Assembly: GCF_932294415.1 (NCBI RefSeq)
Contig: NC_065537.1
Location: forward strand, 67,718,290-67,782,289
From: Quercus robur
Taxonomy: Eukaryota > Streptophyta > Magnoliopsida > Fagales > Fagaceae
Reading direction: 5' to 3'
Length of the DNA stretch: 64,000 bases
Translations under genes and position numbers: made by a program
The notes under the pieces: model-generated
Told to the model about the DNA's origin: nothing
What the model saw: the letters and a program-made list of their open reading frames with translations, nothing else
Database searches by the model: none
Part shown: positions 1-64,000 of the stretch, in pieces
Position numbering within the stretch: the first letter of the stretch is position 1
Layout: each line of letters begins with the position of its first letter

Positions 1-1309
1 GACTTTGAGGAGATTTTCAACCCAGTCATCAAACCTCCCATTGTGAGAATCATTCTCTCACTTGCTGTCCAGTTCAATTGGCCTCTAAGACAACTTGATG
101 TAAGCAATGCATTCTTACATGGTTTTTTGAGAGAGGATGTGTATATGGTTCAGCCCCCTGGCTATGTTGACTTAGCTCACCCTACTTATGTTTGTAAGCT
201 TCTCAAGTCTCTCTATGGGCTCAAACAAGCCCCTAGAGCCTGGTTTGAGAGATTTTCAACCCAATTGCTTCATATTGGGTTTCAGGCTTCTCTCTCAGAC
301 TCCTCCTTATTCACTCTCAAACATGGCACCTTAGTGGCCTTCTTGCTTGTTTATGTTGATGATACAGTCCTCACTGGCAACAGTCCTCAGTTCCTAAACT
401 CTTCAATTTCTCAACTCAGTGCAGTCTTTGAGCTTAAGGATCTAGGACCACTAAACTACTTTCTGGGGCTTCAAATTACTAGAACTGACAAAGGCCTACT
501 TGTGACTCAGACTAAGTATGCTCAGGACTTGCATCTCAGAGTCAACATGCATACTTCTAAACCAGCCTGTACCCCATGTGCTCCTAATACTAGATTGTCT
601 CCCACTAATGGTGCTTTGCTTTCTAACCCTCATGAATTTAGGAGTTTGGTTGGCTCTTTGCACTACTTTACATTCACTAGGCCTGATCTCAGTTTTGCAG
701 TCCAACAAGTTTGTCAGTTTATGTCCAATCCCAAATATTTACATTTAATTGCTACTAAAAGAATTTTGAGATATGTGCATGGTACCTTAAATCATGGTGT
801 CTTTCTTCAACTTGGCCCTCTCTCTTTATCTACCTTCTCTAACTCGGATTGGGCTAGGGATCCCTATGACCAACACTCCATCACGGGTTACATTGTTTAT
901 CTGGGCTACAATCCTATAACTTGGAGTGCAAAGAAACAGGACACCATCTCTAGATCTTTCACTAAGTCTAAGTATCGAGCATTAGCCACCACTACTGCTG
1001 AGCCCTAATGGCTTCGCCAGGTGTTGCGTGATCTTGGGGTTTTTATTCCTGTCCCTCCTAAACTTTGGTGTGACAAAGTGTCTACACTTGCTATTGCCTC
1101 CAATCTTGTATTCCATGCCTGCACCAAACACATCGAGGTCGACTACCATTTTGTTTGTGAGAAGGTCTTGCGAAAGGATCTTCAAGTCAAGTATATTGCC
1201 ACAAGTGATCAACTGGCTGATGTGTTTACTAAGAGCCTCCTACTTCCAGATTTGCCTTTCTTAGATCCAAAATCATGGTATCCGTTGAGCCCCTGGTTTT
1301 GCGGGGGGA
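1..1309 (+). mobile_element. Ty1/copia retrotransposon fragment: reverse transcriptase and RNase H, decayed
   Basis: The window opens inside a copia-type pol gene. Frame 1 reads the RT domain, with motifs such as QLDVSNAFLHG (about 91-123), SLYGLKQAPRAW and the catalytic YVDD at about 352-363. The RNase H part follows, with the SDWA-type motif (about 847) and the C-terminal ADVFTKSL block (about 1216-1240). A TAA at 1006-1008 interrupts the frame between the two halves of RNase H, so this copy cannot make full-length polyprotein. Gag, protease and integrase would lie to the left, outside the window. A purine tract ending in GGGGGGA sits directly before the putative 3' LTR at 1310. The family is clear; the activity is dead. 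Confidence 0.93.
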
Positions 1310-1758
1310 TGTTAAAGGAAGCACTGAAACTCAGAAATCAAAAATAGAAGAAGAAGACTCATAACGACTAGTGTTATGTGTAACGGTTCTTAGACTAAAA
1401 CGTTGTCGTTTTGTGTCTTAGTTAAAGTATGTAACTGAGTTAAGAAGAAACGGTGTCGTTCAACTTATTGAAACTGTGCCGTTTTATGTCTGCCTGTTAT
1501 AAGTGTTCAGCGGTGCCGTTTTGGAGTCATCTCTCCTAAAGGCTATCTGATGTGAGGAGTTTTCTTTCTCTGTGTTGAAGATATACAGTTATGGTTTCAG
1601 CTCTAACTGTCACTCAAGCCAGGCTGTCACGCCGGAATTTGCGGAGTATATTTTGGGATTAGTTCTGAGTTTGTTAAGAGCAGTTGTGCTCTCTGGAATG
1701 CTCAATCTGTAATGCTCAATCTGTAATGTACTTTATGTAAGGTTGAATTTAATCAACC
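1310..1758 (+). repeat. Putative 3' LTR of the copia fragment
   Basis: Directly after the polypurine tract GCGGGGGGA the sequence begins TGTTAAAGG, a typical copia LTR start. The most likely end is the CA of CAACCA near 1758, just before another TGTTGG. The 5' LTR is outside the window, so the right boundary cannot be confirmed by LTR-LTR comparison and may be wrong by tens of bases. Confidence 0.55.
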
Positions 1759-1761
1759 ATG

Positions 1762-2830
1762 TGTTGGCTTTATTCCATGACAAATTTGCTTGTAATATAG
1801 CACTTAGAAACCTTGTATTTAGGTGGGAATCATGTAAGGGTAGTGTGTGAGAGAGTGTGAAGAAATGCTCAAGACAGTGCAGTGAAGCAGAGACTCGCGG
1901 GTGGCTCGCGGCTTGTTAGCCGCCAAAAGTTGCTCACTTACAGAGCATGCAGGGGAGCTGAACAGTCACGCCACCTGGAGCACTACCCGACAAAAATCCA
2001 GACTGGCCATTAAGTTTGCTCGTGACTTGAACTCGCGACTCAGTCAAGTCGCGAGGTCAAGTCGCCAGCCAGCCCTGTTTTTTTTTTTTGGAAAAACTGA
2101 CTCTTCGTATTCCATTCTCACACCAGTATAAATACACCTCATTCCCACAAGATATGTGTGGCCATTCAGAAAGAAAAACCCTAAGAGAGGTTTCTTCAAA
2201 ACACCCACCCAATTAGAGAGAGCTACTCATTCCTAGAGAAATCTTTGTAGTCTCTTCTCATTCCCTCTCTCATTGTCATACCTCTTGAGAGGAGATTTCT
2301 ATCCAAACACTACCCACACCCATTCAGAGTGTTGAGTGTTTTTGGAGCTTTGGGAAGCATTGGAAGATGCCAAGGATGGCGGATGCTACGGTCTAGTAGC
2401 GGAATCCGGTAAGCTAGAAAAGAAAAAGGTTCGGCGCAACCTCGTTGGAGCAAGAAGCTTGGAGGGCTTAGGTACATCGGGTAGATTAGGCTTGGAGGGT
2501 TTATTACTGTTCATGTATCCCAACTACATTTTCTAGTGGATTATTGACCGCTTGGAGGGCGGCGGAGAGGTTTTACGCCGAGGGCTTCGGTTTCCTCTTC
2601 GATAACACATCGTGTGTTGTCCTTGTGTTTGCATCTCTCTTCCCTTTATCTTTGCCTTTTATTTTCTGCTGTGGATGTGATTTATAATTGGCTTAGATTG
2701 ATTTCCAATTCTGTTTATAGCTTATGTTCATTTTCCGCACACTAGTTGTTTGTCATAAAGCTTGAATTGGTTATTTTATATTTGGGGGTCTAAACGTTCA
2801 AGGGTGTTTATACACATATTTGAACTTTCA
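1762..2830 (+). repeat. LTR-like sequence with TATA box (possible solo LTR)
   Basis: The stretch starts with TGTTGG, contains a good TATA box (TATAAATA, 2127-2134) and a transcribed-leader-like segment, then ends in an AT-rich zone with GGGGGTCTAAACGTTCAAGG and GAACTTTCA at 2830. That is the style of the U5 end of a plant LTR. No internal retrotransposon coding follows, and I could not find matching target-site duplications, so a solo LTR is an inference. Short open frames here (for example 1901-2131 and 2336-2536) look non-genic. Confidence 0.45.
2127..2134 (+). promoter_or_regulatory. TATA box inside the LTR-like sequence
   Basis: TATAAATA lies about 700 bp before the apparent LTR end, with an RNA-leader-like pyrimidine/purine mix downstream. 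It is the expected core promoter position for an LTR (U3/R boundary). The role is inferred only from sequence. Confidence 0.4.
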
Positions 2831-3000
2831 CTTTATCTATAAATAGAGTAGGTGCTATGTATTTTTCAATTAAGCTTGATGAAATAGAAATCAATTTTCT
2901 CTTGTTTCTCTTTCTTGTTTTACTCTCTCTCTCTTCTTCTTCTCTGTTTGTCTTGCTCATTCGCCATTGTTGTCCATCTTTCAAGCTTCAAAATTCTACA

Positions 3001-3439
3001 AATCATCACAACAATTCCAGTTGAACTGACTTTTCAAAGTTCAGAAAATCCTTGCCATTCTCTATATAACCTCAAATCAGAGGTCGCCAAAAACATAATG
3101 CACCAATATACTCAATCTCAACTGGTCCCTCCTCCACATATAAACTCTAGACGGAAAATGATGTCGTGGGTTCAACTCCCATTGGGTTGCGCGTATCATT
3201 TATCATTCAAAAATAATAACCCATTCAAGAACAGCAATTTCCACACACAAACATACAAGCACAAAGTTCATTCTACATAAATTTCCACAAGACTCCCACT
3301 CTTAACACTCCCAAACCTCACTATTAAATAAAGCAAAATGCATTCATCCCAAATTTGTTATCCTTTCAATCTCATATAGCACCGAAACCATTAAAATGCA
3401 AAGTACTCTACCTTCCCCCATACTTTTGCTGATTCAAAT
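3001..3439. repeat. 439-bp copy of NAC-alpha intron 1 sequence
   Basis: This block is nearly the same as 30717-31155, which is inside intron 1 of the NAC-alpha gene. Aligning by eye gives roughly 95% identity with single-base changes and one-base indels. Homology starts at AATCATCA and stops at GATTCAAAT in both copies. They lie in the same orientation, 27.7 kb apart, and no NAC-alpha exon sequence accompanies this copy. It contains a tRNA-type B-box-like word (GGTTCAACTCC, about 3160-3170) but no convincing A box. It could be a duplicated intron piece or two copies of a dispersed repeat. Confidence 0.85.
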
Positions 3440-3842
3440 TTCCCGGGTTTGCTTGCTTGCAGATTTAATTTGTTCTGAACTGTTTGTCTAATACAGCATG
3501 TGGCAATTTGGCATACTTCTGTTTCTTCCCTCTTGTAGAACTAAACCAGTGCTTGTAAAAGGTGGAAGTGCACTCTAGAGCTTCTACTATTTGAGGAATC
3601 AAACAGGGTATCATACTTTTTTTTTTGGGTGTGTATTTTTCATTAAATTGGGTTACTAATTTCCAAGTTGGGTGCTAAATTATGCTGTTTCTAGATAGCT
3701 GAATCCTGAATGTCAAAATTGCTTTCTGCATGGTAATCTTAAGAGACTTTCCAAAGCAACTTCCGGTTATTTACTACTCTTGTTAAGACGTGTATGTATT
3801 AGCCAAACCTTGAACTATGTTTAGAAGGTACATTTTCCTTAG

Positions 3843-4800
3843 CATTGATTTGTTATACATATTACCCTTTATTTGTTCTCACACTAGTTACAACTCCATC
3901 ATACATATTCTTAGTCAATTTAATATACTTTAGAGGAACACTTTTCTTTTCAAAAACCTACCACAACCTCTCTAGGTATTCTATCATATGCTTTCTTTAT
4001 ATCAATAAAACCATCTGGAGATCTTTCTAGGATTTTTTATATTCTCAATTAGATATCTAAGAAAATTGCTTTTGTGGTAGACTGCCTTGACATAAAACTA
4101 AATTGATTATCCAACATTGTTGTTTCATGTCTTAACTAAGAAGTATGGACATAGTCATGACATGACACCAAACACAACAGCATGATAATTCTTGAAATAT
4201 TAGCACATGACATGGTGGGAATATGACAATTAATTTTTTTTTTTTTTGGATTGGTATAGGGGATATAACTATTAATAATGTTATTTAATATACATTCTTA
4301 GGTATATTTTATGTTTATTTCAAGTTTTCAAAATAAATAATAACTATCAAAATCTTTAAAAGCATATCTAAAATCAAAGAAATTTTTTTTAAACAAAAAA
4401 AAAAAATTTATTTCCCCTCCCAACACAATGAGGACATGTGTATAGGAGTGTCCTTGGCATAGCCGGCATTGACATGTGTCAGATAGGGATGCTCAACACG
4501 AACATGCTGAGGATTTTGGAATGTCCATGCTTCTTAGTGTCTTAACCTATGTTTGATCATTATCTCCTAAAGTTTCATAGTTTGACTCATAAGTTTATTT
4601 TCATAGCAATTTTTTATAATTTCAAATATCTTCTTTGTTCTTAGATATAGGTGTTAAAATATTCTTCCTCCATTCTCTAGGAATTTTGTTAATACTAAAG
4701 ATCCTATTGAATCCTAAATTTTTGAGGAATAAATTTAACTTATGTTGATTCTAGGGTTAGAAATTTTTTTTGAAGAATTAATAGGAAAATGTAGAGTTCT
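3843..4800 (-). mobile_element. Degenerate LINE reverse transcriptase fragment, in two pieces
   Basis: Read on the minus strand, 3843-4140 encodes a decayed non-LTR RT motif resembling FIDxxKAYDRxPRE followed by a YDGVVTSVRT-like block. Farther upstream on that strand (about 4540-4700) come an MSxTMKLxE...HR block and an IPREWRKN..TPI.KNKED block, in the order expected for LINE RT. Several frameshifts and stops are present. The two pieces are separated by about 400 bp of AT-rich sequence with repeated GACATG/CATGACA words. The fragment lies upstream of the membrane-protein exons, probably in an intron of that gene. Confidence 0.75.
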
Positions 4801-4884
4801 CACCTCTTTTGTTTAGATTCTACGGTAGTCAGGAAGGTGTTCTGAATATATCTCGTCATAAATACAACCTACACTTGCTTTTAG

Positions 4885-6204
4885 GTTTTATGTTGCTCCT
4901 GTACCTGGAAGGATGGGTTATCTTGCCGCTGTTGAAAGGTGACTACTAATATATTATTATTTTCTGATGCATAAATGATCAAGAAGTTGTATAGAAAAAA
5001 ATAAATAGATGTCGTGAAACTTTTGGCCATTTTCAGATTCCTCAAAGTAATGGCCATGGTGTGGGCCGGAAGCCAAATTACTTAGCTTATAAGAGCTGGC
5101 GGGTGAGCTGCCAGAACTCAAAATTTCTTCGATTATTTAGTAATTTGTATGGACATCATGATGTTTCTTGATTCTTGAATAAGCAATTCAGCTGTATGAT
5201 AATGGAATATTCTTTACTATTTTACTAAAAATGGAACGAAATAATATTGTTTTAAATTAAGTCATTTGAGCCATTGGTCAATATATATATTTGAGCTGTT
5301 TGGAATATATGCTTGTTGAAGTTATGATCGCTCAACTATACTGTTGGTTGAAGCAGATACAAGAACACAATAATGGGAGAAAAAGGGAAAAGCCATATGT
5401 CATGAATTGTTAAATCTATATCTAGTGCATGCTGTTGAAATAAGTTGTCTCTTTGATGCAGCAGAAGGGATTGTTTCTTTTCAATCTTTGCTGTAAATCT
5501 CGTGATCAACATTGTGAGAATGTTAGTATATGATGATATGATGATTCCAAGGCATGAATGTTATTAGTGTTTTCTTAGCTCTCTTCTTCTTTGTAATTAG
5601 TGTTTTTTTTTTTTTTACATTTTTGCTTTTCCATCTTTTTTTGTACATTTGATATGCTGGTGCTACTCTGCATTTAGCAGTTTTTTGAATATACATCTTT
5701 CTTACCTATCAAAAAAAAAAAAAGTTATTGCTGAAAAAATTGTTTTAAAATTTCTACTTTAGATACTGGCATATTATATTCAGTAAAAAAAACAAATTTT
5801 ATCTATAGGTTATGAACATTGTTCTAGGTTTTTCCCATCTTTTATTTCGTAATGATATTGTTTAACTGCTGATTTCATTTAAATGCCATTGTACTCACTC
5901 TTATTGAATAGAAGTTCTTTTTGTGTTAAACTTAACAGTCTTTTGATTCTATAGAGGTTCTTTTTATGCAGAGCGCTTGCCCTTGCACCTTTTGTAGACA
6001 GAGGATTGTCATGGTTCACTGTGAAATTTAAGTTTGAGTCTCAGGGGAAGGTAAGCGACACTGAAAATTTTTAAAAATTCTTGTTTTGTTCAATTACAAG
6101 TATCTCATTCCTTTAACTGTTTCCAGGCTTTCATGGCAATTGTTGGGTTCTGTTTTGCACTGGCTATCATCCTATTTTTGGTTGTGACATTGCTTTGGGC
6201 CTGA
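4885..6204 (+). pseudogene. Small conserved membrane-protein gene, last four exons, with an in-frame stop
   Basis: Four exons with proper splice signals and matching phases read one product: 4885-4938, 5037-5102, 5972-6050 and 6127-6204. The product includes YVAPVPGRMGYLAAVERFL, VMAMVWAGSQIT, ALAPFVDRGLSWFT, then KFKFESQGK and a C-terminal transmembrane segment (AFMAIVGFCFALAIILFLVV) ending in TLLWA and TGA. I do not recognise a named family. It looks like a short conserved plant membrane protein. TAG at 5083-5085 stands where a Lys codon (AAG) would be expected by one base change. I could not find the first exon upstream, where LINE, LTR and repeat sequence fill the space. Intact splice sites and conserved-looking codons suggest either a recent loss or a sequencing error at one base. 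Confidence 0.6.
5570..5723 (+). mobile_element. 5'-truncated LINE/SINE 3' end with poly(A) and target duplication
   Basis: About 154 bp ending in CTTACCTATC plus 13 A is flanked by imperfect 10-bp direct repeats: GTTATTAGTG at 5560-5569 and GTTATTGCTG at 5724-5733 (8 of 10 match). T-rich runs precede the tail, as in plant LINE 3' UTRs. It lies in the intron between the second and third visible exons of the membrane-protein gene, and is a longer version of the micro-insertions found elsewhere in the window. Confidence 0.55.
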
Positions 6205-6576
6205 AGCTATTCCTCTTGTTTGTTCTCGCCTGGCTAATACAACAGAGCCTTAATTTCTCTAGTTCTCTTTAAATATTTTCATTTTTGTTTTTCCTTTAAA
6301 TCACACCATCTATATGTAGTTCATGTCCCAATTAGTTTTCTGTATCATTATTTGCTGCTGTTGCAGAATAAATTCAGCCTCTTGTTAAATCAAATTTTGT
6401 TGTACAGCGTAGATTTTGTTGCAAATAAAAGATACTATACAACTATAGATATGAGTACGTTCTCATAAATGAGTACGCTACAATGTACGATGGTGTCCGA
6501 AAACCTCAGGAAAGTGATTTTCCCTTGTCTTTTGATGATGCATTAAAAATGTTCTTAAAGCCTGGAGACATTTACT

Positions 6577-6700
6577 GTTTTTAGTTGTGATGATTTGGGG
6601 CTAAAGCTATTCTTGATGTTTGTTCTCACTTGGTTAGGTCGAGAGAGCCTTCTCTAGTTCTCTTTCAACATTGGCGTTTTTGGTTTTTCCTTTAAAAGTT
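6577..6700 (+). repeat. Diverged direct repeat of the membrane-protein gene's 3' end
   Basis: This stretch resembles 6178-6301 at roughly 75% by eye. Shared words are GTTGTGA, AAGCTATTC, TTGTTTGTTCTC, CTCTAGTTCTCTTT and TTTTTCCTTTAAA. The copied piece covers the end of the last exon plus the start of the 3' UTR, so it is an old local duplication of the gene's tail. Confidence 0.6.
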
Positions 6701-6775
6701 CTGGTTTAGTTCACTTAATTTTATTTTGAACACAAGTTAAGCTTGTGTTCATCATCAAGCTAAATTATAAGTTCA

Positions 6776-6826
6776 AACTTGTTTTATTTATTTACCAAAA
6801 AAAAAAAAAAAAAACTTGTTTTATTT
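6776..6826 (+). mobile_element. Micro-retroinsertion: ATTTACC plus poly(A), 14-bp target duplication
   Basis: A 23-bp insert (6790-6812), ATTTACC followed by 16 A, sits between perfect 14-bp direct repeats AACTTGTTTTATTT (6776-6789 and 6813-6826). The insert contains no other sequence. Confidence 0.8.
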
Positions 6827-7163
6827 TCTTATTGAAAAAGCTTGAACTTGTTCCTAGGCTAATTGCTTATTCTATTCTTATATAAAGTAACCAACATTAC
6901 TAAAAAAATTTAACTCTTCACAAATCTATACTAATAATTAGTAACTAAATTATAGTTGAGATTTTACTATTAGAGTTAACTAGATGTATTACTTTCATTT
7001 ATAAACTAATATAATATGAATGATTCGTTCATATTGGCCATCAGTTTGTAAATGAAAGGCAGTGCTGAAATTCAATTTGGTAAACTGCTGATTTTCACTA
7101 TCGAAATTAGTACTCCATGAGATCTTTTACTGTATCTTGGACATAACGGGTATACTTGATAGC

Positions 7164-7217
7164 TAGGAAGTGAGCTGATTTTTTTTTTTTTTTCCCCGAA
7201 TAGGAAGTGAGCTGATT
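7164..7217 (-). mobile_element. Micro-retroinsertion: TTCGGGG plus poly(A), 17-bp target duplication
   Basis: A 20-bp insert (7181-7200) reads TTCGGGG plus 13 A on the minus strand. It lies between perfect 17-bp repeats TAGGAAGTGAGCTGATT (7164-7180 and 7201-7217). Confidence 0.8.
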
Positions 7218-7481
7218 GAGTTAAATTGTTCTTGATAATCCATACTGCATCATTACTACTCTTACTCTCATGACAAAGTACATGGTCAACTCCAATTATT
7301 TTTTGTAACAACCTTGGACTTTGATGTTTAGCCTTCATTTGTTGAAACCAAAAACACTTCAAAACAAAATGTGCAACTTCTCACTTCGTACCCCAAAAAA
7401 TCCCTGAACCATGCAATGATCACACAGTTTCCCTCGAGTTGTTTGTTCATCACAGTTCCAATAAAAGAGATGAAATGCAAT

Positions 7482-7652
7482 TGGACTGAAAGGACAGAAA
7501 TAAACCGAAATGAACCGAATGGACCCAAGTGGACTGAAATGGACTAAATAGACCGAAATGGATTGATTGAACAAAAGTGAACTGAAATGGACAAAAGTGG
7601 GTGGAATGGATGGAAGTAGACCAAAATAGGTTGAATGGATCGAAGTGGATGG
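7482..7652. repeat. Degenerate short-period tandem repeat (GGACTGAAAT-like)
   Basis: About 170 bp consist of variants of an 11-13 bp word such as GGACTGAAAT, GGACCGAAAT and GGATGGAAGT. Open frames across it on the minus strand (7328-7694) are a by-product of the repeat. Confidence 0.75.
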
Positions 7653-7699
7653 AAAGAAGTTAAGAACATAGCAACTATAAATGCTACGTTTCAACTTTT

Positions 7700-8590
7700 A
7701 GATATTATATAGATAACTTCACATTTCCAATGTTTATTTGTTTATGCTTATGCTTATACCCTCACCAAGCAATATAATGTATTGTCTATAATTTGATAAG
7801 ATCCAGAAGGTAAAGTAATCATGTGGTCATTCTAGGTTACATTGCAATTTAGAGAACACCTTCTGCTAACCTACCAATGATCTCTGGTTTTCTCAAAATT
7901 ATTTCCCAAACTCAGAAAATACATTTTTTCTTTTCAAAAACACACTTCACTTAACCCATTTCATCCTTATGCATTATTTATAATGTAGAAATTCAAATAC
8001 ATTACAATGTGACATTTTACCCCAAAAACCAAAAGCCAAATTTATTTTACGTTCCATTGAGTAAATGACATACAATTTTAAGATTTTAAGATGGGCATTG
8101 TGAGAGTTCCTAACACATTTTCCATACATAATCGAACCTTAAAACTCATATTTTTTGTTATAGTCATGATTTTGACTCTCAATTAGGCTAGGAGACCCCG
8201 AGACTTTCCTTAACCTAGGTTTGATAAAAAAATCAAAAGAAAAAAAAATGATTGATGGATATTTCATAAATCATGAAATCCCTAACTAGCCACCAATTTA
8301 ACTCCCTATATTTCAGAGCATATAGAAATTGCGATTTTTTTTCTCACGCATATACTTTATTCTTAAAAGGGAAAAGATTAGGTACCTAGTATAATTAACC
8401 AATATCTATAATTTCATTGTATTTATTTTTATTTTTAATTAGGGGTTATTTAACTTATTTAAGAAATTATAGTCCCATCTAGGTTGACTTAATGAGCAAG
8501 TCTTTTTTACAACTCAACACTCCGAGTCTATGAGTGCACTCTTTGACGGTTAAGTAATACATAACCTAAGTATCATAATGTGGTTTGGAC
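7700..8590. other. AT-rich spacer without recognisable genes
   Basis: No coding signal, RNA gene or clear repeat is visible on either strand. The last 30 bp (TATCATAATGTGGTTTGGAC) resemble a unit of the minisatellite found after the copia element at 13.9 kb, which suggests the element inserted into that array. Confidence 0.5.
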
Positions 8591-8592
8591 AT

Positions 8593-8818
8593 TGTTGGAG
8601 AATTTTAATATTAATTAATTAAAATGAATAAATATTACAACTTAAATGTAAAGATGTGGGAGTGAATATGGAAGATAAGGAGTTAGTGAAAATTTTTAAT
8701 CCCACATTGAAAAGGAGAGAGACTATTTTATTCTTTTTAATTGTGATGATTAATGGGTTAATATGAATTGAATCAGATATTGGGTTAGATACGTGCGTTA
8801 GGGGGAGGTGAAGGGTGG
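8593..8818 (+). repeat. 5' LTR of the copia element
   Basis: It starts TGTTGGAGAATTTT and matches 13657-13882 throughout. The copies stop agreeing after GGGTGGAGGT, so the LTR ends near 8818, where the primer-binding-site-like AGGTATCA begins. A terminal CA is not visible, so the exact end is uncertain. Confidence 0.85.
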
Positions 8819-8859
8819 AGGTATCAAAAACCGGTAACAAAGTTTAGCAGTCCCCTTTC

Positions 8860-9720
8860 GCTTTAAGGGAGCCCACTTCAAGAGGTGGAAAGGAAAGATC
8901 CTCTTCCACTTGAGTCTTCTCAAAGTCGCCTACATCCTCACTAATAAGAATCTATCAAAGGCTTCTACCGATGAGATGAATGAGGAAGAATTTTGTCTCC
9001 ACCATGGAAAAATAGATAAGTATACAAAAAATGAATATTATTGTCGCTCTTATCTTTTGAATTGTCTTGCCGATCATTTCTATAATTATTATGATACAAC
9101 TTATAACTCTGCCAAGAAAATTTGGAAAGCTTTACAAAGCAAGTATGATATTGAGGAGGTTGGTGCAAAGAAGTATACTACTAGTAGATTTTTCCATTAC
9201 CAAATGGTGGATGGAAAATCGGTGGTGGATCAAGCACAAGACTTCCAAATTATTGTGGCAGAATTGAGATCCGAAGGTATAAAGATTGGAGACAATTTGG
9301 TGGTAGCTAGCATAATTGATAAACTACCATAATCTTGGAAGTAGTTCCAAAAGACTTTGCGGCACAAACAAAAGGAGACATCCTTGGAGAATTTGATTAC
9401 ACGCATCCGTGTAAAGGAGGAGGCTAGAGGACAAGATGCACTCATGACACAAGAAAGCAATGTTAATTCCACCACAAAGGTAAACTCTATTTCAGCCAAT
9501 AATAATACGCCCAAAAATCATTTTTCTAGAAATGGTCAATTGAAGCCTAAAAAGAGAACCTTTAAAAATAATAATAAACCTCAAGGAAGGGGAAACCTGA
9601 AAATATATATATATTACAATAAGAACCAAGGACCCCCTTCATAAGATCAATTTAATAGATCCTATTTTGTCTGTGGCAAGAGTGGGCATATCACTTGATT
9701 TTGCAAATTTCGGAAACCTG
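8860..9720 (+). pseudogene. Copia gag remnant with zinc-knuckle trace
   Basis: The first frame (to TAA at 9330) reads a copia gag (UBN2-like) domain: [32 protein letters not shown] stop and frame change at about 9333-9357 separates it from the continuation ([20 protein letters not shown]). A zinc-knuckle trace, VCGKSGHIT-stop-FCK, is at about 9660-9710 with its first Cys replaced and an internal stop. The protein would package element RNA in virus-like particles; this copy cannot. Confidence 0.85.
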
Positions 9721-9758
9721 AATCTGTCCCACAGGCTAACGTAACCAAAGAGCCTTTA

Positions 9759-10900
9759 GTGGCTATGATTACAGACATCAATATGGTGCAATATGTTGAA
9801 GGGTGGTGGGTTGATTCTAGTGCTAGAAGGCACATCTGCTATGACAAAAATTTGTTCAAGTTGTACACTCCTTTTGAAGAAGAAAAAACTATAATGCTTG
9901 GTAACTCTAGCAAAACCAAGGTTTTTGGGAGTGGTGAGGTTGATTTGAAATTCACTTCTGGATTTGTGCTAACATTGAAAGATGTACTTTACACTCCATC
10001 CATGATGAAGAATTTGATGTCAAGTTTTTTGCTTAACAAGGCTCGCTTCAAACAAACTATGGAATCTAATAACTATGTAATCACTAAAAAGGGATTAATT
10101 GTGGGCAAGGGTTATGCTTGTGATGGAATGTTTAGATTGAATGTTGAGAATAATAAAGCATCTACCAGTTCAGTTTATATGCTTTCTTCTATTAATTTTT
10201 GGCATGCTCGTTTGTGTCATATAAATAGTAAATATGTGGGAATCATGAGTAGTTTAGGATTAATTCCAAGACTGTCAAAAGATTTTGAAAAATGTGAAAC
10301 TTGTAGTCAAGCTAAGATTACAAAAAGGCCTCATAAAAGTGTTGTAAGAAATACTGAATTACTTGAGTTAATTCACTCCAATTTATGTGAATTTGAGGGA
10401 ATTTTAACTCGTGGGGGATATAGATACATTATCACTTTTATTAATGATTTCTCAAAATATACAACTATTTATTTGTTGAAAAATAAAAGTGTTGCTTCTG
10501 AAAAATTTTAAGAATTTTTTAAAAGAAGTTGAAAATCAATTTGGTAGGAAAATAAGAAGAATAAGAAGTGATTGAGGTCATGAGTATGAATCAAATGCTT
10601 CAACTCATTTGTTCAGTTTTTGGGAATTATCTATGAAACTACTGCACCATATTCATCTGCTTCTAATGTGTGGGTGAAAGAAAAAATAGAACTCTAATTG
10701 AGTTAACAAATACCATGTTAATTGAATCTGGTTCACATTTACATTTTTAGGGTGAAGCTATTTTAAATACATGTCATGTTTTGAATAAAGTGCGACATAA
10801 AAAGTCACATACCACACCTTTTGAGATGTGGAAAGGACATAAGCCAAATTTGAGATATTTGAGAGTATAGGGTTGTCTTGCTTATGTAAGGCTTATAGAC
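9759..10900 (+). pseudogene. Copia protease and integrase remnant
   Basis: The open frame 9759-10511 holds the aspartic protease motif region ([12 protein letters not shown], where an active family reads D-S-G/T-A), a GAG-pre-integrase segment ([10 protein letters not shown]) and a zinc-binding CETCSQAK block. The start of the integrase core follows ([14 protein letters not shown]). After 10511 the integrase breaks into frameshifted pieces up to about 10900. It would cut the polyprotein and insert cDNA; both functions are lost here. Confidence 0.85.
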
Positions 10901-11406
10901 CCTAAAATACCTAAATTAGGTATAAGAGCTACTACTTGTGTTTTTCTTGGTTGTGCAATAAATAGTGCAGCCTATAGATTTTTTGATCTTGAAAAAAAAA
11001 AGTTTGAATTTGGTGATGCGATTTTTCATGAAGAAAAATTTCCTTTTAAATTGAAGAATAGTGGGGGTGAAGGAAATATTTTCTCACAACCTAGTTCTTC
11101 TACTTCTCATTTACAAAATCAAGAAAATTTTGAAATGGAACCTAGAAGGAGTAAAAGAGCTAAAGTTGAAAAGGATTTTGGTCCTGATTATTATGTTTTT
11201 AACATTGAGGAAAATCTCCAAAATTTAAAAGAGGCTTTAACATCACCTGATGCTATTTTTTTGAAAGAGATTGTAAATGATGAGATGGAATCTCTAATTT
11301 CTAATAGAACTTGGAAGTTAGTAGATCTTCCACCAGGTTGTAAGACCATAGGTTGTAAATAGGTCCTTAGAAAAAAGTTGAAACTGGATGGATCAATAGA
11401 TAAATT

Positions 11407-11457
11407 TAAAGCTAGACTTTTTTTCTTTTTTTTTTTTGATACAATAAAGCTAGACTT
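11407..11457 (-). mobile_element. Micro-retroinsertion in copia RT: TTGTATC plus poly(A), 13-bp target duplication
   Basis: A 25-bp insert (11420-11444) reads TTGTATC plus an A-rich tail on the minus strand, between perfect 13-bp repeats TAAAGCTAGACTT (11407-11419 and 11445-11457). Removing it and one repeat rejoins the RT frame (KARLVAK), so it arrived after the copia element. Confidence 0.85.
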
Positions 11458-12690
11458 GTTGCAAAAGGCTTTAAACAAAAAGCTGATCTTGATTTCTTTG
11501 ATACATTTTCTCCGGTAACAAGAATTACATCTAGTAGATTGTTAATTGCTATTACTGCAATTTTTGATTTGAAAATTCATCAAATGAATGTAAAAACTGC
11601 TTTTCTAAATGGGGACCTAGAGGAAGAGTTTTACATGGACCAACCTAAAGGTTTTGTAGAGCTTAGACAAGAAAGTAAGGTATGTAAGCTAACTAAATCC
11701 TATATGGCTTAAAACAAGCACCTAAGCAGTGGCATTAAAAGTTTGATTTCTGCATGATTGAGAATGGCTATAAATCAAATGAAAGTGATAAAAGTATTTA
11801 TTCAAAATCATGGAATAATTTACATGTTATTATTAGCCTCTATGTGGATGATATATTGATTTTTGGCTTAAATATGCATGTTATAAATGAGACAAAAAAA
11901 TATGCTTAAAAGCCATTTTGATATGAAAGATCTTGGTGAGGCTAGTTTTATTTTGGGCATGAAAATTACAAAAACATGTGCTAGAATATTTCTTGATCAA
12001 TCACATTATGTTGAGAAAATATAATTTTCATGATCCCAAAAGTGTAGCTACTCCTTTTGATTCTAGCGTTCATTTATTTCCTGTGAATAATGATGATGAG
12101 ATTTGTAATCAAAAGGATTATGCTAGTATCATTGGTAGTTTGCGTTATGCTACTGATTGTACTAGATCTGACATTGCATATGCAGTAGGACTGCTTAGCA
12201 AATTTACTAGCAACCCTAGTAAAGATCATTGGCTAGCTATTGAGCGAGTCATGTGATATTTAATTGGTACCAAAAGTTATAGCTTATTTTATAAAAAGTA
12301 CCCTGCTGTGATTGAAGCTTTTAGTGATGCCGATTGGAATACTTTGTCAAGTGATTCTCTCTCTACCACTAGTTATATTTTTACCTTAGGTAGTGGTGCT
12401 ATTTGTTGGAAATCTAAAAAGCAAACAATAATTGCTAATTCAACCATGGAAGCTGAATTAATAGCATTAGCTTTAGCTAATGAAGAGGCAAATTGGCTTA
12501 GAGATTTGTTATATGAAATTTCACTTTGGGAAAAGCTAATTCAACCTATATTAATTCATTGTGATAGCACTGCCACAATTGGTAGAGTTAAAAGCTGTTA
12601 CTACAATAATAAATCCAGACCTATAAGAAGAAAGCACAGTACCTTGCGATCTTATTTGAGTACTAGCATCATAATTGTGGATTATATTAA

Positions 12691-12957
12691 GAGTGTGTTT
12701 GGATTGAACTTATTGTTGCTGAAACTGAAAATTGAAAACTGAAAACACTGTAGCAAAATAATTTTTAAATGTGTAAATAGTACCGTGGGACCCATTTTTA
12801 ATATTTTTTAATGAATAAAGTGACTGTGGGTCCCATAAACAGTACTGCTACAGTATCGCTACAGTACCGTTTGTCTCCCTTTTCTGTAAAACGCGTGAAA
12901 TGTATTAAAAAAAAAAAAAGTGTGAAAACGCAACGCAACGCGGAACCAAACACACAC
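12691..12957. mobile_element. PIF/Harbinger-like MITE inside copia RNase H
   Basis: A 267-bp insert is bounded by inverted ends GAGTGTGTTTGG and CCAAACACACAC (11 of 12 match) and by TAA duplications at 12688-12690 and 12958-12960. It is AT-rich, non-coding and carries ACTGTAGC/CTACAGTA words. The RNase H reading frame continues after it. Confidence 0.8.
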
Positions 12958-13656
12958 TAAATCTAATGATAATCTTGCAGATTCATTTACCAAGGCCTTG
13001 GCAAAAGATAGGGTCTAGAATACATCAAGGGGGGTGAGACTAAAGTCCATAGAATCATGAGTCATGTATAAGGATATCCAACCCAAGGACCAGAGATCTT
13101 GAGAATTGGGTTCAATGGGAAAAACGAATCATAGGATGGTCATAAGAAATGCACTATTTATTTTTTTTAATTATTTATTTTGTAAATAATTTTATAAATA
13201 GTTCATCCCTATGATGTAAGTGCATTTGTCCTGTAATCTGGAGAGGTTGAGTAAAAACTCTTAATGAAATTTGTAGCTCGTATGAGTGGAGTGTTAGAAT
13301 TACAGGAACACCCTTGACAAAATTTCACAAATATGAGTGTGGGGGTGGGGCCGCTCCCTATGAGATTTGGACTTAATCTCAAATACACTCATGAAACTGG
13401 GATCAGCACACGGCCATAAAGTGCTAACTATAAAAGCTCATGTCAACACCTAGGTTATTATGTGTAAGCAGTGACGCTTAATTTCCCTAAAGCAGTTCTA
13501 GTTCAAGTCAGAGACCACTACGACTCTGGAGTTGAGATCTCTATTTTACTAAGTGAAGGTTCAATGTAGAGCATAACTTCATGATGCATATTGACCCGTT
13601 TTTTCCTAGTAATCTCTCTTTAACTAAAAATTTTAATATTGAAATGAGTGGGGGAT

Positions 13657-13882
13657 TGTTGGAGCATTTTAATATTAATTAATTAAAATAAATAAATATT
13701 ACAACTTAAATGTAAAGATGTGGGAGTGAATATGGAAGATAAGGAGTTAGTGAAAATATTTAATCCCATATTGAAAAGGAGAGAGACTATTTTATTCTTT
13801 TTAATTGTGGCGATTAATGGGCTAATATGAATTGAATCAAATATTAGGCTAGATACGTGCGCAAGGGAGAGGTGAAGGGTGG
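13657..13882 (+). repeat. 3' LTR of the copia element
   Basis: It begins TGTTGGAGCATTTT right after the polypurine tract AGTGGGGGA and parallels 8593-8818 along its length. Most differences are transitions. Confidence 0.85.
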
Positions 13883-13886
13883 AGGT

Positions 13887-14215
13887 CGTTTAATTTCCAA
13901 ACCTTCCAGCGAATATCCATATTTGTGGACATTAGGCTTATCATCCACGTTTCTTATGCGCAATTTGAGTATCATAACGTGGTTTGGACATCTAACATCT
14001 AGAACTTCTAGAGAATATTCAGAGTTGGGTACATTAACCTTCACAATTTTGTTAGGTGATACACAATCCTAAAGAGGTTTGGACATATGACATTTAGACC
14101 TTCCAATAAATATCCACATTTTTGAATATCACATCCACGATTTTCATAAGTTATACGTAATTTGACATCTAAACCTTCTAAAGAATGTCCAGATTTTCTA
14201 GCATTCAAAATCGCT
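13887..14215. repeat. Degenerate minisatellite, about 100-bp unit
   Basis: Three imperfect units share words GTTTGGACATCTAACATCTAG, AACCTTC, GAATATCCA and CCACGTTT. Part of another unit lies just left of the copia element (8560-8592), so the element probably sits inside the array. Confidence 0.6.
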
Positions 14216-14990
14216 TAGAAAATCGAAGAACCATATTCACTAATAAAATCACATCATAAACCAAATCAACATGAACCCAAATTTTCTTTTCAAAAAAAAA
14301 AAAAAATCCACATCATTAATCTAATGAAAACGCATGCTATCATATATCAAATACAAAAGCAACAACTCTATTAACAAAGACAAATTGATAATCACCCCTA
14401 GGAAAAAAAGAGAACCCAAATGACATGCTTCAGTCTTGATGCTGTCTTCAATATCAAATATACTTCCATAAAACCCCCCATCTCTTTAACTGCAATGGAA
14501 GCCTTTCTTCCCGACCCCTGGGGAAAAGGGAGAAGGAAGTGGAAAATAGGAAGCTGAAATCACTGTGTGTTTGGTTACATGATTAGCACATTCATGGTTA
14601 AAAGGAAAAATATATAGTTGGGTCAAGTTGGGATAGCTGATTGGATAAAATTTAATAGTTTTTTTTGGACTTGTGGCGAGGCTCAAGTAGTGTGTTAGTG
14701 TGAGATAATCAATGCTTGTTAAGAGTCCATTTGGTATATGCTTTTTTTTCAAATTTTTGAAAATCTATTGTTTGAAAAAGGTGTAGCTAGAAAGAAAAAA
14801 AAAATGGTTTCTCAAAAAAATAAAATAGTAAGTTTTAAAAAGTTTTATTTTGAATATATATTATACTCATCACACGTGTTTTAAGCGTACAATAATACTA
14901 TTTTTTATTTATATATTGGTTATTGCTATAATGTTTAAAAGTGATGTATAAATAATCGTGTGTATATTATCAAAAATAACAATAATAATA

Positions 14991-15037
14991 ATAACTGTGT
15001 ATTTTTTTTTTTTTTATGAGATAACCGTGTGTATTTT
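14991..15037 (-). mobile_element. Probable micro-retroinsertion: CTCAT plus poly(A)
   Basis: An insert reading CTCAT plus about 11 A on the minus strand lies between imperfect repeats ATAACTGTGTATTTT (14991 onwards) and ATAACCGTGTGTATTTT (15021-15037). The repeats differ by a substitution and a 2-bp indel, so support is weaker than for the others. Confidence 0.5.
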
Positions 15038-16676
15038 GTTTTTTAAAGAAAAAGGTAAGGTAACGTGGAATAATGTTTAAAAATGAGATAGAGATAGTGT
15101 CCTAAATTTTAGACTGAATGGACAAGATAAAGAAAATAAATCTAAAATTTAAAAATAGTAAATTACTCTTTTAACCAATTTGTATTTTTCAATTTAAAAT
15201 CATTTAACTAAAAGATAGGGATATTTTAGAGAGTTTAAGAATTTGTGTGAGGGTACTTTAGCATGCAAAATGTTAAAATCCATGCAAAGAATCATGTTAT
15301 TACTAGTATAGATAATTTCAAAATAAACATGCTAGCGAAAATCGAAACACATATCTCTTATTCAAGAGTAAAAGATATGAGGTTTGATCTGTTATAGGTG
15401 GAGATTAAAACTCACATCTTTTGTTCAACAATAAGATATCAAAATTCAATGTTTCAACAAGGGATTTAAGAAATCAAGTGATATCTTAGTGACAATGACA
15501 TTTTAAGTCTTGCTCCATTTAAAATAATAGTAATAAACTTTTTTTTTGGATAAATTTCATAAGCATGACCTGAAGTTTGGCCAATCAACTCCAGAACATT
15601 TAAAAATTGACCATCGTAGTCCATACCCCCAAACAGCCTATACCGATGTTACATATCTTAGTTTCGCATATTGTTCTCTTTCACCCCTCTCCATGTGTCT
15701 CACTTTATCTTCCCTTTCTCTATTTGAATGGATAAGAAGAGGAAAAAAATTGAAAGAACCTCTTTCTTAGTGAAAAAAAGAAAAAAACTTTAATGAACCT
15801 AGTGACCACCAACCATTTGCAAGCTAAACCTACAAGGCACAAACCCAGAACTACTGACCACTAACCATCAACATCGACATTGGCATCAGCATCGGCATCA
15901 ACAAAACCCACCCACAAATCCATAACCAGTAACCACAAACCACTGGCATCAGCAAATTCACAAACAAACATGTCAAACTAAAACTCACAAAACTCCTCCA
16001 CACTCACAAAAAACCTAGATCTCTAACGCCAATCCAAACCAAAATAGACCCATAAAAAACCCAAATCCTCTAACACCGACCTAACAAAAACCCATAAATC
16101 ACCACAAGCCACAACAAAGACAAAGAGAGCAGAGAAATCAACAAACCAACCACCACGACGCCATAGCAAAGACAAAGGGAGAGAAGAGATCAACGAACCC
16201 ACCACCATGTCTCCACCACAAAGATGAAGATAGAGAGGAGAAGTGAGTGAAAATAGAGATCAAAGATGAGAGACAAGAAACGAGAGAGCCGGAGGAAGAT
16301 AAGAGAAAGGAAAAGGAGAAGAGAAATTAGAAAGAGAAGGGAGTTCAGAGAGAAACTAAAAAAGTAAGTGAGGAAGTTAAAAGGGCCAAACTGGGAAATT
16401 AACCCTAATTTTCAAATATTATAATTAATAAGCCACGTTTTCAAACTATATTTTTTACTAGCATCTTGAGTCTAAAAGACTCGATTTAAGGCCTATAAAT
16501 TGAGTCCCAAAGACTCGATTTTCATGAGTTGATCATGTCTGATGTGGTATATTTTTCCACGTAGCGTCTACCTAGAAATCAAATCTTTAAGACTCGATTT
16601 ATAACCCAAAAATAATTACAATCATTCATACTCAAAAGACCCAAAATGCAAAAACAGCAAAAATGCAGAAAGAAAG

Positions 16677-16709
<33 letters not shown>

Positions 16710-16731
16710 AGAAGAAGAAAAAGAAGAAGAA

Positions 16732-17025
16732 ATGGAGATGCAAGCTCAAGATCTAAAGCCATCCACCCGAGCTGAAGTGACCCACGCTGACTTGAAACCC
16801 ACCCACCCATGGTCCTATGCCGATCTGAAGCCACCCACTCCGATCTTCGATTTCCTCTCCACCATTCTCCCTCACTGCATTGATCATGCCAACATCGAAG
16901 TCTCCGATGCCGTTGCCCCAACACCTCACTTCAGCGAGACTCGGCTTTTGCAGGTGAAAGCAATTTTGCATTCACTCTCTTCTGTGGATATTTTTGAATT
17001 GTTTGAAGATTTTTCTTCGTGTTAG
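16732..17025 (+). CDS. Captured exon-like ORF inside the MULE, unrecognised
   Basis: The frame has an upstream ATG at 16663 within a purine-rich run (AGAAAG/GAGA). Another ATG, at 16732, begins MEMQAQDLKPSTRAEV and continues through DLKPTHPWSYADLKP and FDFLSTILPHCIDHANIEV to HFSETRLLQ. A good splice donor (CAG then GTGAAAGC, about 16952) lies there, after which the frame looks intronic. The balanced amino-acid composition suggests a real first exon of a plant gene acquired by the element (Pack-MULE style). I do not recognise the gene, and no other exons follow. Probably not functional on its own. Confidence 0.4.
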   Translation: MEMQAQDLKPSTRAEVTHADLKPTHPWSYADLKPPTPIFDFLSTILPHCIDHANIEVSDAVAPTPHFSETRLLQVKAILHSLSSVDIFELFEDFSSC

Positions 17026-17218
17026 TGGTGGTGATGGCGGTGGTGTTTGAGATTGGGAGAATTGGGGGAGATGTGGTGGAGGACATGGTTGTTGACTTTG
17101 TGTTTGTTTGTTGGATTTGAGAATTTGGGAATTGGAAAATAGAGAAAAAAAGAGGAAGAGAAGGTGGGTGTGCTTATAAAACTTGTTTTTTAAAGGGTGC
17201 GTATAAAATCGTGTCTTA

Positions 17219-19420
17219 GGGTCTGTTTGGGAGTTTATAAAGGAATGGAATGGAATGGTCATTAAAGGAATGGAATGGAATGGAATAGAATGGAATGGAT
17301 TTAGTAGGGAAAGGAATGGAATGGAATGTGATTTAAAAATCTTGTTTGGATGTTATAAAATAAAGGAATGGAATGGAATGGAAAGTAAGTAACACCGTTT
17401 GGGAGTGACATTGGAAAGAATGGAATGGAATCATTTTATAATAACATTACTATTATACTCCTCATTTTAAAGAACATAAAAAATAATCAATGAGAACTTA
17501 TAATTGCTTTGAAATGCTTAATATTTTGTGGATGATGTGAAACTAGTTAGCCACAATTGGGTCTGTGTTAGATTATTGAATTACAATATTGTTTTGTCAA
17601 GGTGAATAGATTGTATCACGCTAATCAATAATTTAACAGATGAAGATAATGGCATGAAAAATTGACAATAGTACAATTTCTTTATTTCGAAGTTCCCAAT
17701 GCAACTAATAATGATTCTTTCACCACTATTGTCTTGCAGACATCCCACAATAACACTAGATTCACAGCCATGGCAGCAAAGAGAAAGAGGGGTTTCATAC
17801 TTTTTTTGAGGAGTAATATGTCAAATACTTTAATAGTAGCAGACAAAGTGGTATAAAGTATATATCACAAAGTGGCATAAAAAAATTTATATTAAAAATA
17901 ATCTACTCCAACTTATTAAAGTTCTAAACTACTATTATTTTAATTAAAATACTTTTCATTTTACTTTCTTCTCATTTTAAATTCTTTTTACTCTTGTTTT
18001 TTTCTTAACCACTCACCTGTCCTTGTACACTAGCTTTAACATCTTAATAAGTTGTAAACAAATGCATAAAATATATTATGTATATATTTTGTTTAGACAG
18101 AAAGGGAATTGACGTTGATAAATTATAACATAGATTGATGGATAGAAAAGGGAACTATCTTGGTTTGATATTGGTTTTGTTATTTGCATTGCAAGAATTC
18201 TGTTGTGATTTCATGAATAAGTAGTGGGCAATTAATTTGTTTGAATTATTTTTGGCTAAGAATATATTCAATGAAATGCCTTGATTTGAATTTGGGCAGA
18301 GTCATGTTACTCGGTCCTAAGCTGAATCATTTTCATGTTCAACATTAATAGTAAAAAAATAAATATCTATGCTAACTCAGTGTATGATTTTCTGCAACAG
18401 TGCATTACTTTCTAGTTTCTTCTCATTTAAATTTTTTTTTACTCTTGTTTTTTTCTTAACCACACACCTGTCTTTTGTCTAAACTTGTACACTAGCTTTT
18501 GTAGACATTTCCTTTTAACCATACACATGGTGAAGCCTTGGAGCTATTAACTAATTGGATGGTTGACTTAAAACTGCAAGTGTAACACACCACTTGCTTC
18601 GTAAATAACAGAAGAATCAAAGAGGAAACAGAGTAAAAAGCAAATTTGAGTTCTCCAACGGTTCTCAGTTTCAAATTCACAGCAGTTCTACAACATTTTT
18701 CCAGCAATTCTCACTTTCAAATTTCTAAATACAATTTTTTTTTAGCTGTACAGGTAATAGGAGTTTTCGTTTCTTTTCACTTTCAAGGTTTTTTCGTTTC
18801 TTTTCACTTTCAAGGTTTTTAGTTGTACATAAGGTAGTTTGTTTTGGTTTTTAGGTGTACAAAAACACTATATATCACTCTCATGAATCACTAGCAAACA
18901 ATTCATAAAAATAAAAATTAAAAAAAAAAGAAAAAAGAAAAAAGAAAAGACTAGCAAACAACCGAAAAGAAAAAGAAAAAGATAGACATACTTGGTTTGA
19001 GCAATATCTGAAAATTGCAGCAAAAAAAAAAAAAAAGGCCAGCGGTAGCAGCTTCACTTTGTAGAGGACTGAAAATATTGTGCAAGAATTATAGCTTTAT
19101 TTTTCTTACAGCTGAATGAGAAAAAAAAGGCTGATAGTAAAGGGGTATTTTAGGGATTTTAACAAAAATTTCATTAAACCTAAATTCATTCCCTCTCATT
19201 CCTCCCAATTTTGAGGGGAACAAAAATTTGAGGTTTTAAGGGAAAAGGGAGGAATGAGCATTCCCTCCTAACGATTCCATTCCCTCCCACTTAAACTCCC
19301 AAACAAGGGAATGGACATTCCATTCCCTCCATTAAAACTCCCAAACAAGAGGAGGGAAGAATATTCTAAAAATATTCCTTTTATTCCATTCCATTCCATT
19401 CCCTCCTCCCAAACGGAGCC
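17219..19420. mobile_element. PIF/Harbinger-like non-autonomous element, 2.2 kb, with GGAATGG-rich ends
   Basis: The ends are GGGTCTGTTTGGGAG (17219) and the inverse GGCTCCGTTTGGGAG (19420), 13 of 15 identical, with TTA duplications at 17216-17218 and 19421-19423. GGAATGGAATGG arrays fill the first 200 bp and ATTCCATTCC arrays the last 200 bp. The interior is AT-rich, with an 83-bp internal direct repeat (17966-18048 and 18416-18499, sharing CTCTTGTTTTTTTCTTAACC). No transposase frame is visible. Confidence 0.75.
18890..18961 (+). mobile_element. Micro-retroinsertion: TTCATA plus A-rich tail, 12-bp target duplication
   Basis: A 48-bp insert (18902-18949) of TTCAT followed by A-rich sequence with scattered G and T lies between perfect repeats ACTAGCAAACAA (18890-18901 and 18950-18961). 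The impure tail suggests age. Confidence 0.7.
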
Positions 19421-20177
19421 TTAGAAACTCGATTTTCAAATGGTTGCCATGTGGAAAAAATGCCAGATCATACTTGATCAACCCATGAAAATTGAGTCTT
19501 TGAGACTCAATTTATAGGCCCTAAATCGAGTCTCTTAGACTTGAGATGCTAGTAAAAAAATATAGTTTGAAAACAATGCCTACTAATTATATTATTTGGC
19601 AAACAGGGTTAATTTCCCATTTTGGCCAATTAAAAGCCCATTTGGATTTATGCTACTATGAACTGAGATTATTAGTCCAAACTTTAGGTATATTTGTGAA
19701 ATTTACCCATTTTGTTTGAAGGAAAATAATAATAGATTGAACACTCATTTATCCTTTTCAATTAATTAATTAGCACATTCTTAAATAAAATAAAATAATT
19801 TTAATTAGCAAATATACCAACACTTTAAGTTAACGAAATTATATGAAATATATTACAAAATCCCACATTTTTCCAACTAGTAAGTGTTTGTTTGACAAAA
19901 ATTATTTTTACCAACTTATTTTACTATTTAATTTATTTTTGATATTATTTATATGTCTCATTATATTTTTTGATTCTATTCATGAAGTAGGATTTCAAAT
20001 AACTTTTAAATACTTTTAAATTTATTTACAGCATCTCAGGCAAAAAATTTCAATTTCAACCAAATAACCGATCCAAACGGACCCAAATCGACACCTTTAC
20101 TCCTTTTCCCCTTAAACCCTAGCAAAAACTCTTCTCCAGAAACATTGCCTGTGTATCTTTTCTTTGCTTGCACAACA

Positions 20178-22123
20178 ATGGCTGCTAATCTTCCCTTCAG
20201 AAACCTGCTTTCTCTTATGCAAAATCGTTTTTTGACAACATCGGCAGCAAAAAATTCATCAACTTCTCAACTACTTTCATCCTCATTCACTGTTAACTAC
20301 CTCATGAACTCATGTGGGCTCCCCTTAGAATCTACTCTCTCAACCTCACAGAAGCTCAAACTCGAAGAAAACAACCTCCAAAGGCCTCAAGCTGTGCTCG
20401 CTTTCTTGAAATCTCACGGTTTCGACAATACCCACATCGCGGAATTGATCAAAAAGCACCGGGATTTTTTAGAAAATAACTAGAAAACCCAAACAATATC
20501 ATTAGTTAGGAAACGTTTCAAACTAATTTGGTTTCTAACAATTCGAGTTCAGAGGACTCGATTTGTGTTATGGTAGACTGGCCAGAAATCGAGTCCATTG
20601 GACTCGGTTTCTAAGCATAGAAACCGAGTTCATCGGACTTTGTTTCTAAGCAAAGAAATCTAGTCTACTGAACTCGGATTTCGTTCATGCAAACCAAGCC
20701 CAATGGACTCGATTTAGTAACGCAGTGGGCAGCCCAGACAAAACGAAGAAGAAAGAAGCAACGGAGAGTTCAAAACGAAGAAGAAAGAAGCAACAAATGA
20801 AAACTCAGGCGCCGATTCTGACCAAACCCAGCTGCCGATTCTGACCAAACCCAAGCGCTTGAAGCTTCATCGTTTTTGCATCGTCGCGGCTGCGAGACAC
20901 GTCCGATCTCTGCGTTTTGCATCACCTGAAGCTTTCGCCGGTTGGGTTTGGTCAGAATCGGCGGCTGGGTTTGCATCGCCTGAATTTCTTCTTTGTTTTG
21001 AACTCTCTGGGTTGTTGGAAAATCTCAGCACTGCCTTACTAAATCGAGTCCAGTAGACTCGATTTCTTGGCTTAGAAACCGAGTCCAATGAACTAGGTTT
21101 CTATGCTTAGAAACCGAGTCCAATGGACTCGATTTCTAGCCAATCTACCAAGCCACAAATCGAGTCCTCTGAACTCGAATTGTTAGAAACCAAATTAGTT
21201 TGAAACGTTTCCTAATTAATGATATTGTTTGGGTTTTGTAGTTATTTTCTAAAAAATCCCAAAAGCGCCCAAGGATACTCCTATCCAAAGTGGAAGACAA
21301 TCTCAAGCCCAAGATCGAGTTTCTCACCCAGAATGGCTTTGTGGGTAAGCTTCTTGCTGACCTCATTGTATTGAGTCCTGTCATTTTCAGGCGAGGCTTG
21401 AGTTCCCATATAAAACCAACGTTTCAATTTCTGAATACATACCTTGAAAACAATGAGAATGTTGTGGCGGCTGTTAAGCGGTCTTCGTGGCTTTTAACTT
21501 ATGATCTTACTGGGATTTTGCAACCAAATATTGAATTTTTGATAAGGGAAGGAGTACCTTTACATAGCATATCGAAATTGATTCTAACGCAGCCTAGAAC
21601 AATAATGCGGAAAGTCAATAGGTTGGAAGATGCAGTACAAACTCTCAAAAAATTGGGTCTAGAACTGACTTCTGAGTTGTTTATGCTTGCTCTTAGTGTA
21701 TTGGTTTCCATGAAGGAGTCAAATTGGGACAGAAAAATGGAAGTGTTGAAGAGTTTTGGGTGGTCGGAAGAGGATATTTGGTTGGTTTTTAAGAGCAACC
21801 CGCTTTGTTTGGGTTGCTCGGAGGAGAAAATGAAGAGTGCAATGGATTTCTATGTGAATACCATGGAGATGGATGTAGACACTATAATTCGTTACCCCAG
21901 ATTTCTTACGTATGCTGTTCATAAAAGGCTTCGTCCAAGGTATAATGTCTTGAAGGTTTTGAAGTCAAAGAATCTGCTTAAAGAGGGCAAGAATTATGCT
22001 TCGCTTTTTAATCAAGCTGAAAACACTTTCTACAAGAATTATGTTGTTAAGCATTCAGATAGCATACCAGGTTTAATGGAGTTATACCGTGGTATCACTA
22101 TGGCAGAGAATAAAGACAGTTGA
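20178..22123 (+). pseudogene. mTERF-family gene interrupted by a MULE
   Basis: mTERF proteins are helical-repeat, nucleic-acid-binding proteins of mitochondria or chloroplasts that control organellar transcription, splicing or translation. The first half (ATG at 20178) begins MAANLPFRNLLSLMQNRF, a plausible organelle targeting region, then SFTVNYLMNSCGLPLES and HIAELIKK. The second half (from 21270) continues RILLSKVEDNLKPKIEFL, SSHIKPTFQFL, NIEFLIREGVP, WSEEDIWLVFKSNP and DTIIRYPRFLTYAVHKRL, ending TGA at 22121-22123. These are successive mTERF repeats. An 800-bp MULE (20461-21260) sits between them and brings stops from 20481. Omitting it and one 9-bp duplication leaves 379 codons in one frame, the usual plant mTERF length. 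The gene has no introns otherwise. As written the allele should give a truncated protein unless the insert is spliced out. Confidence 0.88.
20461..21260. mobile_element. 800-bp Mutator-like element inside the mTERF gene
   Basis: Inverted repeats of about 230 bp start GGGATTTTTTAGAAAATAAC at 20461 and end with its inverse at 21260. The 9-bp flanks are AAAAGCACC (20452-20460) and AAAAGCGCC (21261-21269), 8 of 9 identical. Inside the arms CGAGTCCA and TGGACTCG words alternate, making each arm partly self-complementary. A similar GACTCGATTT word marks the MULE at 16384-19627, so the two may be related. The central 250 bp is less AT-rich, with duplicated CCGATTCTGACCAAACCC, and may be captured. 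No transposase is present. Confidence 0.9.
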
Positions 22124-23360
22124 TGGCAATGTGTAAGTTGAGCTCAATAATGGGAAATTTATTACTATTGAGGTTCTGTTTATTATGGAAAGGAAAATAT
22201 TTTCAATAGATAATATTTTTAGAGAAATTTATTTATTTTCTGTTGCTTGACATCCTAAAAGTAAATTTCTAGTCTTTCATACCTTGTTAGGTTGGAATGT
22301 TGCTTTTTACCCTTCTCCTTGTTTTACTCTTTTAGATTTGGTTGAGCATTGTAGTTTGAGAGCTGTTTGCAATTCTCCTTAAGTAGACTCCCAGCGAACC
22401 TAGTTTTGTATTTTTTTTTTAATAAAATTTTCGTTACTTATCAGATTTAAAAAAAAAAATGTTAAAACCAATAAAAACCGCAAAAGGTTGGAAGTTAGTG
22501 ATGTTTGTTGTTGTGGTGGGAATAGTTTTAGGGGGGAGGCGGTGGTGGTGGCGCAAAGTTGGAGGGAGGAGGGAGTTGGTGGTTGCAGCAATACAGAGGA
22601 GTAGCTGGTGGAGGAGGGGTGGTGGGGCAATGCAGAATATGGGGACGGAGGTGGTGGTGGCAGTGTGAAGGAGGGAGATAGAGGTGGTGGTAGCATGGGG
22701 GAGGTGGGGGGTCAGGGAGGGTGGTGGTGGGGTGGCACAGAGGAGCGGGGAGCATGGGTATAGATTTGATCTGTAAGTGTAAACCAGTTTTCACCATTTT
22801 GGTATAATCTTTGGTTGACCATGAGAACATATCCCATTAGACTACAATTCTCGGTTGCACCAAATATATAGGTCAATACAAATGGGACGTCTATATTTTG
22901 TTTTGCATCATACTTGCTATTTTCTCATTCCCATTCCCATTCTTCTTTCTTCAATGTGATTGCCTGATATTATCTTGAATTGTATCACCTTTTTCATATT
23001 GCCTGCTATTTTCAATGGTGATCATTTCCATAACCAATTTACTGCATCAACTATTTATTTGGTTTCCTTTACTTGATGTGTCAACCTACTATATTCCAGT
23101 GTCAACTTTTGAAGCATTAGTTCCCATGCTAGTATAAATCAGGAGAACAATAGCTGAACAGTGAGGTCTTTCTAGGTCCTAGATTAGTTGCATTTGAAAA
23201 CCTATTGATGAACTCTTCAGTTGATGTAAGTATTTCCTGAAATAACGTGGATTAATTTTTTTTTTTTATTATTAATTTCGCTAAGATTAAAAGATGATAA
23301 GACCATATCAAATAGATTTACCAATTCATAAATGGGTTCTGACAGATATTTTGATGGGGA
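22124..23360. other. mTERF downstream region with G-rich low-complexity stretch
   Basis: After the mTERF stop there is a probable 3' UTR, then a LINE-like tail (CGTTACTTATCAGATTTAAAA, about 22430-22450). A G/T-rich stretch of GGTGGTGG/GGAGG words runs from about 22500 to 22745. Proline-rich minus-strand frames there (for example 22400-22830) are by-products. Nothing gene-like follows to 23360. Confidence 0.5.
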
Positions 23361-23712
23361 GTAGCAGACAAGAAGAAGATAAGCCACAGCTCCACAAAAC
23401 AACCCTTTTACTTGCTTACAAGCTAAATAAGTTAAAGATCTTCTTTGTACTGTCATTGTCTTATAAGCTGTTGACCTTTCAGTAATAGGATTTTAAGTAT
23501 TATTGAGAAAGAGGTGAGTAGCAGACAAGAAGAAGATAAGCTACAGCTCCACAGAACAACCCTTTTATTTGCTTACAGGCTATATAAGTTTAAGATCTTC
23601 TCACTGTCATTCTTTTATAAGCTATTGATACTTATCAAAAAAAAAAAAAAAAAAAAATTAAGCTATTGACATGTCAGTATTAGTTTTTTAAGTATTATTG
23701 AGAAGGTGAGGG
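23361..23712. repeat. Tandem duplication, 157-bp unit, second copy carrying a poly(A) insert
   Basis: Copy 1 (23361-23517) and copy 2 (23518-23712) share GTAGCAGACAAGAAGAAGAT, CAGCTCCACA, AACAACCCTTTTA and TTAAGTATTATTGAGAA. Copy 2 is longer because of the micro-insertion at 23629-23658. Confidence 0.85.
23618..23669 (+). mobile_element. Micro-retroinsertion: TACTTATC plus poly(A), 11-bp target duplication
   Basis: A 30-bp insert (23629-23658), TACTTATC then about 21 A and a T, lies between perfect repeats TAAGCTATTGA (23618-23628 and 23659-23669). The sister tandem copy (about 23460) lacks it, giving an empty-site control within the same locus. Confidence 0.9.
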
Positions 23713-23851
23713 GAATTAGACGTCAATATTTGCAAGTGGATATCTGTTAAAGGAGTATGCAAACATGGAATTTGATGTCATTTATTTCAAATGGAATGTC
23801 ATTAGAAACAAACAAAGAATCAGCAATTTTTTTCATTGTAGTGCTTAAATA

Positions 23852-23897
23852 GTCTTCTTGGTGTGACTTATAAAAAAAAAAAGTTTTTTTGGTGTGA
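23852..23897 (+). mobile_element. Micro-retroinsertion: CTTATA plus poly(A), 15-bp target duplication
   Basis: A 16-bp insert (23867-23882), CTTAT plus A run, lies between GTCTTCTTGGTGTGA (23852-23866) and GTTTTTTTGGTGTGA (23883-23897), 13 of 15 identical. Confidence 0.7.
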
Positions 23898-23899
23898 AA

Positions 23900-25365
23900 C
23901 ACTACGTATTAAAGCATATTTTTAGAAACTCTGTTTTGCATTGTAGGCATTGCAATAAGGACCCACACCTTTGAATTTAGCATGAAATGAAAGTCATTTT
24001 TCCAACAGTCTGGAGGATTGAAGAAGATGCACCCTCAATGTCAGGACTGATCCTCCTTTATGGGCTTCTGTTGTTGCTAATACCACTGGTATTTTATGAG
24101 ACAAAGATTACTGTCCCAGAGAGCCATCTATGCTTCATGTGTTGATTATCACATTTGAGTGCAACAGTTGGAAGGTGAAACTTTTATGTCATGGCCGACC
24201 ATTTCAACAAACAGAAGTAGTATATTTCAGGAATATGATAAAAACAAACATAAATGTGAGTAATGGTAGATTTCATTCTATGATATCCTTTGATGCCTTG
24301 ACATATGTAATGTACTGATCTTCGTATTGCCCTTATCACTGTTTCCTCTCAGGAGATGGTTTCTGTTTTAGAGCATCAGCATTTTTCTTGATTATTTGCC
24401 ACTGATTAACATGACTTCCATAACCTCCTGATGTTGGCAATCAGTGTAATTTGTGTACTCAATTTTCCAATGTTAGCAAAGCTCATATGCTTGGATGCAT
24501 TGAAATTGAACTTCTTACATTTCTTATGGCTGTCAGATGTCTCATTAATCTGAGTTTCCTAGATTTTGATTCTTTTTAAAATATTAATGGTTTCAACTAT
24601 ATTTGTGGATGTGATTTTGCCCCTTACTTTGGACATTGAAAAGTTTGCGATTGTTATCAATATGGACACTATTTTCGGTTCTGAGGTTCGTTGGATCTTA
24701 GTTAGGATGTGAGGGAACCTTTCTTAGAAGTTCATGCTTGGGACTTCTAATGATCTGTCATCACTGATGCTTTTACATTGCGTGCAGTTATGATTAACCT
24801 GAATCACTGGCTGCAAAATAACTATTGAAACTATTGATGGCATGGATAGGAACATAGAATGGATTGATGTAGATCAAGAGCTTTGGTGTCAGACTTCATG
24901 ATGCATTCTAGAATTGTGAAGTTCGAATAGTGCATCTAGATGAAAAACACATGGTAAGCATATTTGTATATTGCTATTTCAAAAACCAGGGAAATTACCC
25001 CATCTTTAACCCAACTGACCTGCAATAGCTGAGTATTTGGATGTTTAAGCTTATCTCTCAATTTCATAGTATGGAGAATTAATTTGTATGTTTCTTGTAT
25101 ATCCTATCATATCATCTTTATTTCTTTCTCCCCCCCCCCCCCCCCCCCCCCCTTCTCCCTCCCCTCTTTTCGGAAGGGGGGTTATTAAAATTTAAGACTT
25201 ACCTTGGAACCTTTGATACACAAAAAGGACCTTTCAACAATGTTTTGGGTTTTGATTATCTTTTTAAATATTTTCTGTAGACTCTTTTTTTTCCCCCAAG
25301 AAATTAAATCAAACTTGTTTCCAACAGTCACATTTTTCCCTGTAAGTGCTCTTTTCCTACCTTAT
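23900..25365. other. Gene-free AT-rich spacer with a 23-base poly(C)
   Basis: No exon chain, RNA gene or transposon ends are evident. A pure C run occupies 25130-25152, followed by CT-rich sequence; this is a likely assembly or polymerase-slippage trouble spot. Confidence 0.5.
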
Positions 25366-25369
25366 TCTA

Positions 25370-26577
25370 CCACCTGGAATTTAAAACTCTTGCACCTTCT
25401 GTTTTCTGACCAGGAAATAGAGTTGATCACAAGCTTGCCACTTGGTAGAGGTTCCTCTGATGATAAGCTCATTTGGCCCCATGTATCCTTGGGTATTTAT
25501 TCTGTCAAATCAGGATACAACTTTCTCTTGAAGGAAAAAGTTTCTGCTTCCCTAGACAACTTTCGGCCACCTCAACTTCAAGGGCTTTGGAAACAAATTT
25601 GGACTAGTAAAGTTCCAAACAACGTTAGGAATTTTCTTTGGAGAGGATGTAAAAATGCTTTGCCTGTCAAAACAAACTTAGTAAGGCGTAATGTTTTAGC
25701 CGAGGATGTTTGTGATCACTGTAAGCGACTTCCTGAAGACACACTTCTTGCCGTTTGGTACTGCCCAGAAATAGCTGCAGTATGGGATTCAGCCTCAACC
25801 TGGAATTTTTGCCACTGAACAGATTTCTCCAGCTTCACTGACCTGGTCCAATTAATCATAGAGGAAAATAAGAATTTACAAGATTTTGCTATGCATTTGG
25901 GCACTATGGTTTCGTCGAAATAGACTTCGAACTGAAGGTAAACCTGTTCCGATTGGTGATGTTCTACCTATGGCAAATCAGATTCTTACAGACTTCTTGA
26001 GAGCCAACCCAGTCAATTCGGGTTCGACCCCTACTGTCCAGAGAAGCCAAGTACAATTTTCTAAACCAATCCCTCCCTTGGTTAAGATCAATTTTGATGG
26101 CGCTGTGTTCCAAGATCTCAGCAAAGCAGGTGTTGGTGTTGTGGTTCATGATTCACATGGGATGGTTTTAGCTTCAATGTCCGAACAGATTCCTCTTACC
26201 AATTCTGTGGCAGAGGTGGAAGCCATTGCTGCTGTGAAAGCTGTAAACTTTGCTTAACAACTCTGTTTCTCTTCGGTTGTTTTTGAAGGTGCTTCCAAGG
26301 TAGTCATCAGAGCACTATGTAGTGAAGATGAGTCTTATTCCTCTTATGGTCACCTTATTTTTTAGGCTAAACTTTGTATGGCTTCTTTTAATTTCTGGCG
26401 CTTTTCTCATATTCGTAAACAAGGTAATTGTGTTACTCATAACCTTGTTAGACATGCTAGACATGTTAGCGGTCTTCTTGTGTGGATGGAGGATGTTCTT
26501 CCACACATCAACTCTATTCTCTTAGTCGATTTTGGTTATAGATTATTTTAATTGAAAGTATCTCTTTCTCAAAAAAA
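25370..26577 (+). mobile_element. 5'-truncated L1-type LINE: RT zinc-binding domain and RNase H-like end
   Basis: The frame 25370-25818 reads the zf-RVT region typical of plant LINEs: YSVKSGYNFLL, LWKQIWTSKVPNNVRNFLWR and CDHCKRLPEDT. After a stop and frame change, 25886-26257 reads an RNase H-like domain (KINFDGAVF, GVGVVVHDSHG, AEVEAIAA). After a TAA at 26255, decayed sequence follows with CVTHNLVRHARHVSGLLVWM. The element ends in TCTCTTTCTC plus seven A at 26561-26577. RT and endonuclease are missing. The 3' end matches the tail of the micro-insertion at 32244-32258. Confidence 0.88.
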
Positions 26578-28530
26578 GCTTGAGATCATAAATTGAGCTG
26601 TTTTTCAATTTTATGATGGTGAAAATATTTTCATGGAAAACTACTTTGAATCTTTTCTTGTTATTGTATGGAAACTTTTTTCCTTTTGGGCAAGAAGGAA
26701 AAATCTAGAGATTTGTTTTGTTACACGAGCAAAAGAAGAAAGGCAATGGTTGAAATGCTCTTCCCCACAAAACACTCCTCTTTCAACTTTAGTGGTTGAT
26801 GTATCATGATACTTTCGTTGTAAGGGAAAATGAGAGCATTTGTGAGAATAGTTTTTACGTTTTTCCTTTTGCTTTTATGACTTGATTTGCATATCTGCTA
26901 ATGCTTCAGGCTTCTAACCTTAAAGCTTTGGAGGAATTTTTAGCCCTTTTCATTTTTCACATTAGAAATATTTCTTAGAGATATGGCCTTTGTTTTTTGG
27001 ATAAGTAGATACATGTCCCTTTTTTTTAATAGGGATATATGGCCAAATAATGGTATTATTAGTATTTTTTTAATTTGTTAGTAATTTATTTTTGCATGAA
27101 GACTACCGCACCTACAGGCTGACCAATATGGAGCTTGCAATTTTCCTTGTTCGGCTGTACTAGCACAATTGACCTTGGATATGGATCTAAAATTATTGAT
27201 TTGTTTAGTTAAAACTCAAAAAGAGAAATAAGCAATTGAGTTCTACATCAAATAACATTTACTCCTTTCATTATAATATGAGAGTGAGAGAGAGAGAGAG
27301 AGAATTCTTGTTGTGTTTTAGAAAATAAGGTCTAGTAACACATCTTTTTTTCATAATTTACCAATTTTACAAGTTTTGAATGGTAAAAAAAAAATTAATG
27401 ATAGGTCTATATTATGCAAAAGTGAAAAATAAAGATAATATCCCATTTTGAGCGTTTCACTTTATACTCTATCAATTACATATTAATATACCAAGAGTCT
27501 TGTAGTTCAAGTAGTTGGCACCTTCTGGTATTTTTAATGAAGATATCTAAGGTTTAAATTTTTCTTATCTCGTTGTAACTAACAAATCATTACACGCAAA
27601 AACACATCCTAATATATGACTTTTTACTTATAAAATAAATAAAAATTGAAAAAAAGAAAAAAATCAGTATAAAAGTGAATAGAGGATTTTATATTTAAAA
27701 TTTTGAAGTGCTTTGTCCACTAATCTAACTTGCCATCTCAACAAGTTGTGAAAAAAATAGTATAGTAATCATGAAGTTTTCTTGAGGCTTGTAGGCAACC
27801 ATTTATGAATAGATAAATAAAAATTAGTCGTCCAAACTTCCAATCACACTCCACACGTCCTTTTTAAAAGAATTTGGGCAAGACTTCGGTCCAATATTCT
27901 AGTGCATTGTGCATAATACAAGAATATAACAGTCATTTCAGGAACGCATCTAACCAGACACAAGCCATACTAGAACAATTATATCTCAAATTCCAACAAA
28001 TCAATGAGCATCATTGAGCACTTATCGAACCAGCCATCTCATTTTCCATTAAGAAATTCACGTAACACATCCGATTCATCCAAAAAATGAAAAAATTCCC
28101 AGCCAAGGAGTTTGACTTGTAGCAAGGGCACACACCATATTCAATACTAAAGTTCTAACTTCTAGCAAAAATTCCAGGAATTTAACACTCGTGTAAACCT
28201 TGATTGGAATTGATCTATGATGAACCATCCTGATTTCAACAGTCCCGTGAAAGTTCACATACAATTTGTCTGTACTAAAATCATGCAACTACTTCAGGTG
28301 AATTCATCCAGACACAGATCCCCTGAACTTGAAAATGGATAAAAATAGGGTAAAAGAGCACAAATTTATCACTCAAGGATGCATTTCTCAGTTTCGTTAC
28401 TAGTACAACAAAAGGATAAAGAGAAAAGAGAAATTTTAGTAAAATTGATGAAAGATCCACCACCATAAAGCTCACATGCTCTAGAAACCACATAACTGCT
28501 AAAACATCACATTAAAAAAAAACATGTAAA
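26578..28530. other. Gene-free spacer
   Basis: AT-rich, with a GA microsatellite (about 27282-27302). No supported exon on either strand. Sequence just left of 28538 is the 3' UTR and downstream region of the NAC-alpha gene. Confidence 0.5.
26981..27044 (-). mobile_element. Possible short retroinsertion with 8-bp duplication
   Basis: ATATGGCC occurs at 26981-26988 and 27037-27044 around 48 bp. On the minus strand this ends CTACTTATCCAAAAAACAAA, similar to the CTTATC tails elsewhere. The short duplication and impure tail leave this tentative. Confidence 0.4.
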
Positions 28531-28537
28531 TAGCTTC

Positions 28538-31453
28538 TCAGTTGGTAAGATCCATGATGGCAGTAACTATGTCTCCATCTGCAGCCTTCAATGCCTTCAC
28601 AGCCTTTGACCTAGTGACTCCTGCCTGTGTCATCACCAACTCTATGTCCTTGGGTTCCACTCCAGTCTCATCTACTTCTTCATCATCTTGAGCCACAGCC
28701 GAAGTCTCAGGTTTGGAAATCACATTGCTGAGATCAGGAGCCTTAAACTGCTCTGCAGCCTGAGTCTGTAGTTGAGAGCTCAAATCCTCGATCTTTGCCT
28801 CCCCAAAGATTACATACGTGTCTGAAGTTGGACTCTTGAAAACATCGGGTTTTGAGATGACAAACAATATCTGATTTTAAGGGCAATATATGTTAGACCA
28901 AAAGAAAACTAAAGATAGATACATAAATTAAAACCACAATCAATAAAATCACAGTTCAAAAGGCACCAACATTCTTGCTCTTTTTGACAGTGACTCGGCT
29001 AACACCCGGGATAGGTTTCATGCCAAGCTTCAACATTGCTTTGCGACTTTTCTTTTCACTTCTGCTTTGCTTCGACCTACCACTTGCATCTCCATCATGT
29101 TGTCCTGATAATACAGAAAGCAACAAAAAAGGAAAAAAAAAAAAAAAAAAGAAAGAACCATTATGTACATGATTAAATAAGCAAGGTCAGTACTAGATGC
29201 AATTGCATCGTTATTGGACCCATTGATATTTTCACAAAAAGGTTTAATTAGGAGAGATCACATTGAACAACTTTATTCATTTAGTTTAAATTTAAAAAGA
29301 ACTTTATTTCATTTCATTGAACAATCAGCCCAATGGTTGTACATCAGTTCAGTTTTTGCTAACAGTGGATATCATCCACAGATCCATTAGTATCACTCAT
29401 GCACACTAATTTCAAGCAAGACTATCTTCTTTTTTCAGGAAAATATTCTAATTCATATGAAATGTGACACATTAGTGATAAGCAAGCAGTAGAAAATAAA
29501 ACAGATTTAGAATATAAAAAATTGCAATCCAACTTGACACGAACATTTTATTAAGAGGAATTTGTAAATGAAAGGATCCAAAAGAACTAGTCAAACAGAG
29601 ACAAAGTGAGAATAACAAAATCCAGGATTTAAATTTAAAAATAAATAAAAAATCAACATCCTAAATCTATAGGTAAAATATTAGAAAGCCCTATTTTTAC
29701 ATTCAAGGACTTGATCTTCAATTTATTTGGATGTTGGCCAATCTAGTGGCGACTACCACCTTTGTGCATCATAACAATCTTATAGTTCCAAACTATAGCA
29801 ATGCACTGTTTTTTACCCAATCTGCACAAGAGAGATTAACGTGGTATCCATGCGAGAGAGATTAACGTGGTATCCATGTGAGAGAGATTAACAAGTGGCC
29901 TCAAACACCCCCCTAAAACCCATTTCCTTTTATATGGAATACATGGAACACATATGAATGTAATTTTTATGATAGATAATCTTTTACTGGAAAAAAAAGG
30001 CACAACTACAAAAAGTTTCTTGTTAAATCACTAACTTTTTTATTTAAGTATTTAAAAAATTTATTGGTTATCTATTATATCCAACCAATGAGTCTTCTTG
30101 AAGCCTAACCTCACCCTTCACCACATTCTTGTGGAAAGATGATGTGTAATTTGAAAAAATGCCCATTGACTTAACAGGAATAGATGTGAATGAATAAACA
30201 CAAGGAAAAAAAAAAAAAAAAGGAAACATGGATGCTACAACAAACAACATTCACAGCGAACTTACCCTCAACTTCATCATCATCCTTGTCATCATCATCA
30301 TCATCCTCATCATCATCATCTTCGTCCTCAAGCACAGGCTCATCAGGCTACCCACAAAACAAAGAGAGAGAGAGATTGAATTAATACATCCAATTAAGCA
30401 GACTTCTAAAAGAAAGAAATTTATTAGAAATACAGTGTAATTATAGATTAGTTCCAAATAATTTACAAGCTTATCAGCATGGAAGTAATAGCCATTTCGA
30501 AGCAAAAATTGAGGGAATCTGGAGTAAAAAGATACATATGGGCCCATTTCATCTAATGGAATTAGAGGACATAAATAAATAGAAAGACTGAAAATCGCAT
30601 ATACAAAGAAGCCATAATATGGCTGACACCATGGATGCCATTTAGTCTGTTATTTTGTTAAGTTCATTAAGGCATATATCTCTCATACAGAACAGGGATG
30701 GGATGGTAAAGAAGAGAATCATCAGAACAACTACAGTTGAACTGACTTTTCAAAGTTCAGAAAATCCTTGCCATTCTCTATATAACCTCAAATCAAAGGT
30801 CGCCATAAACATAATACACCAATGAGCTCAATCTCAACTGGCCCCTCCTCTGCTTATAAACTCTAGACGGAAAATGATGTCGTGGGTTCAACTCCCCTTG
30901 GGTTGGGCGTATCATTTATCATTCAAAAATAATAACCCATTCAAGAACAGCAATTTCCACACACAAACATACAAGCACAAAATTCATTCTACATAAAATT
31001 TCCACAAGACTCCCACTCTTAACACTCCCAAACCTCACTATTAAATAAAGCAAAATGCATTCATCGAAATTTGTTATCCTTTCAATCTCGTATAGCACCG
31101 AAATCATTTACATTCAAAGTACTCTACCTTCCCCCACACTTTTGCTGATTCAAATCTATATATATATTTTCTATCCCCAAAAAAAAAAAAAAAAATTGGT
31201 TTCTACCTCAATACCCTACAATAACAAATTGATCTCATTTTTCGACATTTGGGTTTTTTTTTTTTTTTAAATATTAAAAAAAAAACCCAATATCAAGAAA
31301 TGTCATTTTCAATGATTAGAAACGAAGCAAAATCATAAAATCTAAAGAGATCTAACATAATACTAATAGAGACTAACAAAATATAAGATCTTAATCATAA
31401 TTAAAGAAATCAATCACTTCAAAGAAATAGCAAACGGATTCAATATATATATA

Positions 31454-31486
<33 letters not shown>

Positions 31487-31551
31487 TATACATCGATGGC
31501 TTGCTGTTCGAGATGGGCAGCGAGAAGCTCTTCCTGGGTTTGGGCAGTCAT
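28538..31551 (-). CDS. NACA: Nascent polypeptide-associated complex subunit alpha
   Basis: NAC-alpha pairs with NAC-beta (BTF3) on ribosomes and shields nascent chains in the cytosol. Four exons splice cleanly: 31492-31551, 30266-30347, 28971-29104 and 28538-28870, all with GT-AG introns and matching phases, for 609 bp and 202 residues, the normal size. Exon 1 gives [20 protein letters not shown]. Exon 2 is an acidic Asp/Glu run, coded by a CATCAT-rich stretch on the plus strand. Exon 3 starts the NAC domain ([20 protein letters not shown]). Exon 4 completes it ([27 protein letters not shown]) and ends in a UBA domain ([20 protein letters not shown], then [13 protein letters not shown]). Intron 1 (about 1.1 kb) holds a block duplicated at 3.0 kb and a GT/GA microsatellite beside the donor. 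The gene appears intact. Confidence 0.96.
30717..31155. repeat. NAC-alpha intron 1 block duplicated at 3001-3439
   Basis: It pairs with the 3.0-kb copy at about 95% identity by eye over 439 bp. Both borders lie inside intron 1, clear of the exons at 30347 and 31492. Confidence 0.85.
31453..31487. repeat. GT/GA compound microsatellite beside the NAC-alpha exon 1 donor
   Basis: About nine GT units are followed by seven GA units within 5-40 bp of the exon 1 splice donor (minus strand). Length variation here could alter splicing context. Confidence 0.8.
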
Positions 31552-31640
31552 GGCTGGTGGTTTTGAAGAGAGAGTGTTCGCAAAAACCCTAAAACCCCAA
31601 AATTGGTTGTCCAAAGAAAGAGGCAATCGATAATGGGGGA

Positions 31641-31647
31641 TTTTATA
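31641..31647 (-). promoter_or_regulatory. TATA box candidate of the NAC-alpha gene
   Basis: TATAAAA on the minus strand lies about 90 bp upstream of the ATG at 31549-31551, a usual plant spacing. No experimental support. Confidence 0.45.
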
Positions 31648-32175
31648 GTCGTGTCGATTTCGATTACAGGCCTCGGTTAAGCGAAATTACGAAAATGACA
31701 TATAGTTGACCAAATGGGCTCTATTTCATCGGTCGAGCTAACATGGAAGCCCAATCTCATTTAATTTTTTATTTTTTTAATGAGAGAGAGAGAGAGAGAA
31801 AGGTCTTTTTCAATCTTATATTAAAGCTTGTTAATTTGTACTTAGAGGATTCGTTAGAAACAAGCTTAACTTTATTCTCTTAAAAGTAAGTAGTCTAACG
31901 CTAACGAGTTGATTGAAGCTCAACCCAATATAACCTAACAGGATTTTACAAATGTATTTTGATTTAGTAATGAGACAATAGTTATAAAGTGTACAATATA
32001 AATTCAAATCTAATCACTTGAAATATATATATATATATATAATTTTTAAAAAATAAAAATTGAAAAACTTATGATATTTAGATCAAGTTTTTTCATTTCA
32101 TGGTAGACAAAACTTAATGAGCTATTATAACAAATAAATAAATAAATAAAGAGGATGGTTTGTTGGTTCATCCAT

Positions 32176-32515
32176 TGCATGTAATCAATATGCTTTGGAC
32201 AAGCATTATATCCAAAGCTAGCATAAAATATTTCTCCAGATATTTTTTTTTGAGAAAGATATTTCTCCAGATATCGTATACTCAACAAACCAACTTACTA
32301 ACATAAATAAACTTCACACCGCAAATGTTGTCTAGTTCATTTCAATGTTACAGCCAAACATAAGACAATGGGTAATTCTCTAAAAAAATATTTCCCAAAA
32401 AATTGCATTATTTTTCAATCAGAACATACAAAATGTTAAATGAATTTAATTATACTTAAAAATGGACAATGATTTCAACTACTGCATGTAATCAATATGC
32501 TTTGGACAAGCATTA
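32176..32515. repeat. Perfect 33-bp direct repeat, 307 bp apart
   Basis: TGCATGTAATCAATATGCTT and the 13 bases that follow are the same at 32176-32208 and 32483-32515. The flanking sequences do not match. Too long for chance, and no transposon ends are visible. Confidence 0.85.
32228..32274 (-). mobile_element. Micro-retroinsertion: CTTTCTC plus poly(A), 16-bp target duplication
   Basis: A 15-bp insert (32244-32258) reads CTTTCTC plus eight A on the minus strand, between perfect 16-bp repeats ATATTTCTCCAGATAT (32228-32243 and 32259-32274). The insert is the same as the very 3' end of the L1-type element at 26564-26577, which identifies a likely source family. Confidence 0.9.
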
Positions 32516-33255
32516 GTATTAGATCCATATAAAAATGATATTCCCTTAATCACAATTTGTGACATCAAGAGATTGAGAAAAGAAATTGTGATTTTTTTCG
32601 GTTAAATCTCTAGTCTTGTTTGCATGCACAACAAGGTGGGAGTATCTCTTGCATCATACAAGAGATAATTGCTGGTAAAACAAAAGGTGCAATATAGTAG
32701 AGTGTGGCACCACTCAATCTATGTGGTAGTTTGTGGAGTGACTATATATAAACGTCCATATGACATGTGAGATCCACATACTATGAGAAAGCAGTCATTC
32801 CACAAATAAAATTATTGCACTCATCTAGCTAATTGAGAAAGTATCTCAATCTCACGCAGCAATAATAACATATTATCTTTTTTTTTTGGGTGGAGAAACT
32901 ATCTAATGTTCCTGTGCCAGTAGGCCTCTCACAATCTGTGTGTTCTATAGGTGTTAGGTGTAATTACACTACAACCTCTAGGAGGCTTGCTTCATGAAGC
33001 AAAAACAGACACAAGATTTATATTGCTTCAAAAAATTGTTGGTATACAATTTATATGTAGAAATTTTGTGCTTCTCTTAAATATCTATTTAGAAGTACTT
33101 AGTTACTGGAGTAATTTCCTTCCACATAAGATATTAGATGTCACATTTTTAGGCTTTGAGAAAAAAAGTTATGATGGTTAAAGTTACCTCAACAAACTAA
33201 TAAAAAAATCACTTCCATGAAGTGACAAAAGCTGTCATTCCAAGTCCATCAAAAC

Positions 33256-33298
33256 AACTTTTTGTACTTATCAAAAAAAAAAAAAAAAACTTATTGTA
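33256..33298 (+). mobile_element. Micro-retroinsertion: CTTATC plus poly(A), 11-bp target duplication
   Basis: A 21-bp insert (33267-33287), CTTATC plus A run, lies between AACTTTTTGTA (33256-33266) and AACTTATTGTA (33288-33298), 10 of 11 identical. Confidence 0.75.
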
Positions 33299-34314
33299 GC
33301 GGTTATGAGAATTGAGAAACACTATTAGTACAATAAATGTTGGAAGGAAGTTATTGTGGTAATTTAAAATAGTTTACGCCCTAGACAATAGACCAATCCC
33401 CCCTCCCCAAATCCATGATCCTCTTGATCATGTCAATTGACTCATTGACACACTCCCATCCTTCGGTGATTTTATGCATGACCTTGACTGAAACCAAAAG
33501 TTCATGTTTATGCAGCAAAATATAAATTGAAATATTTTATGCTTGGATCAACTAGATGATTATTTTTCTATAAAGGTTTTCTTTTTAGATCATTTTAAAT
33601 CGTAACTCTTTAGGCAATTTTCTTCATTCCATAACTAGGTAAGAGTAGGCTTCAAAAGCTTAATTTCTCCTCACCAATTTGACCCAAGTTTTTCCATTGG
33701 AAATATCTTCAATGTGACTCATAAGACACATGATGTCAAGCAAATAAAATATTTTTGCATAATTGTGGGAGAAAATAAAAACTATAATCATAGAATACAA
33801 CGAACCAGAGAATTGTATGAATATGACTACAGTATCATGTAAATATACATTGCACTGTAGCAAGTTGTAAAATTCAAATGCAAAATGCCTCATGAAGCTT
33901 GTTTTTTTGTGCATTTGTGTGAATAGTGTTATGCATTTTCAAGAGCTTGCATCACCCAAGGGAATATATATATAGTGCTCAAACCCAAGATCCTCTAAAA
34001 TTTCAGTACCACTTGGACTAATATTTTAATTTCCCTCATTTTTGTTTGGTTAGAAGTAGAAAAGTGGAAGGATGAAAAAAAGTGAGTTCATATAAATTTA
34101 TGTATATACCCTTGTTAAAAAGTGAGTTTGTATAAATTTATTAATGGACAATTTTGTCCATTAAACAACCTCATTTTCTTTCCTCTCACCCAACCAAATA
34201 CACTTCAAAAAAGTTTTCCTTCCCATTTTCTCTCTAAAGTTTTCCATTCACCCTATTTTACCTCCAAACAAACACACCTAGTCAGCTTATTACTTCTATT
34301 TCCTATTATTTGCG

Positions 34315-34545
34315 AGTCTCACTTGAGTCACTACTTATTTTATTTAACTTTTGCTTATTGTTTGTACTATTTATGGGTCCCATGTGAATCACTACTTATT
34401 TTATTTAACTTTTGCTTATTGTTTGTACTATTTATGGGTCCCCTGTGAATCACTACTTATTTTATTTAATTTTTTTATTTATATTTTTCATACTAATTGC
34501 AGGTTTCAGGTGAGTTATTTATTTATTTTATTTAACTTTTACCTT
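34315..34545. repeat. Tandem repeat, 61-bp unit
   Basis: Units with CACTACTTATTTTATTTAAC and TTTATGGGTCCC recur at 34331, 34392 and 34453 (third partial), with a decayed fourth. Frames 34122-34575 are by-products of it. Confidence 0.85.
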
Positions 34546-34844
34546 TTATCTATACATTTAGCAAAAAGTTTTTAACAAAAAGTTGGATAAACTAGTCTAA
34601 ATGGAAAAAAAAAAAAAATTAATAAGATAGAAATTCTACTCTATCCTAATCTAAGTAGCATGTTTAGTAGCGATGTTTAAACAATAATTTTCAATATTTA
34701 GATACTGAAAACTATAGGCCAAAAAAGAAAAAAATGTGTTTGGTAGCGATGTTTTATTATAAGTGTTTGAATTATAATTATCAAATTATGGCTTGTAAAG
34801 TATGTATTTTGAAAACTCGTCCATATAAGTTTCTAGTTGTCTAA

Positions 34845-35700
34845 GAGCATTTGCAGCAGTAGAGCTAAAATGCTATAATGCTAAAATTTAGCTCCTCAAA
34901 CCCAAAAACCTTGCTGCAGCAATGGAGCTAAATCTAAAAAATTTAGCTCCATTGCTACAGTGCACATCTATAAATAGATGTGCACTGTTCATAACATCTA
35001 AAAGAAAAAATATTATTTTATTAAATTCCTCTCTCCTCTTTTATTAAAAAAATATTTTTTCCTTTTTCTTTTTCTTTCTCTCTCTCCGGTGTCTCTTCTT
35101 TCTTCCTCTTTCTTCCTCTTCCAGTCCTCCATTTTAATCAAACCAACCTCTCTGCTCAGTCCGTTGCTCCAAAGCCCAACGCCGACCACTCCTCACTACC
35201 CAGCGCCGATCGCCGATCGAAGTCCATCCCAGCGCCGACTACTCCTCGCTGCCTAGCGCCGATCGCCGATTGAAGCCCAGCCCAATGCCGACCACTCCTC
35301 AGCACCGATCGCTGATCGAAGCCCAGCCCAGCGCTGACCACTCCTCGCTGCCCAGCGCTGATCGCCGATCGAAGCCCAACCCAGCGCCGACCACTCCTCA
35401 CTGCCCAGCGCCAACCAAGCTCCACCCTCTCTCTGCGAGGCCCAGCGCCGACCGAGCTCCACCCTCTCTCTGCGAGGCCCAACGCCGATGTGGGTTTGTG
35501 TTTATGTTTTCCGATCTGTTGTGGGCAAGTGGGCTTGTGCTCGTTGTGGTTATAATATTTTATTGTGATGTTTATATTATTTTATTATGCTGAAAGCTAA
35601 AATAGATCCACTGCTGCAGTATGTGTGTAGGTAAAATAGATAAAGTAACTTTTGGTGGAGCTAAATTGCTAAAAATTTAGCTCCACTGCTGTGGATGCTC
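34845..35700. mobile_element. Non-autonomous foldback/TIR element with GC-rich interior
   Basis: The left end GAGCATTTGCAGCAGTAGAG is the near-inverse of the right end (GAGCATCCACAGCAGTGGAG when reversed). Each end is followed by an internal hairpin made of AGCTAAA...TTTAGCT blocks. No transposase is present and no clear target duplication was seen, so the superfamily is open. Confidence 0.65.
35155..35485. repeat. GC-rich minisatellite inside the foldback element
   Basis: About five variants of a unit of roughly 55 bp contain GCGCCGACCACTCCTC and GCCGATCGCCGATCGAAGCC. Two copies of a 36-bp unit with GAGCTCCACCCTCTCTCTGC follow. It is far richer in GC than anything around it. Open frames on both strands (35156-35593) come from the repeat. 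Confidence 0.8.
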
Positions 35701-36302
35701 CACGACTTTGATAAATAGTCTTTTGTAAATAGGTAGAAAATGGTACGCACATTGACAAGACCAAACTTTTTTTTTTTTAATTTCTTTTTTTCTCACGGAC
35801 TCACCTCTTTGTTCTCCTTAAATAAAATACTATTCTTTTACTATACACTTATCACTTAATATATATATATATATATATATACATACCAAACGCTTTTTTT
35901 TTTTTTTTTACATTTTAAAATATGTTATTTAAAATATGGTACAAATCACATTTTTGTTTGCATTATGAATACTTTAAATATATATTTACACAATATTTTT
36001 TAAATAATAACTTTCACATTATTTTAAACACTAATACTTAAACATTGCTATCAAACTGACTTGTCTCAGCTGTTTGTGTGAAATTCCTTTCTAGATCAAT
36101 ACTACTATCTTTGGTAAGTCATGGTATCTACACAAAAAGTTTTATTACTTTTTTTTTTGGGGGAAAATATAAGATAAAATGCCAAAAGGACAAAATATCA
36201 AATTCCATTCAGTTTCACCTTTTTCTGGGTCTCCACAAAATAAATGCCCACCAATTAACCGTCCAAAAAAAAATTTATCAATCCCGCTCAATTGCAATTT
36301 CC

Positions 36303-36331
36303 ACACTCTCTCTCTCTCTCTCTCTCTCTCA
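36303..36331. repeat. CT microsatellite in the 5' UTR of the FAR1-related gene
   Basis: About 14 CT units lie in the presumed leader exon, a common position in plant 5' UTRs. Confidence 0.7.
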
Positions 36332-36747
36332 CTTCCTCCTTTTCACTCTTCTCACGTTTCTCTCGCTCTCCCAATCCACAATCCCAGCTTTCCTCTCTGC
36401 GATCGAACCCAGATCTACGCCAAAAACTCAACTGGGTATGAAAATTTCTCTCCTCTTTTTGCTTTAATCTGAAATACTATGCTTGAATTTGTTCATTCAT
36501 AAGCTTAACTGAAACTAGGAAATAAAAGGGGTAAACTTTGTATTTTTCACTTTTTGAAGTATTTCTGCGTTTCATTTGGAACAAAATTTTCTGGGTTTTA
36601 GACTTTCTATCTTCTTTTATTTATATATCATGTTAATTTTTTTCTGGGGTTCTTTTATTTTATTGTTCCATATATATTTTTGGGTCTGTAATTGTAAAGT
36701 TTCTGTTATAGTTTCTTGAGGGATGTCAAGCATAGCTAATGTATTAA

Positions 36748-37041
36748 GGGTGCGTTTGTATAAGCTTGTGGAAAACGGTGTTTTGAGTTAAAATGAGTGT
36801 AAAAAAGTTATGAGGAGTTGTAATTGCAAAACAGAGTTTTGGATTTTAAAAACACTCTTTTAGGTTCCGTTTGGTACCCAAGTTTAAACATATATTTTCA
36901 GTTTTTAAAGAACATTACGCGTATTTTCACACATTTTTTCACCCATATATATTTCCAAAAAAACTGAAAACTATTGTTTAAACTCACGTATCAAACAGGC
37001 CAAAGCTCCCAAAACGCCTAAACGCCTAAACAAACAGACCC
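36748..37041. mobile_element. PIF/Harbinger-like MITE in the 5' UTR intron of the FAR1-related gene
   Basis: The ends are GGGTGCGTTTG and CAAACAGACCC (9 of 11 complementary), with TAA duplications at 36745-36747 and 37042-37044. Inside, GGTTCCGTTTGGTACC and TATCAAACAGGCC look like the ends of a further small nested copy (about 36863-36998). Confidence 0.7.
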
Positions 37042-37245
37042 TAAATATTAACTATGTTTTTTTTGTTTATGCAATATGTACTTTTGGCGCTGTAATTGTA
37101 ATTTTCTGTTGTTATAGGTTCTTAAGGGATGTAAAGTATAGCTAAAATATTAAAGATTAGCTCTTTATTTGTTGTTAATGCAATTTATTCTTAAATGTTT
37201 ATGCAAAATGTGTTTTTTTTTGAATGATTAGGTTAGACTAATGTG

Positions 37246-39605
37246 ATGGATCTTTCAAGAACTGCGCCAGATGTAATTGAGGAAGGTGATAATGGAGAAG
37301 ATTGTCGGATTGTAAATTCACGTGAATTTGATGGGGAAATCAAACTTGGAATGCAAGTGAGTTCTGAAGAAGAAGCTTATGACCTTTACAATGCACATGC
37401 TTTTAAGAAGGGGTTTAGTATTCGAAAAGCGACTAGGCGAGTGGTTAATGGTGTCATTAGGCAGCGAGAGTTTGTGTGTTCGAAACAAGGGTTTAAAGAG
37501 TTTGAAGACCCTGTTAATGCGAAGAAGTTCAATCATTTAGATACTAGAACAGGATGTTGTGCTAGGATTCGATTCGATGTGAAAGATGATGTTTGGACTG
37601 TTGTTTTGTTTAATGACACGCACAATCATGAATTTGCAAGTCCTGAACAAAAGCTTAATTTGAGATCAGGAAGAAAGGTACTAAATGCAAATGGGAGTAC
37701 AACTAGCACAAATGCAAAAGCAACGGGATCATGCTCATGCTCACGTTTGTCAAAGGAAGTTGATGGTGCCAATAAAATTGGGTTAAGCAAGCTAGATAGT
37801 CACAATTACTTGCCTACTGTGAGAAAAGAAATGATTGAAGCTGAGGATGGGCAAAGTGTTTTTAATCATTTCAGACATAAGCAAAGTGAAGATCCTATGT
37901 TTTTCTATTCATTGCAAGTGGACCAAGACAATAGGATGGCAAATTTCTTTTGGAGAGATGGTAGATCAAAATTAGACTATGGTTATTTTGGGGATGTTGT
38001 TATTTTTGACACCTTTCGAATCAATAGTTACAACTTAATTTGTGCACTGTTTGTAGGGGTTAACCATCATTGGAAGAATGTTTTATTTGGTTGTGCCTTT
38101 TTAATAGATGAGACAACTGAGTCGTTTATTTGGTTGTTTAAGACTTTTTTGGCAGCCATGGGAGGTCAACAACCAAAATCTATTTTTACAGATCAAGACC
38201 AAACAATGGCAAATGCTATCAATTTGGTTTTCCCCAAATCCCGTCATCGACTTTGCCCATGGCATATTAGTAAAAATGCTAAACAACATCTTGGTGGACT
38301 TTATACTATTAATGCTGATTTCAACTCGAGATTTGATAAGTGCTTAAATGGATGCATAAACGAAATGGAATTTGAGTCAACTTGGAATGATATGATTGAG
38401 AAGTATAATCTACAGAGTCACGAATGGCTTAATAGTTTATACGAGGATCGAGAAAAGTGGTGCACAGCTTTGAGTGTAGATTTTTTCTCAGCAAAGCTGA
38501 AATCTTCCCAACGGAAGGAGAGCTCAACTAGTATTTTTCATCAAATAATGCGAAAGCCTATGCAGCTTATTCAAGCTATTCAGTCTTTTGAGGAAAAAGT
38601 AGCACAAATGCGTCAAGATGAATCAAATGAAGATTTTCGTTGCAAAAATGGTGCACCCTCAAAAGTTACTCGTTATGGAGGTATTTTGAGTCATGCTGCT
38701 AGTGTTTATACTCATGCTTTATTTAGAGTGTTTGAAGAGGAGTTGAATTCATGTTTGGGATTGAGTTGTGTTGAAACTAATCATCATGGGAATAATTCTA
38801 TCTATTCACTAACTGAACTTGGAAATGGAAGTGTTCATATTGTTGAGTTTGACCGATCCAAGCTGATTATTTGTTGTAGTTGCAAGTTGTTTGAGACATT
38901 AGGTTTGTTATGTTGCCATGCTTTAAGGGTGTTTGTTGTGAATAATGTGAACGTGATACCTGATAAATATATATCAAATAAATGGACAAAAGATGCAAAG
39001 AAAGGGTTGTATTGCTTTGATGATTCGTGTCAAGAAAATGAGAAATCTACCCGTGCATCACGCTTGAGCGAGTTATGTCATTTGGGATATATTGTTTTTG
39101 AAAAGGCTTCATTGACAAATAGCAGGACCAAAATTGTCAAAGATAAGTTAAGAGAGGCATTGCACCTGGTTGAAAAGGATGTGGCATCCATGAGTATGGT
39201 GGAAATTGTTGGTCAAGAATGTCTCCAAGAAGATCCCAACAATAATGATGATATGGAACCTTGTGTAGTTGGTGATAAACAAGTCTTTGACACACCGCAT
39301 GTGAAAAAGAAGAGAAAAACAGTGAAAGATGCAATCACATTACAAACTCCACAACCTAGTCACATAGTGCATGGTAAGTTAAAATTTTTGTTATTTTCAA
39401 TTTTTTTTTTCTTAGTATGACTTGTTGAATTTAACTGTATTTTTTTAATTTCTTTTTTGTTATTCCAACTGAAATTTCAGGAGATGGTCAATCATCATCT
39501 TCTTCACTTGAGTTGTCTTTTGATGATCACAATTTTAACCTCACAAGAACACCCCAAGAGAGTACCTCTGTGCCATACTTGAGTCCAGTAATTTCTACAA
39601 CCTAA
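37246..39605 (+). CDS. FAR1/FHY3-related transcription factor (FRS family)
   Basis: FAR1-related proteins are nuclear factors domesticated from MULE transposases; FHY3 and FAR1 act in phytochrome A signalling. Two coding exons, 37246-39373 and 39481-39605 (intron GT-AG), give 750 residues. The start is ATG at 37246. Domains: FAR1 DNA-binding zinc-finger region at about residues 35-130 (EEAYDLYNAHAFKKGFSIRK, CCARIRF, FNDTHNHEF). The MULE transposase-derived core is at about 245-350, with FDTFRINSYNLICALFVGVN, FTDQDQTMANAI and CPWHISKN. The SWIM zinc finger is at about 543-560 (CSCKLFETLGLLCCHAL). A basic KKKRKT near the C-terminus could be a nuclear signal. A 5' UTR exon (CT-rich, about 36300-36434) is probably spliced by GTATGA at about 36435 to AG before 37230, with a MITE in that intron. 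The reading frame is intact. Which FRS clade it belongs to cannot be told by eye. Confidence 0.93.
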
Positions 39606-40715
39606 TACTTTATGCTTGAGCGCACATGTATGAATTTAACATTTGCTTCTTCTTCTGTTTTTTCATCCCCTTACCTTTTGTTATATTTGATGTAGGAATC
39701 TACCACATCAAAAGATGGTATGCAAGGATGATACACAAGACTTTGAAGTAGGTATTTTTTGGAACATGATATAATGTCACAGTAAATTTCTTCTGATAGT
39801 TGCCAATGGTCTTTGGTCCAATTTGCACATCACCCCCCCGTGGTGGGACATGTTTAGAGGTTGAATCCTGTCAAAAACTTCACCTGGCTAGGAAAGGAAA
39901 AAATGCTTTTGAATGTTGACTTTCATGCATGTTTAAAACATCCATTTTGTGTAAAAACCTCCACATGTACTACCAGAAGGCATGTTTTGAAACATTTGCC
40001 CCTTAAATATTTGTTACTTGATGTGGAGTTTATGAAAAAAGTAGTCACCGGATGTGAAGTTTAAATGGTGCTTTTATCATGGAGTTTTGAATGGGCTGTG
40101 GTATTGGTTTTGAAATGGCTTTTGGGTTGAGAGAGTTTTGCTAAGAATGTTAGGTTTGATTGATGGAGTGGGCATGGTGTAACTGATTTCAGCTAAAAGG
40201 CTTATTTCAAACACAATGCTCCGTATGGACTTGAAAAGGCAGATTCTGTCCAACCAAAAAGGAAGATTATAAGTCAGGGTTATAATGGATCCTTTAGCTG
40301 AAACTTAAGAAGTATATAGTCTACTCATAAATCCTTCACATTGTAACTTTTGGTGCGATTTCATGATCATTTGAGGTGTTAGCAATTTTTCAAAGTTGTC
40401 AGGTCCACAGGATTGGCAAAATCATGCATTGACCTTGGAGTAATTAAAAACCCGGTAGTAAGGGAAAGTGCCTGGACTAACTGTAAACCCAGAAGTCTCT
40501 AGTTTGACCCCTAGCTGAGACATTTCATGATTTACCTGATGTCTGCTCAGTGGGGGTGTATAGGCATCCGGGGTTTGCCCCTCAAGGGTGGTCCCACTGT
40601 CCCATACCTTGAGGGGGGTTCCTCGTCATTAAAATAAATAAATAAATGCTAAGCATTTTACCACCAAAAAGCACACAAAGTTACATTATACCCACTGCTG
40701 TCTCCCCCAAAAAAT

Positions 40716-40748
<33 letters not shown>

Positions 40749-40870
40749 TTATAAATCATTCCATCTTAAAATGCTGATCGTTTCTTCTATATGTTTGGAA
40801 GCATGACTCACCAATTTGGTGACCTTTATTTTGCTTCATCTCTCTCTCTCTACCCCCAGCCTCCAACAGG

Positions 40871-40909
<39 letters not shown>

Positions 40910-43415
40910 AAGTACTTCAAAGTTTTAATAATCATCTTCCCATGGTTGTATTGAGCTATGCTGGGGAGATAAAACTTTTTTCACATTCTATTTCACAAGA
41001 ACTTGTTGAGGTGCCAAATTATGACTTGTACAATATTATTTTCACATGTATCTTTCATTAACACCATAAATATGGTATCTCAGTAGTAGTGAAAAAAATT
41101 GTTATATCAGATTTGTTGTGGATGTACTCTTATAATCTTTGAATGCTATGCCTATATTCCTACCTCCAAAATCATCTAATGTTAAATAAAAAATTGGGCA
41201 AGCATTTAATAGGGTTATATGTGTGTGTGTGTCAAAGAAGTACCACAGTTCTGGCCCAAGAACTAGCAGAAAAGAATAGTTATAGAACTATGTAAATGCT
41301 ATAGCTTTGACTTAATAGGTAACAATAATTACAAACTAGCATCAAACAACTTCAACCCATGATCCATTCCTACAAGCAAACCTTAATCTAAGAATCCAGA
41401 AGGGGTAACAGCAATGGCAACTTTTGTGTCTATCATGGGGCAGGTCACTTGAGGAAAACAGAAGACGATGTTGATGTTCAATGTTCTACTTATATGGTTC
41501 TCCCTTAATCGAAGGTCATTTTTGTTTATGCATTTCAATGTATATCTCACTTTTACTGATGCCAATTACCCTTGCAGTTAGCGGAATTGATAAGAAAGAA
41601 TCTGTTAAAGTAGGTGTAAGCAAGGTTCTGTGTCAAGATTTAAGCAAATACTTTCATCAGACGAAGTGGTATTGAACCTCAAACATGTATTTCAATCCAG
41701 TGAACCCATCTTTCTTTTTCCAAAAGTATAAAAACAAAGTTGCTGGAATTCTTAAGCCACCGCTAGTTTGTGCCTCTTTACCAAATAAAACATAGAATAG
41801 AATGCATAGGGACTTAAATGGGAAGATTCAAATGATTGATTTCCATGTTTATTTATTGCAGTGATTCCCAGGAGGTGTATGGAAATGTCATGGATGATTG
41901 GATGCTTAGGTAAAAATCTCAGATAATGTGAAGAAAAATATGACTTGCATTCCAAATGAAGAAAAAAAATAGGTAAAAATAAGTCAATAATAAGGTTTGG
42001 AACTTTTGTTCTTGGTAAGTGATAAAATTTGGAACTTAGCATGTCATAAATTAGAAAAATCATTCCAATAACTCATGAGAGCACTTGAAAGTTGAAACAC
42101 TGAAAAAATTTAGGGGGAAAATAGGTAAAAATGGTAAACTATTATATGACGACATAAAAAATAAAAATTAAAAATTAAAAAAAAGCATTCACATGCCCTT
42201 TTTATTTTGGGTAAATAAGGATAACAGAAACAAGCCCAGTGGGTCAAGTTATAGGCCAGTCCATTGATGGATATGGGGCAAAAGGAAAAAAGATACATCA
42301 TCAAATATATAACAATTAGACTAAAATATTAGCAGTCATTCAATTATATAATATAATGTTAGTCAATGAGAACTCTTTTTTTAAGCTGACTAATTAAGTA
42401 TCATTAAACAAAAATAAAAAGACAACAAAAAGTTAGTCATGAGATCCAAACTATCTTCATCCTCTAAGAGAACAGAAGGGATAAATGAGATCGTTCAAGA
42501 AGAATAATTCTAAGCAGGGAGTCAATCACATACCTAATTTCACAAATTGTTAAGTTGTGCAACTGTGAATGGTGGAAATTTTCTGCATTATGCAATCCAC
42601 TACTTCACACACCACTCAAAATTACACAAGTCAGCAAATTGTGAAATTGGATGTGAGAATGATTGTGTACAAGAAGCCCAGACAGTACGTACAAGAAACC
42701 CAGATAGCTAGCAAATGGGCCTGAACATTACAATCCTTGTTAACAAAATGAATTTCCCAAAAAGAGAAATTGAGCAACTTCAACATGATATCAAGAATCA
42801 AAGGTGCTATTGAGTATACATGTGTGACTAAAATCCCACATTAAATAATAATAAATATTTAATATAACATAATTGGTCCAAACTCATAAGTTTAAGTTTT
42901 TGGAGTATGGGTTAATAACACAATATTTTTGCATGGAGAAAAATAATTAACTTTGTGGAAAAAAAAAAATGTAGAACGGTATCCATTACTTCCCTCTTTT
43001 GGGTTAAGTTGCTATTGGGCCCGAGCTATTTAAAGTCTTGAACACTTAGTGTTACATTTTAGGGCAATGATGCTCTTACACTTGTTTTTGACATCTAATT
43101 GTTTATTTATTTATTTCCACTTTCATGTTTTAAATGTAGACATTCTTTTCCTTGTTTTTTAAAATGTGAACATTTCCACATTAAATGTGGATATTTATGT
43201 AAAATAGTAGATATAAACGAATTAGAAGATATTTTTCCTCTATTTTATGCTTTATCATATTTGTATGAAATTTAAAATGCTTGCCATTTTTTCTGTGTTC
43301 ACATTTTAAACATGTTTCATCCACTTATTCCATTAGTTAATTTTACATGCCGTATGGGTTCTGTTTTAAATGAGATTGAAGATATAACCTCTAAGCAGAC
43401 CAATCTTTGAAACAA
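39606..43415. other. Spacer with SINE-like block, AAT microsatellite and poly(A)
   Basis: The start is the 3' UTR of the FAR1-related gene. A SINE-like block is listed separately. An AAT microsatellite lies at about 40717-40747 and a run of 37 A at 40871-40907. The stretch 41575-41675 begins after a good acceptor (CCCTTGCAG) and has an open frame (VSGIDKKESVKVGVSKVLCQ), but no partner exon was found. Nothing else gene-like is seen. Confidence 0.45.
40440..40650 (+). mobile_element. tRNA-derived SINE-like block
   Basis: A box-A-like stretch (GTAGTAAGGGAAAGTGCC) and a box-B-like stretch (AGTTTGACCCC) are spaced about 50 bp apart, as in Pol III promoters. A GC-rich body and an AT-rich end (ATTAAAATAAATAAATAAAT) follow. 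No clear target duplication was seen. Confidence 0.5.
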
Positions 43416-43419
43416 AGAG

Positions 43420-43800
43420 TTCCATGGTGCAAAACCCATCAATTGTTAAATCATCTATTTTGGTGAATAAACTACTACTATTATTATTATTATTATTCTA
43501 TCAAACACAAAAAATGTTTTGGCTTACCTTTAGTGCTTTTGTGCAATGAGGCAACAAAGAAACAACACATATCGGTCTAGTGTCTTTATTTCTGTGCACT
43601 AACTAAAACGGCTGTCATGAATATTTTCATGTTGCATCGAACTTCAGAAGCAATTATATTTTCCAAACCTAGAAGCTTGACTTCTTTAATTTCTACTACT
43701 TCTCAATACCAAATGACAAACCAAAAACCATAATTTAACAAGTATCTGCACAGCAAATACTTTTAGCTGAAAACTGAAAAAAAGTACAAGGCTTCTGTTT
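43420..43800. repeat. Diverged copy of the SPT6L downstream region (pairs with 45748-46060)
   Basis: Both regions share TTCCATGGTGCAAAACC, GTGAATAAACYACTACTA, CTCAATACCAAATGACAA and CAAATACTTTTAGCTGAAAA in the same order and orientation, at roughly 75-80% by eye. The 45.7-kb copy lies just downstream of the SPT6L stop. Confidence 0.75.
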
Positions 43801-44776
43801 AACACAACGGTTTAACCCCATTCATGCTTCTATTTTTGTTCATCAAATCTGGTTGAAACTGAAACCCTTGGGAGCATCCAATTATTTTGGCATGCAAACT
43901 TACTGAAAAGTGACAAGCAGCTATATTATTACATACTAAAGTCACACATGAAAATTTTGAATCAACCCTTTCTTCTATAGAATAAAAAATGGGGTACAAC
44001 ACTTACTAGTTCTTAACATTACCAATTCAAAATTGGTACAGATGTCCAGAGTTTTTAAAAATAGAGAAAAATGTGGGGTTAATTCCTCTTTTGGTGCTGA
44101 GAAAAGTCTAGTTCTCCAACAGTTCTTCACCTTTCTTAATCCAAACTTTCGGCCGCTTACTTCATATCTGTACAATTTATGAGAGAAAACTATCAATATA
44201 TATATGCTCTTTTCCTTAGATTTTTTTGGTACATGATGTGTGTGGGTGGAAAGAACAAATCTGCAAACAGAAGTGCAAATAACCTCAGGGTCAAGGTGAT
44301 GAGATGCATGAACCTGAATAATAAGATATTAACAGGTGTCCTTAAGGTATTTGTTAATAGACTATTTTAAAAAATTTATAATACGACTTTCATGAGAAAT
44401 ATAAAAAAAAATATGTTAAAAAGTTGGTTACTTTTTTTTCATTTCTCTCACAAAAAAGTTTCTAAAAATATTTTCTAAACAAATATCCTATAAGATAATA
44501 CTTTTTCCTTGCATTTTTTTTGGGGGTTATAACTGTTCTGGACTTTGGTGCCCTATATTATCATAGGCTTCAAGTGCCTATGTTATGTAGTCTATGGCTA
44601 TATGCAACATGGCCATGAACATGGTTATATTCATAGCTTATCGGGTCTTTGATCATCCAACCTTGCCTTCAATGAAGGTTAGTAAGTGAAGCAGATCAAG
44701 GGGAGTCTTTTGAGTCTTTTCAACTACTGTCCTATTGACGAAACCTGATACATGAGGTGCTTAATTAATTTGATCT
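43801..44776. other. Gene-free spacer
   Basis: AT-rich sequence with no supported exon, RNA gene or element ends. Confidence 0.45.
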
Positions 44777-45490
44777 CCAAAACTAAACTGAATGGTGAAA
44801 GACTATTCGACTAATCATGAGTGACACTTCATGCAATTTTTGAAAATATAAAGGTTAAAGATTTTGCAAGCAAAGACAACAACAAATATGACATATATAA
44901 TAATGGTTTTACATTTTAAATTTTGATCCTGAGCTATGTCATAAGATCATAAAGAAATAAGGAGACTAAACTAAAAAGCTATACATGCATTTGATTATGG
45001 AATGCAATGTAGAATTAAGCCACGCATTCAAAAAAAAAAAAAAAAATGGTAAAAGGATCTAGCCCTGAACTCTCTAATATGCCCAGTGGGTGACCAAGTT
45101 GACATCACTAGATCTCAATCCAACCCCAGAGTTGCCAAAACTAAACTGAATGGTGAAAGACTATTCGACTAATAATGAGTGACACTTCATGCAATTTCTG
45201 AAAATATAAAGGTTAAAGATTTTGCAAGCAAACACAACAACAAATATGACATATATAATAATGGTTTTACATTTTAAATTTTGATCCTGAGCTATGTCAT
45301 AAGATTATAAAGAAATAAGGAGACTAAACTAAAAAGCTATACATGCATTTGATTATGGAATGCAATGTAGAATTAAGCCACGCATTCAAAAAAAAAAAAA
45401 ATGGTAAAAGGATCTAGCCCTGAACTCTCTAATATGCCCAGTGGAGTGACCAAGTTGACATCACTAGATCTCAATCCAACCCCAGAGTTG
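44777..45490. repeat. Tandem duplication, 358-bp unit, nearly perfect
   Basis: Copy 1 (44777-45134) and copy 2 (45135-45490) differ at only a few positions by eye and in the length of an internal poly(A) (about 17 versus 13 A). The high identity suggests a recent event. Confidence 0.93.
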
Positions 45491-45594
45491 GCAACATGTG
45501 CCTCGAGTACCCACTTTGTGTGAGTACATGGATTTTAGTTGGTGAAAAGTCACCAATCATCACTCTAAGATGTGATTGGTCACATATGTTTATC

Positions 45595-45630
45595 AATTGG
45601 TTTTTTTTTTTTTTTTTTACCAATTCTAGG
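45595..45630. repeat. Poly(T) flanked by short inverted repeat
   Basis: CAATTGGT, about 20 T, then ACCAATTC. The arms are complementary, so the run sits in a potential cruciform. No direct duplication, so it is not classed with the micro-retroinsertions. Confidence 0.5.
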
Positions 45631-45747
45631 TCACGCACGATTCAAGATTTCGTAGCCTATGTAAAGCTCAAAATCATGTCTCGAACAACAAATCTGAGTT
45701 TGAGAGATTGATTAGCCATGAGAAAGATATTTTGCACTTCACAGCCA

Positions 45748-46060
45748 TTCCATGGTGCAAAACCCCATCAATAGTTAGGAAATCTTCTTCAGTGAATAAA
45801 CCACTACTAATATGATTATTATTGCAACACAAATTCAGTAACACAAAAAATAGGCGCACCTATCACTAACCAGCTGACATGAATAATTTCAGGTTGCATC
45901 TAACTTGGGAAGCAATTATAATCCTAGAAGCCTGACTTCTCTTCCTCCCCAACATCTCAATACCAAATGACAAGCCACAAACCAGAAGGTTAACAAAAAT
46001 CTGCATCTGCAAATACTTTTAGCTGAAAACTAAACAGAATGTACATGGCTACTGTTCTAC
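45748..46060. repeat. Downstream-of-SPT6L block repeated at 43420-43800
   Basis: This is the second member of the diverged pair. It ends about 500 bp before the SPT6L stop codon, so it may belong to the gene's 3' flank. Confidence 0.7.
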
Positions 46061-46181
46061 AGAGAAAATGCAGCAGGGGATGAATCAACAGTCATTGGTC
46101 ATCAAATCAATTGGAGTGCTATCATTACTTAACTGAAGAGTTATCTGGGTTCCTTCAATTAGTAGCATTTCAGAAGATTAT

Positions 46182-46211
46182 TGGAGAGAGAGAGAGAGAG
46201 AGAGAGAGAGC
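46182..46211. repeat. GA microsatellite downstream of SPT6L
   Basis: About 15 GA units. The surrounding 46061-46568 is otherwise plain AT-rich 3' flank. Confidence 0.8.
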
Positions 46212-46568
46212 AATATAACCTCAGTCACAAAGAGTAGTGGGTACTATGTCATACTAAAAGCAATGACAAGCAGTATATTTTACTTCACAAGTAACAAGAG
46301 TAAAGCCAAGCTTGTTCGCATAAACCTTTTTTCCACTTTCCATAGATAAGTTAACAAGTACTAGGTGGATCTTGATCACAAGATCTTACCATTTACCTTA
46401 TCTTTCAAGAAAGGAGAGCCATTTGAGGCCATGCTTGTTCACTTACTAAAACACAAAATATAAAAGCAACCCTTGATCCCAGTCTACACTAATAACATAA
46501 TCCCACATATGGAAGGAATTTCACTAATCACTGCAAACTGAAATCCTACACTTCCCAAGATATTTTCA

Positions 46569-49500
46569 TCAGCCACTGCCAGCATTTCTACTCCAGTCAC
46601 CCCTAGATCCACGACCACGTCCATTGCTGCCGCCACTGTTACTCTCAGCTCCCCAACTGCCACCCCAGGTACCACCACCTGCACCTCTACCCTTACTGCT
46701 ATCACCCCAACCACCTATACCGCCACTAGGTCCCCAACTTGTTCCACCAGCACTATCAGTTCCACCACTGCCCAACCAACTAAAGGAAGTATAATTGTTG
46801 TCCTCATCCCCTCTGTTATAAGAGTCACGTCCACGTCCACGCCCTCGACCTTGGCCACGGCCTCGTCCATAACCTTCACCACAACCTCGACCACGATTAG
46901 GACCACGTCCTCGTCCTCGTCCGTAACCATGCTCATTGGAGCAACCCATATTGTAACCACTAGTATGCCCACCTTCCCCATTGTTATCCCAATTGTCAAA
47001 ACTGGCACTCCTACCCCCACTCCAACAACCAGTATTAGTTCCACCACTATGATTGTTGTCCTCATCCCCTATGTTATAAGAGTCACGCCCACGTCCACGT
47101 CCACGACCTTGACCACGACCTCGACCACGATTAGGACCACGTCCTTGTCCTTGTCCATAACCATGGTCATTGGAGCGACCCATTTTGTAACCACTAGTAT
47201 GCCCACCTTCCCCATTGTTATCCCAATTGCCAAAACTAGCACTCCCACCCCCACTCCAACCACTAGTTCCATCACCACCACCACCCCAATTTCCACCACT
47301 AGCATTAGTACGATTATTATCCCATTTTCCTGGTGAATTTTTAATTTTGGCACAAGGAGAATTGCTCCATCCACTATCACTACCCCCATGGCTCCATCCA
47401 TTACTGCCATCTTGATTGCCACCACTATTACACTCAGATCCCTTGCTGCCACCCCAAGTGACATCACCTGCACCTCCACCCTTACTGCTATCACCCCAAC
47501 CACCTGTACTACCACTAGGTCCCCAATTTGTTCCACCACTGCCCAACTCACCAAAAAAAGTATTATTTTTGTTCTCATTTACACTCCCATGGCCACATCC
47601 ATTATTAACACCTTGATTGCCACCACTATTACTCTCAGCTCCCTTGCTGCCACCCCAAATGACACCACGTGCACCTCCACCCTTACTGCTATCACCCCAA
47701 CCACCTGCACCTCCACCCTTACTGCTATAACCCCAACCACCTGTACCACCACTAGGTCCCCAACTTGTTCCACCAACACCATCAATTCCACCACTGCCCA
47801 ACTCACCCAAAAAAGTATTATTTTTATTCTCACTTGCACCCCCATGGCCACGTACATTGTTGCCCCCTTGATTTCCACCACTATTACTCTCAGCTCCCTT
47901 GTTGCCACCCCAAGTGACACCACCTGCACCTCCACCCTTACTACTAGTGCTATCACCCCCAATCACCTGTACCACCACTAGGTCCCCAACTTGTTCCACC
48001 AACATCATCAGTTCCACCACTGCCCAGCTCACCAAAGAAAGTCTTATTGTTGTTATCCCTTGCACCCCCACTCCAACTACCTGTACCATCACCTACACCC
48101 CCCCAATTTCCTCCATTAGTATTAGTACAATCACTATCCCATTTGCTGGGTGAATTCTGAACTTTTTCACTATGAAAAGTGCTCCATCCACCACCACCCC
48201 CATCTCCATCCTTCGAACCAAAGTCCGACTTTGAGTATGTATCATAACCAGAATCTTTATTTTCATGGCTGCTGTCATCATGCCCATGCCCACGCCCACG
48301 ACCACGGCCACGACCACGTCCACGTCCACGTCCACTCCCAAATCCACGACCAAGGCCTTGGCCACTATCTCCAACATCATCTCCATAGTCATTTTTATCT
48401 GTCAATTAAATGGAAAAATAAAGAGTAAAGAAAGTTAATGCATCAAAATATTCTAAAAATTGGCAGGTTAGCCTATTGTGACCATATCATGTGTTCTACA
48501 ACAAAATTATTGTACGTTACCATTTACAGCATTGATATTTGAATGCCCTATTTATATTTTATAGACATGCATCTTCATATATCAAACTCATCTACACATC
48601 AATTGCTTTGACTAACAAATACGCATTATTGTATGGTATTAAAAACTTCTAACATAACGTTAATCCAGGAATTTAACACCAGATCAATATAATAATCTGA
48701 AACTTGACAGAGGAGTCTATCAAATAATTTTCCCCAGGCTATTGTGTGCTTTATGCAAGGTATAAAATTAAAGAAATTGCAAAAAGAAAGTGAGTAGTTT
48801 TCACCTTTTGGAAAAGGGGTAGATTTGTCTAAGCCTGATTTTGGCTGGCTTTGCCAACCACAATCATTGCTTCCCCCATCACTAGTCTTTACAGAAGAAC
48901 CCCCAAATGCAGATTTTTGCATTGGTGCTGACTCATGCTGCAAATCATCAATATGCTTCTGGAAATATGCCACCAATTGCTCAATCTTCCCAAACATTTG
49001 CTTCCTAAACTTGAATCCCTTGGGATGCAGACCAACAAACTCATGACGTAGATGTGTGGTTTTTATATAAGACAAGATGAAAGTTCCAGGATGCTCATAA
49101 GAAATTCCAAAACAGTAAACAATTCTAGTCGGATATTCTGATTTTTCTACTCTCAACACTTCATCAACCTCTGCTTTTGAACCCCTCTTGAATTTTCGGA
49201 AACTAACCATTGTTTTCAGGTGGGTTACCAGTGGGTCTACATAACGATCCACAACCTATTTTTGACACCATGAATAAATATTAGATGAGCAAAAACAATC
49301 AAAAGGGCAGATACATTTAGCAGATAAGCACAGACACTAAATTTTCTGTGTGTAAGTAATTTCTTCTCAACTTGGGGATTTATCAAGTAACCCATAAGAT
49401 AAAACTTGCAATTATGTTGGGATTAATACAAAGGTCCAGCAACAATTAACTACTAGCAATAAGCATGATGTCAACTCATTGATGTTATAGTTCTGATCAC

Positions 49501-52500
49501 TGAAAATTTTAATTCCAAAATATTCTCCACACCATGACATTAGCTAGCTTTCAACCTTTTCCTTAAGAAAACTTGATCAGTTTTTTGGCTAGTTCACTGG
49601 GCAAGAATCAGATGGAATTATGTTAGTGACTCACAGTTATATTTTTTAATTTTATCTATTTATTCAGTTTTACTACATAGGCAAATCTAGAACTCATTAG
49701 TCAACTCCCTGTGTAGAAATAAAGAAATTACATATATGATGAATGAGGACTGATTTAAATATAAAATTGGCAGAGATGACATACTATTGTAGCAACACAG
49801 ACAATATAAGGTAGAAAGTTGTGAAGCCTTCCTGACCAGAAAAAAAGAATACAAACCTCATCAATATCCTCAAAGTAATCATCCCCTATTTTTAATGTCT
49901 TTCCAAGACGAAGCAAGCTTGTAATATTGCTGTGATCCTTTCCCCCTTCGATGATGTCTTTGTGCACAAAAAATCCATCACAGATTTTCAGAGTTAAAGT
50001 AAGATAAGATGGACCTCTGGCACTAGGGCGAAAAATACATTCTCCAGCATCCTTATTTGAGAGGAACTACTCAACAAAATACACAAATTAATGCCTATCA
50101 CCAATTCAAAACTCCATGACAACGAAAAATTGAACAAGCTAAAAATTGCATCATGAATAACTCACCTCCATTGCTTGATTCAAAGTTAGATTCTGAAAAT
50201 GAGGATGAACAATCATCCTTGGGTTGAAAGGCTTCTTTGCTAGCTCCCCATTGTGGGCTTTCCCCTGCTGACTTCGTAAACTGCTCTGGCCTCCATGGTA
50301 ATAAGGGTCTGCTTCAGAAGAGTTTTGGTCTCCATTACTCTTTAATTCACTTTTTTTACAAGTCAGACACACCTGGAATTTGTCTTTTTCTACTTGTTTG
50401 ATCTTGCAGGTAAGAATATCACCTACATGCAGCTTGTCTGCTAAAGAAATGTCATCAGCATTATCTGAAAAGTCTTCCTCTACGAGTACCCCAGTCAAGC
50501 CTGAGTCAAGCACACAGAATGCTCGATGAGATTGCAAATTGCGAACCATTGCCTGGACTATTCTTCCTTCAGCAAGAGCATTCCCATTTTTTCCAGATAC
50601 CATATCAAATTCCTCATCCTGAGTTGGTTCTTCATAAGGCCTTCGAGGATCTTGAAATCCATGAAGAAGTTCCATTCTAATATCATAAAGAGTCTCTCTT
50701 CTGTTTTCCCCCATTTCTATTTCATATTTTTCTGAATAATCAGTAATATCAAAACTTTTTAGCAGTTGTGGATTGTCATTAATGTACTGTACAGGCTCTT
50801 CCAGGGAATCTGCATTAATTGCATCATCCTGAACATGAAATTTATGAACTGCCTTTGCCAAATCCTCTGCAAGACTATATGACTCAGGGTGAATTCTTGT
50901 ATTATCCAACAGATTAGTATCTTTGCCAGTATAATGCAGTCCACTGCAACAAACTCGTAAAAAACCAACTGCATTATAGAAATCGTTCTTTCCTCTCAGT
51001 CCGCAACTAATTAAGTCTCTTCGATTTCTAATTTCTTTACCTCCAAGTAATTGCCTCTGTAATGAAGCCACCTTTCTAGGTCCAAGCCCAGAAATGAATT
51101 GCAAAGGCGCAAAAAGCCAGGCATGGCTTGCAGCCAAGTTCAAGTCTAGACCTACCTGGTTAGTAACATCCACCATAACCCGTTCTATCATCTCCCACTT
51201 CTCATCACCTGTAAGATAGTGATCCAAGGAGCTAAGTTTCCAAGATACTATCTCTCTTTGGGCCCCACATAATGTTGCAATCATAGCCAACGGGTTCTGG
51301 AGGTAACGACCGAGAGCCACAGCACGCTTTACAATGCCTAAATGATTTCCAAAATAAAGGCAACAGTAAACAATCAAGTTAATTAAAAGAAGATATCAAG
51401 AAACAAATGTAATTACCTGGTTGTCCAGGCAGCTGTTCTGAGGAAATCTGTGAATGTTCATAAATATGGGCAAAGGATTCATCCCCATAAACAACGCTGA
51501 TCTCATCCATAACTTGGCTGATATCTCCAGTATTCTCCTCTACCCTTTTAAAAATGATCTGATCAACAGGAATAACAACTCACAATTTCATATTGTCTAA
51601 CTAAGAAAGAAGAAATCAAAATGATTATAGAAGAATAGGAAAATATACATCATATGACAAGTCAGTGAAGTCATGAATGTTAAGTTGCAGTAGCATCCAT
51701 CAAATAAAATATGAAATGTTAAGTCAGTGAAGTCATGATGTTAAGTCATGAAAGCAAAATACACGTTCTCTTTATTCTTTACACGCATACCAAATATATC
51801 TTGTTTACTATTTGACTCATGTTTTGTGTATAATTTTACAGTTAAAAAAAACTATTATGAAATTTTTATAGTTTTTGGATGAGATACTTATTGATGATAT
51901 CTGAGAAGTAAAAGTTACACAAGGTTCAACTTTAACCTATGTCTCTTTCTCTCTCTCTCTCTACTTTTGACTACATCATGTAGTGAAAATATTGTTGTTC
52001 TAGATATGAATACTCAGTTCTTCATAACTAGCACAGCAAAAGTTACTATGTTAAATTGTTCTAGATATGAATACCTCTTTGATATCATCCTTCAACCGTG
52101 TGCAAGCCACATTAGCAGCACCTAAGACAATGACATGTGGATGATAATTTTTCATGAACTTAAGAACATGCTGTTGGTCATTCTTCCTCTGTTGCTGGTG
52201 AATAACATTTTGTGACCGTTTAGTAATTGACCCAGCATGCAACACATCAAGCACTTCTCCTGAAGAATCCAACATTACAAATGTAGTTTCTGGCTTTCCT
52301 GGACCCCAACAACAGGCCATTACCCTTGGTGCAATACCTTTATTCTCATCAACAACATTTTCCTTACAATGATATGGCGCCACAGAGACCCTGTTCCAGA
52401 ACTGCTTCCCATATTCTATAAGTAACCAGTTTTTTGCTCGGGTGGTCAACAGAGCTCTTGCTTCCTTCTCCATAGAAGGAAGAAGAAAATTTTTAATTGC

Positions 52501-55500
52501 ATCCTCTAGAATTATCTTGCGCTGTTCGTTCCAAATTTGAGCAGATCTATTATCATTGTCTCTAAGATAAACATCATAGGATGCACTAATCAACTCATCC
52601 AGGGCATTCTCTGGCAACTTTATGGTAATTTCAAGGAGCTTCTCTTCTTCCGCCTTCTGAATAAGAAGCCACTGCATGTCCTCAAATTTTGAGAGTGGTT
52701 TGTTGTGTAGCCACTTGACCCCTGCATACTGATGAAAACAATCTATTTCCTTGTTTCCTTTTGGGGTAGGGCTTGTTGAGACTAGAGCTCTATCCATGAA
52801 AATACCACGGGCATGTTTCCTAAACAATGTCTCACAGCTGATATCCACTGCGGCCTGCAAAAAACAAAAAAGGTTAGCAAACAAAACCAACCAGCCCCTC
52901 AAAGTTATGCAGGATCAAAGACAAACATCAAGAGCATACCATGTGCCTAGCACCTTTGAGCACTGCTTCAGGAGTTTCAAACATTTCACACATAAAATTT
53001 GAAGCTATCTCCTCTGGAAATTCCTCAGGATCCTCATCAAACTTAAATCCCTACAGTCAGAAGAAGCCAAATTATGTCTTACACATATAAATATTAAAAC
53101 AAAAACATGGTAATAAAAGAAGTTTATACACTAGCGAACATACAGTTCTCTCTAAAGTTATTTGGAAGCCAAATTGCTTGGAGTCACCAAACTTGTGTGC
53201 AAGCTCCCACAGGCCAGCCTTATTGCAGTAGCTATATTGTGATTTCTTTGCAGGCCTCTTATATTTTCCACCATTGCCCCCCTCAGTTGGAGGAAAATGT
53301 ATACTAAACTCCATGTCCACATCATCAACATCTCTCTCAGATTCAGCCTTCTTCAGAGACTTGATGGTGGTTTCAAAGAGCTCCTTAATAAAGGCAAGCC
53401 TTGCCCCACTGACTATATTGCTACATTCCTCTTCATAGCGCTTGTTATAGTACCTCTGAAGAGCACTCTTCCGCTTCTGAAGATGTAACCACTTTTTGTC
53501 AAGCTCCTTGATGGCCCAAAGAACCTGCACAGAATACATTCACTTGGATTATGGAAACAATTTATCCTGTTTATACGTTATATCCACTTCCTACTTTTCT
53601 TTTCTTCCTCTTCTACAATGACTCATGCTACATGAATAAGGTGGCAACGGCAACATGTAATTTGTATAGCCCCTCAATTTTACTAAGGTTATAATTAAAA
53701 GAAGAAAAAATTAAAAATAAAGAGTACCTTGTGCCACTTCAGTTTAGGCATTCTCTCAGCATCAACCTTATCCCTGCTTTCTTCATCTTGCTCTGGGTCT
53801 TTCAAGAGACTCAGGCACTGCTCCTTCCGATACATAGCAATAAACGGAATCTTGGAAAAAAACAAAAATTGCTAATTAAAAGGGGCAATTCAGAGTTTAA
53901 AATGGGATTTCACTTTAAAGCTACTGATACTTACATCACACTTCTCCACATGATGCAATTTCAAAAAGCTCATAATGTCTTCCTTACGAATTCTTTTACA
54001 TAGGTCAAATCCTTCAGCTTGTTCCGGCATCTTGCAGAACAATGGATACACATACGTCCCAAGTTGACCAAGTATCCAAGAACACTCCTCTATAATGCTC
54101 ATTTCGTCAACTGGAGCAGGCCCAATGACTTCCCCAAATATCTAAGAGTTGAAACGTAGGAAGAATTAATTCCAGAGTAAGAATAAGATGACATTTTGGC
54201 AATTAACTACCATTATCAAAGACAATAGACCTGCATCCTCTCGGGCAAGTCAATCTCCTTTATAATAGCATCCTTCTCTGTCATGTACTTGTCTTTGAGG
54301 ATGAAAGGTGCAAAATCATTAGAATCATCAGGTCTGGCACTCTCAGCTATAACTTGGTCATGAAGATTCAGTACTTCATCAGCATTGCCAAAAGTGTAAC
54401 TAGCTTCCCCTACTGCAGATGAAGCTTTTGATGCATGCCTTGACTTCTTTTCATTCAGATTTCTTTGGCAAGAAAGAGATTTGTAAGTAGAACTTGCAAA
54501 AAAGAAAAGAAAAAAAAAATGAATAACAAAACAATTTTTTTTTTTGAAATATGTAATTAACAATTAATCATTTATAAATAACAAAGTAAGCAGGTGAATC
54601 AAAATAAGAATTACAAGAGTAAATTCAAGGGGCTCATGCTGGCATAATACCTTATGGGGGCTCCCTTCCCATAAAATTTTCCATGATCCACTATAAAATT
54701 TGCCATTTCATCCTCTTCATCATCAGGCACGTATTCATCTTCTTCAGCAACATCACTAAATAGTGGTCCTGAAAAGACCATTTTAAATTTTTTTTTTTTA
54801 AGAATTTTATGATAGACATTCTAATGTTAGATTTTTAAAGCACAATTTTGAATCATTAACAATGTTATGGATAGTTTTTAACCAAAAGAAACGTATATTG
54901 CAAATGTCTAATAAGCACCAAGTGTTTTCAAGCAAATTGGTCCCTACTCAGGCAGTCCTCAAGCCAGGTAATGGACATCTTTTTTACTTATAAAAAAAAT
55001 ATAATGGACATCTTTTTAGAACATTGAACTAAATTGAAGAAGTTATAACTACAGAGAAACAATTACCATCGTCATCTGAAATGCTAGAGGGCCCTTCCAG
55101 TTCAGTGTCAACCCCAACCTTTTTGAGCCGCTTAAACTTTGCACCTCCCTATCAGTGAAACAAAACATGATCAACAAAATATGTATATACCATGTCAACA
55201 AGGATAAAAGGAACAAAAAAGATGATGGCACAAAAATTCACCTTCTCTGATTGAATAATGCTCAAGTTTTCATTCTCTCGAATCAGCTCAAGATCGTCGT
55301 CATCAAGCATAAGACTCCTCAACGATTTTCTAAAGAATTTCAAAGCAAAATACTTTATAACATGAAAGTAAACCACATACTTCAAATCACATTGCAGAGT
55401 GGGTGGAAAAGATTATCCTAACCTTTTCCTTTTCCTCTTTTTCTTTTGTTTGCCTTTATAGCTTTGTTGTTCTTCCTCCGATTCTTCTTCTTCTTCATCA

Positions 55501-56899
55501 TCATCATTATCATCTACTAAAAACCCATCATCCTCAAACTCATCCAAATCTTCTTCTAATCAAACCAATCAAACCAAATTCAATAATTATCAACAACAAT
55601 TAGATTATAGCAAACAAATACAACAGCTATACCAGCAACACCCAACTCACATTAAGTCACTAACATCATCATTACCGTAACAATACTAGAAACAATAATA
55701 ACATATGGCAAAAGGCTTAAATCTTGTTATATACTCTCTCAAAGCATGATTTAAACCCACATCGTGGGGTGTGTGCATAAGATGAGTGTGCAAATAACCT
55801 GTGTGTGGTAATCATTACTCACAATATAAGCATAAAACAAATTATAGAGTTGAGGGCACAGAAACCGAGACCATATATTGCTTAAAGGAATATGTTACTC
55901 TTTAAAAGCAATTAAGTGGGTTTTATTGCATTGGAAAATAATAAAAGCAAATAAATAAATAACTCTTTAGCTCAAAATTGTGCGACTCCCTAAAAAACTA
56001 ATCAATTGCAATAAAACACTCAACTTTAACTAATAAACATTAGCACTTGATAACCGGATTCTTACTTGACCCAATACTTGGACACTGAACTCAAATTGAG
56101 TGTAACTTTGACAATCAAAGAAAATGGGAGTGGAAAAGCAAAAATAAATAAACAAATAAAATACATTTTTTGAAAAAAAGCAGGGACACAATAAATTATA
56201 AAACGTTCACGTTCATAGAAATTTGAAGGCAAAAAAAGATTACAAATTTACAAACCCAACAGAGCGAGAAGAAAGAAAAATTATATAGAACAACAAAAGA
56301 GAACTAGCCAACTAGGAGCATTCAAAATATCGCATTATCACGTCAAATGAAAATATCGCGAGATAACATTAAATGCAGTGATACGAGACGATGATAAACA
56401 TGTCTATATATATCGCATGCCGGAAATGATCATTTCGCCGGCGAAAACTCGCCGATAGTACGGACAAAAATATTTAAAAAAAAAAAAATTTAAGAAAACA
56501 TTAATGAAAAGCACTTATTGATTATTAAGTAGAACAAAAGCTAAAACCAAAAAACCAAAACGAACACACATAGTGACAGAGATAACAAAGAGTCCGTACG
56601 GTTAGAGCTACATCAACTTTTCAAAAAGAAACGTATATATATAGGAAAGAATAAACCGTAAAAAGCTGAGATAAAACTATATATGTTAGTTATATTTATG
56701 TATACCATCGTCTTCTTCGTCTTCGTTGTTGGAAGCTACAGCTGGTTCGTTTTCGTCTGTGAAACCAAAAAAAAAAGCATAGAAAATATGAATTGGTTTT
56801 CGCATATAATGTGTGTATGTGAAAAGAGAGAGAGAGTATGGATTTTTAGGGACCTTCATCATCATCGTCGACAATGCGTGACCTTCTCTTCCTCGCCAT
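46569..56899 (-). CDS. SPT6L: SPT6-like transcription elongation factor and histone chaperone with WG/GW tail
   Basis: SPT6 travels with RNA polymerase II, reassembles nucleosomes and binds the phosphorylated Pol II linker. Seventeen exons fit by splice sites and phase: 56854-56899, 56706-56756, 55423-55555, 55242-55329, 55067-55148, 54651-54768, 54231-54462, 53935-54141, 53728-53850, 53144-53524, 52940-53050, 52075-52854, 51417-51558, 50166-51337, 49857-50066, 48805-49255 and 46569-48398. Start is MARKRRSRIVDDDDE. Approximate domains: acidic N-terminus to residue 170; helical core 250-520; YqgF-like 650-830 (HPHVIVLGAANV); HhH near 913 (ISGLGPRK); S1 about 1100-1180; tandem SH2 about 1205-1400 (ECIFRPSARG, GISYEHPGTFIL); RG- and WG/GW-rich tail from 1442, predicted to bind Argonaute. 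Read literally, the last exon stops at 47953-47955 (1,590 residues). Five C at 47956-47960 replace the four seen in sister repeats, and one base fewer would open the frame to 46569 (about 2,051 residues). Confidence 0.95.
47953..47960 (-). other. One-base frameshift site in the SPT6L WG/GW tail
   Basis: The plus strand reads TATCACCCCCAA, while the parallel repeat at about 47489-47498 reads TATCACCCCAA. In the coding sense GDWG is followed at once by TGA. With four C the frame continues GDWGDS and stays open with WG/GW repeats for about 1.38 kb. Either a real truncating allele or a homopolymer error. Confidence 0.85.
54969..55017 (+). mobile_element. Micro-retroinsertion in an SPT6L intron: TACTTATA plus poly(A), 16-bp target duplication
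   Basis: A 17-bp insert (54985-55001), TACTTAT then an A run, lies between perfect 16-bp repeats TAATGGACATCTTTTT (54969-54984 and 55002-55017). It sits in the intron between exons 5 and 6 and leaves the splice sites alone. Confidence 0.9.
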
Positions 56900-56999
56900 A
56901 TTGTATGTTGTAGGTGATTCTCAGAAACCCTAACCCAATGGTTTTAGAGAGAGAGAGAGAGATTGAATAGCAGTGTTGATGATAGAGTGGAGTCAAGTT

Positions 57000-58090
57000 T
57001 TAGAGAGAGAGAGAGAACAGAAATGGAAAGAGAGAGTACCAGACCTCAGGCTTTTTCTGTTGTTACTTGTTATGCCATTTGCGTGTGCTCCATACTACTA
57101 ATTTACCAAAACACCCCTATTATGGGTCTGCTGCTGTGATCATGCCACGTGGAATAACAATGGAGATGGAGTTGGTGAATCTTGAGCTGGAGCTTGCTTC
57201 GGAAAAAACCTTATTTATGCTTGTTAATTTAGAAAATAAGCCTTAACTTTAAGTTCGATTATTAAATGAGCCAAGCTCAAACGTAGTAATGTGATTGTGA
57301 ACAAACTCGTGAACATGATTCACATGAAGATTCAATTTAACTATATAGTATAATATTATATTTTATGACAAAATTTAGGTTCAATAATTTATGTATTGTT
57401 CTTTAAGTTCTTTTCCTAAAATTCATCTATATACTTAACTAAAAATATACTTCAATTTTATGAATTCTAAGATGAACTTAAAGAACGTCATCTAGGTATT
57501 GTACCTAAATTTTGTTCATATTTATATGCATATTTGTCTAAAAATATATTTATATAGACTTGAAATTATATTGAATAAGGTTTTCAATAGGTTCATATAA
57601 TATTAAATTATTATTTAAAACTTATTGATATATAAAAAAATCTATTTGTAATAAAAATTTATAGAATTATAAAAAGTAAAACATTTTAGACATGATTTAC
57701 AATATATATATATAATATTAATCAAGTAACTTATAAACATCATCGAGTTTGCTAGAAAAAAATATGAGCTAAGCTTGACATAAAAAAAGCCTTGTTTCAT
57801 AAAATCTTGTGGGAGAGAGGAAGGAGGGGGGCATAAATGTCATTTGATTGGAACTGTTTTATTGGGGGTACTAATGTCTAATACTATATGGTACTAGTAC
57901 AAGCTAGGAGAGCATATGGGCAGGCCACCTGGCAGAGCGTATCACAATCAGTATACGTTTTTGGTAAACAAGACAAGGACACTGTATTGCTGCTGTTCTC
58001 CTACTTTATTACCCTTCAATTTTATGGCCAATATTCCTCTACCAACTTATTTAAATTAATGTCATTGGCACATTTTAAGGCTACCCCTAT
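57000..58090. other. Intergenic region upstream of SPT6L
   Basis: It contains the SPT6L leader with GA runs (about 56949-57015), then AT-rich sequence without coding signal. It separates the SPT6L start from the tandem paralogue's end together with the next two entries. Confidence 0.5.
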
Positions 58091-58092
58091 GG

Positions 58093-58970
58093 TCTATTTA
58101 TCTATTCCTTTCTTTCTTTTTAATTAGTTAGGAAAAAAAAATTATTTTTATTTTTATATTACATGGATTCGTTAACAGTAACACAGTTTCTATTCCACAC
58201 TCTTAAGTAAACTATCTTGTACCATATATTACCTCTTTGATATATTATATGATTTCTTAATTAATCTGGTTTAGTGGTATATATGAAAAATCAATTACTT
58301 AAAAAGTAATAGAAAAGTATAAACTTACTCATTTGCCCATATCTTGGTCAAATTTGCTCTTCCAATCATAATATATTTGGTTCTTTTGATATGGGATGTT
58401 GTTCCTATTGTTTAGAGTTTATTATCAAGGTTGAGGCAAACAGTTCTGTTTCTTTGTAACTTCTCTTTTTCTTTTTTCTTTAATAAATACTTCTTTCTCA
58501 TTAAAAAAAAAAAAATTAATTAACATGGGAGATCTTTATCTATTCCTTTCCTTTTTTAATTAGTTAGGGAAATAAATTTTATTTTTATATTACATGACTT
58601 TACTAATGACCCTATTTTTATTATGTACTGATTATAATATGTCTCATTTATTCCTTTCATTTTATTTGATTAGTTCGAAAATTTTTATTATGTACTAATC
58701 ATGACATGTCACATCGACAATTATAAAACCCCTATAAGTCAATTTTACATTGTTTCTCTACACGTGAGTTCTAACTTCTTTCATAAAAAAAAAAAAAAAA
58801 AAAAGTTCTAACTTCAAACTTCAAACTCTTTAAAGTAAACTTTCTTATACCATATATTATCTCTTTAATATATTACACACAATTTCTTAATTAATTTGGT
58901 TTAGTTGGTAGAGATGAACAATCAATTACTTAAAAAAGTAACCGAAAAGTAAAAATATACTCATTTGCTA
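58093..58970. repeat. Diverged tandem duplication, about 430-bp period, with LINE-like 3' end between
   Basis: Shared order: TTTATCTATTCCTTTC, TTTTTAATTAGTTAGG, ATTTTTATATTACATG, then AGTAAACT.TCTT, CCATATATTA, CAATTACTTAAAAA and TACTCATTTGC (58093-58340 and 58528-58970). Between the copies, 58380-58513 resembles a truncated L1 3' end (ACTTCTTTCTCATT plus poly(A)). Confidence 0.7.
58767..58815 (+). mobile_element. Micro-retroinsertion: TTTCATA plus poly(A), 12-bp target duplication
   Basis: A 25-bp insert (58779-58803), TTTCAT plus an A run, lies between perfect 12-bp repeats AGTTCTAACTTC (58767-58778 and 58804-58815). It is present in only one copy of the surrounding duplication. Confidence 0.85.
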
Positions 58971-59946
58971 AATTTTATTTATTTATATTTTTTTATGGGA
59001 CTCGATCATTTGCTAAATTAAGTTTTGATAAGATACATTAGTGCATTGAGTCATTTTCTTTTCCTTTGTGTAGTTTAATGTTGCACATATATGTCTTAGT
59101 ATATGTTTTTTGGGTAACAATTAACAACAAGGATAGATATTAAATTGATAGGTCCCTAACAGATAGGGAAGTCGTTACATGTGAGCAGTCAGAAAGCAAA
59201 ATCGATACATTTGAGTCAGATCAGCAAAATAGATACAAGTTGTAGAGGTGGACCGGAGTAAGTTACAAGTCTCTTATGAAACCACAGTCCTTTGGTTCCA
59301 TATGTTGTCTTTTCTAAGAAATAAAAATTTAAATCGATTTGTTGTCACAGTAGTCATGTTTTTAAAGAGAGAAGAGAACCACAGTGTAGGGATGAAAAAG
59401 AAATGGAGGGAGGATCTAATCCAAGGATGACTGGAGGGGTTTAGCAACAAATGGCAATGAACGACTTCAATGAATGAAATAACCATCATTAGCTGACTCG
59501 AAAGTTTAGATTGTTCCTTCAATAATTACATTTTCAACTAAAATCAAAAGTTCTGTCTTTGCATTCATGATTCATTAAATATTCTTTCTACTATTTCTAT
59601 AAGAATGATGTTAATCTTAAATGTTCAATATGACATGCAATACGAATGCACTCCGTCAATAGAATTTCTAATTGAACCTGGAATTATACAGCTAAGACAA
59701 ACAGATATTACAATTTTGAAAATGGAAAGCAAAAATTAAACAAACCAACAAATAATATTTGGTCACGAGTGTAATAATATAAGAACTGAGATATATCCAT
59801 TAAAGCATTAGTAATATAAGGTTTCTTCGTAAAAGACATCAAACTATCACTCACTACTCACTATCCAAGAAAACGGCAAAAACAATTAAAGAGGATCTCA
59901 GTACAGTTAACTCTCTGTACACATGATTTCACCACCCCAAAACTAT
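58971..59946. other. Spacer between the two SPT6-like genes
   Basis: AT-rich, no supported coding or RNA gene. The right part is probably the 3' UTR of the paralogue. Confidence 0.5.
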
Positions 59947-62900
59947 TTACTTCCATCCAGAATTAGCACCCCATCCAGCATTTTTAGCCTTTGAATCAGT
60001 TTCAGCATTGCTCTTCTTCTTTCCCCATTCGCCCCAACCACCACTCTTTGGGCCATCTTTTGCACCACTAGTTCCCCAACCACCACTTGCAGCAGCACCT
60101 CCTTTGGAATTCCCCCAGCCACCGCTTCTTACTCTGCCCCCATTATCACCAGTACGAGCGCCACCACCACTTGGCCTACTACCACTGTCACTCCCATCCC
60201 AGCGGGTATTGTTCTTATTGCCCCGATTGCCACTCCTTTCACCCCGACTAGCATTTTTAACCTCTGAACCAGGTTCAGCAGCTGAATGCCAAGCCCTTCC
60301 ACCCCCTCTACCAGCATTGTTCTTATTTCCCCACTCCCCCGTACCACCACTCTTTTTGCCAGCATTTTCACCAACAGCTCCCCAACCACCACTTGTAGCA
60401 GCACCTCCTTTGCAGTCCCCCCAACCAGCATTACTTACCCCACCCCCAATGTTAACAGTACCAGCATCACTACCACTTTGTCTACTACCCCGATCACAGC
60501 CATCCCAGCCAGTAGTTTTCTTATTGCTCCAATTGTCATTTCCTTGACCCTTTTTGCCAACATTTTCACCACCAACTCCCCAACCAACTTTTGTAGAAGT
60601 ACCTCCTTTGCAGCCCCAACTGGCATTACTTACCCCAACCGCATTGTTACCAACACCGGCATCACTATTACTTTGCCTACTACAGCCCTCCCACCCAATT
60701 GTTTTCTTATTGCCCCAATTTTCATTCCCTAGACTCTTTTTGCCAACATTTTCACCACTAGCTCCCCAACCAACATTTGTATAAGCACCCACTTTACAGT
60801 CCCCCCAACCAGCATTACTTACCCCACCCCTATTGTTAACAGTACCAACATCACTACCACTTTGCCTACTACCCCTATCACAGCCCTCCCAGCCATTAGT
60901 TTTCTTATTGCCCCAGTTGTCATTCCCTTGACCCTTTTTAACGCCACTATTACCACTTTTCCTATCTTCCCATGACCCCCAATTATCACTCTTTTTGCCA
61001 TCATTATTACTGCCGGATGCCCAACTTCTCAAACTGGTAGCAGCCCCATCTCTACTATCAACCCTACTGTTCCTTTCTGTGCACACATTACCACTAGTAA
61101 CAGTGTCTTTCCCACTTTCCTTGCTACCTCCAGCACAGCCATCCCAGCCAGTATTTTTCTTATTGCCCCAATTGTCATTTCCTTTACCCTTGTTAGCACC
61201 ACTATTACCACTTTTGCTTTCTCCCCATGCCCCAACATAATCACTCTTTTTGCCATCATTATTTCCACCGGCTGCCCAACTTCTCAAACCAGTAGCAGCC
61301 CCATCTCTACCATCAACCCAACTATTATTTACTTTGCATCCATTACCACTACTAGTAACAGTGTCACTCCCACTTTCCTTACTACCTCCAGCACAACCAT
61401 CCCAGCCAGTATTTTTCTTATTGCCCCAACTGTCATTGCCTTTACCCTTGTTAGCACCACTATTACCACTTTTTCTATCCCCCCATGCCCCCCAATCATC
61501 ACTCCTTTTGACATCATTATTACCACCGGCCGCCCAGCTGCTCAAACCAGTAGCAGCCCCATCTCTACCATCAACCCAACTATTATTTACTCTGCATCCA
61601 TTACCACTACTAGTAACAGTGTCACTCCCACTTTCCTTACTACCTCCAGCACAACCATCCCAGCCAGTATTTTTCTTATTGCCCCAACTGTCATTGCCTT
61701 TACCCTTGTTAGCACCACTATTACCACTTTTTCTATCCCCCCATGCCCCCCAATCATCACTCCTTTGGACATCATTATTACCACCGGCTGCCCAGCTGCT
61801 CAAACCAGTAGCAGCCCCATCTCTACCATCAACCCAACTGTTACTTACTCTGCATCCATTACCACTAGTAACAGTGTCACTCCCACTTTCCTTACTACCT
61901 CCAGCACAACCATCCCAGCCAGTATTTTTCTTATTGCCCCAATTGTCATTCCCTTTACCCTTGTTAACACCACTATTACCACTTTTTCTCTCTCCCCATG
62001 CCCCCCAATCATCACTCCTTTGGACATCATTATTACCACCGGCTGCCCAACTGCTCAAACTGGTAGCAGCCCCATCTCTACCATCAATCCAACTGTTACT
62101 TACTCTGCATCCATTACCACTAGTAACAGTGTCACTCCCACTTTCCTTACTACCTCCAGCACAACCATCCCAGCCAGTATTTTTCTTATTGCCCCAATTG
62201 TCATTCCCTTTACCCTTGTTAGCACCACTATTACCACTTTTTCTATCTCCCCATGCCCCCCAATCATCACTCATTTTGACATCATTATTACCACCGGCTG
62301 CCCAACTGCTCAAACTGGTAGCAGCCCCATCTCTGCCATCAACCCAACTGTTACTTACTCTGGATCCATTACCACTAGTAATAGTGCCTCTCCCACCTTC
62401 CTTACTACCCAAGTCAATATTGAGCCGGCCACCATGGCTCTTATCACCCCAATCTTCATTTCTTGGTCCAACATCTTTAGTACCACTACCACCACTTCTG
62501 CTACCCCCCCATTCCCCCCAACCGCAACTCTCTTTGTCATTAGCATTACCACCAGCTCTACCCCAATTGTCATTACTTACTTTGCTCCAATTGCCACCAC
62601 TATCAATGCCACTTCCCCTTTGCCCACTTACCCAGTCACGACCTCCCGAGGTATCACTGTTCTTATTTAAGCAGTTGCCATTCCGTTTGCCATCTTTAAC
62701 ACCGGTATTGCTACTTTTACCACCACCAGCCCAAGCATCATTAGCAGTAGCACTCTTACCTTCCCTGCCAACAATGTTCTTAACCCCCCAACTACATTTT
62801 GTAACATTCTCATCTCCACCACTCCAATTCCCATTACTGGTACTACTAATCTGATTGTCGCTCCACCCACCAGGGAAAGCTTCTCTACCAGGGGAATTCT

Positions 62901-63125
62901 GGATTTTAGCACCAGGAAAATTTTTCCACCCATTTTCTATCCCACTCCCATTTGTGCAATCTGAGCCCCATTGAAAAGTACTACCATATTCAGAACCCTT
63001 CCCTCCATTAGTGTTGCTTTCCCTCCTGCTATTATAATTGCAATGGCTTTGTTCAACATGAGGCTTAGTAGTCAAGCCACTTGGATGCCTATCTTGACTA
63101 CCACCACTCATCGAATCATTTTTTC
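59947..63125 (-). CDS. Last exon of a second SPT6-like gene (partial): expanded WG/GW repeat tail
   Basis: One exon of 3,179 bp opens after an acceptor (AACAG, then GAAAAAATGATT) and stops with SGWK-TAA-type end at 59947. The protein is over 1,050 residues, rich in Gly, Ser, Asn, Trp and Lys. Its start, (G)KND, has the same splice phase (1) and residues as the last exon of SPT6L ((D)KND), and the motif AKIQNSPG matches AKIKNSPG and EKVQNSPS there. This makes it the tail exon of a tandem SPT6L paralogue. About six units of 85/86 residues fill the middle, each with DDWGAWG, NDNWGNKKNTGWDG and VDGRDGAATSLSSWAAGG; shorter, more diverged units follow. WG/GW motifs of this kind are known Argonaute-binding hooks. 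The body of the gene lies beyond 64000. An unrelated WG/GW protein (for example SPT5L/KTF1) is the alternative, but the shared junction argues against it. Confidence 0.8.
61010..62400 (-). repeat. Coding tandem array, 255/258-bp unit, about six copies
   Basis: The anchor word GTAGCAGCCCCATCTCT (plus strand) occurs at about 61037, 61292, 61550, 61808, 62063 and 62318, giving spacings of 255, 258, 258, 255 and 255 bp. Units are very alike and keep frame (85 or 86 codons). Copies 3 and 4 are closest to each other. Confidence 0.93.
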
Positions 63126-64000
63126 CTGTTAAAACAATAAATTAATAAACAATGGCAGCATAAGTTCAATGCATTACATTCCTATATGACACACTAGAGA
63201 ATAGGTCTATCAGTGTTATCAGTGTATCTGTATATGATCCAGACAGGTATAGAGGAAACCATCTAATAAAATGAATACCTTATACAAAATATCACTTACA
63301 AATTAACAGAAGACAACCAAAATTTCATAGTCTTTTATTTGACTTAATCCTATAAATACCACCCAAAATATACCAAAACTACTCGAATAATCTTAAATAT
63401 GCATTAGAAGTGTAAGCATGACACGTAAAATCCAAAACACCAAACCATCAAGTCCTTAAACATATAAAATAAGCATTTGATACAATGTATGAGGATTTCC
63501 ATGCCATGACATTGTACTTGCAAAACTTAAATTTATTCTTCTGTCTTGCTTTCTTGTTGTCAAAGATTGCATGCTATGAGTTGCTGACCAGACACACAAG
63601 CCTGAATTCATCACACCAAATTCAGAATGGGAATTACAAGCATGGCACATAAAAACCTAAAGAGTGAAACATCACATCCTTGAAGGCAAAATTTAAGCAT
63701 GGGATGCGACCTACATTTGTGCGTTTCTGTGCTAATTGTTCAATCATTCTGCAAGTGTGGGGATATGAAGTTAAGGGTTAAAAAGGTGTCCACTCCAAAG
63801 TAGATGCTTACCACATTCACTAATTCTTTCTATGCAGTAAGCCATATTCAAACTTCAAAATTAACTCTCAAGTGCTGCAATAACTCAATGAAAATAGACA
63901 AATTTATCTTTAGGATTTTCTACCCTTTTAAGCATACCAATGATGCGAAAACTAAGATTCCATGCTATAAAACTAAGACTACATATACCTATAAATTAAT
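63126..64000. other. Probable intron of the SPT6-like paralogue
   Basis: No exon with matching phase is visible on the minus strand up to the window edge. The AT-rich sequence is consistent with a long last intron. Confidence 0.45.

Follow-up and report, generated by a model that had tools for sequence, protein, structure and literature searches.

Very small insertions, each made of a body of a few nucleotides and an A-rich tail set between direct repeats, form a recurrent class in the oak genome. They duplicated their targets, carry their tails at the 3' end, have bodies of a narrow length range and recur in a blind sample of the genome. The reading that fits them best, and that is very probably right, is target-primed retroposition that ended about 7 nt past the tail.

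Results

The window analysed here is a 64-kb stretch of DNA, in which an earlier note had described a recurrent tail-only class in both orientations, with seven perfect repeat pairs among ten full members and two weaker ones. The class was confirmed and sites do lie on both strands; the perfect pairs are genuine but number eight. Each site consists of a 5–8 nt body and an A-rich tail between direct repeats, one in each flank, with 0–2 bases between the end of the tail and the second target copy, and the added length stays below 50 bp at 10 of the 11 window sites. Duplications at the eight perfect sites (6.8, 7.2, 11.4, 18.9, 23.6, 32.2, 55.0 and 58.8 kb) are 11–17 bp long. On the + strand, site 6.8 (6778..6826) has CTTGTTTTATTT at 6778-6789 and 6815-6826 (12 bp, or 15 bp with three upstream A absorbed) around the body ATTTACC (6790-6796) and A18; site 18.9 (18890..18961) has the 12-bp duplication ACTAGCAAACAA, the body TTCAT and an impure A-rich tail of 43 nt; site 23.6 (23618..23669) has the 11-bp TAAGCTATTGA, the body TACTTATC and the tail A21 T; site 55.0 (54969..55017) has the 16-bp TAATGGACATCTTTTT, the body TACTTAT and the tail A8TA; and site 58.8 (58768..58815) has GTTCTAACTTC (11–12 bp), the body TTTCAT and A20. 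On the − strand lie site 7.2 (7164..7215; TCAGCTCACTTCCTA in insert sense, 15–17 bp; body TTCGGGG at 7194-7200; A15), site 11.4 (11407..11455; GTCTAGCTTTA, 11–13 bp; body TTGTATC at 11438-11444; tail A12GA7) and site 32.2 (32228..32273; TATCTGGAGAAATAT, 15–16 bp; body CTTTCTC; A9). A minus-strand match at 54980 is site 55.0 read in reverse and was rejected.

The other two sites named as full members fared differently. Site 23.9 (23852..23896, +; GTCTTCTTGGTGTG/GTTTTTTTGGTGTG; body ACTTAT, or CTTAT with a 15-bp duplication; A11) has a near-perfect repeat (12/14) and passed the 225-tail scan described below. Site 33.3 (33256..33298, +; AACTTTTTGTA/AACTTATTGTA; body CTTATC; A-tail) stands by hand alignment only, with 10/11 matching; its right copy begins within the A run, for which reason every scan missed it. 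As to the weaker members, site 15.0 (14991..15030, −; ACACGGTTAT/ACACAGTTAT, 9/10 matching; body CTCAT; A14) passed at the low score of 7, and the one at 27.0 kb passed no scan and was rejected.

The window counts were set against controls. Among 130 runs of at least 7 A, nine reached a repeat score of at least 11, where flank swaps gave 0.21. The tail-only class accounts for six of the nine; the other three, at 34.7, 41.9 and 34.47 kb, have bodies of 42–49 nt. The 41.9 kb site is a longer-bodied insertion of similar build (41907..41980, +; TAGGTAAAAAT; 44-nt body; A8), that at 34.7 kb a candidate (34661..34754, +; TGTTTAGTAGCGATGTTT/TGTTTGGTAGCGATGTTT; 42-nt body; impure A tail), and that at 34.47 kb was rejected as a 61-bp tandem array. 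A second scan, of 225 tails, found seven sites with 5–8 nt bodies and scores of at least 11 against 0.05 expected from flank swaps, site 6.8 having been removed by a filter. The window has 43 exact repeat pairs; 11 of them enclose an A/T run (0.2 in Markov sequences), and eight of these 11 are the perfect sites. The 3' position of the tail is partly built into the definition of the scans, and the mirror scan is its actual test: the window held no mirror match with a gap of 5–8 and a score of at least 9, its best mirror score, 9, coming from a simple repeat.

The class recurs in 20 random 10-kb stretches (200 kb) of the same 786-Mb genome, picked before inspection. The genome-wide excess over control for which the earlier note had asked was found: this sample yielded 15 sites with bodies of 5–8 nt and five with bodies of 9–20 nt (each against 0.0 expected), and none with bodies of 0–4 nt. 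Counted at equal stringency, sites occur once per 8 kb in the window (8 sites over 64 kb, site 6.8 among them) and once per 13 kb in the sample (15 sites over 200 kb), a lower density than the one per 5–6 kb first estimated. Scores of at least 9 with bodies of 5–11 nt gave 23 sample sites, with duplications of 10–19 bp including absorbed A; like those of the perfect window sites, these lengths fall in the variable range of about 7–20 bp typical of LINE target-primed reverse transcription. At that score and gaps of 5–8 there were 17 direct matches versus one mirror match; the mirror scan returned 19 matches in all, of which four were the same sites in reverse and one, with a gap of 5, was independent.

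Bodies at the 23 sample sites measured 5 (2 sites), 6 (3), 7 (7), 8 (5), 9 (3), 10 (2) and 11 nt (1), 7 nt being the commonest. Exact repeats of at least 12 in the sample enclosed bodies of 5–11 nt 11 times, 0–4 nt never and 12–60 nt once, and the mirror scan gave 0, 0 and 0 in the same bins. Ordinary random truncation does not predict a peak at 7 nt and an empty 0–4 nt class. Long-gap matches were rejected as a class, being no more numerous than in the mirror scan (9 direct versus 16 mirror); the scan thus shows no class of the longer insertions that this machinery would be expected to make, although older ones with decayed duplications would escape it. The peak at 7 nt, little emphasised in the earlier note, is the oddest feature of these insertions. 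A hairpin at the LINE 3' end was rejected as a stop signal: shuffled sequences fold just as well (z −0.95), and a block at the hairpin foot would leave 2 nt, not 7.

Empty sites at 6.8, 23.6 and 11.4 kb support insertion. Site 6.8 is empty in two paralogues, L002 and L003. For site 23.6, a neighbouring duplicate at a spacing of 157 bp has a single copy, TAAGCTGTTGA (23464..23474, +), without insert. At 11.4 kb the insert interrupts the RVT_2 domain of a degenerate copia reverse transcriptase: both target copies encode KARL in the copia frame, each piece carries it when read separately, and RVT_2 is matched by the right piece on its own (E 2e-10). Site 7.2 is filled in both paralogues (body TTCAGC/TTCAGCG there), and its insert is thus older than the duplication of the locus. 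L003 has a further insert, absent from the window and L002, with the body CTCCTCT, a T-interrupted A tail and an 18-nt duplication with 2 mismatches. For site 58.8, a diverged repeat at 58.06–58.35 kb has, by eye, one similar copy without the A run, which is suggestive only.

The TT/AAAA nick motif of L1-clade insertions is rare, at 0 of 11 window and 1 of 23 sample sites, which counts against the retroposition reading. An A stands immediately before the first target copy, the start of the duplication, at 24 of 34 sites (p 8e-6), as expected if the primer-end T pairs with the tail.

A degenerate LINE fragment in the window (25189..26577, +; zf-RVT, RVT_3), at which no significant target duplication was found, has the 3' end ...CTTTCTC-A7, and the body of site 32.2 matches this end (26564-26570) exactly. 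Its genomic relatives have similar T/C-rich ends followed by A: in 20 copies examined, 11 of the 19 ends with an A run are TTCTC. This motif lies directly 5' of 9 of 240 A8+ tails in the sample (0.39 expected), not all nine being class sites. Clustering of the bodies with LINE ends, a comparison suggested in the earlier note, is clear in only part of the set: with only the ends related to this one LINE compared, 6 of 23 sample bodies fall within one mismatch (shuffled mean 2.2, maximum 6 in 500), and the 2 of 11 in the window equal the shuffled level of 2.1. The TACTTAT-type, TTCGGGG and ATTTACC bodies of the window have no source among these ends.

Other identities were rejected. No Rfam family scored above threshold in the window, which argues against a structured RNA family, and SINE copies would have a tRNA-, 5S- or 7SL-related head and pol III boxes where these inserts have 5–8 nt besides the tail.

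Discussion

Target-primed reverse transcription with truncation right after the tail, as first proposed for these sites, is still the preferred reading, since it accounts for the duplications, the 3' tail, the occurrence on both strands, the empty sites and the bodies' partial match to LINE ends. We envision that a LINE-type endonuclease/reverse transcriptase would nick the target and prime on an RNA's poly(A) tail, copy the tail and some 5–11 further nucleotides (mode 7), and then lose the template; the stub would nonetheless be joined upstream, and an offset second nick would leave a duplication of ~10–19 bp. The enzyme is most likely an L1-clade LINE, the copying was probably abortive, and some of the sites, at least, appear to have had LINE RNA as their template. 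That in this plant lineage the reverse transcriptase of a LINE has a built-in early stop, regularly leaving its template ~7 nt past the poly(A) even though the stub still goes in with its target fully duplicated, is in our judgement an even bet.

The same mechanism might have used mostly assorted polyadenylated mRNAs as templates, a variant of the main explanation whose odds overlap with it and which we regard as plausible, at rather less than even chances. Among the LINE ends compared, 17 of 23 sample and 9 of 11 window bodies find no match, and mobilisation of mRNA by L1-like machinery is reported in dicots (PMC4838847). Against mRNA templates, however, stand the TTCTC excess at sample tails and, in the window, CTTAT directly 5' of 4 of 74 A8+ runs (0.23 expected); moreover, the compared ends relate to one LINE only, and other LINE families may supply the remaining bodies.

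A very unlikely alternative to retroposition is repair of staggered double-strand breaks, in which fill-in would create the duplication, a few filler bases would be added and A runs would lengthen later by slippage. Break repair with filler is known in plants, 32 of the 43 exact repeat pairs in the window lack an A/T run (many within tandem arrays), and TTTCAT and ACTTAT each have three local copies against 0.54 expected under equal base use. However, filler lacks RNA-like polarity and gives no reason for an A run at the 3' end, and the mirror scans show the inserts to be polar (gaps of 5–8: none in the window, one versus 17 direct in the sample). The enriched TTCTC is a LINE end, and the L003 insert combines a long, interrupted A tail with a near-intact duplication. 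Chance repeats or low-complexity sequence selected by eye might account for the candidate at 27.0 kb and the weak ones at 15.0 and 33.3 kb, but as a source of the class they have practically no probability, being refuted by the flank-swap, Markov and mirror controls, the blind sample and the empty sites.

If the early-stop reading of target-primed retroposition is true, LINE activity would leave tail-only stubs more often than any other product that can be detected. At roughly one per 8–13 kb, which for a typical sample would mean something of the order of 60,000 across the 786 Mb, they would be a main source of A runs and of small indels, overlooked because inserts shorter than 50 bp get discarded. 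Numerous small insertions that at present pass for simple repeats or indels would be products of retroposition, and such reclassification would change estimates of plant LINE activity. The preferred body length of 7 nt singles out one definite stage, at which the enzyme moves off the tail and into the body, and this stage is open to study from genome sequence and in vitro. Since the stubs carry target duplications they also serve as insertion markers, and one already separates paralogues here.

Known systems offer partial likenesses. The available parts of PMC12633430, PMC12934576 and PMC9599045 describe human Alu and L1 inserts of normal size and dog SINEs and do not mention tail-only stubs. 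In plants, nearly every L1-clade LINE with relaxed poly(A) recognition has a terminal poly(A), and it is the RNA tail that these elements are proposed to recognise; the passages of a review on them that were consulted do not mention tail-only products (PMC3747384). L1-like retrocopies in Arabidopsis and cassava have a poly(A) tail and target duplications, and their target motif often deviates (PMC4838847), but they are gene-derived whereas the sites here are tail-only stubs. L1-mediated insertions in human and chimpanzee (PMC2912911) show 5' truncation and duplications peaking at 14–16 bp for full-length L1; that survey took only inserts of 50–10,000 bp, a range that excludes 10 of our 11 window sites, and reports a preference for TT/AAAA that our sites do not share. 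A further likeness comes from human oesophageal tumours (PMC4498532), in which extremely 5'-truncated L1 inserts have down to 1 bp besides their poly(A) and are flanked by target duplications, some being essentially poly(A) alone and the fragments too small to map. There, these stubs are the extremes among somatic inserts of up to ~1 kb, whereas the oak stubs, with no excess of longer inserts, form a class with a mode of 7 nt that is fixed in the reference genome.

Tail-only insertions in the window

We scanned every A-run on both strands, seeking again upstream the direct repeat that begins at the run's end. The scan returned perfect repeat pairs at 6.8, 7.2, 11.4, 18.9, 23.6, 32.2, 55.0 and 58.8 kb (window positions) and a near-perfect pair at 23.9 kb, bearing out most of the sites of an earlier note. 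That note had described about ten inserts, each a handful of defined bases followed by poly(A) and set between direct repeats of 11-17 bp, and had interpreted them as target-primed retroinsertions truncated immediately past the tail. Among its other sites, the pair at 15.0 kb is weak, the one at 33.3 kb was aligned by hand only, and membership of 27.0 kb in the class was unsupported by the scan. Nine pairs scored at least 11, six of them of the tail-only class, against 0.21 per permutation with swapped flanks. With impure tails allowed, bodies (the defined bases ahead of the A tail) of 5-8 nt gave 7 pairs at this score against 0.05 with swapped flanks, the 6.8 kb site having been dropped from the 7 by a complexity filter. 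A hit at 18.79 kb with a 2-nt body is really a 27-bp tandem repeat.

In the impure-tail scan, bodies of 9-60 nt at the same score gave four hits. Two are artefacts (54980 on the minus strand and 34.47 kb) and two are longer-bodied insertions of similar build, with an A tail and a body of 44 nt at 41907-41980 (41.9 kb) or 42 nt at 34661-34754 (34.7 kb). These near-equal lengths may reflect chance or a second stop point.

Empty sites and paralogues

Empty sites identify the events as insertions that duplicate their target. A sequence search with the 6.6-7.5 kb region located two paralogues on the window's contig, at 67.545 and 67.584 Mb. In each, the 6.8 kb insert is absent and the target is present once. 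The 7.2 kb insert is present in both with the body TTCAGC or TTCAGCG, so this insert was already in place when the region duplicated, and the body has changed since. The 67.584 Mb copy has an extra insert (its positions 1997-2074), with body CTCCTCT and an A tail interrupted by T, flanked by AGTACACCCGTTATGTCC and AGTATACCCGTTTTGTCC and found neither in the window nor in the other paralogue. An empty duplicate of the 23.6 kb site lies 157 bp away, with flanks 88 and 85 percent identical, and the 58.8 kb case, read by eye, is suggestive. At 11.4 kb the translation of the left piece ends DGSIDKFKARL, with an in-frame stop upstream that marks the copia element as degenerate, and the right piece begins NKARLVAKGFKQ, its match to RVT_2 starting at the second residue.

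Recurrence in a blind genome sample

From the 785.7-Mb assembly (42 contigs; the window's contig is 86.5 Mb) we drew one hundred random 10-kb stretches, excluding the window's neighbourhood, from portions of known extent in 12 large contigs, and analysed 20 of them, scanning 649 tails. The class recurs there, with the same polarity and body length. At scores of at least 11, observed and expected counts were 15 and 0.0 for bodies of 5-8 nt, 5 and 0.0 for 9-20 nt, 4 and 0.3 for 21-60 nt, and 0 and 0.4 for 0-4 nt. At scores of at least 9 the direct scan gave 31 hits (17, 8 and 6 for bodies of 5-8, 9-20 and 21-60 nt) and the polarity-reversed mirror scan 19, of which four are real sites in reverse reading; an independent mirror hit lies at 3390 of one stretch (L011; gap 5). 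Exact repeats of at least 12, sought up to 8 kb away, numbered 11 direct versus 0 mirror for bodies of 5-11 nt, 1 versus 0 for 12-60 nt and 9 versus 16 beyond 60 nt, with none in either direction for 0-4 nt. Among the 23 sample sites with a score of at least 9 and a body of at most 11 nt, body lengths were 5 (2 sites), 6 (3), 7 (7), 8 (5), 9 (3), 10 (2) and 11 nt (1).

Templates, targets and mechanism

LINE RNA is a likely template for part of the set: TTCTC is in excess ahead of tails in the sample, and some bodies match or nearly match LINE ends. The window's degenerate LINE ends in CTTTCTC plus A7, and CTTTCTC is the 32.2 kb body; the odds that one of 11 bodies matches this end by chance are near one percent. 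Forty of 297 candidate relatives in the genome were scored and 20 ends inspected, among them TGTTTCTC, TCTTTCTC, TTCTTCTC, TCCTTCTC and similar. An A run is present at 19 of the 20, and TTCTC is terminal in 11 of 19. Of the sample's 240 A8+ tails, 9 have TTCTC immediately ahead of them, against an expected 0.39. Six of 23 sample bodies match a LINE end with at most one mismatch, against 2.2 when shuffled (the top of 500 shuffles was 6) and 1.4 ahead of other A8+ tails; the window's 2 of 11 compares with 2.1 when shuffled. CTTAT is common to 4 of the 11 window bodies, which simulation puts at about 0.7 percent by chance, and precedes 4 of the window's 74 A8+ runs against 0.23 expected. However, two of its four sites have imperfect repeats and were picked in the earlier note, and a shared pair among the eight perfect sites is common by chance.

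An A lies directly ahead of the first target copy at 7 of 11 sites in the window (p 0.03) and at 17 of 23 in the sample (p 7e-5). The TT/AAAA target occurs at none of the 11 window sites and at one of the 23 sample sites; dicot retrocopies are reported to depart from the motif in a similar way (PMC4838847).

The analysis shows insertion, target duplication, polarity, body length and recurrence, and we infer the enzyme, the stop and most of the templates. LINE-driven target-primed reverse transcription would copy the tail plus some 7 nt before stopping, with normal upstream completion. The weak hairpin formed by the LINE end fails to explain the stop.

Other features of the window

Genes and mobile elements include mTERF, FAR1/MULE, copia and the LINE with zf-RVT and RVT_3, and point to a flowering plant. 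Tandem duplicates at 44777-45043 and 45135-45401 (99 percent) end in runs of A17 and A14 and show directly how a tail can change in length once it has been duplicated. Some 440 bp of sequence is repeated at 3001-3439 and 30717-31155, 93-96 percent identical by piece, with 27.7 kb between copies, and 23 consecutive C at 25130-25152 form the sole C/G run of at least 8. Near an Spt6-like gene, a 42-bp insert with no A run sits inside a 19-bp perfect direct repeat (51995-52074); break repair or insertion without a tail may account for it. Long Gly/Trp-rich reading frames occupy the minus strand at 46569-48405, downstream of SH2_2 and Spt6 domains, and at 59947-63141, where the DNA has 255-bp repeats. 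The former resembles the Argonaute-hook tails of plant Spt6/Spt5-like proteins.

Comparison with known insertions

Our searches of an open-access library turned up no account of tail-only insertions in plants, and the kind itself is already on record in human tumours, as extremes (PMC4498532). What surprises here is the 7-nt mode. A primate survey was restricted to inserts of 50-10,000 bp (PMC2912911); the length gained is below 50 bp at 10 of the 11 window sites.
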